From: Lineus longissimus
Lineage: Eukaryota > Nemertea > Pilidiophora > Heteronemertea > Lineidae
Assembly: GCF_910592395.1 (NCBI RefSeq)
Contig: NC_088312.1
Location: 11,408,001-11,472,000, forward strand
Direction: 5' to 3'
Length of the DNA stretch: 64,000 bases
A program made the position numbers and the translations under genes. Below the pieces are notes generated by a model. That model was not told the DNA's origin and ran no database searches. It saw only the letters and a program-made list of their open reading frames with translations. This document shows, one piece after another, positions 1 through 64,000 of this stretch (position 1 is the stretch's first letter; every line of letters starts with the position of its first letter).

Positions 1-139
1 TCTGATCACACATTGTCAGATCTGTATCCATACTGGAGAGAAACCATTCTCGTGTTACGTGTGTGGGAAAAAATGTTGAACTACTGGAAACTTGAGGTCG
101 CATTGGATAACACACTTGAAGAGACAGCATCTGAACTAG
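1..139 (+). pseudogene. Decayed zinc-finger exon, 3' part
   Basis: Reading the frame of the linker HTGEKPFSC gives YVCGKKC, then a TGA stop at 77-79, then a recognisable finger end (GNLRSHWITHLKR) before a TAG at 137-139. The stop falls where intact paralogues have a Ser after the finger core Phe, so a point nonsense change in a once-normal terminal finger is likely. The 5' part is outside the window or eroded. It is the leftmost member of the unit 1 exon array. Confidence 0.7.
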
Positions 140-394
140 GTTTCCAGATGGAACCTTATCTGGGTCTTAGAATGTTTATACTCTTCCAACTATGATACTG
201 ACAAGAGTGGTCCACTGATCTGTAATCAGCGTTGATATTTTGTTTGCGATTTTCAGCATCAGAAATTTAAATTACAGCACACATGTGGTCGGACAACTTT
301 AAATGAATTTCTCTACAGACTTACAAAAAACTTATAGTTTATTGGGGGGAAAATATGGAAAATTCTCATTTCTGTTCTGTTTGTGTAATTCCAG

Positions 395-775
395 TTCGAT
401 TTATGCCAGAGTCCTTCACAGAAAAATCCTCTGACATCTTTAGTTTGTGGAGCAGTTTCTACATCTCTTGAAAGTTCGGAGGATCGTTGGAAAAACCAGC
501 CTGGATTTCCAGCTAAGTGTACGACATGGAAGAGCTTGGAAAAGGGGTTCAGCGTGGAAAGTACCCTCATTCATCCCGTACGAGGTCATCACAGCGAGCG
601 TCGTCACAACTGTTCAATTTGTAATAAAGCATTTGTCAGTAAGAGTGACTTAGATCGACATTTTCTTACTCACACTGGTGATAAACCATATGGTTGTGAT
701 ATCTGTGGAAAGAGATTTAACCGGAAAGGAAACATGCGGACGCATCAGATTACTCATATGAATGTAAAACTGTAG
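395..775 (+). CDS. Zinc-finger terminal exon 1 of unit 1 (2 fingers)
   Basis: The exon begins after the acceptor gtaattccag and is open in phase 0 from TTC GAT TTA to the TAG at 773-775. The first 70 codons are a low-similarity spacer that keeps a remnant of a lost first finger (LVCGAV). Two C2H2 fingers follow, with helix residues (-1 to +6) SKSDLDR and RKGNMRT, joined by a HTGDKP linker. The protein end HQITHMNVKL resembles its neighbours. DNA binding in the nucleus is inferred from the family. The exon has no start codon of its own near the acceptor, so it must be reached by splicing. Confidence 0.85.
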   Translation, partial: FDLCQSPSQKNPLTSLVCGAVSTSLESSEDRWKNQPGFPAKCTTWKSLEKGFSVESTLIHPVRGHHSERRHNCSICNKAFVSKSDLDRHFLTHTGDKPYGCDICGKRFNRKGNMRTHQITHMNVKL

Positions 776-1394
776 CAAGCACAGACTTGTTTGTGAATTG
801 TTTTCAGAGTACATGTGGATGTCATAATGCTTGAAAAATGTTGATTCCAAGTTGCTTTGATTTTGGGGCTGATCAGATGACTCTTGTTGAACTTCGATAT
901 TAGGACTGATCCAACAATCTGTATGTCACTTTGATTTCGGGACATAGGTGACCCATGTGGTACTTTCAGTTCAAGACTGGTCCAGTCACTGTGTGACAAA
1001 ACTCACTGAGTGAGTTCTGAGTGAGTTTGTCAAACTTTAATTTTTTGGGCTGTTTTGACTTGCGTTATTTTGAAGTATGACTGGTGTGACCCCTTGATTC
1101 TGACTTCGATATTTGTTTATGGACTCATGATTTTGGGATTGATTTGATGTCTCACCCAGAGTGTCTGGTCGGGTGACCAATGTTAATTGATTCTCAAATC
1201 TGTTGTACAACTGCAGAATGTGATCACTGCCACTGAAGATATAAATCTTCCTCATTTCTGTTCTGCTTGCCAGCTTCAGTTCAGGTACGGTCTTGCTTTG
1301 CTTGCCAAGGTATTTTCTCTAAGCCAATCTCAATATTGGTGAAGTTTTTAGTGAAGTGCTTGCCACTGATGGGAATTATTCTTATATCTTCCAG
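776..1394 (+). other. Intergenic/intronic spacer
   Basis: No convincing coding sequence. It holds loosely repeated phrases built on 'ttcgatatt...gactgatc' and two extra acceptor-like pyrimidine tracts near 1255-1290, which lead only into short, stop-interrupted frames. The real acceptor of the next exon is at 1393-1394. Confidence 0.5.
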
Positions 1395-1736
1395 ATGGGA
1401 ATGCATAGATGTCCTATCTGTGGAGCTAACGCAAAGTCGCGTGAAAATCTCAGTGCCCATTTGCAAAGTCACCAAAGAGGGCTTCCACATCTATGTTCAT
1501 TTTGCAATAAAGGATTTAGCACACCACATAGATTGGAGCGCCATCTGCGTATTCATACCGGAGAGAAACCATATGGCTGTGATTGTTGTGGTTGGCGTTT
1601 TACTCAGCTGCAGACTCTAAAACGTCATTCGCGTGTTCATACAGGAGAGAAACCATATGCGTGTGATATTTGTGGGAAAAGGTTTTCTCAGAGGGGAAAT
1701 ATGAGGAGCCATCAGATCACGCATATGAAGCGTTGA
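1395..1736 (+). CDS. Zinc-finger terminal exon 2 of unit 1 (4 fingers)
   Basis: The acceptor atatcttccag leads in phase 0 into ATG GGA ATG CAT AGA TGT, so the first finger begins only five codons into the exon. Four fingers are present, with helices SRENLSA, TPHRLER, QLQTLKR and QRGNMRS. The first lacks the usual core Phe (CGANAKS) and is followed by a non-canonical HQRGLPH spacer. The last three are linked by HTGEKPY. The stop TGA follows HMKR. This is the longest finger run among the early unit 1 exons and a good representative of the ancestral exon form, before first-finger erosion. Confidence 0.92.
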   Translation: MGMHRCPICGANAKSRENLSAHLQSHQRGLPHLCSFCNKGFSTPHRLERHLRIHTGEKPYGCDCCGWRFTQLQTLKRHSRVHTGEKPYACDICGKRFSQRGNMRSHQITHMKR

Positions 1737-1896
1737 GGAAGACTGCATTTGGTTTCCTTGACAATTGGGGCATGTTGAATATTGTATGTTTTGTAAAGAA
1801 CTTATTAAGCGTCCTTCATATTGGTGTTTGTGTCCTCAAATCACTGTCATAGCTGGTCCCTTTTAAAATTTGAAAAAAATGCAAGAAATGAGAAAA

Positions 1897-1927
1897 CTGA
1901 CCAAAATATCTTTGTTGTATCTTGCAG
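1897..1927 (+). promoter_or_regulatory. Conserved branch-point/3' splice-site module (example)
   Basis: CTGAC lies 25-30 nt before the AG, followed by an AATAT-TTTG stretch and ATCTTGCAG. The same 30-nt arrangement precedes most unit 1 exons, for example near 2299, 3241, 3608, 4421, 4865, 5987, 6402, 8873, 9386 and 10183. CTGAC matches the metazoan branch-point consensus. Conservation may only reflect recent exon duplication, but it means neighbouring exons offer near-identical competing acceptors. Confidence 0.75.
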
Positions 1928-2209
1928 ATTTTTAATGAAACTTGTGTGACGAGGAACTCACTTCAAAGTCGAATGTGTGGTGAAAACGTTGCTTCTCATC
2001 TTCAGGTGCAGAGAAGATTCGTGCCATATTTGTGTTCAGCGTGTAATAAACGATTCAATTCTAAATGGCAGTTGACCCGGCATATGAGGGTCCATACAGG
2101 AGAGAAACCATACGCGTGTGACTTTTGTGGGAAGACATTTGCTCAGAAAGGCCACATGAAGTCTCATCTGATCACGCATCTAAAGAAGGGGGTATTTGAT
2201 CACCTGTGA
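1928..2209 (+). CDS. Zinc-finger terminal exon 3 of unit 1 (2 fingers)
   Basis: Opens in phase 0 after tatcttgcag (ATT TTT AAT GAA ACT). The leader IFNETCVTRNSLQSRMCG resembles the leaders of the exons at 3642, 4452 and 4893. A first finger survives only as MCGENVASHLQVQ, having lost one zinc cysteine and the final histidine. The two working fingers have helices SKWQLTR and QKGHMKS. After the last histidine the protein runs on to LKKGVFDHL and stops. An AATAAA lies 68 nt beyond the stop. Confidence 0.9.
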   Translation: MFNETCVTRNSLQSRMCGENVASHLQVQRRFVPYLCSACNKRFNSKWQLTRHMRVHTGEKPYACDFCGKTFAQKGHMKSHLITHLKKGVFDHL

Positions 2210-2276
2210 TAACTTGGCACTCACTGGCAAAGTGTAGTCCCCTTCTGTACAAAAACAAATGTAAATATAATACTAT

Positions 2277-2282
2277 AATAAA
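2277..2282 (+). terminator. Poly(A) signal AATAAA after exon 1928-2209
   Basis: A canonical hexamer 68 nt after the stop codon at 2207-2209 and upstream of the next relic acceptor, consistent with this being a 3'-terminal exon. The match is seen directly; use is inferred. Confidence 0.45.
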
Positions 2283-2326
2283 ATGAATCACAAAAACTGA
2301 CAAAATATCTTTGTTGTATCTTACAG

Positions 2327-2884
2327 ATCTCTAATAAATCTTAGACTCATTCACCAGTCTCCTCCATTCACTCATTACAGAGACTTGTACTTGACGGCAA
2401 TTCACTCGTCATGAACTCGATTTGGGGGCCAAAGCTTCTTGTGGCCAGTCACATGTTTTTCTGTAGGATGGGTAACCTCGATCCAAGTGAATGATCTGGA
2501 ATACCAGAGCGCTCGGTATGACAGTGCAGCCACTGTATGTACTGAACATGTATGGCTCGCCTCGGGTAAATCAATGAGGCTTCCTTGACCCTCCGCTGCA
2601 CTGTGGATAGGGTCGAGATTACCTGGACTAAATAAATCTATGACGACAGGCCCTCTTCAAAGTCTGAGGTGTGATGCAAATGCTGCCTTTAATCTCCCAA
2701 TGCATTAAAGAGAGCTGCCGAGCTCGTGTTAAAATTTGTAATAAAGGATTTTATACATCGTGGGAATTGATTCAGCAGTTACGTATCCATACTGAAGAGA
2801 AACCATATTCATGCGAAATATGTTGAAAGGGATTTTCCCAGAAAGTAACATGAGGGGTCATCTGGTGACACATATGAAACTTTG
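2327..2884 (+). pseudogene. Decayed zinc-finger exon interrupted by foreign sequence
   Basis: The acceptor module survives (ctgac...tatcttacag, AG at 2325-2326), but the exon hits a stop at once (ATC TCT AAT AAA TCT TAG). About 370 nt of unrelated sequence intervenes. Finger remnants then resume at about 2735: [19 protein letters not shown] (one helix His changed to Gln), [12 protein letters not shown], a TGA in place of the Gly codon at 2824-2826, and a 1-nt slip before NMRGHLVTHMKL. At least three independent lesions make it non-functional. Confidence 0.8.
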
Positions 2885-2920
2885 AGAAGAGGGCAATGGA
2901 TTACTTCTGTGATTGCAATA

Positions 2921-3109
2921 TGTGAACCATCACAGCAAAACCAGGCTCATGTCACGCAGGAGATGAGCCTAAATGACACATGGAGATAATGGAAGTAACT
3001 GTTGTGCTCATATTTCACAGAAGGCAGACAACAGAGAAATGAACAAACAGACCGTCTCAACCAGCCAAGCTCAGAGCGACATGGGCCTGCTTTGCTGTGA
3101 CGGGTCAAA
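2921..3109 (+). mobile_element. MITE, TA-flanked, TGTGACCC family (reverse orientation)
   Basis: It begins TGTGAACC and ends GGGTCAAA, with TA on both sides. Internal phrases (gcagacaacagagaaatgaa, gaccgtctcaacc) are the reverse complement of those in the elements at 16366-16558 and 56152-56341. Length is 189 bp with no coding capacity. TA duplication and short terminal inverted repeats suggest a Tc1/mariner-mobilised non-autonomous element. Confidence 0.7.
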
Positions 3110-3268
3110 TATGTTACATTTTCAATGTAAAAGTGGATTGGCAGAGTTCTACATGGTACATATCAAGCTGAAGTGGACACCCATACAACTATGAATCGCT
3201 GTCTGAGTGTAGTCCCTAAACGATTTCTAAAATCACACAGCTGACCAAAATATCTTTGTGTCTTACAG

Positions 3269-3556
3269 ATCCTGTATTTATCTTCTACGAGGAAGGGAAG
3301 GAATCCGCTTCAGTGCCCAGTCTGCGATGTGATTTTAAAGACACAGGAAAACTTAACAGCACATCTTCAGATGCACAAAGGCCAAGTGCCATATCCGTGT
3401 TCATTTTGTAATAAAGGATTTATGACCAACTGGAAGTTGACCCAACATCTGCGTATTCATACAGGAGAGAAACCATATGCATGTGACACTTGTGGGAAAA
3501 GATTTGCTCAGAAAAGTAACATGAGGGGTCATCAGGTGACTCATATGAAGCTTTGA
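3269..3556 (+). CDS. Zinc-finger terminal exon 4 of unit 1 (3 fingers)
   Basis: Phase-0 start ATC CTG TAT TTA after gtgtcttacag. The leader ILYLSSTRKGRNPLQ runs directly into finger 1 (CPVCDVILK, helix TQENLTA), which lacks the core Phe and is joined to finger 2 by KGQVPYP rather than TGEKP. Fingers 2 and 3 are canonical, with helices TNWKLTQ and QKSNMRG. The exon ends THMKL and TGA. It keeps an intact first finger, unlike its neighbours at 3642, 4452 and 4893. Confidence 0.92.
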   Translation: MLYLSSTRKGRNPLQCPVCDVILKTQENLTAHLQMHKGQVPYPCSFCNKGFMTNWKLTQHLRIHTGEKPYACDTCGKRFAQKSNMRGHQVTHMKL

Positions 3557-3641
3557 GAGCGTAATTCTCTTCTTTTTTTCTTGACACAGAAATTCAAGAA
3601 ATCACCGAACTGACCAATATATTTTTAATTCTATCTTGCAG

Positions 3642-3923
3642 ATCTGTTATAAAACTTCTGTGGCCAAGAACCCTCTTCTAATTGGAGCAGGTGGTGTTCA
3701 TGCAAGGTCACCACCACATATAAGTTCTCATCCTCCAATCGACAAAAGAGCAGTGCCGTATTCCTGTTCAGTTTGTAACAAAGGATTTGCTGATAAATGG
3801 CAGTTCACTCGACATATGAGAATCCATACAGGAGAGAAACCATATTCATGCGAGATTTGTGGAAAGGGATTTTCCCAGAGAAGTAACATGAGGGGCCACC
3901 AGGTCACTCATATGAAACTTTGA
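3642..3923 (+). CDS. Zinc-finger terminal exon 5 of unit 1 (2 fingers)
   Basis: Begins ATC TGT TAT AAA ACT after tctatcttgcag and is open to TGA at 3921-3923. The leader [12 protein letters not shown] is shared with other unit 1 exons. The position of the first finger is a Pro/His-rich remnant ([17 protein letters not shown]) with no zinc cysteines. Two canonical fingers follow, helices DKWQFTR and QRSNMRG, separated by HTGEKPY. The final finger differs from that of exon 3269-3556 at only a few positions, indicating recent duplication. Confidence 0.92.
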
Positions 3924-3995
3924 GAGTGCAATTTGAGGCCAAAAGTCAAGAAATCACATAACTTACCAAAATTTATTTAAAGTGTATCTTACAAG

Positions 3996-4267
3996 ATCAT
4001 TTACAACACTTTTGTGGTGAAGAATTATCCACATCTGGGTCGAAAATGTTGTACAAACCTTGCATCTCATCTTCCAATCAATAAACATCTAGTGCCATAT
4101 TTGTGTTCAGTTTGTAACGGAGGATTTGCTGATATAACGCCGTTGACATAGCATTTCATTTTAAGGACCATACAGGAAAGAAACCATTTGCATGTGATAT
4201 TTGTGGGGAAAACTTTGCTCTGAAAAGTAGTATGAAAGCACATCGGGTGACTCATTTGAGACATGAG
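3996..4267 (+). pseudogene. Decayed zinc-finger exon
   Basis: An acceptor-like tatcttacaag is followed by a leader related to neighbouring exons and then by VPYLCSVCNGGFADITPLT and an in-frame TAG where the first zinc His codon should be. A frameshift follows before the linker (catacaggaaagaaacca) and the second finger (HLHV... in the shifted frame, CDICGENFALKSSMKAHRVTH in the third frame). The zinc ligands of the last finger are still readable, so decay is recent. Confidence 0.8.
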
Positions 4268-4451
4268 CTTCACACAATGGATTCTACAATGTATGTGACA
4301 ATGATGTGGTAGTGACATCTGCTGTGTGGTATGTTTCAGGATAAATTTGGTAGCAGTGACAATCAGTCTGTGAAAAGGTTTAGTCACTTTTTCTTGTGGC
4401 CTAGATTCAATAAATCAAAAAACCTGACCAGAATGTCTTTGTATCTTGCAG

Positions 4452-4727
4452 ATCCTTTATGAACCTTTTGTGAAGACCCCACTTTCAAGTCAAGTGTGTG
4501 GTGTTGCAAAATTGCAAGAAAACCCAACTTCTCATCTTCAGCCCCAAAGGAGAGTGATTCCATATTCATGCTCTGTTTGTGGTAAAGGATTTACAGACAA
4601 CTGGAAGTTAACCCAGCACATGCGTATTCATACAGGAGAGAGGCCATATGCGTGTGATATATGTGGGAAAAGATTTTCCCAGAAAAGTCACTTAAGAGGC
4701 CATTTGGTGACTCATATGAAACTTTGA
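4452..4727 (+). CDS. Zinc-finger terminal exon 6 of unit 1 (2 fingers)
   Basis: Phase-0 start ATC CTT TAT GAA CCT after tatcttgcag. The leader ILYEPFVKTPLSSQ is followed by the finger remnant VCGVAKLQENPTSHLQ, which keeps one Cys and one His. Two intact fingers have helices DNWKLTQ and QKSHLRG, with HTGERPY as linker. The exon ends HMKL, TGA. An AATAAA at 4409-4414 just upstream may serve the preceding, now dead, exon. Confidence 0.92.
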   Translation: MLYEPFVKTPLSSQVCGVAKLQENPTSHLQPQRRVIPYSCSVCGKGFTDNWKLTQHMRIHTGERPYACDICGKRFSQKSHLRGHLVTHMKL

Positions 4728-4892
4728 GGACTTGTCCGATTGCTGCCAAGCTGTGCGCATTTCTACTCTTGATTATTATGAAATGCATGTATTATAGCAT
4801 TCTACAGGGAAACTGGATGTGATATCGTTGGAAGAATGACTCAAACATTTTAGAAATCACAAAACTGATCAAAATATCTTTGTATCTTACAG

Positions 4893-5273
4893 ATCCCTTA
4901 TGAAACTTTTACGATGAAGAACCCACTTCAAAGACGAATGCCTAGTCTTAGTGGTGAAAACCTTGATTCTCATCTTCAAATGAAAACAAAAGCTGTGCCA
5001 CATTTGTGTTCAGTTTGTAGTAAAGGATTTTCTACATCTTGGGAATTGACCAGACATATGCGTATTCACACAGGAGAGAAGCCACATTCGTGTTCAGTCT
5101 GTAACAGAGGATTCATTGATAAATCTAAGTTGAAACGTCACATGAGGGTCCACACGGGAGAGAAACCATTTGCATGCGATATCTGTGGGAAAAGATTTGC
5201 TCAGAAAAGTGACATGAGAGCCCATCAGGTGACTCACATGAAACTTAGATTTCAAACAATGGAACATAGGTGA
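4893..5273 (+). CDS. Zinc-finger terminal exon 7 of unit 1 (3 fingers)
   Basis: Opens ATC CCT TAT GAA ACT in phase 0 after tatcttacag. The leader IPYETFTMKNPLQRRMP leads to a remnant first finger (SGENLDSHLQMK). Three canonical fingers have helices TSWELTR, DKSKLKR and QKSDMRA. The middle finger is unique within this sub-family and seems to have been added by internal finger duplication. The protein runs 10 residues past the last His (LRFQTMEHR) because the usual stop after HMKL is lost and the next in-frame TGA is used. Confidence 0.9.
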   Translation: MPYETFTMKNPLQRRMPSLSGENLDSHLQMKTKAVPHLCSVCSKGFSTSWELTRHMRIHTGEKPHSCSVCNRGFIDKSKLKRHMRVHTGEKPFACDICGKRFAQKSDMRAHQVTHMKLRFQTMEHR

Positions 5274-5322
5274 CACTAGTGTGAAATCCCAAAATGGATC
5301 AAAATGTCTTTTTGTCTTGTAG

Positions 5323-5816
5323 ATCTTTTATAAATCTTTCATGACGACCCCACTTTAAAGGGGTATGCTGTTCGTAATTACTGGTGGTCCAGTTAAATAG
5401 AAATGCACTAATACACAATGCCGTAGTACAGTTATTATGAATACAAATTTGTTTAAACTTGGTATTCATAGTATTTGTATATCAGTCTACGCAACGGCAA
5501 TGTTGAAATATAAATTTAGTGCGTCTTTCTGCAATTGGACATTTTAAAATTCATTTACAAATTCAAATTTTTTTAACAAACGGCATAGGCCTTTAAAATC
5601 AAGTGGATGGTTTTCAAAAGGTGCAAGCAAACCTAGCTTCTCATCTTCATTCTCAAAAGAGAGTGGTTCCATCTGTTTGCTGTGAAGGATTTACAGATAA
5701 CTGGAAGTTGACCCGACATGCCAATTCTTACAGGAGAGAAGCCACTTGCTTGTGATCAAACAGTTTCCAAGAGAAGCCACCTGAGAGTTCACAAGGGGAC
5801 TCATATAAAACTCTGA
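5323..5816 (+). pseudogene. Decayed zinc-finger exon with a ~270-bp insertion
   Basis: The acceptor tttttgtcttgtag survives, followed by a recognisable leader (IFYKSFMTTPL) that then hits TAA. About 270 nt of AT-rich unrelated sequence (5350-5620) separates it from the finger part at about 5635-5815. There the Cys pair is lost (VCCEGFTDNWKLTRH), the HTGEK linker is shifted and the last finger is shortened. It ends HKGTHIKL. Confidence 0.75.
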
Positions 5817-6020
5817 TCAGGTTAACGAATGACTCTGCATCACTATCTTTCTGTTTCTCATTCTACTTACAGATAAGGAAAATTAACGGCACTCGATTGG
5901 GTACTTGTGAATGGGACATTAATGACAGTCACTGGCGCATAGTACCCGTACTTTTTTTCTGAATGACACAAAATCAATAAATTGAAACAAAACTGACCAA
6001 AATATATTTGTATCTTACAG

Positions 6021-6284
6021 ATCCCCTTTGAAACTTTTGTACCGAAGAGCCCACTTCAAAGACGAATACCTGGTCATGGTGGTACAAACCTTGCTCCTCA
6101 GTATACAAGAGTTGTGCCACATTCGTGTTCAGTTTGTAACAAAGGATTCGCTGACAATTGGACTTTGACCCAACATATGCGTATTCATACAGGAGAAAAA
6201 CCATTTGCATGTGATATATGTGGTAAACGATTTAGTCAGAAGGGTAACATGAGAGCTCATCAGCTGACCCACATGAAACTTTGA
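6021..6284 (+). CDS. Zinc-finger terminal exon 8 of unit 1 (2 fingers)
   Basis: Open for 88 codons in phase 0 from ATC CCC TTT GAA ACT to TGA at 6282-6284. There is no ATG before the first finger, so it is easily missed by start-codon based calling; it makes sense only as a spliced exon. The leader IPFETFVPKSPLQRRIPG is close to that of exon 4893-5273. The first-finger region has no zinc ligands. Fingers: helices DNWTLTQ and QKGNMRA with HTGEKPF between them. An AATAAA lies at 6376. Confidence 0.92.
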   Translation: MPFETFVPKSPLQRRIPGHGGTNLAPQYTRVVPHSCSVCNKGFADNWTLTQHMRIHTGEKPFACDICGKRFSQKGNMRAHQLTHMKL

Positions 6285-6375
6285 TGATGAAGACTCTGGA
6301 TGACGCAGATATGGGATTAGCCGGTTGTGGGTTCTCTGTCATACTAAACTAGTCATCTTGTCAACCACAAGTCAG

Positions 6376-6381
6376 AATAAA
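6376..6381 (+). terminator. Poly(A) signal AATAAA after exon 6021-6284
   Basis: A hexamer 92 nt beyond the stop and before the acceptor of the next exon at 6430. It fits use of each exon as a 3' end; use itself is inferred. Confidence 0.4.
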
Positions 6382-6429
6382 ACAAAAATTTTGATTACGA
6401 ACTGAACGAAATATCTTTGTATCTTACAG

Positions 6430-6714
6430 ATCCTTTCCAAAACCTCTGTTGCGAATTACCACCAACTTGGATGTCCTATGTGTGACCATTTTGCCAAATC
6501 TGCCGCTAAGCTTAAAGCTCACATTCGAATGCACAAAGGAGAGATGCCATATCCATGTTCAATTTGCAACAAAGGTTTTATCAGTAATTGGAAGTTGGAA
6601 CGCCATATGAAGGTCCATACAGGGGAGAAACCTTACGCTTGTTCTGTTTGTGGGAGACGGTTTTCTGATAAGGACAACATGAGGGTTCATCAGGTGTGTC
6701 ATGTGAAACTCTGA
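6430..6714 (+). CDS. Zinc-finger terminal exon 9 of unit 1 (3 fingers)
   Basis: Phase-0 start ATC CTT TCC AAA ACC after tatcttacag. Finger 1 (CPMCDHFAK, helix SAAKLKA) is intact in zinc ligands and is joined by KGEMPYP. Fingers 2 and 3 have helices SNWKLER and DKDNMRV. The last finger ends HQVCH, so a Cys lies between the two zinc histidines. The exon finishes VKL, TGA. It belongs with exons 3269 and 7680, which also keep finger 1. Confidence 0.92.
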   Translation: MLSKTSVANYHQLGCPMCDHFAKSAAKLKAHIRMHKGEMPYPCSICNKGFISNWKLERHMKVHTGEKPYACSVCGRRFSDKDNMRVHQVCHVKL

Positions 6715-6936
6715 TAAAGTGGGGTTCATATCTCGGGTCAGTCAGTAGCCAGTTGCACATTCTACTTATGCATTCTAAGGAAAGTCAATGATAACATTGC
6801 AGTCGTGAGGCTAAATTTTTGCACTGGCAACATTCGGTCAAAAGTCAATCTGATGATTCGTGTAGGAGAGAGAAAAAAACCATGAATCTGTGACAAGGAT
6901 GACATCAAGATGCATCAGTTTGCTGATGAGACAAAA

Positions 6937-7250
6937 TTGGAAGTGGATTCATGATTTTCATGTATGTGTATTTTCCAGTTCAAATTGTTTAGTTGGGAAG
7001 TGGATTCATGATTTTTGTGTATTTTCCAGTTCTAATTGTTTAGTTGGGAAGTGGATTCATGATTTCTTGTGTATTTTCCAGTTCTAATTGTTTAGTTGGG
7101 AAGTGGATTCATGATTTCTTGTGTATTTTCCAGTTCTAATTGTTTAGTTGGGAAGTGGATTCATGATTTTTGTGTATTTTCCAGTTCTAATTGTTTAGTT
7201 GGGAAGTGGATTCATGATTTCTTGTGTATTTTCCAATTCAAATGGTATAG
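6937..7250 (+). repeat. Minisatellite, about 51-57 bp unit, six copies
   Basis: The phrase gaagtggattcatgat starts at 6940, 6997, 7048, 7100, 7152 and 7203, giving periods of 57, 51, 52, 52 and 51. Each unit contains tgtattttccagttc, which resembles a 3' splice site. The first unit carries a few extra bases and the last is diverged. It lies between exons 6430 and 7680. Confidence 0.9.
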
Positions 7251-7679
7251 TGCAGATGTGTATGAATTCAGTTGATTTTCTTGGAGCGTACGGAGGTTAT
7301 AAGGTCTACATGAGGACACATCAGCCCAGGCATGTGGAGGAGTGGGTATACGATACAAGTCTATGAGATTGGTACTAAATGAGAAGAGATTGTATCACCT
7401 CTATTGCAATTACATGCATATAGAAAGAATGCGCAAGAAGGAGATTTGTATTTGAATTGATATTTGTTTGTTGTGCAGCTGTGCATGCATATTATTTTCT
7501 TCTCGATGATTAGAGGTATTTCTGTTCTGGATATCAAATCTTTGATTTTATTTTCCGTTAATAATAACAGCGGCTAAAAGTCCATCTTTTTTTCAGTCAT
7601 CTTGTACTGTTTGTATATATATCATGAATAATGTTTTTAAGATCCCAGAGTGATGGAATTGTCTTTTTGTCTTTTGCAG

Positions 7680-7961
7680 ATTATTCACAAATCGGCTGTG
7701 ACAAAGAACCCACTTCAGTGCCTTCTCTGTGGTGTTTTTGCCGAGACACAAGAAAAGCTTGCTTTTCATATTCGGAGGCATAAACAGTTATGTCAGTGTA
7801 CAGTGTGTAACAAAAAATTTCGTGATAACTGGGGGTTATCCCAGCATATGCGTATTCATACTGGAGAAAAACCATATGCATGTCACATTTGTGACAAGAG
7901 ATTTTCTATCAAAGGCAACATGAAGGCACATCAGATTACCCACATGAATCTTGACTTCTAG
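7680..7961 (+). CDS. Zinc-finger terminal exon 10 of unit 1 (3 fingers)
   Basis: Starts ATT ATT CAC AAA TCG in phase 0 after gtcttttgcag. Finger 1 (CLLCGVFAE, helix TQEKLAF) is complete and is joined to finger 2 by a short KQLCQ spacer instead of TGEKP. Finger 2 has helix DNWGLSQ and finger 3 IKGNMKA. It ends HMNLDF, TAG. An AATAAA begins 11 nt after the stop, giving a very short predicted 3' UTR. Confidence 0.92.
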   Translation: MIHKSAVTKNPLQCLLCGVFAETQEKLAFHIRRHKQLCQCTVCNKKFRDNWGLSQHMRIHTGEKPYACHICDKRFSIKGNMKAHQITHMNLDF

Positions 7962-7971
7962 TTGTAGGGAA

Positions 7972-7977
7972 AATAAA
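7972..7977 (+). terminator. Poly(A) signal AATAAA after exon 7680-7961
   Basis: The hexamer lies 11 nt after the TAG stop, close enough that cleavage would leave a 3' UTR of only a few tens of nucleotides. Confidence 0.5.
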
Positions 7978-8349
7978 TTCACTGGAAGGCAGAAACCGCA
8001 TGACGCATCAAATGATCATTATGAAATTTGACATTTTGTCATCATATTTTCTGTCCCACCAGTCCACGAATATAAGACTTGACTTGTTCGAAGAGACTTG
8101 TAAGACACAACAGATGATGGCTATATACATTTGGGGGAAGATTTCTTTTTTGAAAGGCTACCCGAAGAAACACCCAGCTTAACTTGAAGTTGTAGTTGTG
8201 GCTGGTGATTTCCATGATTGACAGAATCAGATGTCGATGATGTAGTGATAACTTGACTTCTTTTGCAGGCATCTTAGCGATTCAAAATGATAATTCGACA
8301 GGAGATGCTCTAAATGACACCAGTGACTCGAATATTTTTATATTTGCAG

Positions 8350-8655
8350 ATCTCGCATCATTCTTTAAAGGCAAGGCTACAGTGTCCTACATGTGGTGTG
8401 TCAGCTAAGACTCCGGCAAATTTTGCTGCCCATATGAGGATTCATTCTGGAAAAGATCCATTTCCGTGTTCAGTTTGCCAAAAAGGATTTAGAACTAAAT
8501 GGGAGTTGACCCAACATACGAGAGTTCATACAGGAGAGAAACCATATGCATGTGACCTTTGCGGAAGACGATTTTCTGTCCGAAGTAATCTGAGGTCACA
8601 TCAAGTTACCCATATGAAATTTGACTCTGAGGAACAAAGAAGACCTAGAAAATAA
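8350..8655 (+). CDS. Zinc-finger terminal exon 11 of unit 1 (3 fingers)
   Basis: Phase-0 start ATC TCG CAT CAT after atatttgcag. Finger 1 (CPTCGVSAK, helix TPANFAA) has Ser in place of the usual core aromatic and a SGKDPFP spacer. Finger 2 is TKWELTQ and finger 3 VRSNLRS. The C-terminal tail (FDSEEQRRPRK) is charged and longer than in neighbours. The TAA stop at 8653-8655 lies inside an AATAAA (8651-8656), so stop and poly(A) signal overlap. An ATG at 8314 lies in the intron and is not needed. Confidence 0.92.
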   Translation: MSHHSLKARLQCPTCGVSAKTPANFAAHMRIHSGKDPFPCSVCQKGFRTKWELTQHTRVHTGEKPYACDLCGRRFSVRSNLRSHQVTHMKFDSEEQRRPRK

Positions 8656-8901
8656 ACCATTTATCCTGGGTTTGCATGGGCCTGCCTTGTGGGAATCATG
8701 TGGAGACCATTGGCACATGCAAAACCTGACAACTTTTCTGACGAGGGCAAAATCCGTATGCATCACTTGTTTGTACAATGCAGGAGTTGAATTTTTGTCA
8801 AGTAAACATTTACCTTCTTTTGCAGGCACCTAATATCACTTCAAATTCATATAGATAGGCTGGAAGTCACACGACTGATTTCAATATTTTATATCTTGCA
8901 G

Positions 8902-9174
8902 ACGACTTCAGTACTACTGGAACGGTTACATTTTCCTAGTTTTGCTACAGAACTTCAAGCAAAGCTTGCTGCCCATGTACAGGTTCATTCCGGAAAATCT
9001 TCACACCCATGTTTGGTTTGCCATAAAGAATTTCGTGACGGCTGGAAATTGAAACGACATATGACTGTCCACACTGGAGAGAAACCATTTGAATGTGAAA
9101 TTTGCGGGAGATGTTTTTCTGTTAAAAGTAACCTGAGGGTACATCAAGTGACCCATATGAAAATGAACTTGTAG
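8902..9174 (+). CDS. Zinc-finger terminal exon 12 of unit 1 (2 fingers)
   Basis: Opens ACG ACT TCA GTA in phase 0 after atatcttgcag. The first finger has kept its helix and both histidines (ELQAKLAAHVQVH) but lost both cysteines (FPSFATE). Working fingers: DGWKLKR and VKSNLRV, with HTGEKPF. It ends HMKMNL, TAG. The terminal finger groups with that of exons 8350 and 9414 (VxSxL helix), distinct from the QKxNM type used elsewhere in unit 1. Confidence 0.9.
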   Translation, partial: TTSVLLERLHFPSFATELQAKLAAHVQVHSGKSSHPCLVCHKEFRDGWKLKRHMTVHTGEKPFECEICGRCFSVKSNLRVHQVTHMKMNL

Positions 9175-9413
9175 AGATACTGAGAGAGGGCATGGATCTG
9201 TGGAAAGTATTCCCGGCGATGTTTGGGTTCGGAGCACACGTGACGACATATCAGCTGACCCATGTAGGGAAATCTGATTTTTAGGGACAGTTCTGGAATA
9301 TTGGATGGTTGTTGTTCATTCATTGTGGAGTACATATTTTGCATTTATGCAATGTTCATTCACTGCATCAAAAAACATTGTGGTACTGACTTCAATATTT
9401 TTGTATCTTGCAG

Positions 9414-9686
9414 ATTTCTTATAAAACTGCAAAGGAATGGAAGAAATGTCGTATTTGTGGAAAGACTCCGGCAAATCTTACTGCCCATTTGCGGATTCAT
9501 TCTGGAGAGGCACCGTATCCTTGCTCCGTCTGTAATAAAGGATTTTTCGACAACTGGAAATTAACCCAACATATGAGGGTCCATACGGGAGAGAAACCAT
9601 ATAAATGTCGAATTTGTGGAAAATGTTTTTCTGTTAAAAGTACTCTCAATACACATCAGATAACTCATATGAAACTTGACTTATAG
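9414..9686 (+). CDS. Zinc-finger terminal exon 13 of unit 1 (2 fingers plus a short one)
   Basis: Starts ATT TCT TAT AAA ACT in phase 0 after tatcttgcag. Finger 1 is three residues short (CRICGKTPANLTAHLRIH, nine residues between Cys and His instead of twelve). Compared with exon 8350, the missing residues are those around the core aromatic. Fingers 2 and 3 are normal, with helices DNWKLTQ and VKSTLNT. It ends HMKLDL, TAG. Confidence 0.9.
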   Translation: MSYKTAKEWKKCRICGKTPANLTAHLRIHSGEAPYPCSVCNKGFFDNWKLTQHMRVHTGEKPYKCRICGKCFSVKSTLNTHQITHMKLDL

Positions 9687-10209
9687 GGAGCGTGGATTGC
9701 ATTGAATTGTCAGGGAAATATGAAATTATTATTTCTTGGTATGTTCAGAGTTCACGTGCGCTTGGAATTGAAGAAATTACATGTTTGAATACCAAGGGCA
9801 TGTAAGACAAAAGACTCCTGTGACTGCAGTCTCATTAAATGACTGACATAAAATTCTATTGGGTGACTCTTTTTGTATTTGACTGAGACCAAAGGTTCTT
9901 CTGTATTCTGATGACTTAAAACTACATGTATGTCCAGGGGGTGGCTTGGATAGAATCTTGTTTTCAGACACCAGACATTTCGGAAGAGTTTGGTCTGATA
10001 AACCTTAACTTGAGAACTTGATCTGGGATCAGAGATTCGTTTCAGGATTTAGGAACTGAATATCCAGTTGAAGGTTAATGTTATTCTTAGTCTTATAGTG
10101 AGCTTTACTCATTTCTCTTCTAGATTTATTTTATGGTCCTTTCCACAAGAAAGTCCACATTAAAATGAAAGAAATGACAAAACTGACTGTAGAATTTTAT
10201 ATCTTGCAG

Positions 10210-10419
10210 ATGTATGATGTTGCCAGGAAGAACTCATGGAGATCATTTAAATGTGGAATGTGCCCAAAAGAATTTCATTCTAATTCTGACTTAGTTCGAC
10301 ATATGAGGGTCCATACAGGAGAGAAACCATATAAATGTAATATTTGCGGGAAAATGTTTTCCCAGAAAGGTAGCGTGAAGGTACACCAGTTGACTCATAT
10401 TGACACATTGATGATGTGA
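10210..10419 (+). CDS. Zinc-finger terminal exon 14 of unit 1 (2 fingers)
   Basis: A short exon of 70 codons opening ATG TAT GAT GTT in phase 0 after tatatcttgcag. The 17-residue leader has no first-finger remnant. Fingers: CGMCPKEF with helix SNSDLVR, and CNICGKMF with helix QKGSVKV. Tail HIDTLMM, TGA. It is a tandem duplicate of the next exon at 10489, only 69 bp downstream. Confidence 0.9.
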
Positions 10420-10488
10420 ACTATTGATGAAGCCACAATGGCAATGCAAGAAACTACCAAATTGACTTTAGAATTTTATATCTTGCAG

Positions 10489-10713
10489 AAAAGGGAGATG
10501 CTTGAAGTTTCTGATGGCATGGCCAGGACGAGGAGGAAAGCATTCAAATGTTCCATGTGCCCGAGGGCATTTCTTTTCAATTCTGAATTTGTGCGACATT
10601 TGAGGGTCCATACAGGAGAGAAACCATATGCCTGCAATATTTGTGGAAAAAGGTTCTCAAAGAAAAGTAATATGAAGAGTCATCAAATTATCCATATTAA
10701 TCGTTACTTGTAG
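10489..10713 (+). CDS. Zinc-finger terminal exon 15 of unit 1 (2 fingers)
   Basis: Phase-0 start AAA AGG GAG ATG after tatatcttgcag. The acceptor is just 69 bp beyond the preceding stop, and its 30-bp upstream sequence is nearly the same as that of exon 10210. Fingers: CSMCPRAF, helix FNSEFVR, and CNICGKRF, helix KKSNMKS. It ends HINRYL, TAG. A basic stretch (ARTRRKAF) precedes the first finger. No remnant of an extra N-terminal finger is seen. Confidence 0.9.
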   Translation, partial: KREMLEVSDGMARTRRKAFKCSMCPRAFLFNSEFVRHLRVHTGEKPYACNICGKRFSKKSNMKSHQIIHINRYL

Positions 10714-10944
10714 AGATTATTTCTCATCTGAAGATCATGTCGGATGTTTGTCTGATTTTGTGGTGATGGTAATATATATTTCTAACCACGAAGCTTGTCC
10801 TGGTTTCTCTGCATGAATGATGATTGTAATTGTTGATGTAGCAAGAATACAAGGGAGGAATTACTATTTGTACATGTAAATGATTATTTTTTACAGGGAT
10901 TATTTTCCATCATCAAAACTGAAATAAAAGTGAGAGAAAAAGCA

Positions 10945-11563
10945 GTATTTATTTATTCAAAAACCCCATAACTGAGGACATTACAGTAACAATACATAGC
11001 AGGACATACAAATGTGACTCGCTCTACCAAAACTAGGCGCTTGTCGCATCTGAACTTGACAGATTGATACGGACTTGTTTGTGAAATCTATTACAAACTG
11101 ACATTTCACAAAAGGTCTACAATAGGGAAATGAACAACAAGTCCGTATCAACCTGTCAAGTTCAGATGCGACAAGCGCCTAGTTTTGGTAGAGCGAGTCA
11201 CAAATATACAATCTTTTAAAAACCAGTTAAATACATTGTACCCAACACCCTAGGGCCAACCCGGCACAAAACATGGCCATCGTAGGCCTATGAGGCCTTT
11301 GCTAAGAGACAAACAAGCTTATGGTGCAGTGATGCTTTACGGTTGTAACTATCAGAGAAAATAAGAGACCGTATGTAATCTTCAATTCCATCAGGAGATG
11401 AGGCTTCCACTTGATTTTTATTTATGCCGAAAATAAGATCCGAGGGAGACTGACCACTTCCAATAATTCTGCCAAGCAACGTGTGAGGGTTGAACTGGCC
11501 AGTAATTATATATCTGGACAAAAGTGTACAACACAACCGAGAGCTGGGTGACTCACCACTCAT
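10945..11563 (-). mobile_element. LINE-like 3' end fragment
   Basis: On the minus strand an open stretch (11288-11563) is followed by a 3' region ending in cagttatggggtttttg and a TAAATAAATA-type tail at about 10945-10960, the usual finish of a non-LTR retrotransposon. No catalytic motif is included. A foldback MITE (11013-11202) sits inside it, so the LINE insertion is older. Assignment to a clade is not possible from this fragment. Confidence 0.45.
11013..11202. mobile_element. Foldback MITE, TGTGACTCGCTC family
   Basis: Long inverted arms (tgtgactcgctctaccaaaa... and its complement) flank a small loop, and almost the whole 190 bp folds on itself. A second, longer copy is at 56760-56982. 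The phrase tagggaaatgaacaacaagt links it distantly to the TGTGACCC MITEs. No coding capacity. Confidence 0.85.
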
Positions 11564-11603
11564 TATTCTCGTAATACAGATTTTGCGTTATTACATCTTG
11601 CAG

Positions 11604-11914
11604 ATTTTAAAACTTCTTTGAAGAGATTATGGCAATGCTCTACATGTGATAGGTCCTTCACATCTTCTCATTCACTAGAGGTTCATAACCGGCGACATAC
11701 AGGAGAGCACCCGTTTCATTGTTCAGTCTGTAAGAAGGGATTTGTTAAAAAGAATGATCTAGATAGACATATGAGGGTCCCCACGGGAGAGAAACCATTT
11801 CCATGTAATTGTAACAGTTGTGGGCAAAGATTTTCCATTAAAAGTTATATGAATATGCACCAACTGACTCCTATTGGGCATAAGAATAAATGGAATACAA
11901 AGCTTATGATATAA
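11604..11914 (+). pseudogene. Zinc-finger exon losing function (phase break, lost ligands)
   Basis: Acceptor tacatcttgcag is followed by 14 nt before the open frame, so phase-0 splicing reads ATT TTA AAA CTT CTT TGA and stops. Paralogues suggest one base was lost right after the acceptor. The downstream frame (11618-11914) holds finger 1 (helix SSHSLEV), finger 2 with the last zinc His replaced by Pro (HMRVP), and finger 3 with altered Cys spacing (CNCNSC) and a Pro at the last His. It could be used only by a splice in another phase. Confidence 0.75.
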
Positions 11915-11927
11915 TTTTAGAGATTGT

Positions 11928-12104
11928 AGTAGAACCTCTCTATTAAGGACACCCTCGGGACTGACAAGTGCTGTCCTTAATAGTGAGCTGTCCTGATTAG
12001 AGTGATCAAATTGAATAGAAACAACCAATTTGGGACCACAACTAGTGTCCTCAATAGAGAGGTTATCCTTAGTAGAGAGGGGTCCACTATTGGAGGTTCC
12101 ACTG
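11928..12104. mobile_element. pogo-like MITE (copy 1)
   Basis: Begins gtagaacctctctattaagg, ends ggaggttccactg, flanked by TA on the right. Two more copies are at 12258-12417 and 19615-19807. The terminal pattern CAGTRGAACCTC with TA duplication is typical of pogo/Tigger-type elements; the superfamily assignment is inference. Confidence 0.75.
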
Positions 12105-12257
12105 TATAATGTCAATTGCATGTTCTTGGAGGCTACTTTGTTCTAATAATGTCTTGGAATCGTGGGAATTTCTTAATTGATACATAATGTGTAATTTTAT
12201 GCTGTAATTTCTTATGATTACTCCGTTTGTAAGAAAATATTTTGTACTGTTCATATA

Positions 12258-12417
12258 CAGTAGAACCTCTCGATTAAGGACACCCTCGGGACTGACAAGT
12301 GCTGTCCTCAACAGAGAGGTGTCCTGATTAGAGAGGTAAAATTAAATGGAAACGACCAATTAGGGACCAAAACTAGTGTCCTCAATAGAGAGGTGTCCGC
12401 TAAGGGAGGTTCCACTG
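12258..12417. mobile_element. pogo-like MITE (copy 2)
   Basis: The cleanest of the three copies: CAGTAGAACCTCTC at the left, GGGAGGTTCCACTG at the right, TA on both sides. It is 160 bp with no coding sequence and lies 153 bp from copy 1. Confidence 0.8.
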
Positions 12418-13211
12418 TATAGCTAAAGCGTTATATGCTGATAATTTTGTGCTGTCACATAATTTTCCTATTGAACTCTTAGGAGTGAAAGTTTTCTAAA
12501 ACGGGGGCATTTGTATCCCAATTCTTTTGTATAAAGTCATTCTCAGTATGTGGAAAACATATCGTGGTATTCTTTTATTTTCCCTGTCTACATATAATTT
12601 CAAAAAAACTGTTTAGCACATTTACTTAATAAAGTTTTGATAAGAATATAAGTACAAGTATTGTTGTTAAGTGTGTTTTACGCTTGTTTGTAATTTTGAT
12701 GGAATGGACACTCGAAGGAGGCATCCTAGGAATTACTGATGGCCATTAAGGATGTATAGTTGCAGACCCGGGTTGCAGAGTGCTGAGACTGAAGTTCTGG
12801 GAGTGCACCAATCAAAAAACTATATGCAAATTGCTAGTGTGCAGTGCACTTTAGAATTGTAACTTTTGGACCCTTGCAAAGGAATCCTCTGTTTACATTT
12901 ATGTGCCAGCAGTGCTGTGCCTTTCAAACTGTAGCCTTGTCCAAGGTCCTGCCCAGAGAAGTGTTTAGTTAACAATGAAGAAGAAACAAAAATCTGTGTC
13001 AGTGAATGGGTTTCTTGCGCCAATATCTATGAAAAGTGAGTGTATATTCCCCCCCCCCATGAAGTAAGTTTTCCTTGGAGCTACACATTGCCTCTCATGG
13101 GGAGGACGTACTGATCATCACAGAGCATGTGGTTATTGATATCAACCCACATCATTTTAAAAATGTATTGGGCATGTCGTATCTGATCAGAAATTATTTT
13201 TATACTTGCAG
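12418..13211 (+). other. Intronic spacer
   Basis: AT-rich, no finger remnants and no supported gene. A short run of C occurs at about 13050-13057. The region ends in the pyrimidine tract tatacttgcag of the next exon. Confidence 0.4.
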
Positions 13212-13520
13212 TTCATGTCAGGCGGTCGGTGCCCATTGGAGTCGAGAAATGCATCAGCTGATGTGAATCAATATTCTGTCCCTGGATTCACCTTGACCGC
13301 CCCAGAAAATCTGAACAGCCTTTTGACGGCAACTTCTGGAGGACATTCCAGCATATTTAAGTGTCATATTTGTCAGAAAACCTTCTCACAAAGTGGTAAT
13401 CTCAAGCGACACATTCGCATCCACACAGGAGAGAAACCATTTAAATGTAGAATTTGTGGGAAAGGATTTGCACAGAGTAGTCATGTGAAGGCACACATGC
13501 TGGTTCATATGAAGTTTTAA
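13212..13520 (+). CDS. Zinc-finger terminal exon 16 of unit 1 (2 fingers)
   Basis: Opens TTC ATG TCA GGC in phase 0 after tatacttgcag. About 50 residues of Ser/Asn-rich spacer precede two canonical fingers, helices QSGNLKR and QSSHVKA, linked by HTGEKPF. It ends [11 protein letters not shown]. From here to 18541 the terminal fingers switch from the HQxTHMKL to the HMxVHxK end type, a distinct sub-family of exons. Confidence 0.9.
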
Positions 13521-13755
13521 CGTGCTGGTGAGTCTTATCCCGCGGCTGGTGAAATCAGCTCAGTTCAACTCAACATAATCAATGAATGTAAGCTCACTGT
13601 GCAGAAATGTTATACTCAAGTTTATAGAATAATTTTGTTGGGAGACAACAGTCTGCATGCAACCTTCTACATGTATTTATATCACCCCTCAACATCTTTA
13701 CAAAATGGTATTGGCATGTCTTATGGGATCAGAAACATACTTTTCGTTCTTACAG

Positions 13756-14034
13756 TTACTTTGTGGCAATCAAAATCCTTCGGAGTCGAGAATGACGTCA
13801 AGTGACGCCAACCGGCCTGAGTATCGTGTTCATGGATTCATATCTATCCTTCCTGGAAATCAGCAAGTCTGCGTAAAGCCAGATTTGAAACAAAACTTTC
13901 TCACAATGGGTTCATCTGACTATACGCATATGCGGGTCCATACAGGAGAGAAACCATTTAAATGCAGAATCTGTGGAATAGGTTTTACGCAGAGTGGGAA
14001 CATGAAGTCACACATGCTGGTTTATATGAAGTGA
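13756..14034 (+). CDS. Zinc-finger terminal exon 17 of unit 1 (degenerate, one finger)
   Basis: Phase-0 start TTA CTT TGT GGC after gttcttacag, open for 92 codons. Spacer parts ([15 protein letters not shown]) match exon 13212. The first finger is reduced to [10 protein letters not shown]. The remaining finger ([10 protein letters not shown], helix QSGNMKS) ends HMLVY, so its last zinc ligand is Tyr. The frame is intact but zinc binding is doubtful; either an early pseudogene or a variant with no strong DNA binding. AATAAA at 14240-14245. Confidence 0.7.
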
Positions 14035-14364
14035 TTACGGTAACTGTTTTGTGGTTGGAGACAAAGACTGGGTAATGACTTGACACTCGACCCTGTTCCT
14101 GTTGCCACTTAGATTGGCCTGATGCTGTATAAGGCATTGCGCTGCTCCACTCTATTCACATGCTTTATTAGGGGTTGCCTTCAGTGGAGAAATTTGATGT
14201 TGTGTGATGTGTATTCCTGTCAAAACCTTTTGTGTTTACAATAAAAATTAATTGAATTTGCAAAATCTTGGTGTCTATTATCTCTTTATACTGATTATTT
14301 TCATATCCTTTAAAAATACTCATATGATTCCAATGCATTCGTCAACACTATGAAAGCCAACATT

Positions 14365-14515
14365 CCCTACTAAAAAAATTACCTTAGACTAGGGTACTAG
14401 GGTACTAGGGTACTAGGCTAGGGTACTAGGGTAATTTGGCCCGTTCCTCATTTACCCTACAATACCCTACAAATACCTTGCAGTACCTCAGCCAAGACTA
14501 AGTTTTTTAATAGGG
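14365..14515. mobile_element. MITE, CCCTACTAAAAAAATTACC family (copy 1)
   Basis: Starts ccctactaaaaaaattacct, ends ttttttaataggg, with interior cataccctacaaataccttg-like sequence shared with 61954-62107. This copy has an expanded ggtactagggtactag microsatellite at 14393-14432. Confidence 0.7.
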
Positions 14516-14634
14516 TAATTCTTTCCTTTATCCACAGGAAGATCTCCTACCCAAGACAGTCAAACCTTCTTCAAAACTTTCATATGAGATTTATAATTTG
14601 AAATTACCAATACTTTTTGTTGACTCTTTTTCAG

Positions 14635-14973
14635 TTTGGCCTCAGAAGAATTCAGGAGAGTAGTTCGGATCCTCAGCAACACAGCAAAAGCAGTTTTCTG
14701 AATGATTCAAGAAAAGTCCACTTCCAAGGCAAAGACCGCTGTAAAATCTGTAAAAGAATTGTCACCAATGTCGGAGTCCATATGCTAACTCATACAGGAC
14801 TAAAAGCACATGCATGCGACTTTTGTGGGAAACATTTTGCACGCAAGGATAACTTGAAGCATCATAGAATGATCCACACAGGAGAGAAACCTTACGTTTG
14901 TTCCATTTGTGGGAAAGGTTTTAATCAGATGACTCCCTTGAAGGGGCATATGATAGTTCATCTGAAGAAGTGA
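14635..14973 (+). CDS. Zinc-finger terminal exon 18 of unit 1 (2 fingers plus a short one)
   Basis: Starts TTT GGC CTC AGA in phase 0 after ctctttttcag. The first finger is short (CKICKRIVTNVGVHMLTH, nine residues between Cys and His). It is followed by canonical fingers with helices RKDNLKH and QMTPLKG. The first linker is TGLKAHA, the second HTGEKPY. Ends HLKK, TGA. It forms a sub-family with the exons at 15890 and 17141, all with the same short finger. Confidence 0.92.
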   Translation, partial: FGLRRIQESSSDPQQHSKSSFLNDSRKVHFQGKDRCKICKRIVTNVGVHMLTHTGLKAHACDFCGKHFARKDNLKHHRMIHTGEKPYVCSICGKGFNQMTPLKGHMIVHLKK

Positions 14974-15354
14974 CAGCAAGAGTAGTTCCTTAGGTATTTC
15001 TTCCTTATTCGAGCTTCCTTGATTTCTGAAATCGGTGATGAAAAACATTTATTTTGATACATTAGATAGGTGGTAGCAGCAGACTTCGTTCTTTTCAGTT
15101 CACTTCTCAAACTTCTTGGCTGACATCTGGCTAGGGTTTGTTGAAAAAAGTATCTTTTTAGGTGACTTTCTAGCATATTCTATGATGGGCCCTGTGGGTC
15201 TGACTTGAACTAATGAGGAACCTGCACAACAAAACCTGCCAATAGGGGGCCCTGCAGGCAAGTGGACCATGGTTGTAATGAGAAGCCATTTCCCGGGTCA
15301 ATGATTATTGAATATTTCAGCAATTAATTACTCTACATGGGGAAATAGCACCAA

Positions 15355-15873
15355 AAATGTTGTTTTATTGGTCCTTAATTCTATGTTGATGAGTTTTAGG
15401 GAGAAAATCAACAAAACTTGATTTTAATGGAAAATGCACTGGAAGTGTACCTTTTAGTACTGGTGCTGCCATCTGGATTTTTAGTTTTGCTGGTTCCTGA
15501 TGATCAGAGCATCAAACGTTCCTCTTTTAGCAAAGACAAAGGTTGTTCAAAGGAATCAAAAGTCGGGTTATGATATGATGCTGTGATTTTTTCAAGTGAT
15601 TTATATACGCTCTAAAATGTTGTTTTATTGGTCCTTAATTCTATGTTGATGAGTTTTAGGGAGAAAATCAACAAAACTTGATTTTAATGGAAAATGCACT
15701 GGAAGTGTACCTTTTAGTACTGGTGCTGCCATCTGGATTTTTAGTTTTGCTGGTTCCTGATAATCAGAGCATCAAACGTTCCTCTTTTAGCAAAGACAAA
15801 GGTTGTTCAAAGGAATCAAAAGTCGGGTTATGATATGATGCTGTGATTTTTTCAAGTGATTTATATACGCTCT
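15355..15873. repeat. Recent tandem duplication, 260 bp x 2
   Basis: The segment from aaaatgttgttttattgg to ttatatacgctc occurs twice with period 260. I see only one substitution between the copies (gatgatcag versus gataatcag). The second copy abuts the pyrimidine tract of the exon at 15890. Non-coding. Confidence 0.95.
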
Positions 15874-15889
15874 TGTTTAATCGTTTCAG

Positions 15890-16237
15890 TATGATATGAG
15901 AAGAATGCAGGAGAGGGGTTCAAATCGTTGGCCTATAAACCCGCCTGGTGGAGAAATTTTTGGAGAGGATTTTATGCCGCGCGCATTCCAGGATAGGCAC
16001 TTTTGTAAAATCTGCCAGAAAGTCTTCACGAACCTTGAGACCCATATGCTCATCCATACAGGAGAGAAACCACATGCGTGTGACTTTTGCGGCAAACGTT
16101 TCACCCAGAAAACTAATCTGAAGCATCATAGAATGATTCACACAGGAGAGAAACCATATGTTTGTTCTATTTGTGGGAAAGGTTTTAATCAGATGACTCC
16201 CTTGAAGGGGCATATGATAGGACATAAAAAGAAGTGA
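15890..16237 (+). CDS. Zinc-finger terminal exon 19 of unit 1 (2 fingers plus a short one)
   Basis: Phase-0 start TAT GAT ATG AGA after aatcgtttcag. A 35-residue leader rich in Gly, Arg and Pro precedes the short finger [18 protein letters not shown]. Compared with a normal finger it keeps the core Phe and Leu but lacks three residues of the helix start. Two canonical fingers follow, helices QKTNLKH and QMTPLKG; the last is identical to that of exon 14635. Ends HKKK, TGA. Confidence 0.92.
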
Positions 16238-16249
16238 TTTGAAGGAAAT

Positions 16250-16630
16250 TTTATCTTATTTTTCTCATGCCGAAGAGAAACCACATGGATGTGATATTTG
16301 TGAAAAATATTTCACTCGGAAGTATACTTTGAAGCATCACAGGGAGAAACCATATCTTTGTCATATGTGACCCGCCATGACGAAACAAGTCGCATGTCAC
16401 TCCGAGCTTGACAGGTTGAGACGGACGGTCGTACATTTCACTATTGTCTGCCTTTTGTGACATCTTGAGTACATCAATTTCTTCTATTATGTCCTGGTGT
16501 CATTTTAGGCTGTCATCTTCTATGCGACATGTGACTCATTTTGTCGTGGTGGGTCACATATTTGTTGAAAAGGTTTTGATCAGAAACCTCATTTGTGTCG
16601 ATACATGTTGGTTCATTTGAAAAAGTCATC
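16250..16630 (+). pseudogene. Relic finger block interrupted by a MITE
   Basis: Right after exon 15890-16237, remnants read GCDICEKYFTRKYTLKHH, then a shortened linker REKPYLCHI. A 193-bp MITE (16366-16558) interrupts the Cys-Cys loop. Beyond it the finger resumes as C, TGA stop, KGFDQKPHLCRYMLVHLKK. Stop codon, linker loss and insertion all rule out function. It looks like the 3' half of a duplicate of the 14635/15890 exon type. Confidence 0.75.
16366..16558 (+). mobile_element. MITE, TA-flanked, TGTGACCC family
   Basis: Begins TGTGACCCGCC and ends GTGGGTCACA with TA on both sides, and is inserted in a relic zinc finger. Internal ttcactattgtctgcctttt and catcaatttcttctattat are shared with 56152-56341. 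Confidence 0.85.
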
Positions 16631-17140
16631 CATACCAGCAGCAGCAAGAATACTTACTGGCAATTAATAATAACTTGGTAGATGATTCTTTAGATAAATA
16701 ATAGGTTGAATGATATTCTACTTAGAATTGAACGAATTGATATCAAAGACTTCTTTTTTTCAGCCTCGGCATGCAAGAAGTTTTGAGAAAGATATGCTAA
16801 CAAAAATATATAACACTTTATATTTTTGATGCTATATTATAGAATAGAGAGGTTCAGATTTTTATACCTCGAGAATAAGGTGGCCATTTTGACATTGGAT
16901 ATTGCATTGCCTGTTGTCAGTATTGCAATGAATCTGTTGACATGTGATAATGCCATCAACCAGAGAAAAAAAATCACCTTGTTCTAGTTTTCTGACCGAA
17001 ATCTTAGCCATTCTATTTACCATTCATCTCCCCTGGGGTAGTGTGTCATTTGTAAAACCACCCTCGTCAGCTTAGTTTTTGGGGCGACTTACTGCTGCTT
17101 TTCAAAGTAAGTAATCTTGTTTATGGTTGGCTCTTTTCAG
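16631..17140 (+). other. Intronic spacer
   Basis: No finger remnants. A pyrimidine tract with AG at about 16764 leads to an early stop and is not supported as an exon. Confidence 0.4.
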
Positions 17141-17488
17141 ATTTCTTTTAGAAGATTTCAGGAGGGCATCCCCAGCCCATGGAAATATCCATCTGGTAGG
17201 CCTTGTGGAGTGTTTCAAGAAGACACAGGCATTGGTGACAAGGAAAAGTACATCTGCAGCGTCTGCAACAAGTCTGTTACCAACATGAAAGTTCATATTC
17301 TGACTCATACCGGAGAGAAACCACATGCGTGTGATATATGTGGGAAACGCTTTGCTCAGAAAAATAATTTGAAACATCACAGAATGATTCATACAGGAGA
17401 GAAACCATATGTGTGTCCTACTTGTGGGAGAGGCTTCAATCAGCGGGCACACTTGAAGGGGCACATGATAGTCCACATGAATGAATGA
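17141..17488 (+). CDS. Zinc-finger terminal exon 20 of unit 1 (2 fingers plus a short one)
   Basis: Opens ATT TCT TTT AGA in phase 0 after ggctcttttcag. The leader SFRRFQEG resembles LRRIQES of exon 14635. The short finger CSVCNKSVTNMKVHILTH lacks the same three residues as its relatives but has Val at the core position. Canonical fingers: QKNNLKH and QRAHLKG, with HTGEKPH and HTGEKPY linkers. Ends HMNE, TGA. Confidence 0.92.
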   Translation: MSFRRFQEGIPSPWKYPSGRPCGVFQEDTGIGDKEKYICSVCNKSVTNMKVHILTHTGEKPHACDICGKRFAQKNNLKHHRMIHTGEKPYVCPTCGRGFNQRAHLKGHMIVHMNE

Positions 17489-18103
17489 TGAGTTCGACGT
17501 TATTTTCAAGGAGTTAGTGAGGGTTTTGTCAAGATGTTTGTTAGTGTATTGTCAAGATGTTTGTAAAAATAGTTTGAAAGTGTTTGTGAGGCTACTTTCG
17601 AAGTTTTGTCTTGGCTGTTAGATGGAGTGATCTGTACATGAGAAACAAATGGCAGCGAATCGTGTCGAATGTACGTTTGGTTTTAGGCATACAATATTGA
17701 TTTTGATAAATTGTTCTCAAAGGTGGTGTAAAATTCTGAAGCTCTTTTTTGTATCCCAAAGGCATGCTACATCCAAGTTCGAGATTCTGATGTGTAAATT
17801 GCTCTGCTGTGTTGTGTTCAGTCACAATTGTACTGCACTGAGTGTCAGGTTTAGAACATTGATCTGGAGAAAATCCATATGTGTGTTAAATTTGTAGGAA
17901 CAGTTTCAGTCAGAGCAGTGGCATTCTGAACCATTAAAGGTACTCCTCTCCTCTCCTCTTGGTGTAGCACAGTGCAGGTCATCGGACTGGATTCAAAACT
18001 TGAGGGTCAAGATGTAGCTGTGGGTACTCTGCATGAGTACCGTATCTGAATGTTTGTAGCTGTATACAATGTAATAATCAACAAAACTGTTCCCATTTTT
18101 CAG
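17489..18103 (+). other. Intronic spacer with a CTCTC microsatellite
   Basis: No coding remnant I trust. The phrase tgtcaagatgtttgtta is tandemly duplicated near 17527-17563, and a short ctcctctcctctcctctt tract occurs near 17943-17960. Confidence 0.4.
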
Positions 18104-18541
18104 TTTGCTAAGGGAAGAAACCAAGAGCAGACGTCCACCCAGTCAACAATTCAGCATAGCGCAAGTTTAAGAGCCGGAGCTACTACTACTGGAGACAAAA
18201 AGCACTGTCAAACTTGTGAAATAGCCTTTTCTAATGACAACGATCTTCAAGAACACATGCGTAGCCATCCAGGAGTGATGATAAGTGGAGGGGATTTTCG
18301 GTGTCTTGTGTGTGCCAAGGCTTTTCATCGGAAAGGAGACCTCAAGCGCCATACGCTGATTCACACAGGAGAAAAACCGCATGCATGTGATTTTTGTGGG
18401 AAAAGTTTTGCTCAGAAATGTCACTTGAAACATCACAGAATGATCCACACAGGAGAGAAACCATATGTTTGTTCTATTTGTGGGAAAAGTTTTATCCAGA
18501 AAAGTGCTCTGAACGGTCACATGATAGTTCATATGTCATAG
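18104..18541 (+). CDS. Zinc-finger terminal exon 21 of unit 1 (4 fingers)
   Basis: Phase-0 start TTT GCT AAG GGA after cccatttttcag. A polar leader with a TTTGDKKH turn precedes four complete fingers with helices NDNDLQE, RKGDLKR, QKCHLKH and QKSALNG. Fingers 1 and 2 are separated by a 14-residue Gly-rich spacer; the others by HTGEKP linkers. Finger 1 has normal length where related exons have the short form. Ends HMS, TAG. Confidence 0.93.
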   Translation, partial: FAKGRNQEQTSTQSTIQHSASLRAGATTTGDKKHCQTCEIAFSNDNDLQEHMRSHPGVMISGGDFRCLVCAKAFHRKGDLKRHTLIHTGEKPHACDFCGKSFAQKCHLKHHRMIHTGEKPYVCSICGKSFIQKSALNGHMIVHMS

Positions 18542-19307
18542 CTTTGCACAATATCTTAGTTTGCACACATCTCTTTTGTCTTGAGGTGCTTTTAGTGGTT
18601 CCTTCCTGACGAATTGGGTACACCACCTTGTCTGATAAACACAAGTCTCCTGGATTCTACTTATGTCATATTCTTAGTTTGATTTGTTAGTGGCGTCAGG
18701 TCAAGTGGACACCAACTGCCACAGGGCATAAAAATTATGCCTCCGAAATCTCTTGCTTTCGATTCCGCACCACTCCTTGCGAAGCGATGTGCCATTACAG
18801 CAAAGGCCCTTTTTATTGAGCTTCAGTGCTCGCTGTACTTGTAATTGTGGGCATTCTTCCTACCTGTGGTTTTGTCAAAATATGATCTGTATCTTTATCT
18901 CAGTCTCGTTGATAGTAATTGTGAATCTTTTTCCTCACTTCTCCGCATAAGTTAATGAACAAGATTCTTATTGGTTTAATTTTATCAGTTGCACCATATC
19001 TTGTCTATTATTTAGCTTTGTTCCATTTTCAAATTATGTAGTGCTGTCACCTATGATTCAAATACTGAACTAATCAGAGGCAGCTTGCTCAAACCAGTTC
19101 TGTAAATAGATTCTTTTAAATTGTTGTTCTTTTTGGTTCAATGTCACGAAAAAGTGGTCTTAGATTGAATTTCTTTGGTTATGCAACAGCAGGTTTGCAA
19201 TTTTCTTTTCAGGTCAATTTTGTATACTACATGTAGCTTCTGTTCTGACTCTTGGAGTATTTTTCAATGCTTAAATAAAGGTCTGTCTATATCCTTTTCT
19301 TTTCCAG
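18542..19307 (+). other. Intronic spacer
   Basis: No finger remnants or repeat structure recognised. It ends in a strong pyrimidine tract (ccttttcttttccag). Confidence 0.4.
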
Positions 19308-19631
19308 CATTTTGGCCAAAACAGATGTCTGAGATCTCGTCCTATTTTTGCCACCAGAGCAACACCCAGATGTCCTATCTGTACTTCAACATTTAGCAGT
19401 GTTGGAAATCTCAAGGTCCACATGAGAACACACTCCGGTGAAAAACCATTTGAGTGCAAGTTTTGCCCGAAAGCGTTTGTTTCAACAACGCACTTGAAAC
19501 AGCACACACGGATTCACACTGGTGATAAACCATATGTTTGTCACATTTGTGGTAAGTCTTATTCCCAGGGCAGTCCTCTAAAGGTTCATCATATTCGATA
19601 TCATACAAATAAAGCAGAATCTCTCTATTAA
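19308..19631 (+). CDS. Zinc-finger terminal exon 22 of unit 1 (3 fingers), stop provided by a MITE
   Basis: Opens CAT TTT GGC CAA in phase 0 after tcttttccag. The 21-residue leader is Arg-rich. Three fingers have helices SVGNLKV, STTHLKQ and QGSPLKV. The last has a Tyr core and HHIRYH spacing (four residues between histidines). The frame then runs into the pogo-like MITE and stops at TAA 19629-19631, inside the element. An AATAAA at 19608-19613 lies within the coding part. It is the last exon of unit 1. Confidence 0.9.
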   Translation, partial: HFGQNRCLRSRPIFATRATPRCPICTSTFSSVGNLKVHMRTHSGEKPFECKFCPKAFVSTTHLKQHTRIHTGDKPYVCHICGKSYSQGSPLKVHHIRYHTNKAESLY

Positions 19632-19807
19632 GGACACCCTCGGGACTGACAAGTGCTGTCCTTATTAGAGAGGTGTCCTTATTATAGTGGTCAAATTGAA
19701 TGGAAACAACCAATTTGGGACCAAAACTAGTGTCCTTAATAGAGAGGTTATCCTTTATAGAGAGGTTTTCCTTAATAGAGAGGTGCCCGCTAAGGGAGGT
19801 TCCACTG
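19615..19807. mobile_element. pogo-like MITE (copy 3), overlapping exon 3' end
   Basis: Starts cagaatctctctattaagg and ends gggaggttccactg, with an extra internal partial duplication of the tagagaggtt block. The left TA is not preserved, so boundaries are approximate. It overlaps the last five codons and stop of the exon at 19308. Confidence 0.8.
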
Positions 19808-20450
19808 TATCAACACGTGAGGTCCTTTTCATGTATTCTTAATGTGTTTAGGTTTTCAGTGCTCCCTGTTCTCATCATATTCAAAATAATGTATACATGT
19901 GAGGTCTGACAGGGGTCAAGAATGCAACAATTTCCCTTGGGGCATTTAAACAAACTTCGAGTTACTTGTGACGACACCGAGCATTTCCTGTGACATACAG
20001 TTCCATATTCTTTAGCATTTATCAAGGACCAATCAACTGTACAGGCCCTGTTAATTTTGTGCTTTTTGTAGTTCATAGTTGTAACTTTTTGGCAAATTTT
20101 AATGTTTTTTATCACATTTAATGCCACTATATATATAGGCATCCTAATAAGTTGAGGTTGAATTTCAATACATGTAACTAAAATATATGCAGTCCATATT
20201 GGCACTTTGTTAATTCCTGTTCTGACAAACAATGCCAACAAAAGTGTTATAGCTCAAATCCATAGGCCTACTCATGTTCATTTGGAGAGGTATTCTCAAT
20301 TTGTCAAAACTGTACAGGTAAAAATTATTTGTGTATGATAATAGTCTATATATCTTCAGTTCCATAATGATTGTATGTAACTGCAAAAGATTCCTGTTCT
20401 ATAAGGAAGAACAGAATCGCTCTTCGGAAAAAAATGTTTTCCATTGTTAA

Positions 20451-20667
20451 AGGGGGACTATAGGCAGGAGCAGAGAGGCTAATTTGGCTGTCTTCAAGTG
20501 ACTAGTATACATGTACATTAAGGGCCATTGGTCATGGGACTAAATAAATTCCTTGTACAAGTGTGAATCATTGAATCATTTCAACGTACTGTGAGATATG
20601 AGAGACCCCTATTGGTGACTTTGTGTTGCTTTATCTAGCCTGCCTAGCTGCTGCCTATATTGTCCTT
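20451..20667. mobile_element. TTAA-flanked MITE (copy 1)
   Basis: TTAA on both sides; termini aggggga(c)tataggcaggagc and gctgctgcctatattgtcc. Related copies at 40539-40751 and 44298-44510. TTAA target duplication suggests piggyBac-type mobilisation (inference). Confidence 0.7.
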
Positions 20668-21481
20668 TTAAAGGTGAGCAGTGATTTTGTTGAAAAACAG
20701 TCGGACAAAATATCGTGCCATATTCTCCCTTTAGTTAGTCAGGAACTTGTCATGTTGAATTTGTAAACTTGTTTATCAAAAATTGTGTTTCTTTTGAATT
20801 TTTGAATTTCCTGACGTAGGCGGTGAAGGGCTGTTTGTACAGCAGGTGTAGGCTTACATGTACAAAAGCCATTAAGGTTGTACAAAAAGGTTTTCAGTCT
20901 TGACGTCTGAATATTGTGAAATATTTGCACTATACATGTTATAAGAATAAAGATTTTGTATTTCGTAACATTGATTGTTAGGTTATCTTTTGATTTAGCC
21001 CCGTGTTGTAAGCAAATTTGCTGTCACAGGTTATATATGCTGGCAGCATGTGACAATGCTTGGTGATGGTCCTGATCTGGTCATGACTGGTTGAACAGGA
21101 ATTATGCAGGCTATTGACTCACAAAGTCCTCTTATGACATTGGCTAGTATACACCATGTGACCAGCAGCGACAGGGGAGTTAAGGGTTGATCACAGGTAC
21201 ACCATTTTGGCTAGAACTTGAAATCCTACAGCAATTAGAACTCCTTCAAAACATAGCGAATGCTCATTTCAAGGGCTGGAGTCAGTACTTTGTTTTCCAG
21301 AGAACAGCCTCCAGGGTTTTAAATGGGCATTCAATTCATTTGGAAAGAGTTTTAATTGCTTTAGGATTTTGAGGTCTAGCCAAAATGGCGGTACCTATGG
21401 TCAACCCTTAACACCACATCCACATTGCAACTATCACCGTGTCAGATCCCTATTGCAACTTACTTACATGTACTTACTTTA

Positions 21482-21618
21482 AGGACCCTTTGTGCCCTAG
21501 GTGGCACATGGGGCGTTCCCCAGGGTCCTCCACTCAAGTCTGTTGGCTGCTCGCTGTCTGGCTGCCTCCCACGTTAGGCCCTTCTCTTGAAGTTCCTTTG
21601 CCATGGAACGCCGCCAGG
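21482..21618 (-). mobile_element. LINE ORF2 C-terminal fragment
   Basis: The minus strand reads TWRRSMAKELQEKGLTWEA, then a few residues on RLEWRTLGNAPCAT and a stop. The W-R-R, G-L-T-W and R-x-x-W-R pattern near a C-terminus is typical of non-LTR retrotransposon ORF2 ends. Truncated, with no reverse transcriptase motifs. Confidence 0.6.
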
Positions 21619-21639
21619 TCTCCTATTGCAACAGGTGGT

Positions 21640-22240
21640 GAAAAATTCCCACTCTGGAAGAACTGGTGGAGACTGTCTTTTGGACAAAGAAACACAGTCA
21701 ATGAAATGAAAGAGGCAATTCACTTTGTCTTTTGAATTGGTACAGACGATCTCCCTAACTATAAACAAAATGGTTGACCGAGAAAATATTTTGGTCCATT
21801 TCTCTGTAAGGACACATTTGGCATGGTGAACACAAATCCTTTGGCATGCAGAACTGTTAGAGACAATTTCCGGTCTGGTGGGTACAATCCCCAAGGGCTT
21901 TTGAACTTGCAGGAGAAATTCCCAGTCAGTAAGGAATGTTTGAGGAAATTTACTTGGAATGGTGGGGACAAACTATTTTGGTCTATTTGAATTGGTAGAA
22001 ACAATGTCCTAGTCTGCATGAGACAGATGAGAAAATGACCCCCGATATGTTGAACTGGTAAAGACAATCTCACAACCTGTAAAGAAATGATGGTTACAAA
22101 TATGGTTAGGTGCATGGTTGAAATAATTTTCAAGTCTGTATGGAGTGCTGGGGAAAATTCCCATGGAATGGTGGAATATAAATCCCCTGGAATGAGGAAC
22201 TGTGGCAGACAATTTTTTGACAATTTCCGGTTGGGTTGTG
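21640..22240. repeat. Degenerate tandem repeat region
   Basis: The phrase 'gaactggtagagacaatctc' recurs in diverged form about every 40-60 bp, at roughly 21657, 21735, 21855, 21955, 21990 and 22053. Too diverged to fix a unit. No coding support. Confidence 0.5.
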
Positions 22241-22399
22241 GCTGTGCTAGCTTGTCCACCAGGGTTGTCCCTGGTTGTGACTAGCCACTGGCACCTAAAC
22301 TCTTGTTAGATATACCATATGCCGTGTATCTAAGCACTTCCCTCGCAACTGCCACAAGTAACAGCTTACTATGACCACGATGAAGTATAAGTGTCATTG

Positions 22400-22628
22400 C
22401 TGCTGAACGATGAAATGGGTGGGTGTGGCTTTTTCGTTTTGCCCGCCCGCATCTTACAGCTCCGAACTCCCGTACGTTTTTCACCCTGTCGTCCGACAAT
22501 ATGGCCGATTTTGACCAGAAATGAAATATTTCCTGCAATAAAGCTACATTTCCTGCGAATTCTTACATGCCGATGCACAAATGAAAACACCACTATACAC
22601 TGTAGGAGATTTGTCGAAGTTTCAGTGG
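22400..22628 (+). promoter_or_regulatory. Candidate promoter / noncoding first exon of unit 2
   Basis: A locally GC-richer segment with a gggtgtggc (CACCC/KLF-type) box and several CpGs is followed by a strong 5' splice site, cagtg|gtaaga at 22628-22629. The unit 2 coding exon at 24030 begins with an acceptor (ctttttcag), so an upstream exon is required; this is the best candidate I see. Direct evidence of transcription is lacking. Confidence 0.3.
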
Positions 22629-22816
22629 TAAGATAGTATTAGTATTGGTGTGTGAAAAGTGGTGGAACTGATTTTGTGTGTACTCATTGTTTCATTGTTG
22701 TTCGCTCACCACGCGGCCATACTCCATCCATATACACCGGATACACACGCAGTACAGGGTGTCTCATAGGCCGATTTCGTTTCATTACCGGTTCAGGAGG
22801 AGAGAGAAAAGAGCGG

Positions 22817-23285
22817 TCATGCTAATTCCCGACCAACCCCGACTTTTCCCGACATTTCCCGACTTGCGGAAAATGCTGCCAAAATATAGTGTATTAATCA
22901 TCAGAATATTTATATTTGTACTGTTTACATACATATACAGCACGTCTGTTAATTTCAAGATTTTTGAACGATGCTAAGTTGAGCAGAGCAAGTTACATCT
23001 ACCCAACCGACCGCAATTTTACTGCAGGTCGGTAATCTTGGTTAGTTGTGGTTGTCGCTTCTTGTAAACTGTAAATGCATATGGCCTTGTCTGAACCCAG
23101 CATAAAATTAATTATTGGAGTTGATTTGCTCAACTTAGCATCGTTCAAAAGTCCTGAAATTAACAGACGTGCTGTACATGTATGTAAACAGTACAAATAT
23201 AAATATTCTGATGATTAATACACTGTATTTTGGCAGCATTTTCCGTAAGTCGGGAAAAGTCGGGGTAGGTCGGGAATTAGCATGA
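22817..23285. repeat. Foldback element, ~165-bp arms
   Basis: The left arm 22817-22984 (catgctaattcccgacc...) is the reverse complement of 23125-23285. The left arm has an extra 10-bp cccgacattt duplication. The loop is about 140 bp. It lies in the spacer between units 1 and 2. Confidence 0.85.
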
Positions 23286-23588
23286 CCCAGAAAAGAGTAA
23301 CAATTACTGCAGGTCGGTAATCTTGGTTAGTTGTGGTTGTCGCTTCTTGTAAACTGTAAATGCATATGGCCTTGTCTGAACCCAGCATAAAATTAATTAT
23401 TGGAGTTGATTTGCTCAACTTAGCATCGTTCAAAAGTCCTGAAATTAACAGACGTGCTGTACATGTATGTAAACAGTACAAATATAAATATTCTGATGAT
23501 TAATACACTGTATTTTGGCAGCATTTTCCGTAAGTCGGGAAAAGTCGGGGTAGGTCGGGAATTAGCATGACCCAGAAAAGAGTAACAG
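23019..23588. repeat. Near-perfect tandem duplication, 285 bp x 2
   Basis: The segment starting ttactgcaggtcggtaatc is repeated with period 285 (actgcagg at 23021 and 23306). It contains the loop and right arm of the foldback, so the arm is present twice. I see essentially no differences between the copies, indicating a very recent event. Confidence 0.95.
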
Positions 23589-24056
23589 ATTAGGCCTAGC
23601 TGATTTATTTTTCAACACACATTACGGCATGCAATTTAAATGGACAGTTTTGACAAAGTTTGTTTGGGGCTGACCAGACCAGTCAATGAATCGACAATCG
23701 TACGTTTCATATAATATGGTAAAGGGTCATGGACGTGGCATATAATGCGGCGTTGTCTGAAGTAACTTTGAGTGTGCACACTTGTTTATTTGGGCTCTGG
23801 TTTGTCTTTGTCAAAACTGCAGTTTCAGTGGGGAAAATCTTAATCACCAGATTACTGTACCGATTTTCCAACTCACTAACTTTGACTACCTCACTGTCAC
23901 TTACACAACCAAATGGGTTCTAGGATTGGTTGCCGGGTCCCCCAAAATGAGCTTGCCTGACATGTATATATTTTTGGTAGCGGTAATATTTTCATAAATG
24001 TTTTTGAATACATTTGTATTCTTTTTCAGATTGAATTTTTGATCAGTGTGTTGATA

Positions 24057-24716
24057 ATGAAGGACAGTACAATGTCGATGTCAGAGTCCCAAGAAGAAGA
24101 GAGCAGCCCCTCCCAGAATATGCAGATGGAGCTGCACAGCAAAGGAGCTGTTCTGACCAAAGCCTGGTCTGACTTGTTTAGCTTTATTACGAAATATCAG
24201 GCAGAGCTGACAGTGAAGGAGAATACTGTTGAAATTGCTGAACGGGAGATTGATGTGCGTAAAAGACAGTTGGAGGAAATGAAACCGATGGTGGATGCAG
24301 GGAATGAGGAGGTAGAAAAATTACAAGAAGAGATTCGAACCAAGGAAAGACTGCTGAATAAATCACAATCTGAACTTTCTGTGAAAGAACAGATGTTACG
24401 AAGTGTGCGGTCAGACCTGACCTGCAACATGGAACTTTTAGAAAAAGCCAGATGTGATCTTTTAGATAGACAATCAGAACTTGTGCGCAACAGGGGTGAT
24501 TTAGAACGCTTAAAATCAGAATTGACTATAAAACAGGACCAAATACAAATAAAAGACAATTTATTGAGAAAGTTACAAAATCAGTTGATGAAAGAAAATG
24601 CTGAGCTCAAAGAACAATTAGAAATAGAAAGGAAAACCCTTGAATTGGAGAGGAGAAATTTTGAAATGGAACGAAGATCTCATGAACTAAACAGGAAAAA
24701 AAGAAGAGAGAAAACG
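24057..24716 (+). CDS. Unit 2 N-terminal coiled-coil exon
   Basis: The exon begins after ctttttcag (24029). The ATG at 24057 is chosen because the matching ATG in the unit 3 paralogue has an in-frame stop just upstream. It encodes 220 residues ending in phase 0 at ACG|gtaggt. Residues 1-20 are acidic and Ser-rich (SESQEEESSPSQ). Residues 22-55 hold the conserved LHSKGAVLTKAWSDLF segment. From about residue 50 to 215 the sequence is a charged heptad-type coiled coil rich in Glu, Lys, Leu and Gln. No zinc fingers. Likely a dimerisation module shared by all unit 2 isoforms; that role is inferred. Reading through the donor would add 35 residues and stop. Confidence 0.9.
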
Positions 24717-25089
24717 GTAGGTGTGACGGGGTTGGGACCAGAAGTGTTCCTGACGATGGTCAGCTGTCTATGGTTGACGCATGCATCATCATACAGGGAT
24801 CATGCTGCCCGAGTCTTCTAGGCTTAGTTTAGTTATTTTGTCGAGGTGTTCAATAAATGCTGTATCAGAATCGATGCAGAATTCTATTAGCTGTATGCAT
24901 CACTCAGGTTCCTCAGCTTCATGCAAAAAGCAGTTGAGATTTATCTTTATGTGTATTACAATGTCAATGAAGCCGCCAGTACTTAACTGATAATGTTTTA
25001 CTCTGCATTGCCTCTGTCTAGGTCAAATTCAGGATTCTGCATGAACATGTTTGATTCCTTTTGTAATCGTGTCATTTCATCTATTTTAG
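24717..25089 (+). other. Intron 1 of unit 2
   Basis: GT-AG intron of 373 bp (gtaggtgtg ... ctattttag), phase 0 on both sides. Nothing else recognised in it. Confidence 0.85.
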
Positions 25090-25668
25090 AGACCTTCCAG
25101 TGCTGCCGGTGTGATAGAGATCCCAGACTCGCCTCCAAATCTAGAGCTTTCCGTGGAACAAGATTCAGATTTCATCATCACTTCAGCTGAGACGAAGTCT
25201 GTGGTATCACAGCCAATGGAGGAGGACATGTATCAATTTTCTCACTCCACTGCACAAGACAGTCACATTTCGCCCATGAGAACGCCTACCAAGCCACCGC
25301 CAGCTTGGTCAATGCCGTCTCCCTCCGCCACCTCCCCACAGCAATTCTCACTTCCTTTGTCGGATGTTCCGACTACCTTCCATGACACTTTCCCTCAAAG
25401 TGACAGTTTCAATGTTTCTGCCACATCAGGAAGCGATACATTTTTTCCATTAAGTGTTGAGGGTGGGGACTCAAAAGCAGGCATTGACACATCTGCTGGT
25501 GCTATGTTCTCGGACACTGAAATGCAGGGTTCAGGACAATATATGCCTGGAACACCTGGAAGTTCCGGGACAAGTGACAGTAATCAAGGGGGCCCTGTGC
25601 CAGTATCGGGGCCAATTCCAACTTCAGGGATGCCTGGGAGTGGCTTGCAAGAAGGAGCTGATGGAAAG
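25090..25668 (+). CDS. Unit 2 linker exon with SUMO-interaction-like motif
   Basis: Phase 0 at both ends: AGA CCT TCC after ctattttag, and GAT GGA AAG|gtaggg. 193 residues. It starts RPSSAAGVIEIPDSPP; VIEI followed by acidic and Ser residues fits the hydrophobic SUMO-interacting motif pattern. The rest is low-complexity Ser/Pro/Gly with a conserved FFPLS block and SDSNQ...SGPIP near the end, all shared with 49040-49660. If the donor is not used, translation ends after VGIS, giving a finger-less protein. It is the last shared exon before the alternative ZnF exons. Confidence 0.9.
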
Positions 25669-26467
25669 GTAGGGATCAGTTAAGGAACCTTCCTCTGTAG
25701 TTTTAGGTATTGGAAGTTTTGTATTGCATGTCAACCAGCTCCTGAATGTCTTCTAAGGTCTGTCTTGCTGATGAACACTTGAGTATGTCTAATCCAAGTG
25801 AGAGTTCGTTAGGAACTTCTCATGTTAGGTTCATGAATCTCATCTACTTACCATACTGACTGTACAAAACCATTTATTTGGGAGAAGGTTTTCTGGGCAC
25901 AAAATGTCAGAAAGATTCTGTACTTCACAAAAAAGGTGATGGCATCCTGAACGAAAAAAAAAAAAAAATTTTTCCTTTGGATTTGAGGAATACTACAGGA
26001 TCTTACAGTGTTTCCGGATAAAGTGAAGATATTTCTTCGGTTGTGTGATGTTTCAAAACTTCCAATTCACAGGTATGATAGCATGTCGGAGAAAAACACC
26101 ACTGACCAGTCCATTTCTGCAAGTTTTAGTACTTGACAGATTGGCCATTCGCACTTGCTACATGTTTGTGTATGTCTGACTTATTTTTGCTTTTTAAAAA
26201 CAGCAAAAGGACATGCAGGCTTTTTAGCAAAACAGGGTGCTTCAGTTTTCTCGAAAAAAATTTGCATCATGACTGGATTTTATGTGATGCACTCTGCAGT
26301 AAGAGATTTGAAAAATGTTATTTTGAGGCAGGATAAGTTGGAAAGATTGAACTCCTACATGTAGGTGTTGCTGTAAAACAAATCTATGTTGGTTGTGGTG
26401 TCTGATAGCTCTTTGTTCTGACATGCTGTGTTACCTTCATTATCACTGGTATTGTCACTTACTTACA

Positions 26468-26697
26468 AATCCATGCAGATTGCCTCTCTTTCACTGTTAG
26501 TGACATCTTATGCCAAGTGCGGGTCTTGGCAGTTGTCGTAAAAAACTCGAATAATCTCATTGGACATGGCACTTCACACTATAATCCATGCAAATTGCCT
26601 CTCTTTCACTGTTAGTGACATCTGATGCCAAGTGCGGGTCTTGGCAGTTGTAAAAAACTTGAATAATCTCATTGGACATGGCACTTCACACTATGTA
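26468..26697. repeat. Tandem duplication, 115 bp x 2
   Basis: aatccatgca(g/a)attgcctc starts at 26468 and 26583. Copies differ by a few substitutions and a 4-bp indel. Non-coding, intronic. Confidence 0.92.
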
Positions 26698-28764
26698 AGT
26701 TGTAAGTTAACAATTTGATAAAATCAGTGATAATTGTCTGTTCTAGTTGAGAAATTAGAGTTTTACTGACTGTGGAACATAATGTTACCATCAGCATGGA
26801 TTCACTCTACTTTCCTTTAGTTAACTTAATTTCTTGCCTGACAAACAGATTCGACTCCTGTCACCACCATGGGCTGGCTGTTCAACAAGAGAAACTACTC
26901 AGCTATCTTTTGAAATCCTTCACCTGGGGATGCGAGTCTGTTTGACAGTAAAATTGGATGATCAGAGCACTCCAGATGTAGGCTATCAATCACATGTTAT
27001 GGTCCTTGAAGAGACTGCAAGCAGCCCGTCCTTCTCGTCATTGAAAGAAGGAAAAGTAGAGAAACTGAATGGTCTTTGATGTTTTTGAGATCCTGTCAGG
27101 TGATTTGTTTCATTTGGCATATGATTATACAACTTAGTCAACACTGTCTACATTTGACATGACATGACCATAACAGAAACGAAAAGCACTGTCTTGTAGT
27201 ACACTTGGTACAACATGTGTAATAAAAATTAGAATTCATGTGTTTTCATGATGATACATGTATGACGATCTGTCTGTCTTTGATTCTCACGCTTGAAAAC
27301 AATGGACTGTGCTTATATATAGATTAAATAGAATAAAACCATTGAAATTGGTTCTTATCCTTGAAAAACCCTGGGCTGCAAACACGGCAAATCCATAGAA
27401 AACTTCTTTGTAAGAAAAACCAGGCCGTTTTGATTGAACACCCGACCCAAGTTTACCACAAATGCAGTCAACAATGTAGGTTCTTTCAGGTAAGTTTCTG
27501 ACTGGGGTGCTCATGATGATTCCTGTGTGATTTTTGGAGACTGAATCTCTGTTCTCTCATAAGGGTGGTATTTTTGAACAAGCATCAGTCTCTCAGCATC
27601 TGTCTTGTTTGTCTCATATTTCTTACTGTAAAATCACTTGGCCTTCATACATTTGTCACAAATGCTCTTTACATTGGACCCTTTGTGCCCAGCTTTTATC
27701 TTTCTTTGCAGCACTTTCTTTCAGGTTTGTGACTCCACATCGAACATTTTTTGACAACTAAGTCTGAGAAACAACCATGTCTCAGGAATGGTACATGTAC
27801 ACTGTAGACCGGGTACCATACTGAATTATGTTTGCAACCATTAGGTTTTCTGCAATGTGGGAGACAAATATGAATGTCAAGCTCACGAAAATTGCAGCTG
27901 TTGTTTCAGTTGTTCTTAAAAAACAACAGACTAGTTCAAACTATTTATGTGGAACTGGTTGTTCTCTCACGTTGACTTAACGGTACTTGCAGTAGGTTGG
28001 GAGCTCATTTATGACTCTGTATGAAGGGCTCCTAAAGTGGCAGAGAGTAAAAATACTATTACTGGTACATTGTGTTTTGAATTAGATCATAGTCAGCTTC
28101 TACTGATCGTAAGTGTAGCCAGGTGATTTTACAGTATATGTATTTTATCCCAAACTGCTGAGAAACTATTGAGGCGTTTTCAATTCAGTGGTTCATATTG
28201 CTTTCTGTACTTTGAAATTCTATTGGAAATCCAATGAAATTTATTCCCTATCATGAAAATATGCATGACAGTATCCATATAACAAGCATGCTAGTCACTT
28301 TGCAAGTAATCTAATATCCGTAATCAACGTAACGCTTGACGAGTCGACTGTTACTAATGAGGGTTATGATACAAATAAAGAGAAAAAAATTATCTTAACA
28401 AATATGAAAGATAAGGCAGAAGATTTTCGAAGTCTACTTTCAAGACTGCAGATATATTCTCTTTCTCGTTGTGAGCATCTGATATCTCGTCAGACTCGTT
28501 GCATTCTACTCAGCCCAGGCTTGTCTTTTAGTTTCTGTTGGTTGATCATGTTCTGTGGATTGAACAAATAAGTGGATATGAATAATTATTACAAGGACCG
28601 CATCTAATCCAGTGTTTGGAAGCTTGGTTTTCACATTCCATGCTGATGGAGGAATGACACTATGGACGAGGAACCCTCTCGGCAAATATTCTTGATCCCG
28701 TGCCAACCGAAGCATCTTTTCACCTCGGAACTTATAAACTGTTCACCCGCGGTACTGAAATATA

Positions 28765-29180
28765 TCTTTACTTACACTGGTGAGAAGCCATATGAAAAAT
28801 GAAGTGTCCAGCCATTACTTCAAAAAGATCTATAAGTCATGACTAAGGGCCTAACTTGTGCAAAGCATGTGGCAAGGTTTTCATTAGGAGAGGTCACTAT
28901 TGAGCATGTCTACTCTATAAACCTACTCGTGGAATCCGGACTATATTGTGTCGAATCCTTGGCATGGGTTTCGGAAGCTGTGTTTATGGTTGCAAGTTCG
29001 GGGACTTCATTCAGAAGACACGTACCTCAAGTGTGAACTCTGCACCAGTGTGCACCCATACCAGAATAGGGCCACCAGTTTGTCCAGATGTAGCATCTTG
29101 CAGTGCATTCAGCACTCCCTACTGGCAAGAAACCGTATGCTTCTAATAAGAGCGATCGAGTCTTTCAGCGAAATATTCTG
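28765..29180 (+). pseudogene. Strongly decayed zinc-finger exon
   Basis: Scattered remnants in several frames: TGEKPYEK followed by a stop at 28771-28802, CGKVFIRRGHY followed by TGA near 28865-28895, and LKCELC near 29029-29045 followed by a His-Ser-rich stretch. The order of pieces fits a former multi-finger exon just upstream of the intact exon at 29695, but frames shift repeatedly. Confidence 0.45.
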
Positions 29181-29694
29181 CTGAATGAACTTAAACTTTC
29201 TCATAGCAGAAAAGTGACATAGATGTCTTATGACAAAACACTTCAACTGCAGCTTCGGAAACAGCGCAAGCAGAACTTATATGTGACGACATCTTCTGCT
29301 ATGATGATTTTGATGATCGTTGCGTTTGTTTTTTATTTACCCACACGACATCCTCTACTGCTCATTCAGGATTTTCGGAAACCCCAAAAGAGGGGTTACA
29401 TGTAGTTCTGGTGGATCGGTGCCAAAATCTCATTGCATTTGAGCCAATCAGAAAGCTCTATTGAAGAGTTATTTGCTGGTGAATAGGCATGTCTGACATG
29501 CCAACATTTCACAGCAAGGGTTTTATCTTTTTACAGGGAAACCTTGGAATCAGTTTGGTCTGACCTCCCCAAAAAGCTGGAACAACACAATCATACAGCT
29601 TTCAAACATGGTTGTGGTGGTGATGTTAAAGTATTAGTATATAAGTTTCACAGTTTCCTTCTGATACTTAGATGGTGTCTCTTATTCTTTACAG

Positions 29695-30279
29695 GACTGT
29701 GACAAGAAGTCTCAGAGGCAAAGTTCTGATAACGGAGGGCCAACGCCATTGGATAAAACGTTCAAATGTTCCATATGTTCAAAAAGGTTTAAAACAAATG
29801 CTCATTTAAAGTCGCATATGCTTACTCATACTAGGGAGAAATCATTTTGTTGTGTCACATGTGACAAGTGGTTTGCACAGAAGCATCAACTGACCTCCCA
29901 TGCCAGAACTCATTCCGGAGAGAGACCATATGTCTGTTCTGTTTGCAAGAGGGCGTTTAGCCAGTGGAGTAGTATGAAAAGACACGAAATGATCCATAAG
30001 GACTTGAGCGCGAATTCTGAATTCAAGTGCGCTGTGTGTTCAAAGGTTCTGACCAGAAAGGAGCGTTTGAAAAGTCACATGCGCATTCACACAGGAGAAA
30101 AACCATTTGGTTGCCATTTGTGTGATGAACGTTTCAGGGAGAAACGCCGTCTGCTCGTTCATATAAGGAATCACACAGGAGAGAAGTCATATATGTGTCA
30201 TCAATGTGGCCAGCGTTTCTCACAGTCGAATAGCTTGTTAAGCCACCAGTTAGTCCATATGGGAGGTTGTAATCCTTAA
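29695..30279 (+). CDS. Zinc-finger terminal exon 1 of unit 2 (6 fingers)
   Basis: Opens GAC TGT GAC AAG in phase 0 after tattctttacag. A polar 20-residue leader precedes six fingers with helices TNAHLKS, QKHQLTS, QWSSMKR, RKERLKS, EKRRLLV and QSNSLLS. Fingers 3 and 4 are separated by KDLSANSE instead of TGEKP, so the exon looks like two three-finger blocks. Finger 4 has Leu at the core Phe position. Ends HMGGCNP, TAA. It is the first ZnF exon downstream of the unit 2 N-terminus. Confidence 0.95.
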   Translation, partial: DCDKKSQRQSSDNGGPTPLDKTFKCSICSKRFKTNAHLKSHMLTHTREKSFCCVTCDKWFAQKHQLTSHARTHSGERPYVCSVCKRAFSQWSSMKRHEMIHKDLSANSEFKCAVCSKVLTRKERLKSHMRIHTGEKPFGCHLCDERFREKRRLLVHIRNHTGEKSYMCHQCGQRFSQSNSLLSHQLVHMGGCNP

Positions 30280-30390
30280 ATCAAGTGCATGGCTAGTAGA
30301 CTGACGGGAACCTCAGTTCAAGAGGCGCCAATGATAATGCACAGAACCAAATCTGTTTTCCAATGATTTCTTTTTGCGTTAAAGCAACTA

Positions 30391-30479
30391 CAGGGTGACC
30401 CAGAATTTTTTTCCCTCACGCAATGGATACACAATTTAGAAGTCTGTTGTCCAAAGGAAAGTAATTCTGGGCCACCCTG
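30391..30479. mobile_element. mariner-like MITE, 89 bp
   Basis: Termini CAGGGTGACCCAGAA and TTCTGGGCCACCCTG are inverted repeats, with TA on both sides. TIR type and TA duplication fit Tc1/mariner. Confidence 0.8.
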
Positions 30480-30667
30480 TATAGTCCATTTCATATGGCA
30501 CTGCACAGTAAAAAAGCCTAAAATGGAATTTCAATATTTTTTTTGGTACCGGGAAATTCTATCCTTTTGCATGTGGTGTCTGGCATGGTGGCCATGCATG
30601 GAACGTGAAATATGGCCTGTTTTACTGTGTACAATGAGGTGGCGTCTTCTTGCTTCATTCTTTACAG

Positions 30668-30790
30668 AGCCAAGTTGACAAGAAGGCTAGGATTTCAAAA
30701 AACATAGGAAACTGTCAGTTAAGATTTTCAAATGTACGACATGTGGCAAGAGGTTACTATTGAATTACTATCGAATTCTCTTAAGCCCAT
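30668..30790 (+). pseudogene. Relic of a zinc-finger exon
   Basis: Acceptor attctttacag is followed by a leader related to exon 29695 (gacaagaaggctagg). The finger frame (FKCTTCGKRLLLNYYR) is shifted relative to phase 0 and the finger is truncated after half its length. Confidence 0.6.
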
Positions 30791-31102
30791 TTGTATCCTT
30801 GGTGGCAGCACTGAGTGGAGCAGATTTTGGCCACGCCCTATGAATTGGCTTGGGTTTGAAATGAATCAAACTTTTGTTGAAGAGAAAGAGTGTCCCACAC
30901 ATAAAATTATCGTCTAATAAATGGTATTATAATGAAATTTCTGACTCGTTTATTTCTTGATTTTACTGTTTTGCCGTACAGTACTTTTAGTAGTCCAGGG
31001 CAGCAGACGCAATATGCTGCGTAGTTTGATATTTCAGGTACTAGTTGGAGTAAAAGAGTTTAATGAAAGAATTAACTCATTCAATTTTCTTCTGTTTTCT
31101 AG

Positions 31103-31387
31103 AATGGGCGAGGTGCTCTACAGCAGGACGGTGGTCAATTGATGAGATATCCACACAGTTGCCCCATTTGTAAAGAAGTCTTACAGAATCGCAAGAGTGC
31201 CAACATGCATGTTAGGATACATTTGAGTCGTTTTAAATGCGGTTTATGCGCCAAGACGTTCGGAGTGAAAGCTATGCTGGTGCGACATCTGCGTATTCAT
31301 ACAGGAGAAAAACCATATGCGTGTGATATTTGTGGGAAGCAATTTTCACAGAGTAACAATATGAAAAACATAAGCTTTGCCACCTAA
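31103..31387 (+). CDS. Zinc-finger terminal exon 2 of unit 2, last finger broken
   Basis: Phase-0 start AAT GGG CGA GGT after ctgttttctag. Finger 1 (CPICKEVLQ, helix NRKSANM) and finger 2 (helix VKAMLVR) are intact. Finger 3 has its Cys pair and core ([16 protein letters not shown]), but a one-base loss in the helix shifts the frame to ISFAT and a TAA, so both zinc histidines are missing. The two upstream fingers could still work. Probably a young pseudogene or a truncated variant. Confidence 0.7.
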
Positions 31388-31473
31388 ATCTCCAAAAGTG
31401 ATTCTTAGAGGATGCCACATCAAAAACTTGAATTCATCTTCGGTAATCCAGTTTCTGTCTTTTCATTTTGCAG

Positions 31474-31749
31474 AGTGACTGCATGAGGGGGAAGAACAAT
31501 GTCAGCTGTCAGATCTGTGGAGCAGTTTTACAGAGTGCAGGAACTTTGTCGATTCACTTGAAAAGACATGCTAGGATGTATTCACATAAGTGTCCAACTT
31601 GTGACAAGGGATTTACTATAAAAGCTGATTTGGTCCGACATAATCGTAAACATACAGGAGAGAAGCCATTTTCTTGCAAGATTTGCGGAAAATACTTTTC
31701 CCGCCAGGATAACTTGAGGAGTCATATGATTGTCCATTTGGCCAAATGA
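31474..31749 (+). CDS. Zinc-finger terminal exon 3 of unit 2 (3 fingers)
   Basis: Opens AGT GAC TGC ATG in phase 0 after cattttgcag, 86 bp beyond the previous stop. Three fingers: CQICGAVLQ with helix SAGTLSI, CPTCDKGF with helix IKADLVR, and CKICGKYF with helix RQDNLRS. The spacer after finger 1 is ARMYSHK, as in other unit 2 exons where the first finger stands apart. Ends HLAK, TGA. Confidence 0.93.
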   Translation, partial: SDCMRGKNNVSCQICGAVLQSAGTLSIHLKRHARMYSHKCPTCDKGFTIKADLVRHNRKHTGEKPFSCKICGKYFSRQDNLRSHMIVHLAK

Positions 31750-31914
31750 TTTATTTTCTGAACAGACGCTGACCTGAAACCATTAAATATGATCAACCTT
31801 CTTTATGGTTTACGTCCCAAGCTTAAAGCACCAACACTATGCTCAAACAATATACTCACCTGGCCTTTCCATCTTTCATTTTCAACGGCATGGTAGTGCC
31901 ACAGCAAAGAGATA

Positions 31915-32640
31915 GGTAAAATGTTGCATTTGTGGAGCGATTATAACACCAACTGCTGAAGGATTGCTGAATCATTCATCCTTAAGATGCATCATTCCGG
32001 ACTGAAAATGTGCCTATTATGTCCCAAGATGTTTTGTGGCGTCATTTTTGTGTCCAAACAGGAGAGAAACCATTTATGTGTTCAGTTTGTGGAAAACATT
32101 TCGCTCGGGCTGGCCCTAATATTTTGTCTGTTTGCCATAACCCGACCGACCCAACTATAATTGGGCCGACAATTTCATGGCCTTCGAACACCTGGACTTT
32201 TTATATGACACAAAAATCTGCGACTTACCGACACCAGTGTTGCAGAATGCTGACCCAAATTATATTATGACCAATTATCCATCTAAAACACATCGCTGAT
32301 CCGAATTGTAATTTGCCCACATAAGGAATGAGATCTACATATCGACGATTGGGCTATCGGAATTCATTATCTTGTTGAAACATGTGACACTGACAGGCAA
32401 AATGGCCGATATTGAATGCATTTTCCATAATAAATATAATACATAAATTTAAGCCGGAAATAGTCCAGACACGTATCTTTTTATCCTTGAAGAAAAATTT
32501 TTTCTTACTACCTATTACCTACCCTATTTGAAAAGCTTTGGTAGGGTTAGTGCAAACAGACGTATAAGTTGGGCCATCCTCATCAAGATACTTTGAATCT
32601 GCATCAGGTTGTTAACAGGGAGACTCGGAAATTATGATCT
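31915..32640 (+). pseudogene. Decayed zinc-finger exon split by a TIR element
   Basis: Remnants: VKCCICGAIITPTAEGLLNH, then a TGA, then a shifted middle finger (CLLCPKMF in one frame), the linker TGEKPFMCSVCGKHFARAG, and at 32575 GHPHQDTLNLHQVV. The last finger is interrupted at its helix start by the ~460-bp insertion 32112-32575. Stops and frameshifts throughout. Confidence 0.75.
32112..32575. mobile_element. TIR element inserted in a relic finger
   Basis: Left end ggccctaatattttgtctgtttgc and right end gcaaacagacgtataagttgggcc are imperfect inverted repeats; finger sequence flanks both sides. It is 464 bp with no coding capacity. Superfamily unknown. Confidence 0.65.
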
Positions 32641-32718
32641 GATTGTACTACTAGAACATAGTGTCATTGAGAAACCTCCTTCACCAAGCTAAAGCTTGAC
32701 TCCCCTCATGTCTTACAG

Positions 32719-33090
32719 TTTGGTTGGCAGTAAGGAGAAGAAGAACTGTACCTAAGTTGGATAATCTGTTGACCTGTCAGGCCTGTGGAGCCATTTCAAA
32801 ATGTCACAGAGTTTCAAGGATCACTAGAAGACGCATCCTAAGTTTCAGACATATAAATGTTCAGCATTTTCCAAGACTTAAGTTCGAGAACAGATAATGT
32901 CAGACATGTTCATATCCGAGACTGTCATTTCATTTGTACGATTTGTAGCAAGGTGTTCGGCAAAACGTCTGATTTGAAGAGACGCATGCGAAACCATACA
33001 GGAGAGAAACCACGTGTGCCATATTTGTTGGAAGAAGTTCACTATCGAGAGTAGACAGGAGGACGCATCAAATGATACATATAAACATGA
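32719..33090 (+). pseudogene. Decayed zinc-finger exon
   Basis: Acceptor tcttacag is intact, but TTT GGT TGG CAG TAA stops at once. Finger remnants: LTCQACGAISKC; CTICSKVFGKTSDLKRRMRNH, where the first zinc His is Arg; then HTGEKPR and a frameshifted last finger (CHICWKKFTIESR in the third frame). Confidence 0.75.
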
Positions 33091-33434
33091 CTTCATAATT
33101 GTAACACTGATGTCTTTTGGTGTTGATACTGTCAACACCTAGCTTGAAAACTGTGGACTTATATGCTGATGACACTGTGGACAATAGAACTATCTGTACA
33201 ATTGTATGAGCTATATATTCTTTTATATTTCAATTACACTTACAGAATATTTACCAAGGAAAATGCACAATTATTTTTTGACACATATCAAGCTTCCACT
33301 AGCGCACACTAAGCCATTGTTTGGCGGGATTATGCTTTGGTAACGACGCAATGTGTGCTATTGGAAATGCATCCCCTAAGAAGAGAGAGATCTTGCGTCA
33401 ATCGCACTCAATCATTTCATTTGATTCTTTCCAG

Positions 33435-33754
33435 CTTGGGCACAAAGTAAATTTGGTCCACGGTCGGAAAAGTGCCGCCAAGTCGAAAACAGCTGCTGCT
33501 GGTGTTTGCGATGTATGTGGCAAAGAATTCACTACTCGCAACAGCTTGCGAGTCCACAAAGGTTCCGTCCACGGTGATCGGCCCCTGTATACTTGTGATG
33601 TTTGCCAAAAGCCTTTCTGTAACCTGTCTCACTTCCGTGACCACGTGAACAGCCATTACGAGGTGAAGAATCACACGTGTCCCAGGTGTGGAAAAGTAAT
33701 GGTCCACCAGTCCTCTTTATCTAGACACATGAGGGATGGGGAATGTTCCAAGGG
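33435..33754 (+). CDS. Zinc-finger exon 4a of unit 2 (3 fingers), spliced onward
   Basis: Phase-0 start CTT GGG CAC AAA after gattctttccag. Basic leader (GRKSAAKSKTAAAG). Fingers: CDVCGKEF, helix TRNSLRV with HKGSVH spacing; CDVCQKPF, helix NLSHFRD; CPRCGKVM, helix HQSSLSR ending HMRDGEC, a C2HC finger. At AAG GG|gtgagt (33754/33755) there is a strong donor in phase 2; unspliced, the next codon is TGA (33756-33758). The exon at 34142 has the only matching phase-2 acceptor seen in the array, so these two probably form one variant. Confidence 0.88.
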
Positions 33755-34141
33755 GTGAGTGTGACGTGAATTAGGGATCAATCATCGTCTTATAGTCTTA
33801 ACATTAAATTCTAAAACGTAGTCCATTCGGTTTATGAGGTCAGTAGTTGACTGAACTGCTGTTCCTAAATTTTGGGGGCCAGGCTTGATAATCCTGTGTG
33901 TGGTATAGTGATGACAGTATTGGAGATTGCTTAAAGAGATATTTCCAGTGCGCACATGGGCAGGTTCGTGCCTAGATCATCAGGATGCCATGGAGATTGC
34001 TGCATTGCTGGCGGTGTCCAACTCAAAGATGGGAGTTACTGCAGCTGTGTAGGAAATTTAAGACGACAGATCAATCATGTTCCAATTTGAAGTCTCCATC
34101 AATATGAACCATTTTGTAAATGCTTCTTATGTTTACTTCAG

Positions 34142-34328
34142 GGGCAAAAAGACAAGGAAAGAGGCAACTGTAGTTTGCCCAACCTGTGGAGATTGTTTCA
34201 TAAGCAAGAGTGCACTTCAGGAGCATGACAAAGGTGCACACGAGAATAGACAGATCAAGTGCCTTAACTGTGGGAAGACATACCGCTGGAGATCAAGTTT
34301 TGTTTATCACAGGAAAATGTGCAAATAG
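34142..34328 (+). CDS. Zinc-finger exon 4b of unit 2 (2 fingers, C2HC end)
   Basis: After tttacttcag the phase-0 reading stops within eleven codons, but phase 2 is open: G GGC AAA AAG ACA. Fingers: CPTCGDCF, helix SKSALQE with HDKGAH; and CLNCGKTY, helix WRSSFVY ending HRKMC, so the last ligand is Cys. Stop TAG after CK. AATAAA at 34361-34366, 33 nt on. Joining to 33435-33754 gives five fingers of a type unlike the TGEKP exons around it. Confidence 0.85.
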
Positions 34329-34765
34329 GGAGTTGGTACTTTTGGCCAAGGGGTACACAAAATAAACTATTAAAGGGCTTAAGCTGTGGGAAGACATTCA
34401 GGCAGGAAGACATACCACTGGCGATGATCATGCTTCATTTGTTACAAAATAAGTGTAGATAAGATAGGAGTTGAATACAGCAGCTCAATAAAAACTGTTC
34501 AGGAGGTTTTGCAAATTTACTTGCTTTTGTTCACTCGATTGGCTTCCCATATATCGTTCATGACATTCCAGATTTTCTTTTCACAGGAATCTTCTACTTG
34601 GTTTTTATGAAAATTAGGGTCACACTCATTAGTCATGGACGGAAGTTGATCGTACGTGTATTAAATCACTTGTAACTCTCTTTTGAATTGAACTAGGTTC
34701 TCCTAACCCCAGCCGTTTTATATCGTCCCACGTTTTGACATTTCTTCTCCTTCTGTATTTTACAG

Positions 34766-35068
34766 TTTCGCATGCAACATCCTAGCAGTCTGTCACTTCG
34801 AACACCGCTGAAATGTCCAATGTGTCCAGCAGTTTTGCAGTGTCAAGAAAGCTTTCAAAATCACCTGAAGACTTATCATGGGGAAGCTGTGTTCAAAAAC
34901 AAGTGTGCAACTTGCGATAAGATCTTCGGATCAAATGCAGATCTTGCACGACATGTCAGGATTCATACCGGAGAGAAACCATTTGCTTGCGACATATGTG
35001 GCAAGGCATTTGCTCAGAAAGGAAACATGCAGTCTCATCGACTTGTTCATTATTGTCCAAACAAATAG
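34766..35068 (+). CDS. Zinc-finger terminal exon 5 of unit 2 (3 fingers)
   Basis: Opens TTT CGC ATG CAA in phase 0 after gtattttacag. Fingers: CPMCPAVLQ, helix CQESFQN with [14 protein letters not shown], helix [15 protein letters not shown], helix QKGNMQS. The spacer between fingers 1 and 2 is GEAVFKN. The last finger resembles the unit 1 QKxNM type, suggesting exchange or common origin across units. Ends HYCPNK, TAG; AATAAA at 35336-35341. Confidence 0.93.
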
Positions 35069-35818
35069 TTTTTGTTGAAAATGTTCTTCATTAGACTTAA
35101 TTATAAAGGCAAAGAGGTGTAGTGTCAAGATATCTTATAGCCTTAGGGTGATTCCTCTTGTTCTTATGATTTGTATATGACATTCCTCCCTGTTTTCCTT
35201 CTGTTCTTTGCTTGTTGGTTTGCCTTTGTTGTTTGTGAACTTGACACTATTGTTGTATAAACCAGTGGTGTGGTTCACCGAAACTTAGTTTAGTCACAGA
35301 TTCCAGATGATAATATTGTATATTCAATAGTTGAAAATAAAAGTTATCTTGAATAACCTGGTTTAGATGTCATTCATTTTACTCTAAAGAAATATGCAAA
35401 TAGCAGTTGGAACCAATGTGCTGGTGGTGGTCATCTGTCACAAAACCCCTATATCTAGAGTTTTATTTGGTGGTACTACATGTATCTTTACCCCGACATT
35501 ATGTCATTGGTCTTTGAGGAGCTGCTGTGGACTCTCAGCTAGAGGTCCCTTGTTTGATCCATAGTCAGCTTGAGACTCTTGGGAGGTCCTTTTGTCTAAT
35601 TTGCCTCCCCCTCCCAGGTTTATAAATGGCTACCTGCTACCGGTCAGAAGTGCTCAGGTCGTCGCCCTGATTGAGTAGCTGGTATATGACCTAGCGCAGT
35701 TCTAACAGTCGCATGGCAATGATCTCCAGGAAACCCCTGTGGACAATCCATCCCTAACTTTGGTTATTGCACATTGCTTCACGAGTGTTCTCTAAAAGCA
35801 TCTTTCTTGTTTTTCTAG
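35069..35818 (+). other. 3' flank and intronic spacer
   Basis: Contains the poly(A) signal at 35336-35341. A later stretch (about 35500-35740) with aggtcccttgtttgatcc looks faintly like a tRNA-derived SINE B box, but I cannot find a matching A box at the right distance. Confidence 0.4.
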
Positions 35819-36277
35819 CTTGCTTGAACTGCTGATGGTTGCCTGCTTTCAAATGTCCTGTCACTGGAGTCGTCAATGAATACTATCCAACACCAGCTCT
35901 ATCTATTCGTACAGGAAAGCTACAGTTTCAGAAATGTCATGCTACTAACCTGCATGCTCTAAAAAGGACTTTTGGTTTTTCCCGTTGAACCGTACCAGAA
36001 CAAGACAGCATGATGGTCGACTCAAAGGCCTTGTCTGTGTGGAGTCGTCAAGTAGAGACTCAGCCACTTGTAAGAGCACATGCGGTTTCACACAGGGAAA
36101 AGACCAGTTAAATGTCCCACTTGTAACAAAGGTTTTACAACGAAACGTAGCTTGAATGTCCACAAGAGGCTTCATACAGGAGAGAAACCATATTGTTGTG
36201 ACATCTGTGGTCGTTCTTTTAACCAAATCAATGGATTGAATTCCCACAAAGTTTCACACTTTCAAATAAATGTCTGA
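35819..36277 (+). pseudogene. Decayed zinc-finger exon with two intact last fingers
   Basis: After gtttttctag the frame stops quickly (CTT GCT TGA). Remnants of early fingers (CHATNLHALKRTF near 35940) are followed by a first finger with two stops (CLCGVVK, stop, RLSHL, stop, EHMRFH). The last two fingers are intact from 36080: helices TKRSLNV and QINGLNS. Translation could start only at the internal ATG at 36080, which has no splice support. Confidence 0.7.
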
Positions 36278-36638
36278 GATTCAGTGAAGTGAGTTTGAAA
36301 ATATAAGGATGGATGTGATTAGTCAAGAGCATAATGAGGAATTTTGAGTTCTCCACTATGGTTGGCCACGAGACCAAAAAATTTGCGTTTCATCCTGCCC
36401 GAACATATTCAATCATGGAAAAGTTGCTTCCAGCTAACTTGATTTGAAGGGCAGTTTCTGTCTAGTGAAAATCTCATCTCCCAGGTAGCTGCAAAAAGTG
36501 TGTTGAAAACTAGTCTTCTTCTGTGTTACCGGCAGTGTTTAACTTTCGGAAGTAACTTTTGAAGGCCTTCCTTGGAATTGAAAATGTTCACTAAAATATC
36601 AGCTCAAAATTTGACTTTATGTTTCCTTATTCTTACAG

Positions 36639-36938
36639 ATCGATCGTCACAGTTCAATGGGGAATTGGTTAAAATGTCCCTTATGCAGCATCTATTGTGC
36701 ATCATCAGCCAATCTTGCGGTTCACATGCAGCGCCACCGAGGGGAGCGACCATTTTCCTGTACGACTTGTCAGAAGAAATTTAAAACCAAGACAGATTTG
36801 AAACGGCATATTCGGATTCACACAGGAGAGAAACCATATGACTGTCATGTTTGTGGGAAGAAATTTACCTGCCTTCATCATGTGAAAGCACATCAGTTGG
36901 TTCATGTGAGGAGTGTGGCTTCAGGGCAAGGAAAGTGA
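36639..36938 (+). CDS. Zinc-finger terminal exon 6 of unit 2 (3 fingers)
   Basis: Phase-0 start ATC GAT CGT CAC after cttattcttacag. Fingers: CPLCSIYC, helix SSANLAV; CTTCQKKF, helix TKTDLKR; CHVCGKKF, helix CLHHVKA. Linkers RGERPF and TGEKPY. The tail HVRSVASGQGK matches HMKSAAFGQGD of the next exon at 37414, so these are tandem duplicates. Stop TGA. Confidence 0.94.
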   Translation: MDRHSSMGNWLKCPLCSIYCASSANLAVHMQRHRGERPFSCTTCQKKFKTKTDLKRHIRIHTGEKPYDCHVCGKKFTCLHHVKAHQLVHVRSVASGQGK

Positions 36939-37413
36939 TGACTAGGCTATTCTTTCTCTTCTCATGCAGTCCTTCTTTCTGGGGAACTATAGCAGAAGGA
37001 AGGGGTCCAGTCAGTGGTCTCCAAGTGACTGTCATGCGCAGTTGGGTAACCGTGTGTTTATACTGGTATACTGTTCATACTGGTCATGATGGAAAATACA
37101 CAGTTTTACCTTTGTGATGTTGTGATGGACACACCTCTGTGTAAGAAGCAGCTAGCATTTGTGAAGTAAATCTTCTATGTCATAGTAGAGGAAATCCCGT
37201 GCTCTGCATGTGAAATGTCGGTCATATTTATTAATTCAGAGGACTTCCCTTTTAATTCCAGGTTCATGATAAATCATTTCCTTTGGTCATGGTCAGCTTG
37301 CTATAACAGTTTTCTCCCAGGCATTTGCTGCACAATGTGGCAAAATCATATTTGCGTAAAGGCAGAATCAAAATAGATGGATCACTTGGATAACCTCTTC
37401 ATTTTATTTACAG
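36939..37413 (+). other. Intronic spacer
   Basis: No coding remnants. Ends in the pyrimidine tract cattttatttacag. Confidence 0.4.
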
Positions 37414-37830
37414 TTTGTGTATCCTACAATGTGTCTGAAGACGTTCGATATGACTTCAGCGCGAACCATGAACATTAGCCATTTGAAGTGTAAAATCTGT
37501 GACTGCAGTGCCCCAAGTCTTGCTGAGCTTGAAATCCATAAAAGGAAGCATCATGAAGAAAAAACGTGTCATGTGTGTGGCATCATCACGTCAACCATTT
37601 CAGATCTTATTGCTCATATGAAGATGCACAGAGTAGAACCACGTTTTCAATGCACCATCTGTCAGAAAGTATTCGGGTCGGAATCAGATTTGAAGCGGCA
37701 CTTTCGAACTCATACAGGAGAGAAACCATTTGCTTGTGACATTTGCGGAAGGAAATTCACTCGGCGCCAGCATGTGAAAACGCATAAGTTGGTTCACATG
37801 AAATCAGCAGCTTTCGGACAAGGAGATTGA
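37414..37830 (+). CDS. Zinc-finger terminal exon 7 of unit 2 (4 fingers)
   Basis: Opens TTT GTG TAT CCT in phase 0 after ttatttacag. Fingers: CKICDCSA, helix SLAELEI with HKRKHH; CHVCGIIT, helix TISDLIA, reached after only four residues (EEKT); CTICQKVF, helix SESDLKR; CDICGRKF, helix RRQHVKT. The first two lack the core Phe. The C-terminal half is paralogous to exon 36639 (helix xxxHVKx and tail FGQGD). Stop TGA. Confidence 0.94.
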   Translation, partial: FVYPTMCLKTFDMTSARTMNISHLKCKICDCSAPSLAELEIHKRKHHEEKTCHVCGIITSTISDLIAHMKMHRVEPRFQCTICQKVFGSESDLKRHFRTHTGEKPFACDICGRKFTRRQHVKTHKLVHMKSAAFGQGD

Positions 37831-38259
37831 TTGATATTGTCGCTAGGATTAGCATATCAGTCCTTAATTAAAGCACATTCAAATTCTGATTATAATAATG
37901 CTTTCATTTGTGCTTTCGTGTAGTAGGATCTTTACTGACTTGGGAATCAAGTGAGAATTCACTGCAATTGTTTGCCAGTTCGTCTGAATAGGTCATGCAT
38001 TGAATTCCAAAACTACTAGCGCCACTACATGACGCTGACTGTCACAAGGGTTTTGCATTGTGACAGAGTTGTGACATCATTTTGGCGCATACCTAAATGC
38101 AGATCGATGCCGCCTGTTGGGATTCTGCCCCCTATATTCACAACATTTCTGTCTTGTCATAGCTCTGCTATCATTCCAGATGCGTACTTTGATAGTTGAT
38201 ATTAAGTCTGGGACATCACCGGCACCATGCTTAATCTGCAAAATGTTGTGTATTTACAG

Positions 38260-38571
38260 GGAACGCATCCTAGACCACAGCGAATCAAAAATACCAATTT
38301 GAGAGAAAACAACCCGTGGCCGTGGCAGTGTCGAATTTGTGGAACAAAAACAGCAAGTTATAAAGACCTGCAGTATCATACAAAAACGTCACACAAAACC
38401 GATGGACGGTTCAAATGTGAACTTTGTTCCTATTCATCACCTAAACATGCAAATGTCAGGAAGCATATGAGGAAACACACAGGAGAGAAACCATTTGTTT
38501 GTAAAACATGCGGAAAATCATTCGCCGACTATTCAAATCTGAGAAAACATGAGGTGGTACATTGGAAGTGA
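38260..38571 (+). CDS. Zinc-finger terminal exon 8 of unit 2 (3 fingers)
   Basis: Starts GGA ACG CAT CCT in phase 0 after gtatttacag. Basic leader (RPQRIKNTNLREN). Fingers: CRICGTKT, helix SYKDLQY with HTKTSH; CELCSYSS, helix KHANVRK; CKTCGKSF, helix DYSNLRK. Finger 2 (CELCSYSSPKHANVRKHMRKH) is of the non-canonical type seen in REST and CTCF-like proteins, with Ser in place of the core Phe. Ends HWK, TGA. Confidence 0.93.
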   Translation, partial: GTHPRPQRIKNTNLRENNPWPWQCRICGTKTASYKDLQYHTKTSHKTDGRFKCELCSYSSPKHANVRKHMRKHTGEKPFVCKTCGKSFADYSNLRKHEVVHWK

Positions 38572-39442
38572 GGTCTTGTTGTTTAGGTGTTCAATGCATT
38601 CTGGATGAAATTCAGTGGATGAATGTTCAGAGGAGGCTGTTGACTGTATTGGTATACATTTAAGGGCAGTATACCAGTGTCCTCACATCTCATTCTAAGC
38701 TATCCTGAGCCTTTACCAGATGCTGTTGTAAAAAGTGGCCATTGCCAGAAGTGCTTAGATTATCCAGGACTGTAACTCTTGTAGTTCTGTATAATGGAGT
38801 GTTGTGTAAATGTCTTGTGTAATAATGAGTCAGTCGGTCTGCAGATCTTCAGTATCACTGAGTTTGGTGGTATTACCATATTTTTCATTTCCAAAATAAC
38901 TGTATCCGATTATTGGCAGAATTTAACAAAATAAATGACAAAATTGAAACTTTCAGAACAACAATTCAACATTGGCAGTATAAATGAGTCTTCAGTACTC
39001 CTAGTCAATTGATGATCTGTCTTTTTTTCAGGGCGATATCTTTTGGCTTTACCATTTTCTCCTAGATATATTGACACTGTGGTTCTCACAACTTTGTCTT
39101 TGTGTCCACTTCAGACAAGGCCCACTGCTGTCAAAAGCAGAAATCAGATTTGTCTTGATTCGGAGATGGGGTTCCCACACATATATGCGTTTCACATAAG
39201 GTTTCAGTTTTGAAATAGTAGTTAACAGATCTGATCACTGTCTCTGCACTGTGACACTGTTCTGTCTTCAGTTACAAGGCATACGTGACTTCATAAACTG
39301 AAAGCATTTAAAACAAGGCACGCATCTCCCATTGAATTCTCCATGACACAAAATAATATTTTTTACCTTTCAGAATCATTTCTGTAAGAAATAGACATTA
39401 TTGTGAGGAAAGTAATGATATCTATTGTTACGTCTTTTTCAG
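38572..39442 (+). other. 3' flank and intronic spacer
   Basis: AATAAA-containing stretch at about 38930 (acaaaataaatgac) may be the poly(A) signal of exon 38260. No finger remnants. Confidence 0.4.
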
Positions 39443-40477
39443 GTTAGAAACCTTGAGAAGTCCTCTGTGAAAGTAGAAGCCGATTATGAAGAAACTTACA
39501 AAATAGAGGTGGCACCAGGCATTGAAGCACATGCAGAGGCTGCCGAGGAAGTCAACACAACTCTTGGAGTCGAAGCGAATCTTGAAGCTGAAGTAGTTAA
39601 GAAATGGGTTACCGTACACCGCTGCAGAATTTGTGATAAAACATTCAACGCAGCGAGTTTGTTGAAGATTCACATGCGTATTCACACGGGAGAGAAACCA
39701 TATGCGTGTGATATTTGTGGGAGACGCTTCAGCCAGAAGAGTCATGTGAGGCCTCATCGAATGACTCACACGGGGGAGAAGCCCAATGTTTGTGATGAGT
39801 GTGGTATGTGTTTCAGTCGTGGGGGGCAACTGCGATGTCACAAAGCCGTCGCACATCACACCGGGGTGAAGAAGGCAGAACGGAAAAAAGCAGAAAACAG
39901 GATCGAAGCAATTGTTGAAGCTGCGGCAACTCTTGGAGTTGAAGCAAATCTTGACCCTGACGTTCTCAGAAAATTCGTTACTGCAAATCACTGTGCATTT
40001 TGTGATAAAACTTTTCCCACAGCGAGTGTATTGGAAATTCATATGCGTATTCATACAGGAGAGAAACCATATGAGTGTGAGGTCTGTGGGACACATTTCC
40101 GCCAGAAGAGCCACTTGAAGGAACACCGATTGATTCATACAGGAGAGAAACCAGTGGCCTGTGACCAATGTGGACAATGCTTTGCTTGGACAAAAGGATT
40201 GCGAGCGCATAAACTCAGCGTTCACTCGAATGAAAAACCATATAAGTGTGATATTTGCGAGAAAGGTTTTGCGGATAGCGGGAATTTGAAACGGCATAAA
40301 ATCATCCATACAGGAGAGAAACCATATCAATGTTCAGTTTGCAGCAAGAGTTTTAATCAGAACAGCGTTTTGAGGAGGCACATGACGACCCACTCACAGG
40401 AGAAAGATGGAGATTTGAAAGAGGAGGAGGATACTATGGCACCTTTGTTAGACAGGCCGACTCCTGATTTTCCATAG
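39443..40477 (+). CDS. Zinc-finger terminal exon 9 of unit 2 (8 fingers, internal duplication)
   Basis: Phase-0 start GTT AGA AAC CTT after gtctttttcag; 344 residues. An acidic/Ala leader containing TLGVEANLEAEV precedes fingers AASLLKI, QKSHVRP and RGGQLRC. A second copy, TLGVEANLDPDV, precedes fingers TASVLEI, QKSHLKE, WTKGLRA, DSGNLKR and QNSVLRR. The leader plus finger block has been duplicated with a period of 369 nt (123 codons). Fingers 3 and 4 are separated by about 55 residues, giving a 3+5 arrangement. Acidic tail (DLKEEED). The longest exon in the window. Confidence 0.95.
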   Translation, partial: VRNLEKSSVKVEADYEETYKIEVAPGIEAHAEAAEEVNTTLGVEANLEAEVVKKWVTVHRCRICDKTFNAASLLKIHMRIHTGEKPYACDICGRRFSQKSHVRPHRMTHTGEKPNVCDECGMCFSRGGQLRCHKAVAHHTGVKKAERKKAENRIEAIVEAAATLGVEANLDPDVLRKFVTANHCAFCDKTFPTASVLEIHMRIHTGEKPYECEVCGTHFRQKSHLKEHRLIHTGEKPVACDQCGQCFAWTKGLRAHKLSVHSNEKPYKCDICEKGFADSGNLKRHKIIHTGEKPYQCSVCSKSFNQNSVLRRHMTTHSQEKDGDLKEEEDTMAPLLDRPTPDFP

Positions 40478-40538
40478 TCCTCATTTATCCCGTCATACCT
40501 GTTTCTCCTTACATATATTCACAGCACATGAGCATTAA

Positions 40539-40751
40539 AGGGACAATATAGGCAGCAGCTAGGCAGGCAAGATACAGTTACACAAAGTTGCCAATAGGGG
40601 TCTCTCACATCTCACAGTGCGTCAAAATGATTCACACTTTTACGAGGAATATATTAGTGCTGAATCTGAAATGACCTAGGGCCCTTACTGTGTATATTAG
40701 TCACCTGAAGATGGCCAAATTAGCCCCTCTGTTCCTGCCTATATTCTCCCT
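40539..40751. mobile_element. TTAA-flanked MITE (copy 2)
   Basis: agggacaatataggcagcag at the left and ctgcctatattctccct at the right, flanked by TTAA on both sides. About 85% similar by eye to 44298-44510. It lies 61 bp after the stop of exon 39443-40477. Confidence 0.85.
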
Positions 40752-41300
40752 TTAAGTTCAAAGCTCATATTTTTTAAATGATCAATATGTATGACATGAG
40801 CGTATTGCATATACATGAAAATATTTGTTGTGATACATGCACAATTTGATCTCACTGTGAACCACGTACTTACTATGTGGGTCATGTAAAGAGATGCTAG
40901 TAACTCTAAATAAACCTCCAATAAGAAAAGTATAGTGTCGGACAATTGTGGAGCCCAGTTCAGGGATATGTCGTCACTTTGATCTTATGAGTAGTATTTG
41001 AATTCCGGTGTGTCTGGCATCTATACTTGTCCTCCTTGTTTGCTACTCTATGTTGACATGACATAAAATGAGGTCAAAGTTTCATTGAGAGTTCAGAGAT
41101 GGTTGTATCTCTTGACAATTTTTTTGATAATTGCAATCGCAACTTTATATTTCAGTCCGAAACAGAAGTATCTTATGACAGCAGCATCTGGTGAAAATGT
41201 CTGATATTCAAGGTTCGGCTTCTTAATACGGGCATTCATAATTTTTGATGCCATCCAAGTATACATATTAAGCAAGATCTCCTCTCTTTTTATTTTGCAG
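40752..41300 (+). other. Intronic spacer
   Basis: No coding remnants. A short AT-rich stretch precedes the acceptor tattttgcag. Confidence 0.4.
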
Positions 41301-42053
41301 ATCAACTTTAGAAGAAGTGAAAGTAAATCAAGAAGCCAACCTAAAGACAAGATGTTTGGTTGTGATGTTTGTGGACAGTGTTTCTGCCTGAAGAGTATCC
41401 TGAAAAATCACATGAAAGTTCATGCAAAAGAGAAGCGACACTTTTGTAGCAAATGTGATGAAGTATTTGAGTTTCGGGGTGAATTGAAACTGCACACCTT
41501 ACGTTGCCATTCATCCACAGTTGCTGTGGCTACTAAGTATTTAGGGAAGAACTTTGAATGTGAACTGTGCAACAAGGTCTTCATAGCTCCAAGTGCCCTG
41601 AAAGCCCACATTGTCTGCCATGCTGGAGAAAATCCATACAGTTGTCAATTTGAAACGTGTGGAGATCGGTTTTCAACGAAGCGTGCTTTGAGAGAGCATG
41701 TCAAGTCGGCTCATTCTGGGGAGAAGAATTTCGTATGTGATTGTGGGAAGATCTTCGATAGGAGAGATAACTTTGAGACGCATAAAACTGCTGTACATCG
41801 CAAGGAAAAGCCATACGAATGTGATGTCTGTGGCCGATGTTTTGCTGATAAAAGTAACGCCTTGCGGCATAAGTTGACCCACTCGGGGGTTCGACCACAT
41901 CAGTGTGAAGTCTGTGGGAAAAGTTTCAGTCAAAAGTTCTATTTAGGAGTCCATATGAGGGTGCATACAGGAGAGAAACCATTTGCTTGTAAAATTTGTG
42001 GGAGAACATTTGCGGACAGGCGAGTCATGAAAAAGCATGAGAAAAGACATTAG
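41301..42053 (+). CDS. Zinc-finger terminal exon 10 of unit 2 (8 fingers)
   Basis: Opens ATC AAC TTT AGA in phase 0 after tattttgcag; 250 residues. Ser/Arg leader, then eight fingers: LKSILKN, FRGELKL, APSALKA, TKRALRE, RRDNFET, DKSNALR, QKFYLGV and DRRVMKK. Finger 4 has an expanded Cys loop (CQFETC) and finger 5 a contracted one (CDC), so zinc binding there may be altered. Finger 6 has its core Leu displaced (NALRH). Tandem paralogue of 42557-43366 with the same finger order. Ends HEKRH, TAG. Confidence 0.95.
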   Translation: MNFRRSESKSRSQPKDKMFGCDVCGQCFCLKSILKNHMKVHAKEKRHFCSKCDEVFEFRGELKLHTLRCHSSTVAVATKYLGKNFECELCNKVFIAPSALKAHIVCHAGENPYSCQFETCGDRFSTKRALREHVKSAHSGEKNFVCDCGKIFDRRDNFETHKTAVHRKEKPYECDVCGRCFADKSNALRHKLTHSGVRPHQCEVCGKSFSQKFYLGVHMRVHTGEKPFACKICGRTFADRRVMKKHEKRH

Positions 42054-42556
42054 AAAAAGAAGTGCATTTTTGTTTGAAAGGAAGCTCTTTATTTCTCTTG
42101 AATTAGTATTGGTTGTACCAACGGTGGTCATCCGATTGCAGTCGGTCTTTTTGTTTCCATTTTCGTGGATTCTTGGTAGATCTCTTGAATCTTGCTCATT
42201 CCTTGCACACATTGGCTAGGTTTTGCATTTGCTTGGCTCCATGCAATCGAAGTACATTTGTAGTGGCCTGTGAAGAAGTGAATAATTTGATTGCTCTCAG
42301 AAGTCTAGTAAGATTGATAGATTTTGATCATTGTTTTGTAGATAAAAGCAATCTATTGAATAACTTTCATTTCAGGCAGCAGAGCAAAATGTCTGAGTGC
42401 AGATGGGGTTATTTAAAAATTCTAATATCAAGAAATGGATTAACGATGTTATGGAGAAACTCTTCCCTGTTCATTCCATGCATCAGCTGAGGCTACATCA
42501 CGTACCGGTAGTTGTTTTACCTCTGTTCTTTAAAATTGTTTGTCTATATTTTGCAG

Positions 42557-43366
42557 AGTGTTGGTGGAGAAGGGCAGTGGGACTGGAAACTAAAAGATTG
42601 GAGCAAGCCGGACAAAGGAACGCAGCCCATAGTCCGCACAAAAAGTAACAGCAAGCCATATGAATGTGATATTTGTGGAAAGCATTATAGTTACAGTATT
42701 ACTTTGAAACGTCACATGAGACTTCACACGGGAGAGAGGCCTCATGCGTGTAATGAATGTGGTGAATGTTTCAAGTACAAAGACGATTTGAGAAAGCATG
42801 TCTTACAGTGCCATCCATCAACAGATGCGGCTGCTTTAGAACAACGAAAAATGTTCCCGTGTAAATTTTGCGACAAGGTCTTCACTGTGCCGAGCACGCT
42901 GAAAGCTCACATGCCGATACATACTGGGGAGAAGCCTTACTGTTGTGAAATTTGCGGGAACCGTTATTATGCCAAAGGGGCCTTGAAGAAGCATGTGTAC
43001 TATATCCACAGCGGGACGTTAGAGAAACAATACACCTGTGATGTTTGTGGCAAAAGTTTCCTGAAAAACGCTCAACGTAAGAAGCATAAAATAGCTGTAC
43101 ATGACAAGGCAAAACCTTATAAATGTGAAATTTGTGAGAAGTGCATCGCGGATAGAAGTAACTTTGTTCGGCATATGTTGACGCATTCTCAGGTCCGGCC
43201 ATTTATATGTGAAATTTGTGGGAAAAGTTTTGTTCAAAAGTACAATTTAGTGATACATGTGAGGAATCATACAGGAGAGAAACCATTTTCTTGTAAAATT
43301 TGCGGAAAAGGATTTGCTGACAAACGGGAGGTGAAAAGGCATGAGAAAAATGTGCATTTCCAATGA
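42557..43366 (+). CDS. Zinc-finger terminal exon 11 of unit 2 (8 fingers)
   Basis: Phase-0 start AGT GTT GGT GGA after atattttgcag; 269 residues. Gly/Trp-containing leader (GEGQWDWKLKDW). Fingers: YSITLKR, YKDDLRK, VPSTLKA, AKGALKK, KNAQRKK, DRSNFVR, QKYNLVI and DKREVKR. Compared with the paralogue at 41301, fingers 4 and 5 have normal Cys spacing. The linker before finger 7 is HSQVRPF, matching HSGVRPH there. Ends HFQ, TGA. Positions facing DNA differ in nearly all fingers, so specificity has diverged. Confidence 0.95.
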   Translation, partial: SVGGEGQWDWKLKDWSKPDKGTQPIVRTKSNSKPYECDICGKHYSYSITLKRHMRLHTGERPHACNECGECFKYKDDLRKHVLQCHPSTDAAALEQRKMFPCKFCDKVFTVPSTLKAHMPIHTGEKPYCCEICGNRYYAKGALKKHVYYIHSGTLEKQYTCDVCGKSFLKNAQRKKHKIAVHDKAKPYKCEICEKCIADRSNFVRHMLTHSQVRPFICEICGKSFVQKYNLVIHVRNHTGEKPFSCKICGKGFADKREVKRHEKNVHFQ

Positions 43367-43623
43367 GGTCTCATTCAGAGTCATTCGAAATTCTTGTTTC
43401 TCAGTGTATCATACTGTACAAGGGGCCGGTTGCTTAAAGGCCATTCGTTAAAAATTAGTAAAATTGAATTTGAAATTTATATATACATGTACCGGTACTA
43501 AATTTCAGCAAAGCAGCATGCATGCATGAAAACCCTACTACAGCATAAAGTATGACTGCATTTCTGTTTTCCTGACCCACGATTAATGGATGGATGATGT
43601 TTATATACATAAAGGCCTCATTG

Positions 43624-43785
43624 AGGGCAATCCATAAAGTATGTACTCATCAAACTTGTAATTTTGAGACCCCCCCTCCCCTGTATGCACATTTTGGACT
43701 AAATGTACATGTGTACGCATTTTCCCCAAAATTCCTAGACCCCCCCCTTCAGTGTGTATGTACTAAATGGATGGCTCCCTACCAT
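43624..43785. mobile_element. MITE with CCCCCC-rich interior
   Basis: Inverted ends gggcaatccataaagtatgt and gtatgtactaaatggatggc, with two internal agacccccc blocks facing each other around a wobbly centre. 162 bp, non-coding, in the intron before exon 43976. Confidence 0.6.
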
Positions 43786-43975
43786 TGTACATTCTCTCTT
43801 GTCGTGGTACTCTGCATTTTTCACTTTCTTTTTTTCTGTATTTTGTAACTGCTTAATTCATCTATGTTCTAACCCTTATTTCAGGTGCATGCATCACAAG
43901 TGAGTGCTACTGGACTTTGTAGTGAAGTACTTTTACATGACACTCATTTCTCATTTTCCATTTTGCTATTTTCAG

Positions 43976-44281
43976 TGTTTTGCAGCAGAGACAGATCAGA
44001 TGCCAGTTGGTCATAGCTATCGCTTTAAATGTCAGGTTTGTGGAAAGATATCTAGTTCTCGATCTCATTTTGAAATTCATATGCGCGTGCATTCTGGAGA
44101 AAAACCATTTAAGTGCAGTTCTTGTGACAAATCTTGCTCGACTCGAGGGAACCTTGTCTCCCACATGCGTATTCATACAGGAGAGAAACCATTTGCTTGT
44201 ACTATTTGTCAAAAAAGATTTGCTCATAAACAACCTTTGAAGTTGCATTATGTCAGAGAACATCGGAAGACGATATCATGA
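43976..44281 (+). CDS. Zinc-finger terminal exon 12 of unit 2 (3 fingers)
   Basis: Opens TGT TTT GCA GCA in phase 0 after gctattttcag. Fingers: CQVCGKIS, helix SRSHFEI; CSSCDKSC, helix TRGNLVS; CTICQKRF, helix HKQPLKL ending HYVREH (four residues between histidines). The first two lack the core Phe (Ser and Cys there). Linkers SGEKPF and TGEKPF. Ends RKTIS, TGA. Last ZnF exon of unit 2; a TTAA MITE begins 17 bp later. Confidence 0.94.
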   Translation, partial: CFAAETDQMPVGHSYRFKCQVCGKISSSRSHFEIHMRVHSGEKPFKCSSCDKSCSTRGNLVSHMRIHTGEKPFACTICQKRFAHKQPLKLHYVREHRKTIS

Positions 44282-44297
44282 GATATCCTATTGTTAA

Positions 44298-44510
44298 AGG
44301 GACAATATAGGCAGCAGCTAGGCAGGCAAGATAAAGTTATATGAAGTCGCCAGTAGGGGTCTCTCACATCTCACAGTACGTCGAAATGATTCACGCTTGT
44401 ACGAGGAATACATTTAATGCTGAATCTGACATGACCCAGGACCCTTACTGTGTATATCAGTCACCTGAAGATTGCCACATTAGCCCCTCTGCTCCTGCTT
44501 ATAGTCTCCC
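44298..44510. mobile_element. TTAA-flanked MITE (copy 3)
   Basis: TTAA on both sides; same terminal sequences as 40539-40751. Together the two sit just 3' of two different ZnF exons. Confidence 0.85.
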
Positions 44511-44514
44511 TTAA

Positions 44515-45340
44515 GAAGGCTGATCATGTTTATGAGTGCCCATTGGTTATAAGTTACTGATTTTACTTGTATGTATGAGTATTATTGATTAAAAATTACT
44601 CCATTCTCATGATATTTTTGAGTCTCATTGTAATTTCATCACCGATTTCACAATAACATTGGTTTACTTTGTGTTGCTAACTAAAACTGTGAACTAAGAA
44701 AGTTTCAGTTTTGTCTGATTGAAGTCATTACAAATGATCATATTGTTTTAGAAGTTGTTGTAATAACATGTATGTGTACAAAAAGATCAAAAGGTAAATT
44801 GTTAAAGACCGCCTCACTCACTGAATAGAGTGGGAGTATGGAGCAGTGTAAGCCTTTACATCTTCAGTGCAAATTTCTCTTTCTTTGGTATTGTTTTTGA
44901 GAGCCCAGAAGGAAATTATTGTAAATAATGGATATGGTCTCACTAAGAAGGAAAAACTTGCTTCTCCATCTTTTGAAATCATGATCCGTATGAATGATTA
45001 TTTCAGCTGATTCTATCACTAATGCAGTTTGTATATGTTATACTGTAGATATTGATAAGTTCAGACATGTTGGAGGATTCAGGATGTTGGGAAGCATGAT
45101 GTCCAAATTTGACAAAAGATTTTGGTGTGAGCGTGAAAACAGTATGTAAATTCAATGTTCCCCATGTTTCTTTGAATCCTGTACATGTATGAATTCCAGG
45201 GTATAGTCATAGCATACCGTTAGTCATGAGAGTTGTAAATTTCTTCATTATATCTGTTGTTTTCTAAATACCAAGTGGTGAACATAATAAATATTTAAAC
45301 TTTCCAATCAAGTGTGTTTTATCTTTCATATTTGTTCAGT
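44515..45340 (+). other. 3' flank of unit 2
   Basis: AT-rich. AATAAA at 45286-45291 (acataataaatattt) is a possible distal poly(A) signal. No other feature recognised. Confidence 0.4.
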
Positions 45341-45570
45341 GGTGTTGGTTACATGGTTGTGACTGTCCCTGTGGATGTATGGGGTACATTCTGGTTGTGA
45401 CATTGGCCCTGTAGGTGTATGTTTCGTACTGATCGTCTTGTGCACATTCTGGTGGTGACTTCGTCACTAGGGTTATACACATCAGGTCTATCTGGTTGTG
45501 ACATTGTCCCCCAATGCCCATGGTTGTGAGCATCTGGTCCTCGTCTTCGGTTACATTCTGGATGTGAGTT
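45341..45570. repeat. Degenerate minisatellite
   Basis: The phrase tacattctggttgtgacatt recurs in diverged form about every 55-65 bp (near 45350, 45387, 45447, 45498 and 45550). Confidence 0.6.
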
Positions 45571-46200
45571 TTTAAAAATAAATATAAGGTCAGCTGCCCC
45601 TTGTCACAGCTACACTGAATAGGCCATATTCAATACTGCGGGCAGTTGGTCATCAAGGACACCCTCTGGCTCCATAAAGTGGCTGAAACTATACTATGAA
45701 AAACATGTTTTTTGGAGACGTCTAGGGCAGTTGCCCCCTCTACCCTGCTTAATACAGCCCTGAACAATGTAGAAAAGAGGGTGCTAGATGCCTCGTTAAG
45801 TCCAAGTGTTTCTTTCTAACCTGTCACTGGCTCACTGGCCCTTTCCAAACGACCTTTCATCCCCTTTAAAAATCCATCACCACTGTCATTTCCCATAACC
45901 CATGCAGGTCTCATTTCAATTTACATGAAAGAAAGATGGCCTGCCATATCATCAACTGCTGATGCGTTGCCTTTATTGAAATATCACTGAAAAGTGGGTG
46001 CATATCTATCTCCTTGTTGCCGGGATCTATTCTGGTAATATTCTTTTGAGAATTATGATGATATTATAGACGAAAAAGCTCTGTTTTTACTCCTGTGACA
46101 ATGTGTACACTGTATTACGTACACTGAGTGCACTGTAGCAGTGTAGGCCTTTTGGCTATACTACTACAATACATTGTGTTGCTGTAATACAGCTGCTGCT

Positions 46201-47620
46201 AAAGCTTTCACAGGGATTTGAGGCAAAAAGTGGTATTTACGAGAAATTAAAAAATTCCGCACCTATAATATCCGGGCAAGGTGGGGAATTTTTTAATTAC
46301 AAGAAATTTAAAAAATGTTAATTACAAGAAATTTAAAAATTCCACACCTATAATACCCCAAGGTGTGGAATTTTTTAATTTCTTGTAATTAGGCCATGGG
46401 AATGATTAATTGGGTTTACCGTCCGAGAGACTTTTTTTCGTTTTTTCATTATTCATTATCGGTTAACAGCCTGATTTACTGGTCAAAACACTTGATCTGG
46501 CAATTTCCAGTAAATGGAAATCGGGTCAGTCATCAACATGAGGGATTCAAAAAATGTCGTTATTAGGCCCCATAAAAAAGTTTCTTAGTTTATCATCCTT
46601 TTTCCAAAGAAAGTGACGAGGGAGGGCGGTTTCTATTTTTATTTTTTCTGAACTGCAACAGGTCATGGAATGAACACGAATGGCATTTTGACAGGTTTCT
46701 TGCGCAATGCAACGTCTTCTTGCTAATCGCACATTCAAAGAATCAAGAAGCGCAATGCGCAAGACTTCCCTTTGTGCACAGTTTAAGTTCAATGAAGTAC
46801 CGTGAGAGGCGCGCTGATACATTTAGCATCGGGAGAGCACGTTTTCTAAAAAAAGGCGCGAATTTGGGGATTGAAGACAAAAAAATCTTTCAACAAATGA
46901 ATCTCCTTGAATCTCCTCTGAATAGTTCACTTTATGAGATCTGAAATTACCGTGATATTATTTGTTATGCCGAAAATTCTGATGTGTCAATGGTGTTTTG
47001 GCATGCAGTACACTGTTGCAATACAACATGTATTTGATGAGTGTAGCGTTTTTTGCGCCAAATCAATTGTCATCTGTTTGTCATGCCGCCCGCCGGCATC
47101 TACACTGGGGCAAGTTTCCTCATTTAAAAGTGAATAACAGCTGATAGAATAAACCAAAGTGGACATGCTTGGTGTCATTGGAAAGGGAATTTTATCAAAA
47201 ACGGAAATAAATATGTAATGAAACAATTCTAACCTGCTGAAGGCGCGAATTTAGTGATTGAAATTGGAAATTAAAAAATTTAATAATTTTTGATGCGGGT
47301 GGAAAAAGTGATGCGGGCGGGGATGATATTTAACTAACAATTATTTTTATGGGGCCTTATGGTGAAGACACTACCCTATCAAGTTTTTATTGTGTTTTTC
47401 AATCGGTTTAGGTAAAGATGAATCATTGGAAAGATTGTTGGAATAAAAAATTAATGAATAATGGCAACAATAAAATAAATAGCTTTTTCAAAAATACTGA
47501 AAAAATTTGAAGTACGCTCTCAACCCATGCGGGAGGTGGACGGTAAACCAGATTAATCATTCCCATTCCCTTAAGCTAATTAGCACTTTTTGCCTTAAAT
47601 CCCTATGAATGCTTTTATGC
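46201..47620. mobile_element. Non-autonomous TIR element, ~1.4 kb, upstream of unit 3
   Basis: Left end aaagctttcacagggatttgaggcaaaaagtg and right end cactttttgccttaaatccctatgaatgcttt (both quoted in pieces of one inverted pair) face each other. Further inside, atgggaatgattaattgggt pairs with the complement near 47550, and aggccccataaaa (46565) with ttttatggggcct (47348). The left arm holds tandem lengths of ttttttaatttcttgtaatt. No transposase domain recognised. It ends about 70 bp before the acceptor of the unit 3 N-terminal exon. Confidence 0.65.
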
Positions 47621-47721
47621 CACTTGGCCTCTGCTTTGTATGCTATGTGTTCTAATTCATGATAATATAACTATTTTGTTCACTTGCAGGATCTTTTCAT
47701 ATGACGAGTTGCTGATATAAG

Positions 47722-48372
47722 ATGAAGGACAGTACAAATTGTACTACAATGTCAATGCCAGAGTCTCAAGAAGAAGAGAGCAACCCATTCGAAAATATGC
47801 AGATGGAGCTGCACAGCAAAGGAGCTGTTCTGACCAAAGCCTGGTCTGACTTGTTTAGCTTTATTACAAAATATCAAGCAGAGCTGACAGTGAAGGAGAA
47901 CGCTGTTGAAATTGCTGAACGGGAGATTGATGTACGTAAAAGACAATTGGAGGAAATGAAACCGATGGTCGAAGCTGGAAACGACGAGATATCCAGATTA
48001 CAAGACGAGATTCAAACGAAGGAAAGACAGCTGAATAAGTCGCAATCTGAACTCCTTATGAAAGAACAGATGTTGCGAAGTGTGCAGTCAGACTTGTCTT
48101 GTAATATGGAACTTTTAGATAAAGCCAGATGTGATCTTTTAGACAGGCAATCAGAAATTGTGCGTAATAAAGGCGATTTAGAACGTTTAAAATCTGATCT
48201 GACTATAAAACAAGAACAAATTCAAATAAAGGACAACTTATTGGAAAAATTACAGAATCAGTTGATGAAAGAAAATGCCGAACTCAAGCAGCAGTATGAA
48301 TTGGAGAAACTGAAATTTGAATTGGAACAACAATCTCATGAACGCACAAAGAGAAGTCTGAGGGATAAATCA
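47722..48372 (+). CDS. Unit 3 N-terminal coiled-coil exon
   Basis: The exon begins after ttcacttgcag (47689). ATG at 47722 has an in-frame TGA 12 nt upstream, fixing the start. 217 residues to TCA|gtaagt, phase 0. Same order as 24057-24716: acidic Ser-rich start, LHSKGAVLTKAWSDLF, then about 160 residues of coiled coil. Seventy-four consecutive bases (47794-47867) are identical to 24117-24190, while the 3' third of the exon is clearly diverged. Reading through the donor adds 33 residues. Proposed shared dimerisation module of unit 3 proteins. Confidence 0.92.
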
Positions 48373-48583
48373 GTAAGTATCACCATCAGTATTGTCATGT
48401 GTGATCCCGTTCTATCATTGAGTAAAATCAAAGAAGAGAAAATTCTTAAAAGACACACTCACGACCTGTTCTGAATATACCTGTACTTTTTAAGTGGCTT
48501 TCAGATTCAATGTGAAGCATTTGTTTCAAAAAAGGTAGTCACCATTTGGATTGAAAGGTGCATGTATTGAGTTAAGTCTTTAA

Positions 48584-48882
48584 CCTCTTGAATCCCAAAA
48601 CTTGAAAATCCCGGGATTCCAGGGTGATCACGTGGTTGCGAAATTGGGTCTGACTTTCACGATGTATAGTGCCCGCATACAACCGCCAAAGTCCGGTACC
48701 GAGGCGCCATCTACCCAGGCATGCTCTAACTGACCCTACTGTACATCAAACGCGCTAAAACAAGCAATAAACTAAAGTCCCAGCTCAAGGGAATAAAAAT
48801 ATCACTGAGACCGACATGTCGTTGGTTGGAAAAAAACATTATTTCAAAATGACCGACTGGTGGGTCACCGGGATTCAAGAGG
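48584..48882. mobile_element. TTAA-flanked MITE in unit 3 intron 1
   Basis: Ends CCTCTTGAATCCC and GGGATTCAAGAGG are perfect inverted repeats, with TTAA on both sides. 299 bp, non-coding, a different family from 40539-40751. Confidence 0.85.
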
Positions 48883-49039
48883 TTAAAATGAGTATGATTT
48901 TCTTCCTCTACAAAACCAACTAGGGACAATCTGCCGGCCTTGCTGCATGTATACATGTTATGACTACCTGTCAACCCCTTTAAAAAAGTGTGTACCTGTA
49001 CATGTAAAGAAACTTATTGAATTGTCTCTTCTTTTTCAG

Positions 49040-49660
49040 AAACATTCCATGTCTACCAGCAATGTGATAGAAATTCCAGACTCCCCTCCAACCCTTGATC
49101 TCTCTGTCGAACAGCCAGACTTTGGTCTCTCCAATATAATTTCGGTTGCTGAGGCCCAATCCAGACAACCATTGGAACAGGACTCGCAACCTTCACATTC
49201 CGAGAGCCAAACTTTATCGAATTTATCGAGACAGTTTTCAAATGCTCAAAGCTCTACGTCTGTGACTATAAAGCCAACAAAATCAGTTTGGCCTGTGATA
49301 TCCCCTTCAGTATCCTCATCATGCATTCAACGGTCAAATTCACCGTCACGTTCTTCAGTGCCCAATAGATCTCATAAAGAAACTGACAAGTTTGACATCG
49401 GTGATATCTCAGCCAGTGACATTTTCTTCCCATTGAGTATTTCACATGCTGAAGACGACAAAAGTTCTATTGACAAATCCAGCGGTGGTATGATGGTCAG
49501 TTCGGAAATGAACGACTTGAGGGGGATGCCAGGTTTAGAAATGAGTGACAGCAATCAAGAAATGCAGGTCCCAGAATCGGGGCCTATTCCAAGTACTGGG
49601 ATGTCGCCGCCGAGAGGCATGTCATTTATGGAGGGGATGCAAGAAGCATCTGATGGAAAG
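49040..49660 (+). CDS. Unit 3 linker exon with SUMO-interaction-like motif
   Basis: Phase 0 at both ends: AAA CAT TCC ATG after ctttttcag, and GAT GGA AAG|gtagga. 207 residues. KHSMSTSNVIEIPDSPP is the counterpart of the 25090 exon start, with TLDLSVEQ following. The middle is Ser-rich and more diverged. Conserved blocks: FFPLS, SDSNQ, SGPIP and EASDGK. Mid-exon Met/Gly-rich run near the end. Read-through would add VGISSAYCFRVSCLGS and stop. The conserved islands in an otherwise variable linker mark probable interaction motifs. Confidence 0.92.
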
Positions 49661-50690
49661 GTAGGAATCAGTTCTGCGTATTGTTTCAGAGTTAGTTGTC
49701 TGGGTTCATGAGGCAAAAAGTTAAAAAGCAGAGTGACCAAGACCAAGTTGGGAGAATTTTAAAAAACATGTTTTTAAAGTATCGTGCTGAGATTTTTCCG
49801 AGGTTGTATGGGTTCCCAGTTCCTCAATTTGCGATTAACACATGCTTCTAGTGAGCTGTTTGCCTCGGGGAATCTAGATATCTGATTCATATCGAGTATG
49901 AAATGGCTGCATGCTTACTAAAGATCCAAATTCCTAGGTGTCCGTGGCGTACATGTAGGAGCATTTAACTTAATCGCTATTATTTTATCCCTTCAGATAC
50001 AATATAAGCATTTGCCCTTGTCACATTCATATTTTTTCATTGGAAAGGCCAAGTTTGCACTTGACGTACTTTCAGTTGTCAGAGGCATTTGCCCTCATTC
50101 TCATAGCACCTCCATGCCATCTCATACTCCATATACAAGTACAGTGTACATGTTGGTTAGTATAAGTAGGTAAGAGTCCTGCTGATACTGCTAGTCTCTC
50201 AGCTACATGTAAGGAAAGACATGTACAAAAAAGTGATAAGGTACATGCTTACAAGCAATTTTCCATTTAGGTTTCATAATTCACAATTCTGTTTTGGTGA
50301 ATTACAAAGAAATCGGCAAAATAAAATGCCTGTGTGTGCATATTTAGTAACATACAGAAGTGCTTCCAAATTATGTCTGAGCTGAGACTTCCAAAGGATA
50401 CAACAAAGAAATGAGGGAGGCATCAGATGTGTGATGAATTGGTGAGAAGCCATCCAATTTCTCTCATACAGGATGGGGCCTATTGATAGAATGTTGGTAG
50501 AGAATGTTGAGAATTTTGACCTTAAAGCCTCTTTTTAAAACATCTTCGAGCAATCTTAATGGAAAGACCTTCTCGAGAAAGGACACGGAGAGAGTGCACA
50601 GAGAACTCCTATTCCAAGGACTTGCTAGGAGTAGGACTGATACCAGGATCCATCCTACAAGAGATGTGAAAATTCTTTCCTATTTTGCAG
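49661..50690 (+). other. Intron between unit 3 linker exon and first ZnF exon
   Basis: No finger remnants recognised; several ACATGTA words. Ends in the acceptor tattttgcag. Confidence 0.5.
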
Positions 50691-50936
50691 TTGGCTGATC
50701 CTGTCAGCAAGTTCGGAACTGGCCATTTCCCATCGAGGGCTACTTGTGCATACAAGTGCCATTTCTGTCCGAAGGTCTTCCGTTGGATATCACATCTGAA
50801 ACGTCACGAAACTGGCCACACTGGAGAGAAGCCATATGTGTGCAATATCTGCCACAAGAGGTTTAATAGGAAGGATACTATAAGACTTCACGTGGCTAAC
50901 GTTCATGCTGCCAGTTGGACACCTGATGCCAAATAG
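50691..50936 (+). CDS. Zinc-finger terminal exon 1 of unit 3 (2 fingers)
   Basis: Opens TTG GCT GAT CCT in phase 0 after tattttgcag. Fingers: CHFCPKVF, helix WISHLKR; CNICHKRF, helix RKDTIRL ending HVANVH. Linker TGEKPY. The ending (LHVANVHAASWTPDAK) is matched by LHTFNVHRELLEFPDAV of exon 51253. AATAAA at 50948-50953, only 12 nt beyond the TAG. Confidence 0.93.
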   Translation: MADPVSKFGTGHFPSRATCAYKCHFCPKVFRWISHLKRHETGHTGEKPYVCNICHKRFNRKDTIRLHVANVHAASWTPDAK

Positions 50937-51252
50937 GAATGTTCTGAAATAAAATAAGCCACACAACGTCGAAAAGGAAAGAAGGCGGTGGTCCATTGGC
51001 ACCACATCTGCTCTTATCTTTAGGCTGCTGTTCATCAAGTACCAGACTGCCTGGGCTAGTCCTACCAGCTACGTGATGAGTTCAAGTTTTCCCTGGATTA
51101 TTCAGGATGCAGGTGCCAATCCCAGATGCCCAGTCCTCTTTCTGAGCTGAGATGTTTCGAATTTCAGGAGGTCATCTTGAAGAAGAGAACCAAGTTTATT
51201 GTTGTAATTGCTGCAAAAAATCCTAATCTTGGTCCTCTTCTTCATCTTGCAG

Positions 51253-51573
51253 TCCATGCGTACAAGGATCGAAAAAGTTCCAAGTTTATCCTCGGAATCA
51301 TTTCGTTGCAATGTGTGTCATCTTTCGGTGAGCTCAGCTCCTTCTTTGGTTCGACATATGAGGATTCACACAGGAGAGAAACCATATGCGTGCCATCTTT
51401 GCAGCGCAGCGTTTTCTCAGAGTAACTCGTTGCACCGGCACGTTAGACTTCATACAGGAGAAAAGCCATTCAAATGCAGTTTCTGTGAGAAAAAGTTTCA
51501 TCGTCGAGACGCTATTAGACTACATACCTTTAATGTTCACAGGGAACTGCTGGAATTCCCAGATGCTGTGTAA
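51253..51573 (+). CDS. Zinc-finger terminal exon 2 of unit 3 (3 fingers)
   Basis: Phase-0 start TCC ATG CGT ACA after cttcatcttgcag. Fingers: CNVCHLSV, helix SAPSLVR; CHLCSAAF, helix QSNSLHR; CSFCEKKF, helix RRDAIRL with HTFNVH. The last finger is a duplicate of that in exon 50691, with an added first finger. Stop TAA; AATAAA at 51613-51618, 40 nt later. Confidence 0.94.
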   Translation, partial: SMRTRIEKVPSLSSESFRCNVCHLSVSSAPSLVRHMRIHTGEKPYACHLCSAAFSQSNSLHRHVRLHTGEKPFKCSFCEKKFHRRDAIRLHTFNVHRELLEFPDAV

Positions 51574-51942
51574 AGAAACAAGTGTTCAAGAAACTTTCCC
51601 CCACTTCAGTAAAATAAACTGAAATTGGACTAATAACATAAAATACTACATATATGTGCATGTAGTTTTAAGTTTTGTTGCAGAGACACCATGAACAGAC
51701 TGTACCTTTCAAGTAAAGGACAACCTTGAGGCTGACGAATTCTGTCTATTGTACAATCCTCGTCATACTAGGTACTCAGTCCAACCTACATCTACATTTA
51801 TTTATTTCCTTTTTTCTTCTTCAGAATGTAAATGTAAGCTTACTACATGTACTATGTTACACAGAAAACATAAATGGCGTTTCTCCCGTAAAACCCTGAG
51901 TATAAATGAACACTAAAACCAGCTTTCCTCTTGTTCTTTCAG

Positions 51943-52239
51943 TTCATATTGAAGAACAAGAGACAAGGCTCGGTCATGGAGGATGATCGCAAAAGAAAGT
52001 GTCCAATTTGTGGGATACAGGTTAATCAGCATAAATTGAGGTGGCACATGCAGACTCATTCAGACGATAAGTCATTTCGATGTTCAATTTGTCCCAAGGC
52101 ATTTCGTCAGAAATCTTGCCTGACCCGTCATCTTCGTATTCATACAGGAGAAAAGCCATTCGTGTGTAAAACTTGTGGGCGTGGTTTCGCTCAGATTGGA
52201 AATTTGAGCGTGCATCAAGTTGTTCATTTTGAAACGTAA
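51943..52239 (+). CDS. Zinc-finger terminal exon 3 of unit 3 (3 fingers)
   Basis: Opens TTC ATA TTG AAG in phase 0 after tgttctttcag. Finger 1 ([20 protein letters not shown]) is one residue short of the standard Cys-His spacing. Fingers 2 and 3: QKSCLTR and QIGNLSV. Linkers SDDKSF and TGEKPF. Ends HFET, TAA; AATAAA at 52253-52258, 14 nt on. Confidence 0.93.
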
Positions 52240-52451
52240 CTAGCGCATAGAAAATAAAGACACTTCTTCTTATGGACCAGTGCACAGTGGAGATTCAATT
52301 GTTTGTGTCATATCACTTACTGGAAGTTTATGTGGCTCATGTGTGTTGCTAGGACTCCCAGGCCGACCGCGTCGTTCGTCACCGCTGTGATTTGACCTGG
52401 GTTGCTAATTTTGACGTGATTTCTCCCCTGTCTTATGTCATGGAGTAAGCA

Positions 52452-52473
52452 CCCCCCCCCCCCCCCCCCCCCC
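52452..52473. repeat. Homopolymer C tract (22 nt)
   Basis: A 22-base run of C in the spacer after exon 51943-52239. A similar C run occurs at about 59861-59877. Length may be unreliable in assembly. Confidence 0.8.
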
Positions 52474-53070
52474 GTGTTCGACCCTATGTCGTTACTCGAT
52501 TCTCCTGGAAATAATCTACTTGGCTGTGAGGTTGTGTGTTCATCACCAAACATTTGAAAAGAACTGCCATTGGGCTCCAACCTAAAGGATGGCAGATTGT
52601 TGTAATATCATGCTACATGTACATGTTTGTACAGTAAATGCATATATATTTTTCCAATCATTTGCAATAAAAAGTGAATAAAATATTCAGAAATTAGTGT
52701 CAGTTTATTCACCAGTTTTCTCACAAGCCATTTGTTTTTCGAACAAATTGGAAAGTCCATGGGATGTCAAAACAGTTTATGTTATGATGTTGCCTTGAGA
52801 GGATTCGACAAGCAACAAGTGATTTACCCAATATGGAAAGTCCCAGTGACATGGATTGTCTTTGGCCTGCTGATTTGCACCGTGATAAGGAGCCTTTGTG
52901 TGCCAGTCCGGTGGATGTCGAATATTTGAAAATTTGTTGTAGGTCCATTCGATTTTTTTAGAGAAGAACCTGGCCCCGGGAAAATGTGCCAAAAAAGACG
53001 ATGTATGCAACTTCCCTGCCTTGGTGTAGCGTATTCATGAATAAAAATAATTATTTTTAAAAACATGAGA
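52474..53070 (+). other. Intronic spacer
   Basis: No supported gene. Contains a possible AATAAA near 52665. Confidence 0.35.
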
Positions 53071-53075
53071 CTTGG

Positions 53076-53195
53076 GCAAAAAAAGTTAATGTTATGTTTC
53101 TGGTTTCATTGTCAACTGAAAATGGATGCAGTCATGCAGGGTTTGAATTGACATGGGCGAAAAACCAGAATCATAACATTAACTTTTTTTGGCCT
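53076..53195. repeat. Short foldback repeat
   Basis: gcaaaaaaagttaatgttat at the left pairs with ataacattaactttttttgg at the right; arms about 30 bp, loop about 60 bp. Probably a MITE. Confidence 0.75.
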
Positions 53196-53288
53196 TAGCC
53201 TTGTTCTCTTCATGTCTCTTTACCGTTGTACCTAGTCAACTATGTGCTTGACCAAGGTTGGGAAGACACTAAACCCGATGACCAGTCC

Positions 53289-53729
53289 TACCAATGTCAC
53301 GATGGTACGAAGACATTTAAACAACGCGAAGAATTCAATACACATATGAGGAAACACGCTCTCGACAACGCATCCTTACAAATGTGAGACTTGTAAAAGG
53401 TCTTACATGAGGAAGGACAGTTTGAAAGAACATCATTGCTTACACACTGGAGGGAAACCATACGCTTGTAAAAAGTGCAACGAACATTTCACCTTTAGGA
53501 GCGTTTTGAATAATCATAAATGTATCGGTAACAAGGAGTTGAAATTAAAGTTGGAGATCAAGCTAAAGAAGTGTGGTGTTTGTGTCCATATTGTGGGATA
53601 TTGTTTGCGAGGAAAGATGGCATGAGGGAGCATATGCGAGTCCATACAGGAGAGAAACCATATTGCTGTTATGTTTGTGACCAACGTTTTTCAAACAGGA
53701 GTAGCTTAAAGAAACACAAGTGTAGTTGA
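53289..53729 (+). pseudogene. Decayed five-finger exon
   Basis: Finger 1 (YQCHDGTKTFKQREEFNTH) has lost its second Cys. A frameshift and TGA follow (about 53383), then intact CETCKRSY (helix MRKDSLKE region) and CKKCNEHF fingers. A second frameshift before CPYCGILF (helix ARKDGMRE) leads to CYVCDQRF and HKCS, TGA. I find no phase-0 acceptor for it. The fingers ending HKC differ from all neighbours, so its origin may be separate. Confidence 0.75.
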
Positions 53730-53845
53730 GGTTAACTGGCTAGACAGCTTTTATAAAGACTACAGGGGCTGTATTATGTTTAATTTCAAAATTTTAAAGT
53801 ATACATTAGACATGAGCAACTCGTTGTTAAATTATTTTGTGTTGT

Positions 53846-54172
53846 AGCCTCATAGCCTAGTGGTTAACACTGCTGGCTACCACGCAATAGGGCCCGGGTT
53901 CGATCCCGGGGAGAACCCAGGATTGTATTTCTGGATGAACCGGCGTGGCTTTCAAGGAACTAAAATTCCTGGCTCTTCACAACACGTACATTAACGTATG
54001 AAATACTCGAGGGTCTGTCGGATGAGACTAAAAGCCGTGGTCCCTTGTAACTGAGTGTCTATGCCAGGGCAAGTAAAAGATCCTACATAGGTGGACAGTA
54101 GCCTATTGTGGACTCCATACCTCCGGCAAAAATCCAATAGGGTTATGACGCCGGTAATGATATGATGATATG
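53846..54172 (+). mobile_element. tRNA-derived SINE
   Basis: The head has an RNA polymerase III A box (tagcctagtgg, 53853-53863) and B box (ggttcgatccc, 53897-53907) at tRNA spacing, a body of about 250 bp and a short atgatatgatgatatgatg tail. The acceptor-arm pairing of a real tRNA is not maintained. Confidence 0.85.
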
Positions 54173-54345
54173 ATGTAAATGTTGGTTGTCTTTGTTTTAA
54201 ATTTTAGAGAGTGATGAAAGTTCTACTCGGACATATTGAAATTGGACATTTGATTGGTATTATTTATTTCCTTTCCTTTTTTTGTGTGGACAAATTTGAA
54301 TTGACATCTAAAAATCTTAGTACGTCTGTTTTTTTGTTTTTCCAG

Positions 54346-54672
54346 CGATACCCAGCATCTACCCCACCGAGCCGAAGGGGACTGTACCGCAGAAGATTTG
54401 GTCATTGGGCAACGGGTCGATATCAGTGCCTAATCTGTGGGAATAGGTTTTCGTTAAAAAAACATTTGGAAGTTCACATTCGTATTCACACAGGAGAAAG
54501 ACCATTTCAATGCGAATATTGCACAAAAGCGTTCACAACGAATGGAAATTTACGCAGTCATCTGAATACGCATACTGGTGCGAAGCCATTCATTTGTCAG
54601 TTCTGTCTCCTTGGATTTGCCCACCAGGGAAATTTGAGGAAACATATGCAGAAGGTACATGGGCAGCAGTAG
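54346..54672 (+). CDS. Zinc-finger terminal exon 4 of unit 3 (3 fingers)
   Basis: Phase-0 start CGA TAC CCA GCA after gtttttccag. Arg-rich leader (PSRRGLYRRRFG). Fingers: CLICGNRF, helix LKKHLEV; CEYCTKAF, helix TNGNLRS; CQFCLLGF, helix HQGNLRK ending HMQKVH. Linkers TGERPF and TGAKPF. Finger 3 resembles the last finger of the broken exon at 55984 (VCQLGVADQSNMRNH). Stop TAG. Confidence 0.94.
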   Translation, partial: RYPASTPPSRRGLYRRRFGHWATGRYQCLICGNRFSLKKHLEVHIRIHTGERPFQCEYCTKAFTTNGNLRSHLNTHTGAKPFICQFCLLGFAHQGNLRKHMQKVHGQQ

Positions 54673-55239
54673 GCCGTGATGAACAGAACATTGTTGGGCC
54701 AAAGGACTGGAATGGGAGTCTTTTTCCATCACAAAAATCTTGTAGTGAAACGGTCAAGTACAAAAGCACACTGCCTCATGTGGTATGTATAAGGCCAGAG
54801 ACCTCTATTAGCCAGCGTGTACATTCTGTGTACATTTTAATGAACATAGGTTGGTGAAAAAAGTACACCAAGGGTGCTTTAATTCCCACCAAATTTTATA
54901 TGTGTTATGAAGAGGCTTTTATCAAAATAATAGTAAAAATTCAAAACATTCCAATACCGATTGCCTGAGAAAAATTGATTTGTGTACAGGATTGCCATCA
55001 AATCGTCACTCGCGGACTGATATGGGCCAATAAGAATACAAGTCCTAAACTGCCCACTGACACAATATTTCCTTCAATTAATTATCAAAAAGTATATCCC
55101 TGTTATGGCCTGGCTCTGTAGATTAAGAATCCACCAAAGATTGAAGAATAAATCCACTTTCACCCATCACAGTCATGTATTTACCACAGCTTCACAGTTC
55201 AGTACGGACTATGTGTCAGATACATGTCTCTGCCCATAA
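54673..55239 (+). other. Intronic spacer
   Basis: No finger remnants. Ends at the left terminus of the Harbinger-type element. Confidence 0.4.
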
Positions 55240-55957
55240 GGCTGGGTTCACATAGAACTATACGGTATTCGGTATACGCTATTCGATATACGCTATTCGG
55301 TATTTGCTATACGCTATACGGGCACGGCGAGTCACATAGGGTAGCATGCGTGCGGTATTCGGTCTTTTGGCGCCGATCAGATGGACAGTTCAGACGAAGA
55401 AGATTTGGCTCTTCTCCTCTTAGCCGAGGATGAAGCTGACCAGGCACAAAGACCAAAGAAAGAAAGAACAGAATGGGTGCGGCAGCACTTTAAGATGATA
55501 CCTCCGTTGGGGGAGTACCACAGGACATTTAAAAACCTCATGGATCATCCAGATGTTAATTAAAAGAATCATTTAGTTGATTAGTAATAAAACATGTAAT
55601 GAAGGCATGTACTTAGAAATTGCAATAAAATGAGTAAAAATGAGTACTATTGTTTCTAACTTATCCTATAGTATGCAAAAAATCGTTTAATAATTGTGAT
55701 AGATAACATTAAAATGCATGTTCTTACCAAGTCCTCTTATCACTTCTGAACAGTGTGGTATACGCTGCACGAAAATCGAACGCGCACGATTCCCACTATA
55801 CTATACTATACTATACACAGGTATACAACCTTTTCGAATAGTGCCCTCTTATGTGACCCGGTATTGTGAAATTTCCTTGTTCGATTTCAGGTACCCGCGT
55901 GCCCTGGCAAAACGTGCACCGAATACCCGAATAGTATAGTTCTATGTGAACCCAGCC
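55240..55957 (+). mobile_element. PIF/Harbinger-type element, internally deleted
   Basis: Terminal inverted repeats ggctgggttcacatagaact and agttctatgtgaacccagcc, flanked by TAA on both sides (55237-55239 and 55958-55960), the 3-bp duplication expected of the superfamily. 718 bp. It contains a transposase-side N-terminal fragment (55381-55563) and tandem ctata/ctattcggtata repeats near both ends. The right end is 26 bp from the next ZnF exon. Confidence 0.85.
55381..55563 (+). pseudogene. Harbinger transposase N-terminal fragment
   Basis: Sixty codons starting MDSSDEEDLALLLLAEDE, continuing to WVRQHF and EYHRTFKNLMDHPD, then stop. The acidic start and the W-V-x-x-x-F ... E-(Y/F)-H-x-x ... 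L-x-x-H-P-D pattern is characteristic of PIF/Harbinger transposase N-termini. The catalytic DDE domain is absent, so it is a deletion derivative. Confidence 0.7.
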
Positions 55958-55983
55958 TAAGAGCTTTTATTAATTTTTGACAG

Positions 55984-56518
55984 TGCAAACGTGGATTTGA
56001 TGAACAGAACGGAAGAGGACGGAACCTGGGAAGATTTGACCACCGGGCACCACGTCCATTTCAATGCCAAATTTGTTGGAAAATATTTTCGCAAAAAGGG
56101 CATGTTGATGTTCACTGTTCACATGCGTATTCATACAGGAGAAAGACCATATGTGACCCATTCCAGCAAAACCAGTCGCATGTCGCTCTGAGCTTGACAG
56201 GTTGAGACGGACCGTTTGTTCATTTCACTATTGTCTGCCTTTTGTGAAATCTGACGACATCAATTTCTTCTATTATCTCCAGGTGTCATATAGGCTCATC
56301 TTATGTGCGACATGCGACTGGTTTTGCTAGAACGTGTCACATATGTGTGCAATGTATGCACAAAGGCAATTACAACTTATGGAAATCTACGAGCTCACAT
56401 GACTATGCATACTGGTGCAAAGCCGTTTGTGTGTGGGGTATGTCAGCTTGGAGTTGCTGACCAGAGTAACATGAGGAATCATATGAAGAAGGCACACAGG
56501 CAGTGGCGACACACATGA
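55984..56518 (+). pseudogene. Zinc-finger exon broken by a 7-bp duplication and a MITE
   Basis: Phase-0 start TGC AAA CGT GGA after atttttgacag. Leader, then finger 1 (CQICWKIFSQKGHVDVH), where tgttcac is tandemly duplicated (56109-56122), shifting the frame. The linker reaches TGERPY, at which point a 190-bp MITE (56152-56341) is inserted. Finger 2 continues as CNVCTKAI, helix TYGNLRA, then CGVCQLGV, helix DQSNMRN, and stops at TGA 56516-56518. The C-terminal fingers are intact. Confidence 0.85.
56152..56341 (+). mobile_element. MITE, TA-flanked, TGTGACCC family, inside a finger linker
   Basis: Begins TGTGACCCATTCC and ends AACGTGTCACA; the target TA is duplicated. The target lies in the Tyr codon of the GERPY linker. 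Removing the element and one TA restores the linker codons, so the insertion is precise. Confidence 0.9.
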
Positions 56519-56759
56519 TTGAAATCTCAACTGTTCCGCCCAGCCTGCCTTGATGAAGCTGGTAGTGAATGAGAATCACAATAGTGCCTTCGAACTTTAG
56601 TATGTGTTTTATGCTGCCTTGTGTCGAGGGAGAGATGTGTAAATCTACTGACAAAATATTCCAAAAGATGTGATTTCAGATTGTACCGATAGACTGCTTT
56701 TGAAGAAAGAAAAACTTAGGTTTAGGATTTTGATATATTACTGATCGAAGGTCCACATA

Positions 56760-56982
56760 TGTGACTCGCTCTACCAAAACTAGGCGCTTGTCGCATCTGA
56801 ACTCGACAGGTTGATACGGACTTGTTATTCATTTCCCTATAGTAGACCTTTTGTGAAATCTATTACAAACTGATTTGGTCACATTTCACAAAAGGTCTAC
56901 AATAGGGAAATGAACAACAAGTCCGTATCAACTTGTCAAGTTCAGATGCGACAAGCGCCTAGTTTTGGTAGAGCGGGTCACA
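56760..56982. mobile_element. Foldback MITE, TGTGACTCGCTC family (copy 2)
   Basis: TA on both sides; long arms as in 11013-11202, with an extra internal piece (tagtagaccttttgtgaaatc) that lets nearly the whole 223 bp pair. Confidence 0.9.
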
Positions 56983-57345
56983 TATTTGTAATTTTATGAC
57001 TTCAAACTGATTCTGCTTGGTGCTCAACCACTTAATGCCGCAATAAAATTTTTCTTACCTTACCGCTCTGCCGGAATTAATTGCAGGAAAACAACATTTT
57101 TCGTTTTTGCAGCGGCCATCGATCAAGTGCTGCCAGTTGGTGTTTTTGTGCAGAACGAAGCCGCCTCAGTTTCAGTTTACGCTGGGGATTCCCCACGATT
57201 GTTTGAATAGGGGTTTTAGTACAGGATTTTACATGGAACAATCCTGTGGATGGCTGACGTATATATACGTCTTGCGGCATAGGAGTTCGCGTGTATATAC
57301 GTCTTATGGCATTAGGTGGTTAAAATACAAATTTTGTCTTTACAG

Positions 57346-57654
57346 AAAAGAATGCCCAACAGAGAAGCACACACATCGGTGTTTTTTGAAGGATCGAGAC
57401 GATCGCTCTACAAATGTCAACAATGTGGGACCGTCTCAAGTAGTCACCGGAACCGCGACGTTCATCTCAGGACTCATACAGGAGAAAGACCATTTAAATG
57501 CAACGAATGTGAAAAAAGTTTCACCTCTAAAGGAAATCTACAAGTTCACATGCGTATTCATACAGGAGAGAAGCCATTCAGTTGTAATATTTGTGGAAAA
57601 TGTTTTGCCTGGCCGAATATACTTAAAGTACACAAAGTGGTTCACCAAATGTGA
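57346..57654 (+). CDS. Zinc-finger terminal exon 5 of unit 3 (3 fingers)
   Basis: Opens AAA AGA ATG CCC in phase 0 after gtctttacag. Fingers: CQQCGTVS, helix SHRNRDV (Arg where the core Leu is usual); CNECEKSF, helix SKGNLQV; CNICGKCF, helix WPNILKV. Linkers TGERPF and TGEKPF. Ends HQM, TGA. Just after the stop, CEKVLPQNGIYELREGIQ and DEKPFTYTIC in another frame are remnants of one more finger. Last intact ZnF exon in the window. Confidence 0.93.
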   Translation, partial: KRMPNREAHTSVFFEGSRRSLYKCQQCGTVSSSHRNRDVHLRTHTGERPFKCNECEKSFTSKGNLQVHMRIHTGEKPFSCNICGKCFAWPNILKVHKVVHQM

Positions 57655-57739
57655 AAAAGTTTTGCCTCAAAATGGAATTTACGAACTGAGAGAAGGTATC
57701 CAGACCGACGAGAAACCATTCACTTACACTATTTGTTGC

Positions 57740-57950
57740 TTTGTCGGGTGATTACACTTAAACATAACATATGAAGATTTATTCAGGTGATTACACTTAA
57801 ACATAACATGTAGATTTATTCAGGAGATTACACTTAAACATAACGTGTGAAGATTTATTCAGGTGATTACACTCAAACGTAACATGTAGATTTATTCAGG
57901 AGATAACACTTAAACATAACGCGTGAAGATTTATTCAAGGTGGAAAGAAA
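57740..57950. repeat. Minisatellite, 37/39-bp alternating units, five copies
   Basis: tgattacacttaaacataac with a tail gaagatttattcagg (39 bp) alternates with a 37-bp form lacking ga; five units from 57747 to 57945. Confidence 0.92.
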
Positions 57951-58064
57951 ACGATTTACTAACAGTATCGGTGGCAAAATTTTGCTAACTGTTGGAATAT
58001 TGTATCATCATTTGAGTGATATTTTTGAAAATTAAAACGCATGCAGAAATTTCCCGACTTACAG

Positions 58065-58290
58065 AACTGAAGGCCAATCTGTGGCGCCATCTCTGCTCAC
58101 CGTTTGAACTTCGCAGTCCAGATGTGAACGCACACAGGCCATTGCCCCTTTAAGTGTTGCGATGCTTTTGCCAAGAAAGGAAATCTCCACATTCATATGA
58201 GAATTCACACAGGAAAAAAAACCATGCGAGTGTATAATTTGTTTGAAGCAGTTTTCCAGGTTAGATGCCATGAAGTCACAGTGTTAAGAA
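58065..58290 (+). pseudogene. Decayed zinc-finger exon
   Basis: An acceptor-like gacttacag precedes stop-filled sequence; at 58140-58215 PFKCCDAFAKKGNLHIHMRIH and TGKKTM are readable, with the Cys pair collapsed, and the following finger is shifted and stopped. Confidence 0.7.
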
Positions 58291-58529
58291 CTTGGAATTG
58301 TTAAAAGCAGGCTCTTGTGTGTTGGTAGTAAGGCATTGTTTTGGAGTTGATTGCCAGACTATTTAGCTCTTATTTTCAAGTGCATGTAGTTCATGCTGCA
58401 ATCTTTAACTGATGCAATAGCTGTGGGTCAGAAACCATGAAGTCACATAGTTAAAATTGTTAAAAGCAGATTCTTTTATGCTGTCAGTGAAGCTGTGTTT
58501 GTCAGTCAATTGTGGGGCTATTGAAACGT

Positions 58530-59860
58530 GCTCTGTATTGCACCACATATTCCCTGTTAACATGGTTAAGACTTGAATAAAGGCTTGATTGATTAAAAAT
58601 TCCTATGTTATTAATTTAGATGTTTAAAGATCATTTACTGCATCTATATTTTATCAAAGGGTACAAGGAAGGCCGCCCTTTTGAGTAGGGATAGTGGCAC
58701 CCCAATACGATTAATAACGTGTTCTGTATCACACTGTTAACATGGTTAAGACTTGAATAAGGGCATGATGAGTGATTAAAAATTCCTATGTTATTAATTT
58801 AGATGTTGAAAGATCATACTGCATCTATATTTTATCAAAGGGTACAAGGAAGGCCACCTTTTTGAGTAGGGATAGTGGCATCCCAAGATGATTAATAACG
58901 TGCTCTGTATCGCACTACATATTCCCTGTTAACATGGTTAAGACTTGAATAAAGGCTTGATTGATTAAAAATTCCTATGTTATTAATTTAGATGTTGAAA
59001 GATCATTTACTGCATCTATATTTTATCAAAGTGTACAAGTAAGGCCCCCTTTTTGAGTAGGGATAGTGGCACCCCAAGATGATTAATAACGTGCTCTGTA
59101 TCTCACTACATATTCCCTGTTAACATGGTTAAGACTTGAATAAAGGCTTGATTGATTAAACATTCCTATGTTATTAATTTAGATGTGGAAAGATCATTTA
59201 CTGCATCTATATTTTATCAAAGTGTACAAGTAAGGCCGCCTTTTTGAGTAGGGATAGTGGCACCCCAAGATGATTAATAACGTGCTCTGTATCTCACTAC
59301 ATATTCCCTGTTAACATGGTTAAGACTTGAATAAAGGCTTGATTGATTAAACATTCCTATGTTATTAATTTAGATGTTGAAAGATCATTTACTGCATCTA
59401 TATTTTATCAAAGGGTACAAGGTAGGCCACCTTTTTGGGTAGGGATAGTGGCATCCCAAGATGAGTAATAATGTGCTCTGTGTCAAACTACATATTCCCT
59501 GTTAACATGGTTAAGACTTGAATAAAGGCTTGATTGATTAAAAATTCCTATGTTATTAATTTAGATGGTGAAAGATCATTTACTGAATCTATAATTTATC
59601 AAAGGGTACAAGGAAGGCCGCCTTTTTGAGTAGGGATAGTGGCACCCCAAGCTAATCACAAGATGATTTATAACGTGTTCTGTATCACACTACATATTCC
59701 CTGTTAACATGGTTAAGACTTGAATAAAGGCATGAGTGATTAAAAATTTCTACGTTATTAATTCATGTGTCGAAAGATCATTTACTGCATTTATATTTTA
59801 TCAAAGGGTACAAGGAAGGCAGCCTATATTAAGCCTTGTTAATTAGGGATAGGCCCCACT
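58530..59860. repeat. Satellite array, ~185-200 bp unit, about seven copies
   Basis: The unit runs from tattccctgttaacatggtt through gacttgaataaaggc, ttattaatttagatg and gggatagtggca to cgtgctctgtatc. Starts near 58545, 58730, 58917, 59108, 59299, 59490 and 59693. Units keep an AATAAA and differ by 5-10% by eye. Confidence 0.93.
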
Positions 59861-60974
59861 TCCCCCCCCCCCCCCCCGAAGTCTGTGACTGATGAAAATC
59901 TAGTCCGTCTCTCTCGCTCATGGTGGCATCTACTGTCGTTTGTGTGAGACGATGGCTGGTGGGTGTGCTGGAGCTGTTTGGCAGTTAAAACCAGACGCTG
60001 TGGATATCAAATTCTCTTTGTTTGATACAGATTGTCTTAGCATATGGGCCAACTCATTGTTGTAAAGGTCATCCCCTAAATGAGATGGTCTCCAGTCCAC
60101 GTCACTGAACGTGTTGTGAAACAAGCAACGCTTATCTACAAATGACACGAGAGAGTAATAACTATCAGATAACTGCCCTCAGAACTGGTGACAATCAGAC
60201 TGGCCTGAAATTACTGACCAAAATTACGAAACAAAAAATGGTGTGTGCATTGTATACAGTGGTAGGCCCTACTGTTTGCCTATCACCCCGACGAGAAGCA
60301 AAATATGTCCCCCACACTAAACTAAGATAATTGTGCGTACCGGTTTGACTACAGGCTGAAGTTGACCATGTTCCCCTGACGGAGCCACTGGGTGCTTCGC
60401 CGGCTAATTGCCCGAGGCATGGTGACCAGGAAACCGTGACCGGATTAGCACTAGCTGGTCGAAGGACATCTCCACAGGGCGTTGATTCGCAACTTCTCAT
60501 CATTTTAAAGGTACGACCTATTCACGTACCGTGACGTGGACCGAGTTTTACCCTGAAACCTACTCCTTGCCAGAGTCTTTCAAATAAAGAGTCCAGCAAC
60601 TAGGGAATGTAGGCCCTACGGTTTCAACAGTCAACGCCACCGCCCGTTCCGAAACGTAGCTCACTTGGGTCACGCGTTGATCCAAGCCAATTACGCAATT
60701 TGAAAGACTCTGTCCTCATGTAGCGTGCGGTACATTGGGCCTTGGCGGGTGGTCTCTATACTATACTGTCTGTCAAGAAATGCTGTATTGAGTGACGCAG
60801 CATCCTCCTCCTTTTAATAGAACCAGGAAATTCTTCCATTTGCTTCTGTGCTCCAAAGATGTGAAAAAAGTACTTTTGAAGGACAATTGCTAGGCAACAA
60901 CTCCAAACAGAGGGGGCTTGTTTTGAGAGAAAATGGGTATATCCATTTCATAAGGCAGAAATTTTGCAAAAATA

Positions 60975-61152
60975 AAATATTCCCGCGGTCAGAGCCAAAC
61001 GGGATGAAAGGGTTAATGGAAACCTTGTTCCTAAGTAGGAAAAAGTAAAAAATTTCTTGATACATTACACCTGCAATTTTCATTTTTTGATGCTGGGTAC
61101 AAGGTTGTTTATTAACCTTGCAGCCCGTTTGGCTCAGACCGTGGGAATATTT
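60975..61152. repeat. Inverted repeat, 29-bp arms
   Basis: aaatattcccgcggtcagag with ccaaacggg (60975-61003) pairs with 61124-61152; loop 120 bp. Probably a MITE end pair. Confidence 0.75.
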
Positions 61153-61953
61153 TTTTCTTGACAGTTCCAGTTGTCACTGATCCGTCCTGTCAATTTCAGG
61201 AAGAGGTAACAAGTCTCCTACAAACCCAAATCAAGTGCAAGCTGTTTTTGTCAAGAAGCACTACCGTTACTGCTTAGTGGTTTTATCTAAGGGAGGTCCT
61301 AGCTTCCAGTCTGTTGTCACAATGGCCTACTTCTAAAAGAAGATGCAAAAGCTATAGACGGGTAGAAAATGAATAGAAATGGGAGGTCTGTGTTGCTTAT
61401 TTTCAAGCCCAGTACATGCAAGTGTAGCTAAAGTCCCCCAACTTGTGTCCAATTACAAAAGGGTGTGCATTGTTTGTATATTTAGTTATTGGAATAAATA
61501 TTGTTAAATTGTGCGAGTGCAATTTCTTTTTTTGGGCTTTATTTTACTGTGGCATAACATAACAGGATTGGAGGTGCAGAAGAAATTAAATAGACTGAAT
61601 AGGCAGAACTGCCAGAACTTTGGAAAAAATCTAGCGGCATTTCAAAAATCTTCACGAGTTGTGACTGTTTATGCATAGGTGTCTTCAAACTACATTGTAC
61701 TTCAAAGTTGGCCCTAATACCTTTGCATGGAGACCCAACGTGATTAATCTCTAGAGAACGAATCTTGCTCTGGTAGTGCAACTGGGACAAAGTTACAACC
61801 TGTGGTCGACGACCGTATGTCTGATGTAGATGAGCTTTGGGTTGTGACATTGTCTCGGCTATGAGCAACTGTCTACTAGACCTGAACACCTCTTGCTTGC
61901 AACTCAGAGATAACATACTGCATGGATGCTATTCGTCCATGTCGGTGAAACAT

Positions 61954-62107
61954 CCCTACTAAAAAAATTACCCTTGGCTAAGGTACTGTAAGGTATTAGT
62001 AGGGTGAATTAGGGAGTATTTTGGCCCGGGCGATATCTCTTCATTTACCCTACAATACCCTACAAATACCTTGCAGTACCTTAGCCAAATAAATCTTTCT
62101 TGGTAGG
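61954..62107. mobile_element. MITE, CCCTACTAAAAAAATTACC family (copy 2)
   Basis: Starts ccctactaaaaaaattaccc and ends ctttcttggtaggg; shares the cctacaaataccttgcagta interior with 14365-14515. Confidence 0.75.
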
Positions 62108-64000
62108 GATAGCCTATTACACATAAAATAGGTGTTAACACCTGTTTTTTAGTAAAATTTTGGTGAGATTTTTCCATTCCTTTCCCCCACCATAGGGCGG
62201 GTCCATTTTATCCGTCAACGCGAGATTCGGCACACATCATCAGGAGGACAAAGTCTCAGAATTTAGGAAACAGAACAGTGTATGCAATATTTCTAAGAGG
62301 AAATATTAACGTTATTTCCTGTTGACATTTCCAAATACCATGTTGATGTGCTGAATATTCTCGTTTCTTCGCTTAAAAAGAAGATGATAGATACGGTTGT
62401 CCAACTGGAAAAACCTACATATCGTTATGAATATTATGAAAATTATCCTCTGCAAAAATTGTATAATTCTGTTATCAAAGTATCATTATTAAGTTATTAT
62501 ATTACAACGTAGTTAGAAATATATATGTGTGTAAATCAATTTTCGTCGAGCCTGAGATTGGAATTAAATATCCTGCCTTTTTAACCAACCTTTCAAAAAA
62601 ATTAATTTTTTCCCTCTACAGTGATCATGTTCATGTTGGGAAATTTAAAACTTGTTCGAACGTGGCATGGAGGTGCGCGAAATACTAGTATTATATTCGT
62701 TATTGTTAATACACGTAGCCTGCTTTGAAACTCGATGTCATTCGAATTGAAAGCGAAAAATATAATCATTTGATATGTTGCTGTATAATAAAGCTGATAT
62801 AAATGTCATTTCCGACAGGCAAGCCTGTGTCGAGTTAAATTTATATTTGAAGTTAAATTCACGTAGTGATGTTTTGCATATTAGAGGTTGGTTTTATCGA
62901 TGTGCTGCTTCTTTCTGGTGTTGCTCCCTTGGCGCTGACTCTAAGACCTGCGGAAGCGATAGGTTGGGGCCGCGGAGCCGAGACCGGGCCGAGACAGGCC
63001 TTGGTGCGGTGCAGGCGTGGTCCACCATCAGACACTGTGACTTCCGTGGGATCCAGTCGGAAAACTGACAAAGCATTCGATCTCTTGGGCGTCTTCGTTC
63101 AGGGATGGACTCCAGAGTAGGATGTTGAAAGAAATGGTCGAAGGAAGTGGTTTTCTGCAGTATAAAAAAATCTGAGCCCAACGTAACCACCACCAGCCCC
63201 AAGTCCCATTATGAGTGGCCATGGAATAATCCATTAACTGGCACACGTAAAAAAAAACCGAGACTCGCGTTAGCGACCTTCCTGACGGTTAGTCACTGGT
63301 GCGAGTTTCGGTGCTACACCTACTTCGTGTTTCCGTCCTCCTGGTTTGAATCCAGGTTTCAACAATACAGCTATTCTTCACCACAGCTCGGAAGATTCAT
63401 CAATGACAAATCTACAAATGTAATTCCGGCCTGTGTTGAGACTACTATAAAGTTTACTAGACATGACACATTTCGAGTATAGCAAAAAAAGTGAGAAAAA
63501 AAAATGAATCTCGTGATTTTTTTTGGTTTTTCTCCCATTCCTTTACGAATCCAGCCTGGCGTTACTTACTCCCCGATTGCGTCAGCCCCGTCTGATCTCC
63601 AACTCTGAACAGTTTCCAACCTCATCAACCACACCCAAGGCATCTCCAAGTGCTCTTGGTGGCACTCGTGACCAGAGATGCTCAAGGGCTGGTGCCGTAG
63701 ATGGTAGACCGGCCCACACCTCGATGGGGATCTTCGACTCCACGGAACTGCACCTGCCGCATGGTCTTAGAGTCTTGGAAGGAGTGGTGCGGATTTACTG
63801 GGAGGTTTGGGAGCGGAGACACGAGCACGTCATTGCTCGCTTGATACGCTTCCAGATCTTACTCCTCTTACCACGTGACCTCTGGAAAGGAAGCGGAAGA
63901 AAAAATTAACGAGTTGAATTATTTTCGACAATCACAGCAGCTACAGCCTGGAGCCCACTGCCGGCGTTCGACTTCAGCATGAGACGAACTCGAACGGAAC

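Follow-up and report, generated by a model that had tools for sequence, protein, structure and literature searches.

How many different proteins can be drawn from a single locus is the question raised by a 64-kb stretch of the genome of the nemertean Lineus longissimus, a marine ribbon worm (hereafter the window), in which zinc-finger reading frames lie in long rows. These frames could be separate genes, links of large poly-finger proteins or interchangeable ends of a few proteins. A preliminary description had favoured the last of these, with three units in the window. Very probably the window does contain parts of three neighbouring genes of an L. longissimus multigene family, each with a constant region and alternative terminal tails. 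The evidence consists of the anatomy of the locus, the splice phase, the coding constraint, the diversity of the tails and the exact agreement of three window tails with gene models.

In the proposed mechanism, the constant region would comprise two coding exons, a coiled coil of about 200 residues and then a linker with the conserved motif VIEIPDSPP, with the alternative terminal exons arrayed in tandem 3' of each constant region. One phase-0 donor after ...DGK would be spliced to one among many phase-0 acceptors, and the stop codon and poly(A) site of the selected exon would end the message. Each product would thus consist of the constant part, as a putative dimerisation region, and a single DNA-binding tail out of many; each tail may read its own DNA site.

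Zinc-finger exons and their splice phase

A six-frame scan of the window found 46 open reading frames (ORFs) with strict C2H2 fingers on the plus strand and none on the minus strand. These ORFs, 23 in unit 1, 15 in unit 2 and 8 in unit 3, hold 128 strict fingers, and all of them end in a stop codon as had been claimed. For 40 of the 46, a 3' splice site in phase 0 could be assigned upstream of the fingers, close to the earlier estimate of about 39 exons; the ORFs at 4133, 34062, 34921, 36074, 53350 and 53532 were dropped from the acceptor table. The table holds 22 exons for unit 1, 12 for unit 2 and 6 for unit 3, and the suggestion of more than 20 isoforms per unit therefore holds for the first unit but not for the other two.

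Splice phase was assessed on the top-scoring acceptor before the first finger, without choosing the phase beforehand. Phases 0, 1 and 2 were found in 35, 7 and 4 of the 46 ORFs, and in 18, 1 and 3 cases among acceptors scoring at least 5. The controls were near flat, with 28/21/24 for plus-strand ORFs without fingers and 30/32/33 for minus-strand ORFs. This bias bears out the proposed phase-0 openings and argues against the reading of the ORFs as independent single-exon genes or retrocopies, with the isoform models as annotation artefacts. Clusters of separate C2H2 genes are common in animals, and a stop of its own for each ORF would suit that reading. The 11 ORFs whose best acceptor is not in phase 0 were counted against the best explanation. 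Acceptor triplets in the 40-exon table (37 CAG, 2 TAG and 1 AAG) give no independent evidence because the phase-0 acceptor was picked by hand.

All tails discussed here lie on the plus strand. In unit 1, phase-0 acceptors precede the alternative terminal exons at 395..775, 1395..1736, 4893..5273, 6021..6284, 6430..6714, 7680..7961, 9414..9686, 14635..14973, 17141..17488, 18104..18541 and 19308..19631. The exons at 3269..3556 and 8350..8655 (a phase-0 site at 8371 scores slightly better) form the tails of the RefSeq models P0007 and P0006, in which they stand behind an N-terminus different from that of the unit 3 model P0011. A second phase-0 acceptor scores slightly better for 1928..2209 (at 2006) and better for 4452..4727 (at 4542), while better scores fall out of phase for 3642..3923 (phase 2, at 3590), 10210..10419 (phase 1, at 10124), 13212..13520 (phase 1, at 13306) and, slightly, 15890..16237 (phase 1, at 16062). 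For 8902..9174 there are two better-scoring sites, one in phase 2 (at 8826) and one in phase 0 (at 8983). The acceptor of 10489..10713 is weak, and 11624..11914, with an AAG acceptor and two better-scoring phase-1 sites, is doubtful.

Unit 2 has phase-0 acceptors at the exons 29695..30279 (6 fingers), 31474..31749, 36639..36938, 37414..37830, 39443..40477 (8 fingers), 41301..42053 (6 strict fingers), 42557..43366 (8 fingers) and 43976..44281. Its exon at 31103..31387 uses a TAG acceptor, that at 38260..38571 has a weak acceptor score, and that at 34766..35068 is 83% identical to the tail of P0001, a paralogous gene. Unit 3 contributes 50691..50936, 51943..52239, 54346..54672 and 57346..57654, all with phase-0 acceptors, together with 51253..51573, the tail of RefSeq model P0011, and a doubtful exon at 56294..56518 with a weak TAG acceptor.

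The remaining unit 2 tail departs from the expectation of one zinc-finger exon per tail. The ORF at 33435..33758 contains a phase-2 donor, GTGAGT, at 33755, which fits the phase-2 acceptor of 34142..34328. As the tail of the paralogue P0005 suggests, 33435-33754 and 34142-34328 are probably the two exons of one serially spliced tail. Such a tail would suit serial splicing of the exons into large poly-zinc-finger proteins, as would the long tails of four gene models, P0073, P0075, P0076 and P0077, with 10-12 strict fingers each. Nevertheless, serial splicing as the general rule is extremely improbable: a stop closes every zinc-finger ORF in the window, and none of the four long tails has an exact 20-residue stretch in common with another tail of the 66 compared.

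The preliminary description had also reported an AATAAA signal near many of the stops. This did not hold up, as AATAAA occurs within 600 nt of the stop in 20 of 46 tails against 22.3 expected at random positions; with a frequency equal to chance, the signal was rejected as support for tail ends. A by-eye comparison of the upstream flanks recognised no splice-control (docking) elements, the matches resembling neighbouring finger-coding DNA or dispersed repeats. The repeats between units include satellites and inverted repeats.

The tails differ widely in their predicted DNA contacts. Base-contact signatures are distinct in all 46 ORFs of the window, and 119 distinct contact quartets occur among the 128 fingers. 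Across 12 related unit 1 exons, structural positions have a dN/dS of about 0.02, contact positions about 0.36 and the remaining positions about 0.20. With all of these under 1 and dS close to saturation, no claim of positive selection on the contact residues is made.

The constant region

Two N-terminal exon pairs lie in the window on the plus strand, in phase 0 at each internal boundary as described earlier, and the N-terminus of unit 1 lies outside it. In unit 2, exon 1 (24057..24716) encodes an N-terminus with a long coiled coil, as judged from the reading frame, helix prediction and hydrophobic period, and exon 2 (25090..25668) encodes the linker with the VIEIPDSPP motif; the first ends in a phase-0 donor and the second in ...DGK and a phase-0 donor. 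In unit 3, the equivalent coiled-coil exon at 47722..48372 matches P0011, and the linker exon at 49040..49660, again ending in ...DGK and a phase-0 donor, is 100% identical to it. The donors at 25668 and 49660 and the acceptors at 29695, 31474, 33435, 50691 and 51253, named beforehand as junction partners, are all present in the sequence.

The product of exon 1 looks like a long coiled coil. Its hydrophobic period, 3.50 for unit 2 and 3.52 for unit 3, was matched in strength by none of 500 shuffles for either unit, and in unit 2 one heptad position is I, L or V in 17 of 17 heptads (residues 43-160). The second heptad core position is mixed, with K, A, R and L commonest. AlphaFold2 predicts exon 1 as one helix from 18 to 219 (mean pLDDT 90.1; pTM 0.40, as a single chain). 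Such a coiled coil may dimerise, also between isoforms or paralogues, although the mixed core position and the pTM weaken the case.

When the unit 2 constant region was scanned against Pfam, no domain exceeded the cut-off, BTB, KRAB and SCAN included, and a scan of the unit 3 linker ORF gave neither KRAB nor SCAN. RACo_linker, the best Pfam match, and HMMR_N were below cut-off for the coiled coil and were taken as coiled-coil noise; no match to PDB sequences was found for the constant region at E <= 0.001. Given the absence of a Pfam domain above cut-off and the long coiled-coil appearance, the proposal of a coiled coil in place of BTB stands. The VIEIPDSPP motif of the linker may bind SUMO, judging from its motif class.

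Whether unit 2 is in use needs separate consideration. Unit 2 and some unit 1 tails could be silent or decaying, with a working system in the window confined to units 1 and 3. Two single-query searches over different length ranges found no protein with the unit 2 N-terminus (best match 83%), a gap that also weighs against the best explanation. Furthermore, the window contains decayed-looking finger-like stretches such as 2-205, 2680-2891, 13768-14082 and 58038-58325, and the best match carries a stop in three of these four. On the other hand, the unit 2 ORFs are intact, exon 1 is constrained relative to unit 3 (dN/dS 0.16) and the acceptor score exceeds 4 in 11 of the 12 listed unit 2 tails. 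This reading is rather unlikely.

Gene models across the family

The isoform models are NCBI predictions found by protein search, so that the evidence for the family is at gene-model level; the models presumably reflect RNA. Fetching yielded 77 proteins, 68 from L. longissimus and nine metagenome fragments, and protein searches found no relatives beyond these two sources. The 68 proteins fall into 24 N-terminal groups, with unit 2 additional, and the count of three units, correct for the window, thus understated the family. In 17 of the 18 groups with at least two models, 399-455 residues are held in common before the tails differ, and the common N-terminus ends in ...DGK in 12 of the 18. Isoform numbers, taken from the model names, differ inside every N-terminal group. 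In the 25-row N-terminus tree, P0054 and P0063 are cut inside a finger, which affects their long branches and the DGK count of 18/25.

The divergence of models with the same N-terminus at predicted phase-0 junctions agrees with the proposed parallel system. The break between constant and variable parts in 18 N-terminal groups also speaks against independent genes, as do five of the nine metagenome fragments (P0050, P0053, P0069, P0070 and P0071), in which exon 1 or exon 2 ends with the donor likewise read in frame as VSI.. or VGI... Together with the phase bias, these observations make independent genes very improbable.

Leaving out P0054 and P0063, the tail set comprises 66 tails. A loose C2H2 pattern is present in 60, and two of the six tails without C2H2 fingers carry a Tc5-type transposase DNA-binding domain. 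In two tail pairs, the members have an exact 20-residue stretch in common. The P0060/P0074 overlap is a genuine common tail part in a model pair involving serial exons and was counted against alternative single tails. The P0012/P0041 overlap is confined to the linker, a consequence of the incomplete linker of P0041, and the finger tails of the two differ.

P0011 joins 47722-48372, 49040-49660 and 51253-51573, thereby matching the predicted junction from 49660 to 51253 at the level of an NCBI gene model. It bears on a further possibility, that tails come from pre-mRNAs of their own, begun within the array and joined on by trans-splicing as described for lola and mod(mdg4), and are not chosen within one long transcript. 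Simple cis-splicing suffices for P0011, in which the unit 3 N-terminus meets a tail just downstream; since annotation pipelines assume cis-splicing, this is weak evidence against trans-splicing. The chance-level AATAAA offers no support for a strong poly(A) site per tail, and the anatomy is as in lola, where both cis- and trans-splicing are reported (PMC1947980, PMC11426971). Trans-splicing is nonetheless unlikely, and choice among tails within one transcript is preferred.

Annotated names, among them 'sal-like', 'Krueppel-like factor 8' and 'B-cell lymphoma 6 protein homolog', vary among models with the same N-terminus and therefore label single tails, not orthologues; the label 'KRAB and SCAN domains 8-like' belongs to a paralogue and not to unit 2.

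Related systems and implications

Among Dscam1-type and protocadherin-type arrays, which encode surface receptors, tandem variable exons are joined to constant exons, the protocadherin constant exons being 3'. L. longissimus also combines tandem variable and constant exons, whereas its variable exons are 3' and predicted to bind DNA. Vertebrate KRAB/SCAN C2H2 genes each have their own N-terminal domain. Tandem growth and a faster change of contact residues than of the finger scaffold are common to these clusters and the L. longissimus family; in the latter, however, a whole row of tails shares a single N-terminus and the unit 2 constant region has no KRAB or SCAN domain.

The closest parallels are from insects. 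The gene lola has a constant N-terminal region and alternative C-terminal exons, with C2H2 fingers in 17 of 20 isoforms (PMC1947980, PMC11426971), and mod(mdg4) has a constant N-terminus and at least 30 isoforms (PMC11426971). The TTK-type BTB domain of lola is Arthropoda-specific by the title of the latter paper (PMC11426971). Like lola, the L. longissimus family has, at gene-model level, a single constant region followed by many alternative 3' terminal exons, and in line with the C2H2 or other zinc-binding tails of both insect genes, 60 of its 66 tails show a loose C2H2 pattern. It differs from lola, for which trans-splicing is known, in having a coiled coil without a BTB match and in extending beyond a single locus, with 24 annotated N-terminal groups and unit 2 besides. 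Tails outside C2H2 exist in mod(mdg4) as well, but there BTB is combined with mostly FLYWCH tails, in contrast to a coiled coil with mostly C2H2 and two Tc5-type tails. As its N-terminus is unrelated, the L. longissimus family is not a lola or mod(mdg4) member; it works like them without belonging to them. No description of the family was found in the open-licence PMC literature by title and the start of the abstract.

More speculatively, nemerteans may have evolved combinatorial DNA recognition independently of insects. Some 25 genes, nearly all on one chromosome, would supply at least some 150 interchangeable tails, transposase DNA-binding domains captured by the family among them, and pairing of isoforms or paralogues through the coiled coils could yield thousands of composite DNA readers for cell identity or mobile-element recognition. 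This wider picture is tentative, and we hold it to be possible and somewhat short of an even chance.

Outside arthropod BTB genes, no alternative terminal exons of the lola type are known to us. The same layout behind an unrelated N-terminus, in about 25 paralogues of another phylum, would show a repeatable route to large transcription-factor repertoires. The family would also let one ask how a single donor selects from over 20 acceptors, and if dimer partners widen DNA recognition.

Anatomy of the locus and splice phase

A six-frame scan of the window (GC about 40%) found at least one strict C2H2 motif in 46 open reading frames (ORFs) of the plus strand, with 128 fingers in total, and in no ORF of the minus strand. 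These zinc-finger (ZnF) ORFs fall into three blocks, with 23 before 23.9 kb, 15 at 29.6-44.3 kb and 8 at 50.6-57.7 kb, and the blocks are separated by a two-exon N-terminal region that is present twice. Both exon pairs, 24057-24716 with 25090-25668 in unit 2 and 47722-48372 with 49040-49660 in unit 3, lie on the plus strand and are in phase 0 at each donor and acceptor. Exons 33435-33754 and 34142-34328 probably form a single unit 2 tail built of two serial exons, to judge by a related tail in gene model P0005. Finger-like stretches without the strict motif, some with stops, at 2-205, 2680-2891, 5606-5813, 13768-14082, 31862-32144, 32878-33072 and 58038-58325 are probably decayed tails.

For each of the 46 ZnF ORFs, every AG ahead of the first finger was scored in all phases. 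The best-scoring acceptor was in phase 0, 1 and 2 in 35, 7 and 4 ORFs, respectively, and acceptors with a score of at least 5 were divided 18/1/3. Control ORFs, taken from both strands with at least 70 codons and without the strict finger motif, gave 28/21/24 on the plus strand and 30/32/33 on the minus strand. The table of phase-0 acceptors was chosen by hand, one per ORF, for 40 ORFs, leaving out six of the 46. The AATAAA signals near the tails, mentioned in the preliminary description, are uninformative, as 20 of 46 ORFs have one within 600 nt compared to 22.3 at random places.

Other elements were also observed in the window. A full-length U11 snRNA match (18689-18814, minus strand; Rfam RF00548, 97.1 bits, gathering 39) sits antisense between two unit 1 tails, and its 5' end, AAAAAGGGC, and AUUUUU stretch agree with the consensus. 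Repeats at 22815-23587, immediately upstream of the first exon of unit 2, comprise a 284-bp sequence that occurs twice in direct orientation without differences (at 23019 and 23304) together with an inverted 154-bp copy (93%), and are perhaps a mobile element on the promoter side of unit 2. On the downstream side of the final unit 3 tail, six to seven copies of an approximately 191-bp repeat are arranged in tandem (58445-59891), and a dispersed repeat, 83% identical between 11008-11205 and 56755-56985 (coordinates derived from flank offsets), is found upstream of one unit 1 tail and one unit 3 tail.

Gene models and extent of the family

The preliminary description predicted a junction from 49660 to 51253, and this junction is present in the public gene model P0011, which in unit 3 covers exon 1, exon 2 (at 100%) and the terminal exon that begins at 51253. 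The tails of models P0006 and P0007 are window exons 8350 (99.0% over 102 residues) and 3269 (99.0% over 96 residues), each with one mismatch that is read as the junction residue. Their N-terminus matches exon 1 of units 2 and 3 at 88% and 76%, exactly neither; unit 1 tails thus stand behind an N-terminus distinct from those of units 2 and 3, so unit 1 is a separate gene, whose constant exons presumably sit just upstream of the window. Agreement with these models assigns the window to Lineus longissimus. Protein searches with the unit 2 N-terminus returned no protein carrying that N-terminus itself, the closest being a paralogue at 83%, with which it is paired in the N-terminus tree (support 100/99). 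This paralogue also holds relatives of the unit 2 tails (34766 exon, 83%; 33435 exon, 74%; 34142 exon, 68%), and therefore some tails were duplicated together with the gene.

The unit 2 N-terminus search (E <= 0.001) found 71 proteins, of which 62 are 'isoform Xn' records of L. longissimus and nine are JGI metagenome fragments. Three protein searches pooled gave 77 proteins, 68 of them from L. longissimus, which form 24 N-terminal groups, or 25 with unit 2. All except P0028, on a 19.2 Mb record, are listed with a 23.9 Mb record (67 of 68), whose length agrees with the 23.94 Mb given for chromosome 5 in the genome note (PMC8593623). At least two models occur in 18 groups, and in 17 of these they are identical over 399-455 residues and then diverge, with the shared N-terminus running up to ...DGK in 12 of the 18. 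The exception is P0012/P0041, which part at residue 236 because P0041 is without a piece of the linker; their finger tails differ as well. On the assumption that isoform numbering is continuous within each gene, the highest number per group, tallied from record names, sums to 149 across the 24 groups.

An alignment search (E <= 10), in which the 7997 candidates with the most shared words were scored, gave 73 proteins. Of these, 65 belong to L. longissimus and eight are metagenome fragments, with none from elsewhere. The nine fragments show 47-81% identity to their best L. longissimus relatives, which belong to seven N-terminal groups. They could be unannotated L. longissimus copies; most simply, they would come from other species, probably nemerteans. 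If the fragments do come from other species, much of the paralogue diversity predates the split.

Constant region and tails

No family match to the constant region was found in Pfam or PDB. Exon 1 has a hydrophobic period of 3.50 (unit 2) or 3.52 (unit 3), with none of 500 shuffles equally strong. In all 17 heptads of residues 43-160 in unit 2, one position of the heptad is occupied by I, L or V; the second core position is mixed. Across 25 N-termini in this register, positions a, d, e and g are better conserved (mean entropy 0.82-1.04) than b, c and f (1.28-1.65). AlphaFold2, with a 31-row alignment, predicted a single helix over residues 18-219 (mean pLDDT 90.1, pTM 0.40). These features fit a very long leucine-zipper-like coiled coil, in which pairing is putative. 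In 20 of the 25 N-termini the linker contains VIEIPDSPP or a closely similar sequence, by resemblance a candidate SUMO-interacting motif.

The tail set comprises 66 cut tails, leaving out two of the 68 L. longissimus proteins without a recognisable junction. Among them only P0060 and P0074 share tail sequence, while P0012 and P0041 share linker; P0074 has an additional stretch ahead of the tail seen in P0060, which exemplifies exons that are serial or optional. A loose C2H2 pattern is absent in six of the 66, including P0008 and P0072, two RefSeq models of related genes, which have a Tc5 transposase DNA-binding domain (PF03221) in place of zinc fingers, suggesting transposon exons captured by the array. 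CENP-B_N in P0008 is slightly below the cut-off, and no close match to the P0008 tail was seen in the window. The tails of P0060, P0066 and P0074 are without fingers, and no Pfam family was found in them.

Contact-residue signatures differ among all 46 window ORFs, whose 128 fingers comprise 119 different quartets. In a set of 12 related exons of unit 1, dN/dS is about 0.02 for the zinc and core residues, 0.36 for the contact residues and 0.20 for the remainder; the corresponding values in a second set of four exons are 0.00, 0.25 and 0.09. With dS close to saturation, only the order of the classes is meaningful. Judged from these sequences, the finger scaffold is kept and contact positions change faster.

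Proposed mechanism and comparison with known systems

A single donor after ...DGK would be spliced to a terminal exon selected from many, whose own stop and poly(A) site would terminate the message. Anatomy, phase, coding constraint and agreement with gene models support this mechanism; its RNA basis is putative, as are dimerisation, DNA sites and biological role. The working principle is the same as in Drosophila lola and mod(mdg4). The tails may be joined in cis or in trans, and both modes occur in lola (PMC1947980). However, lola and mod(mdg4) have BTB, which was not found in the constant region of unit 2; the L. longissimus family is therefore not a member of that type, from which it also departs in its constant region, its phylum and the number of genes. 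No paper on the family was found in open-licence PMC literature searched by title and start of abstract. The family is of interest because it appears to realise a rare gene design independently and on a larger scale.
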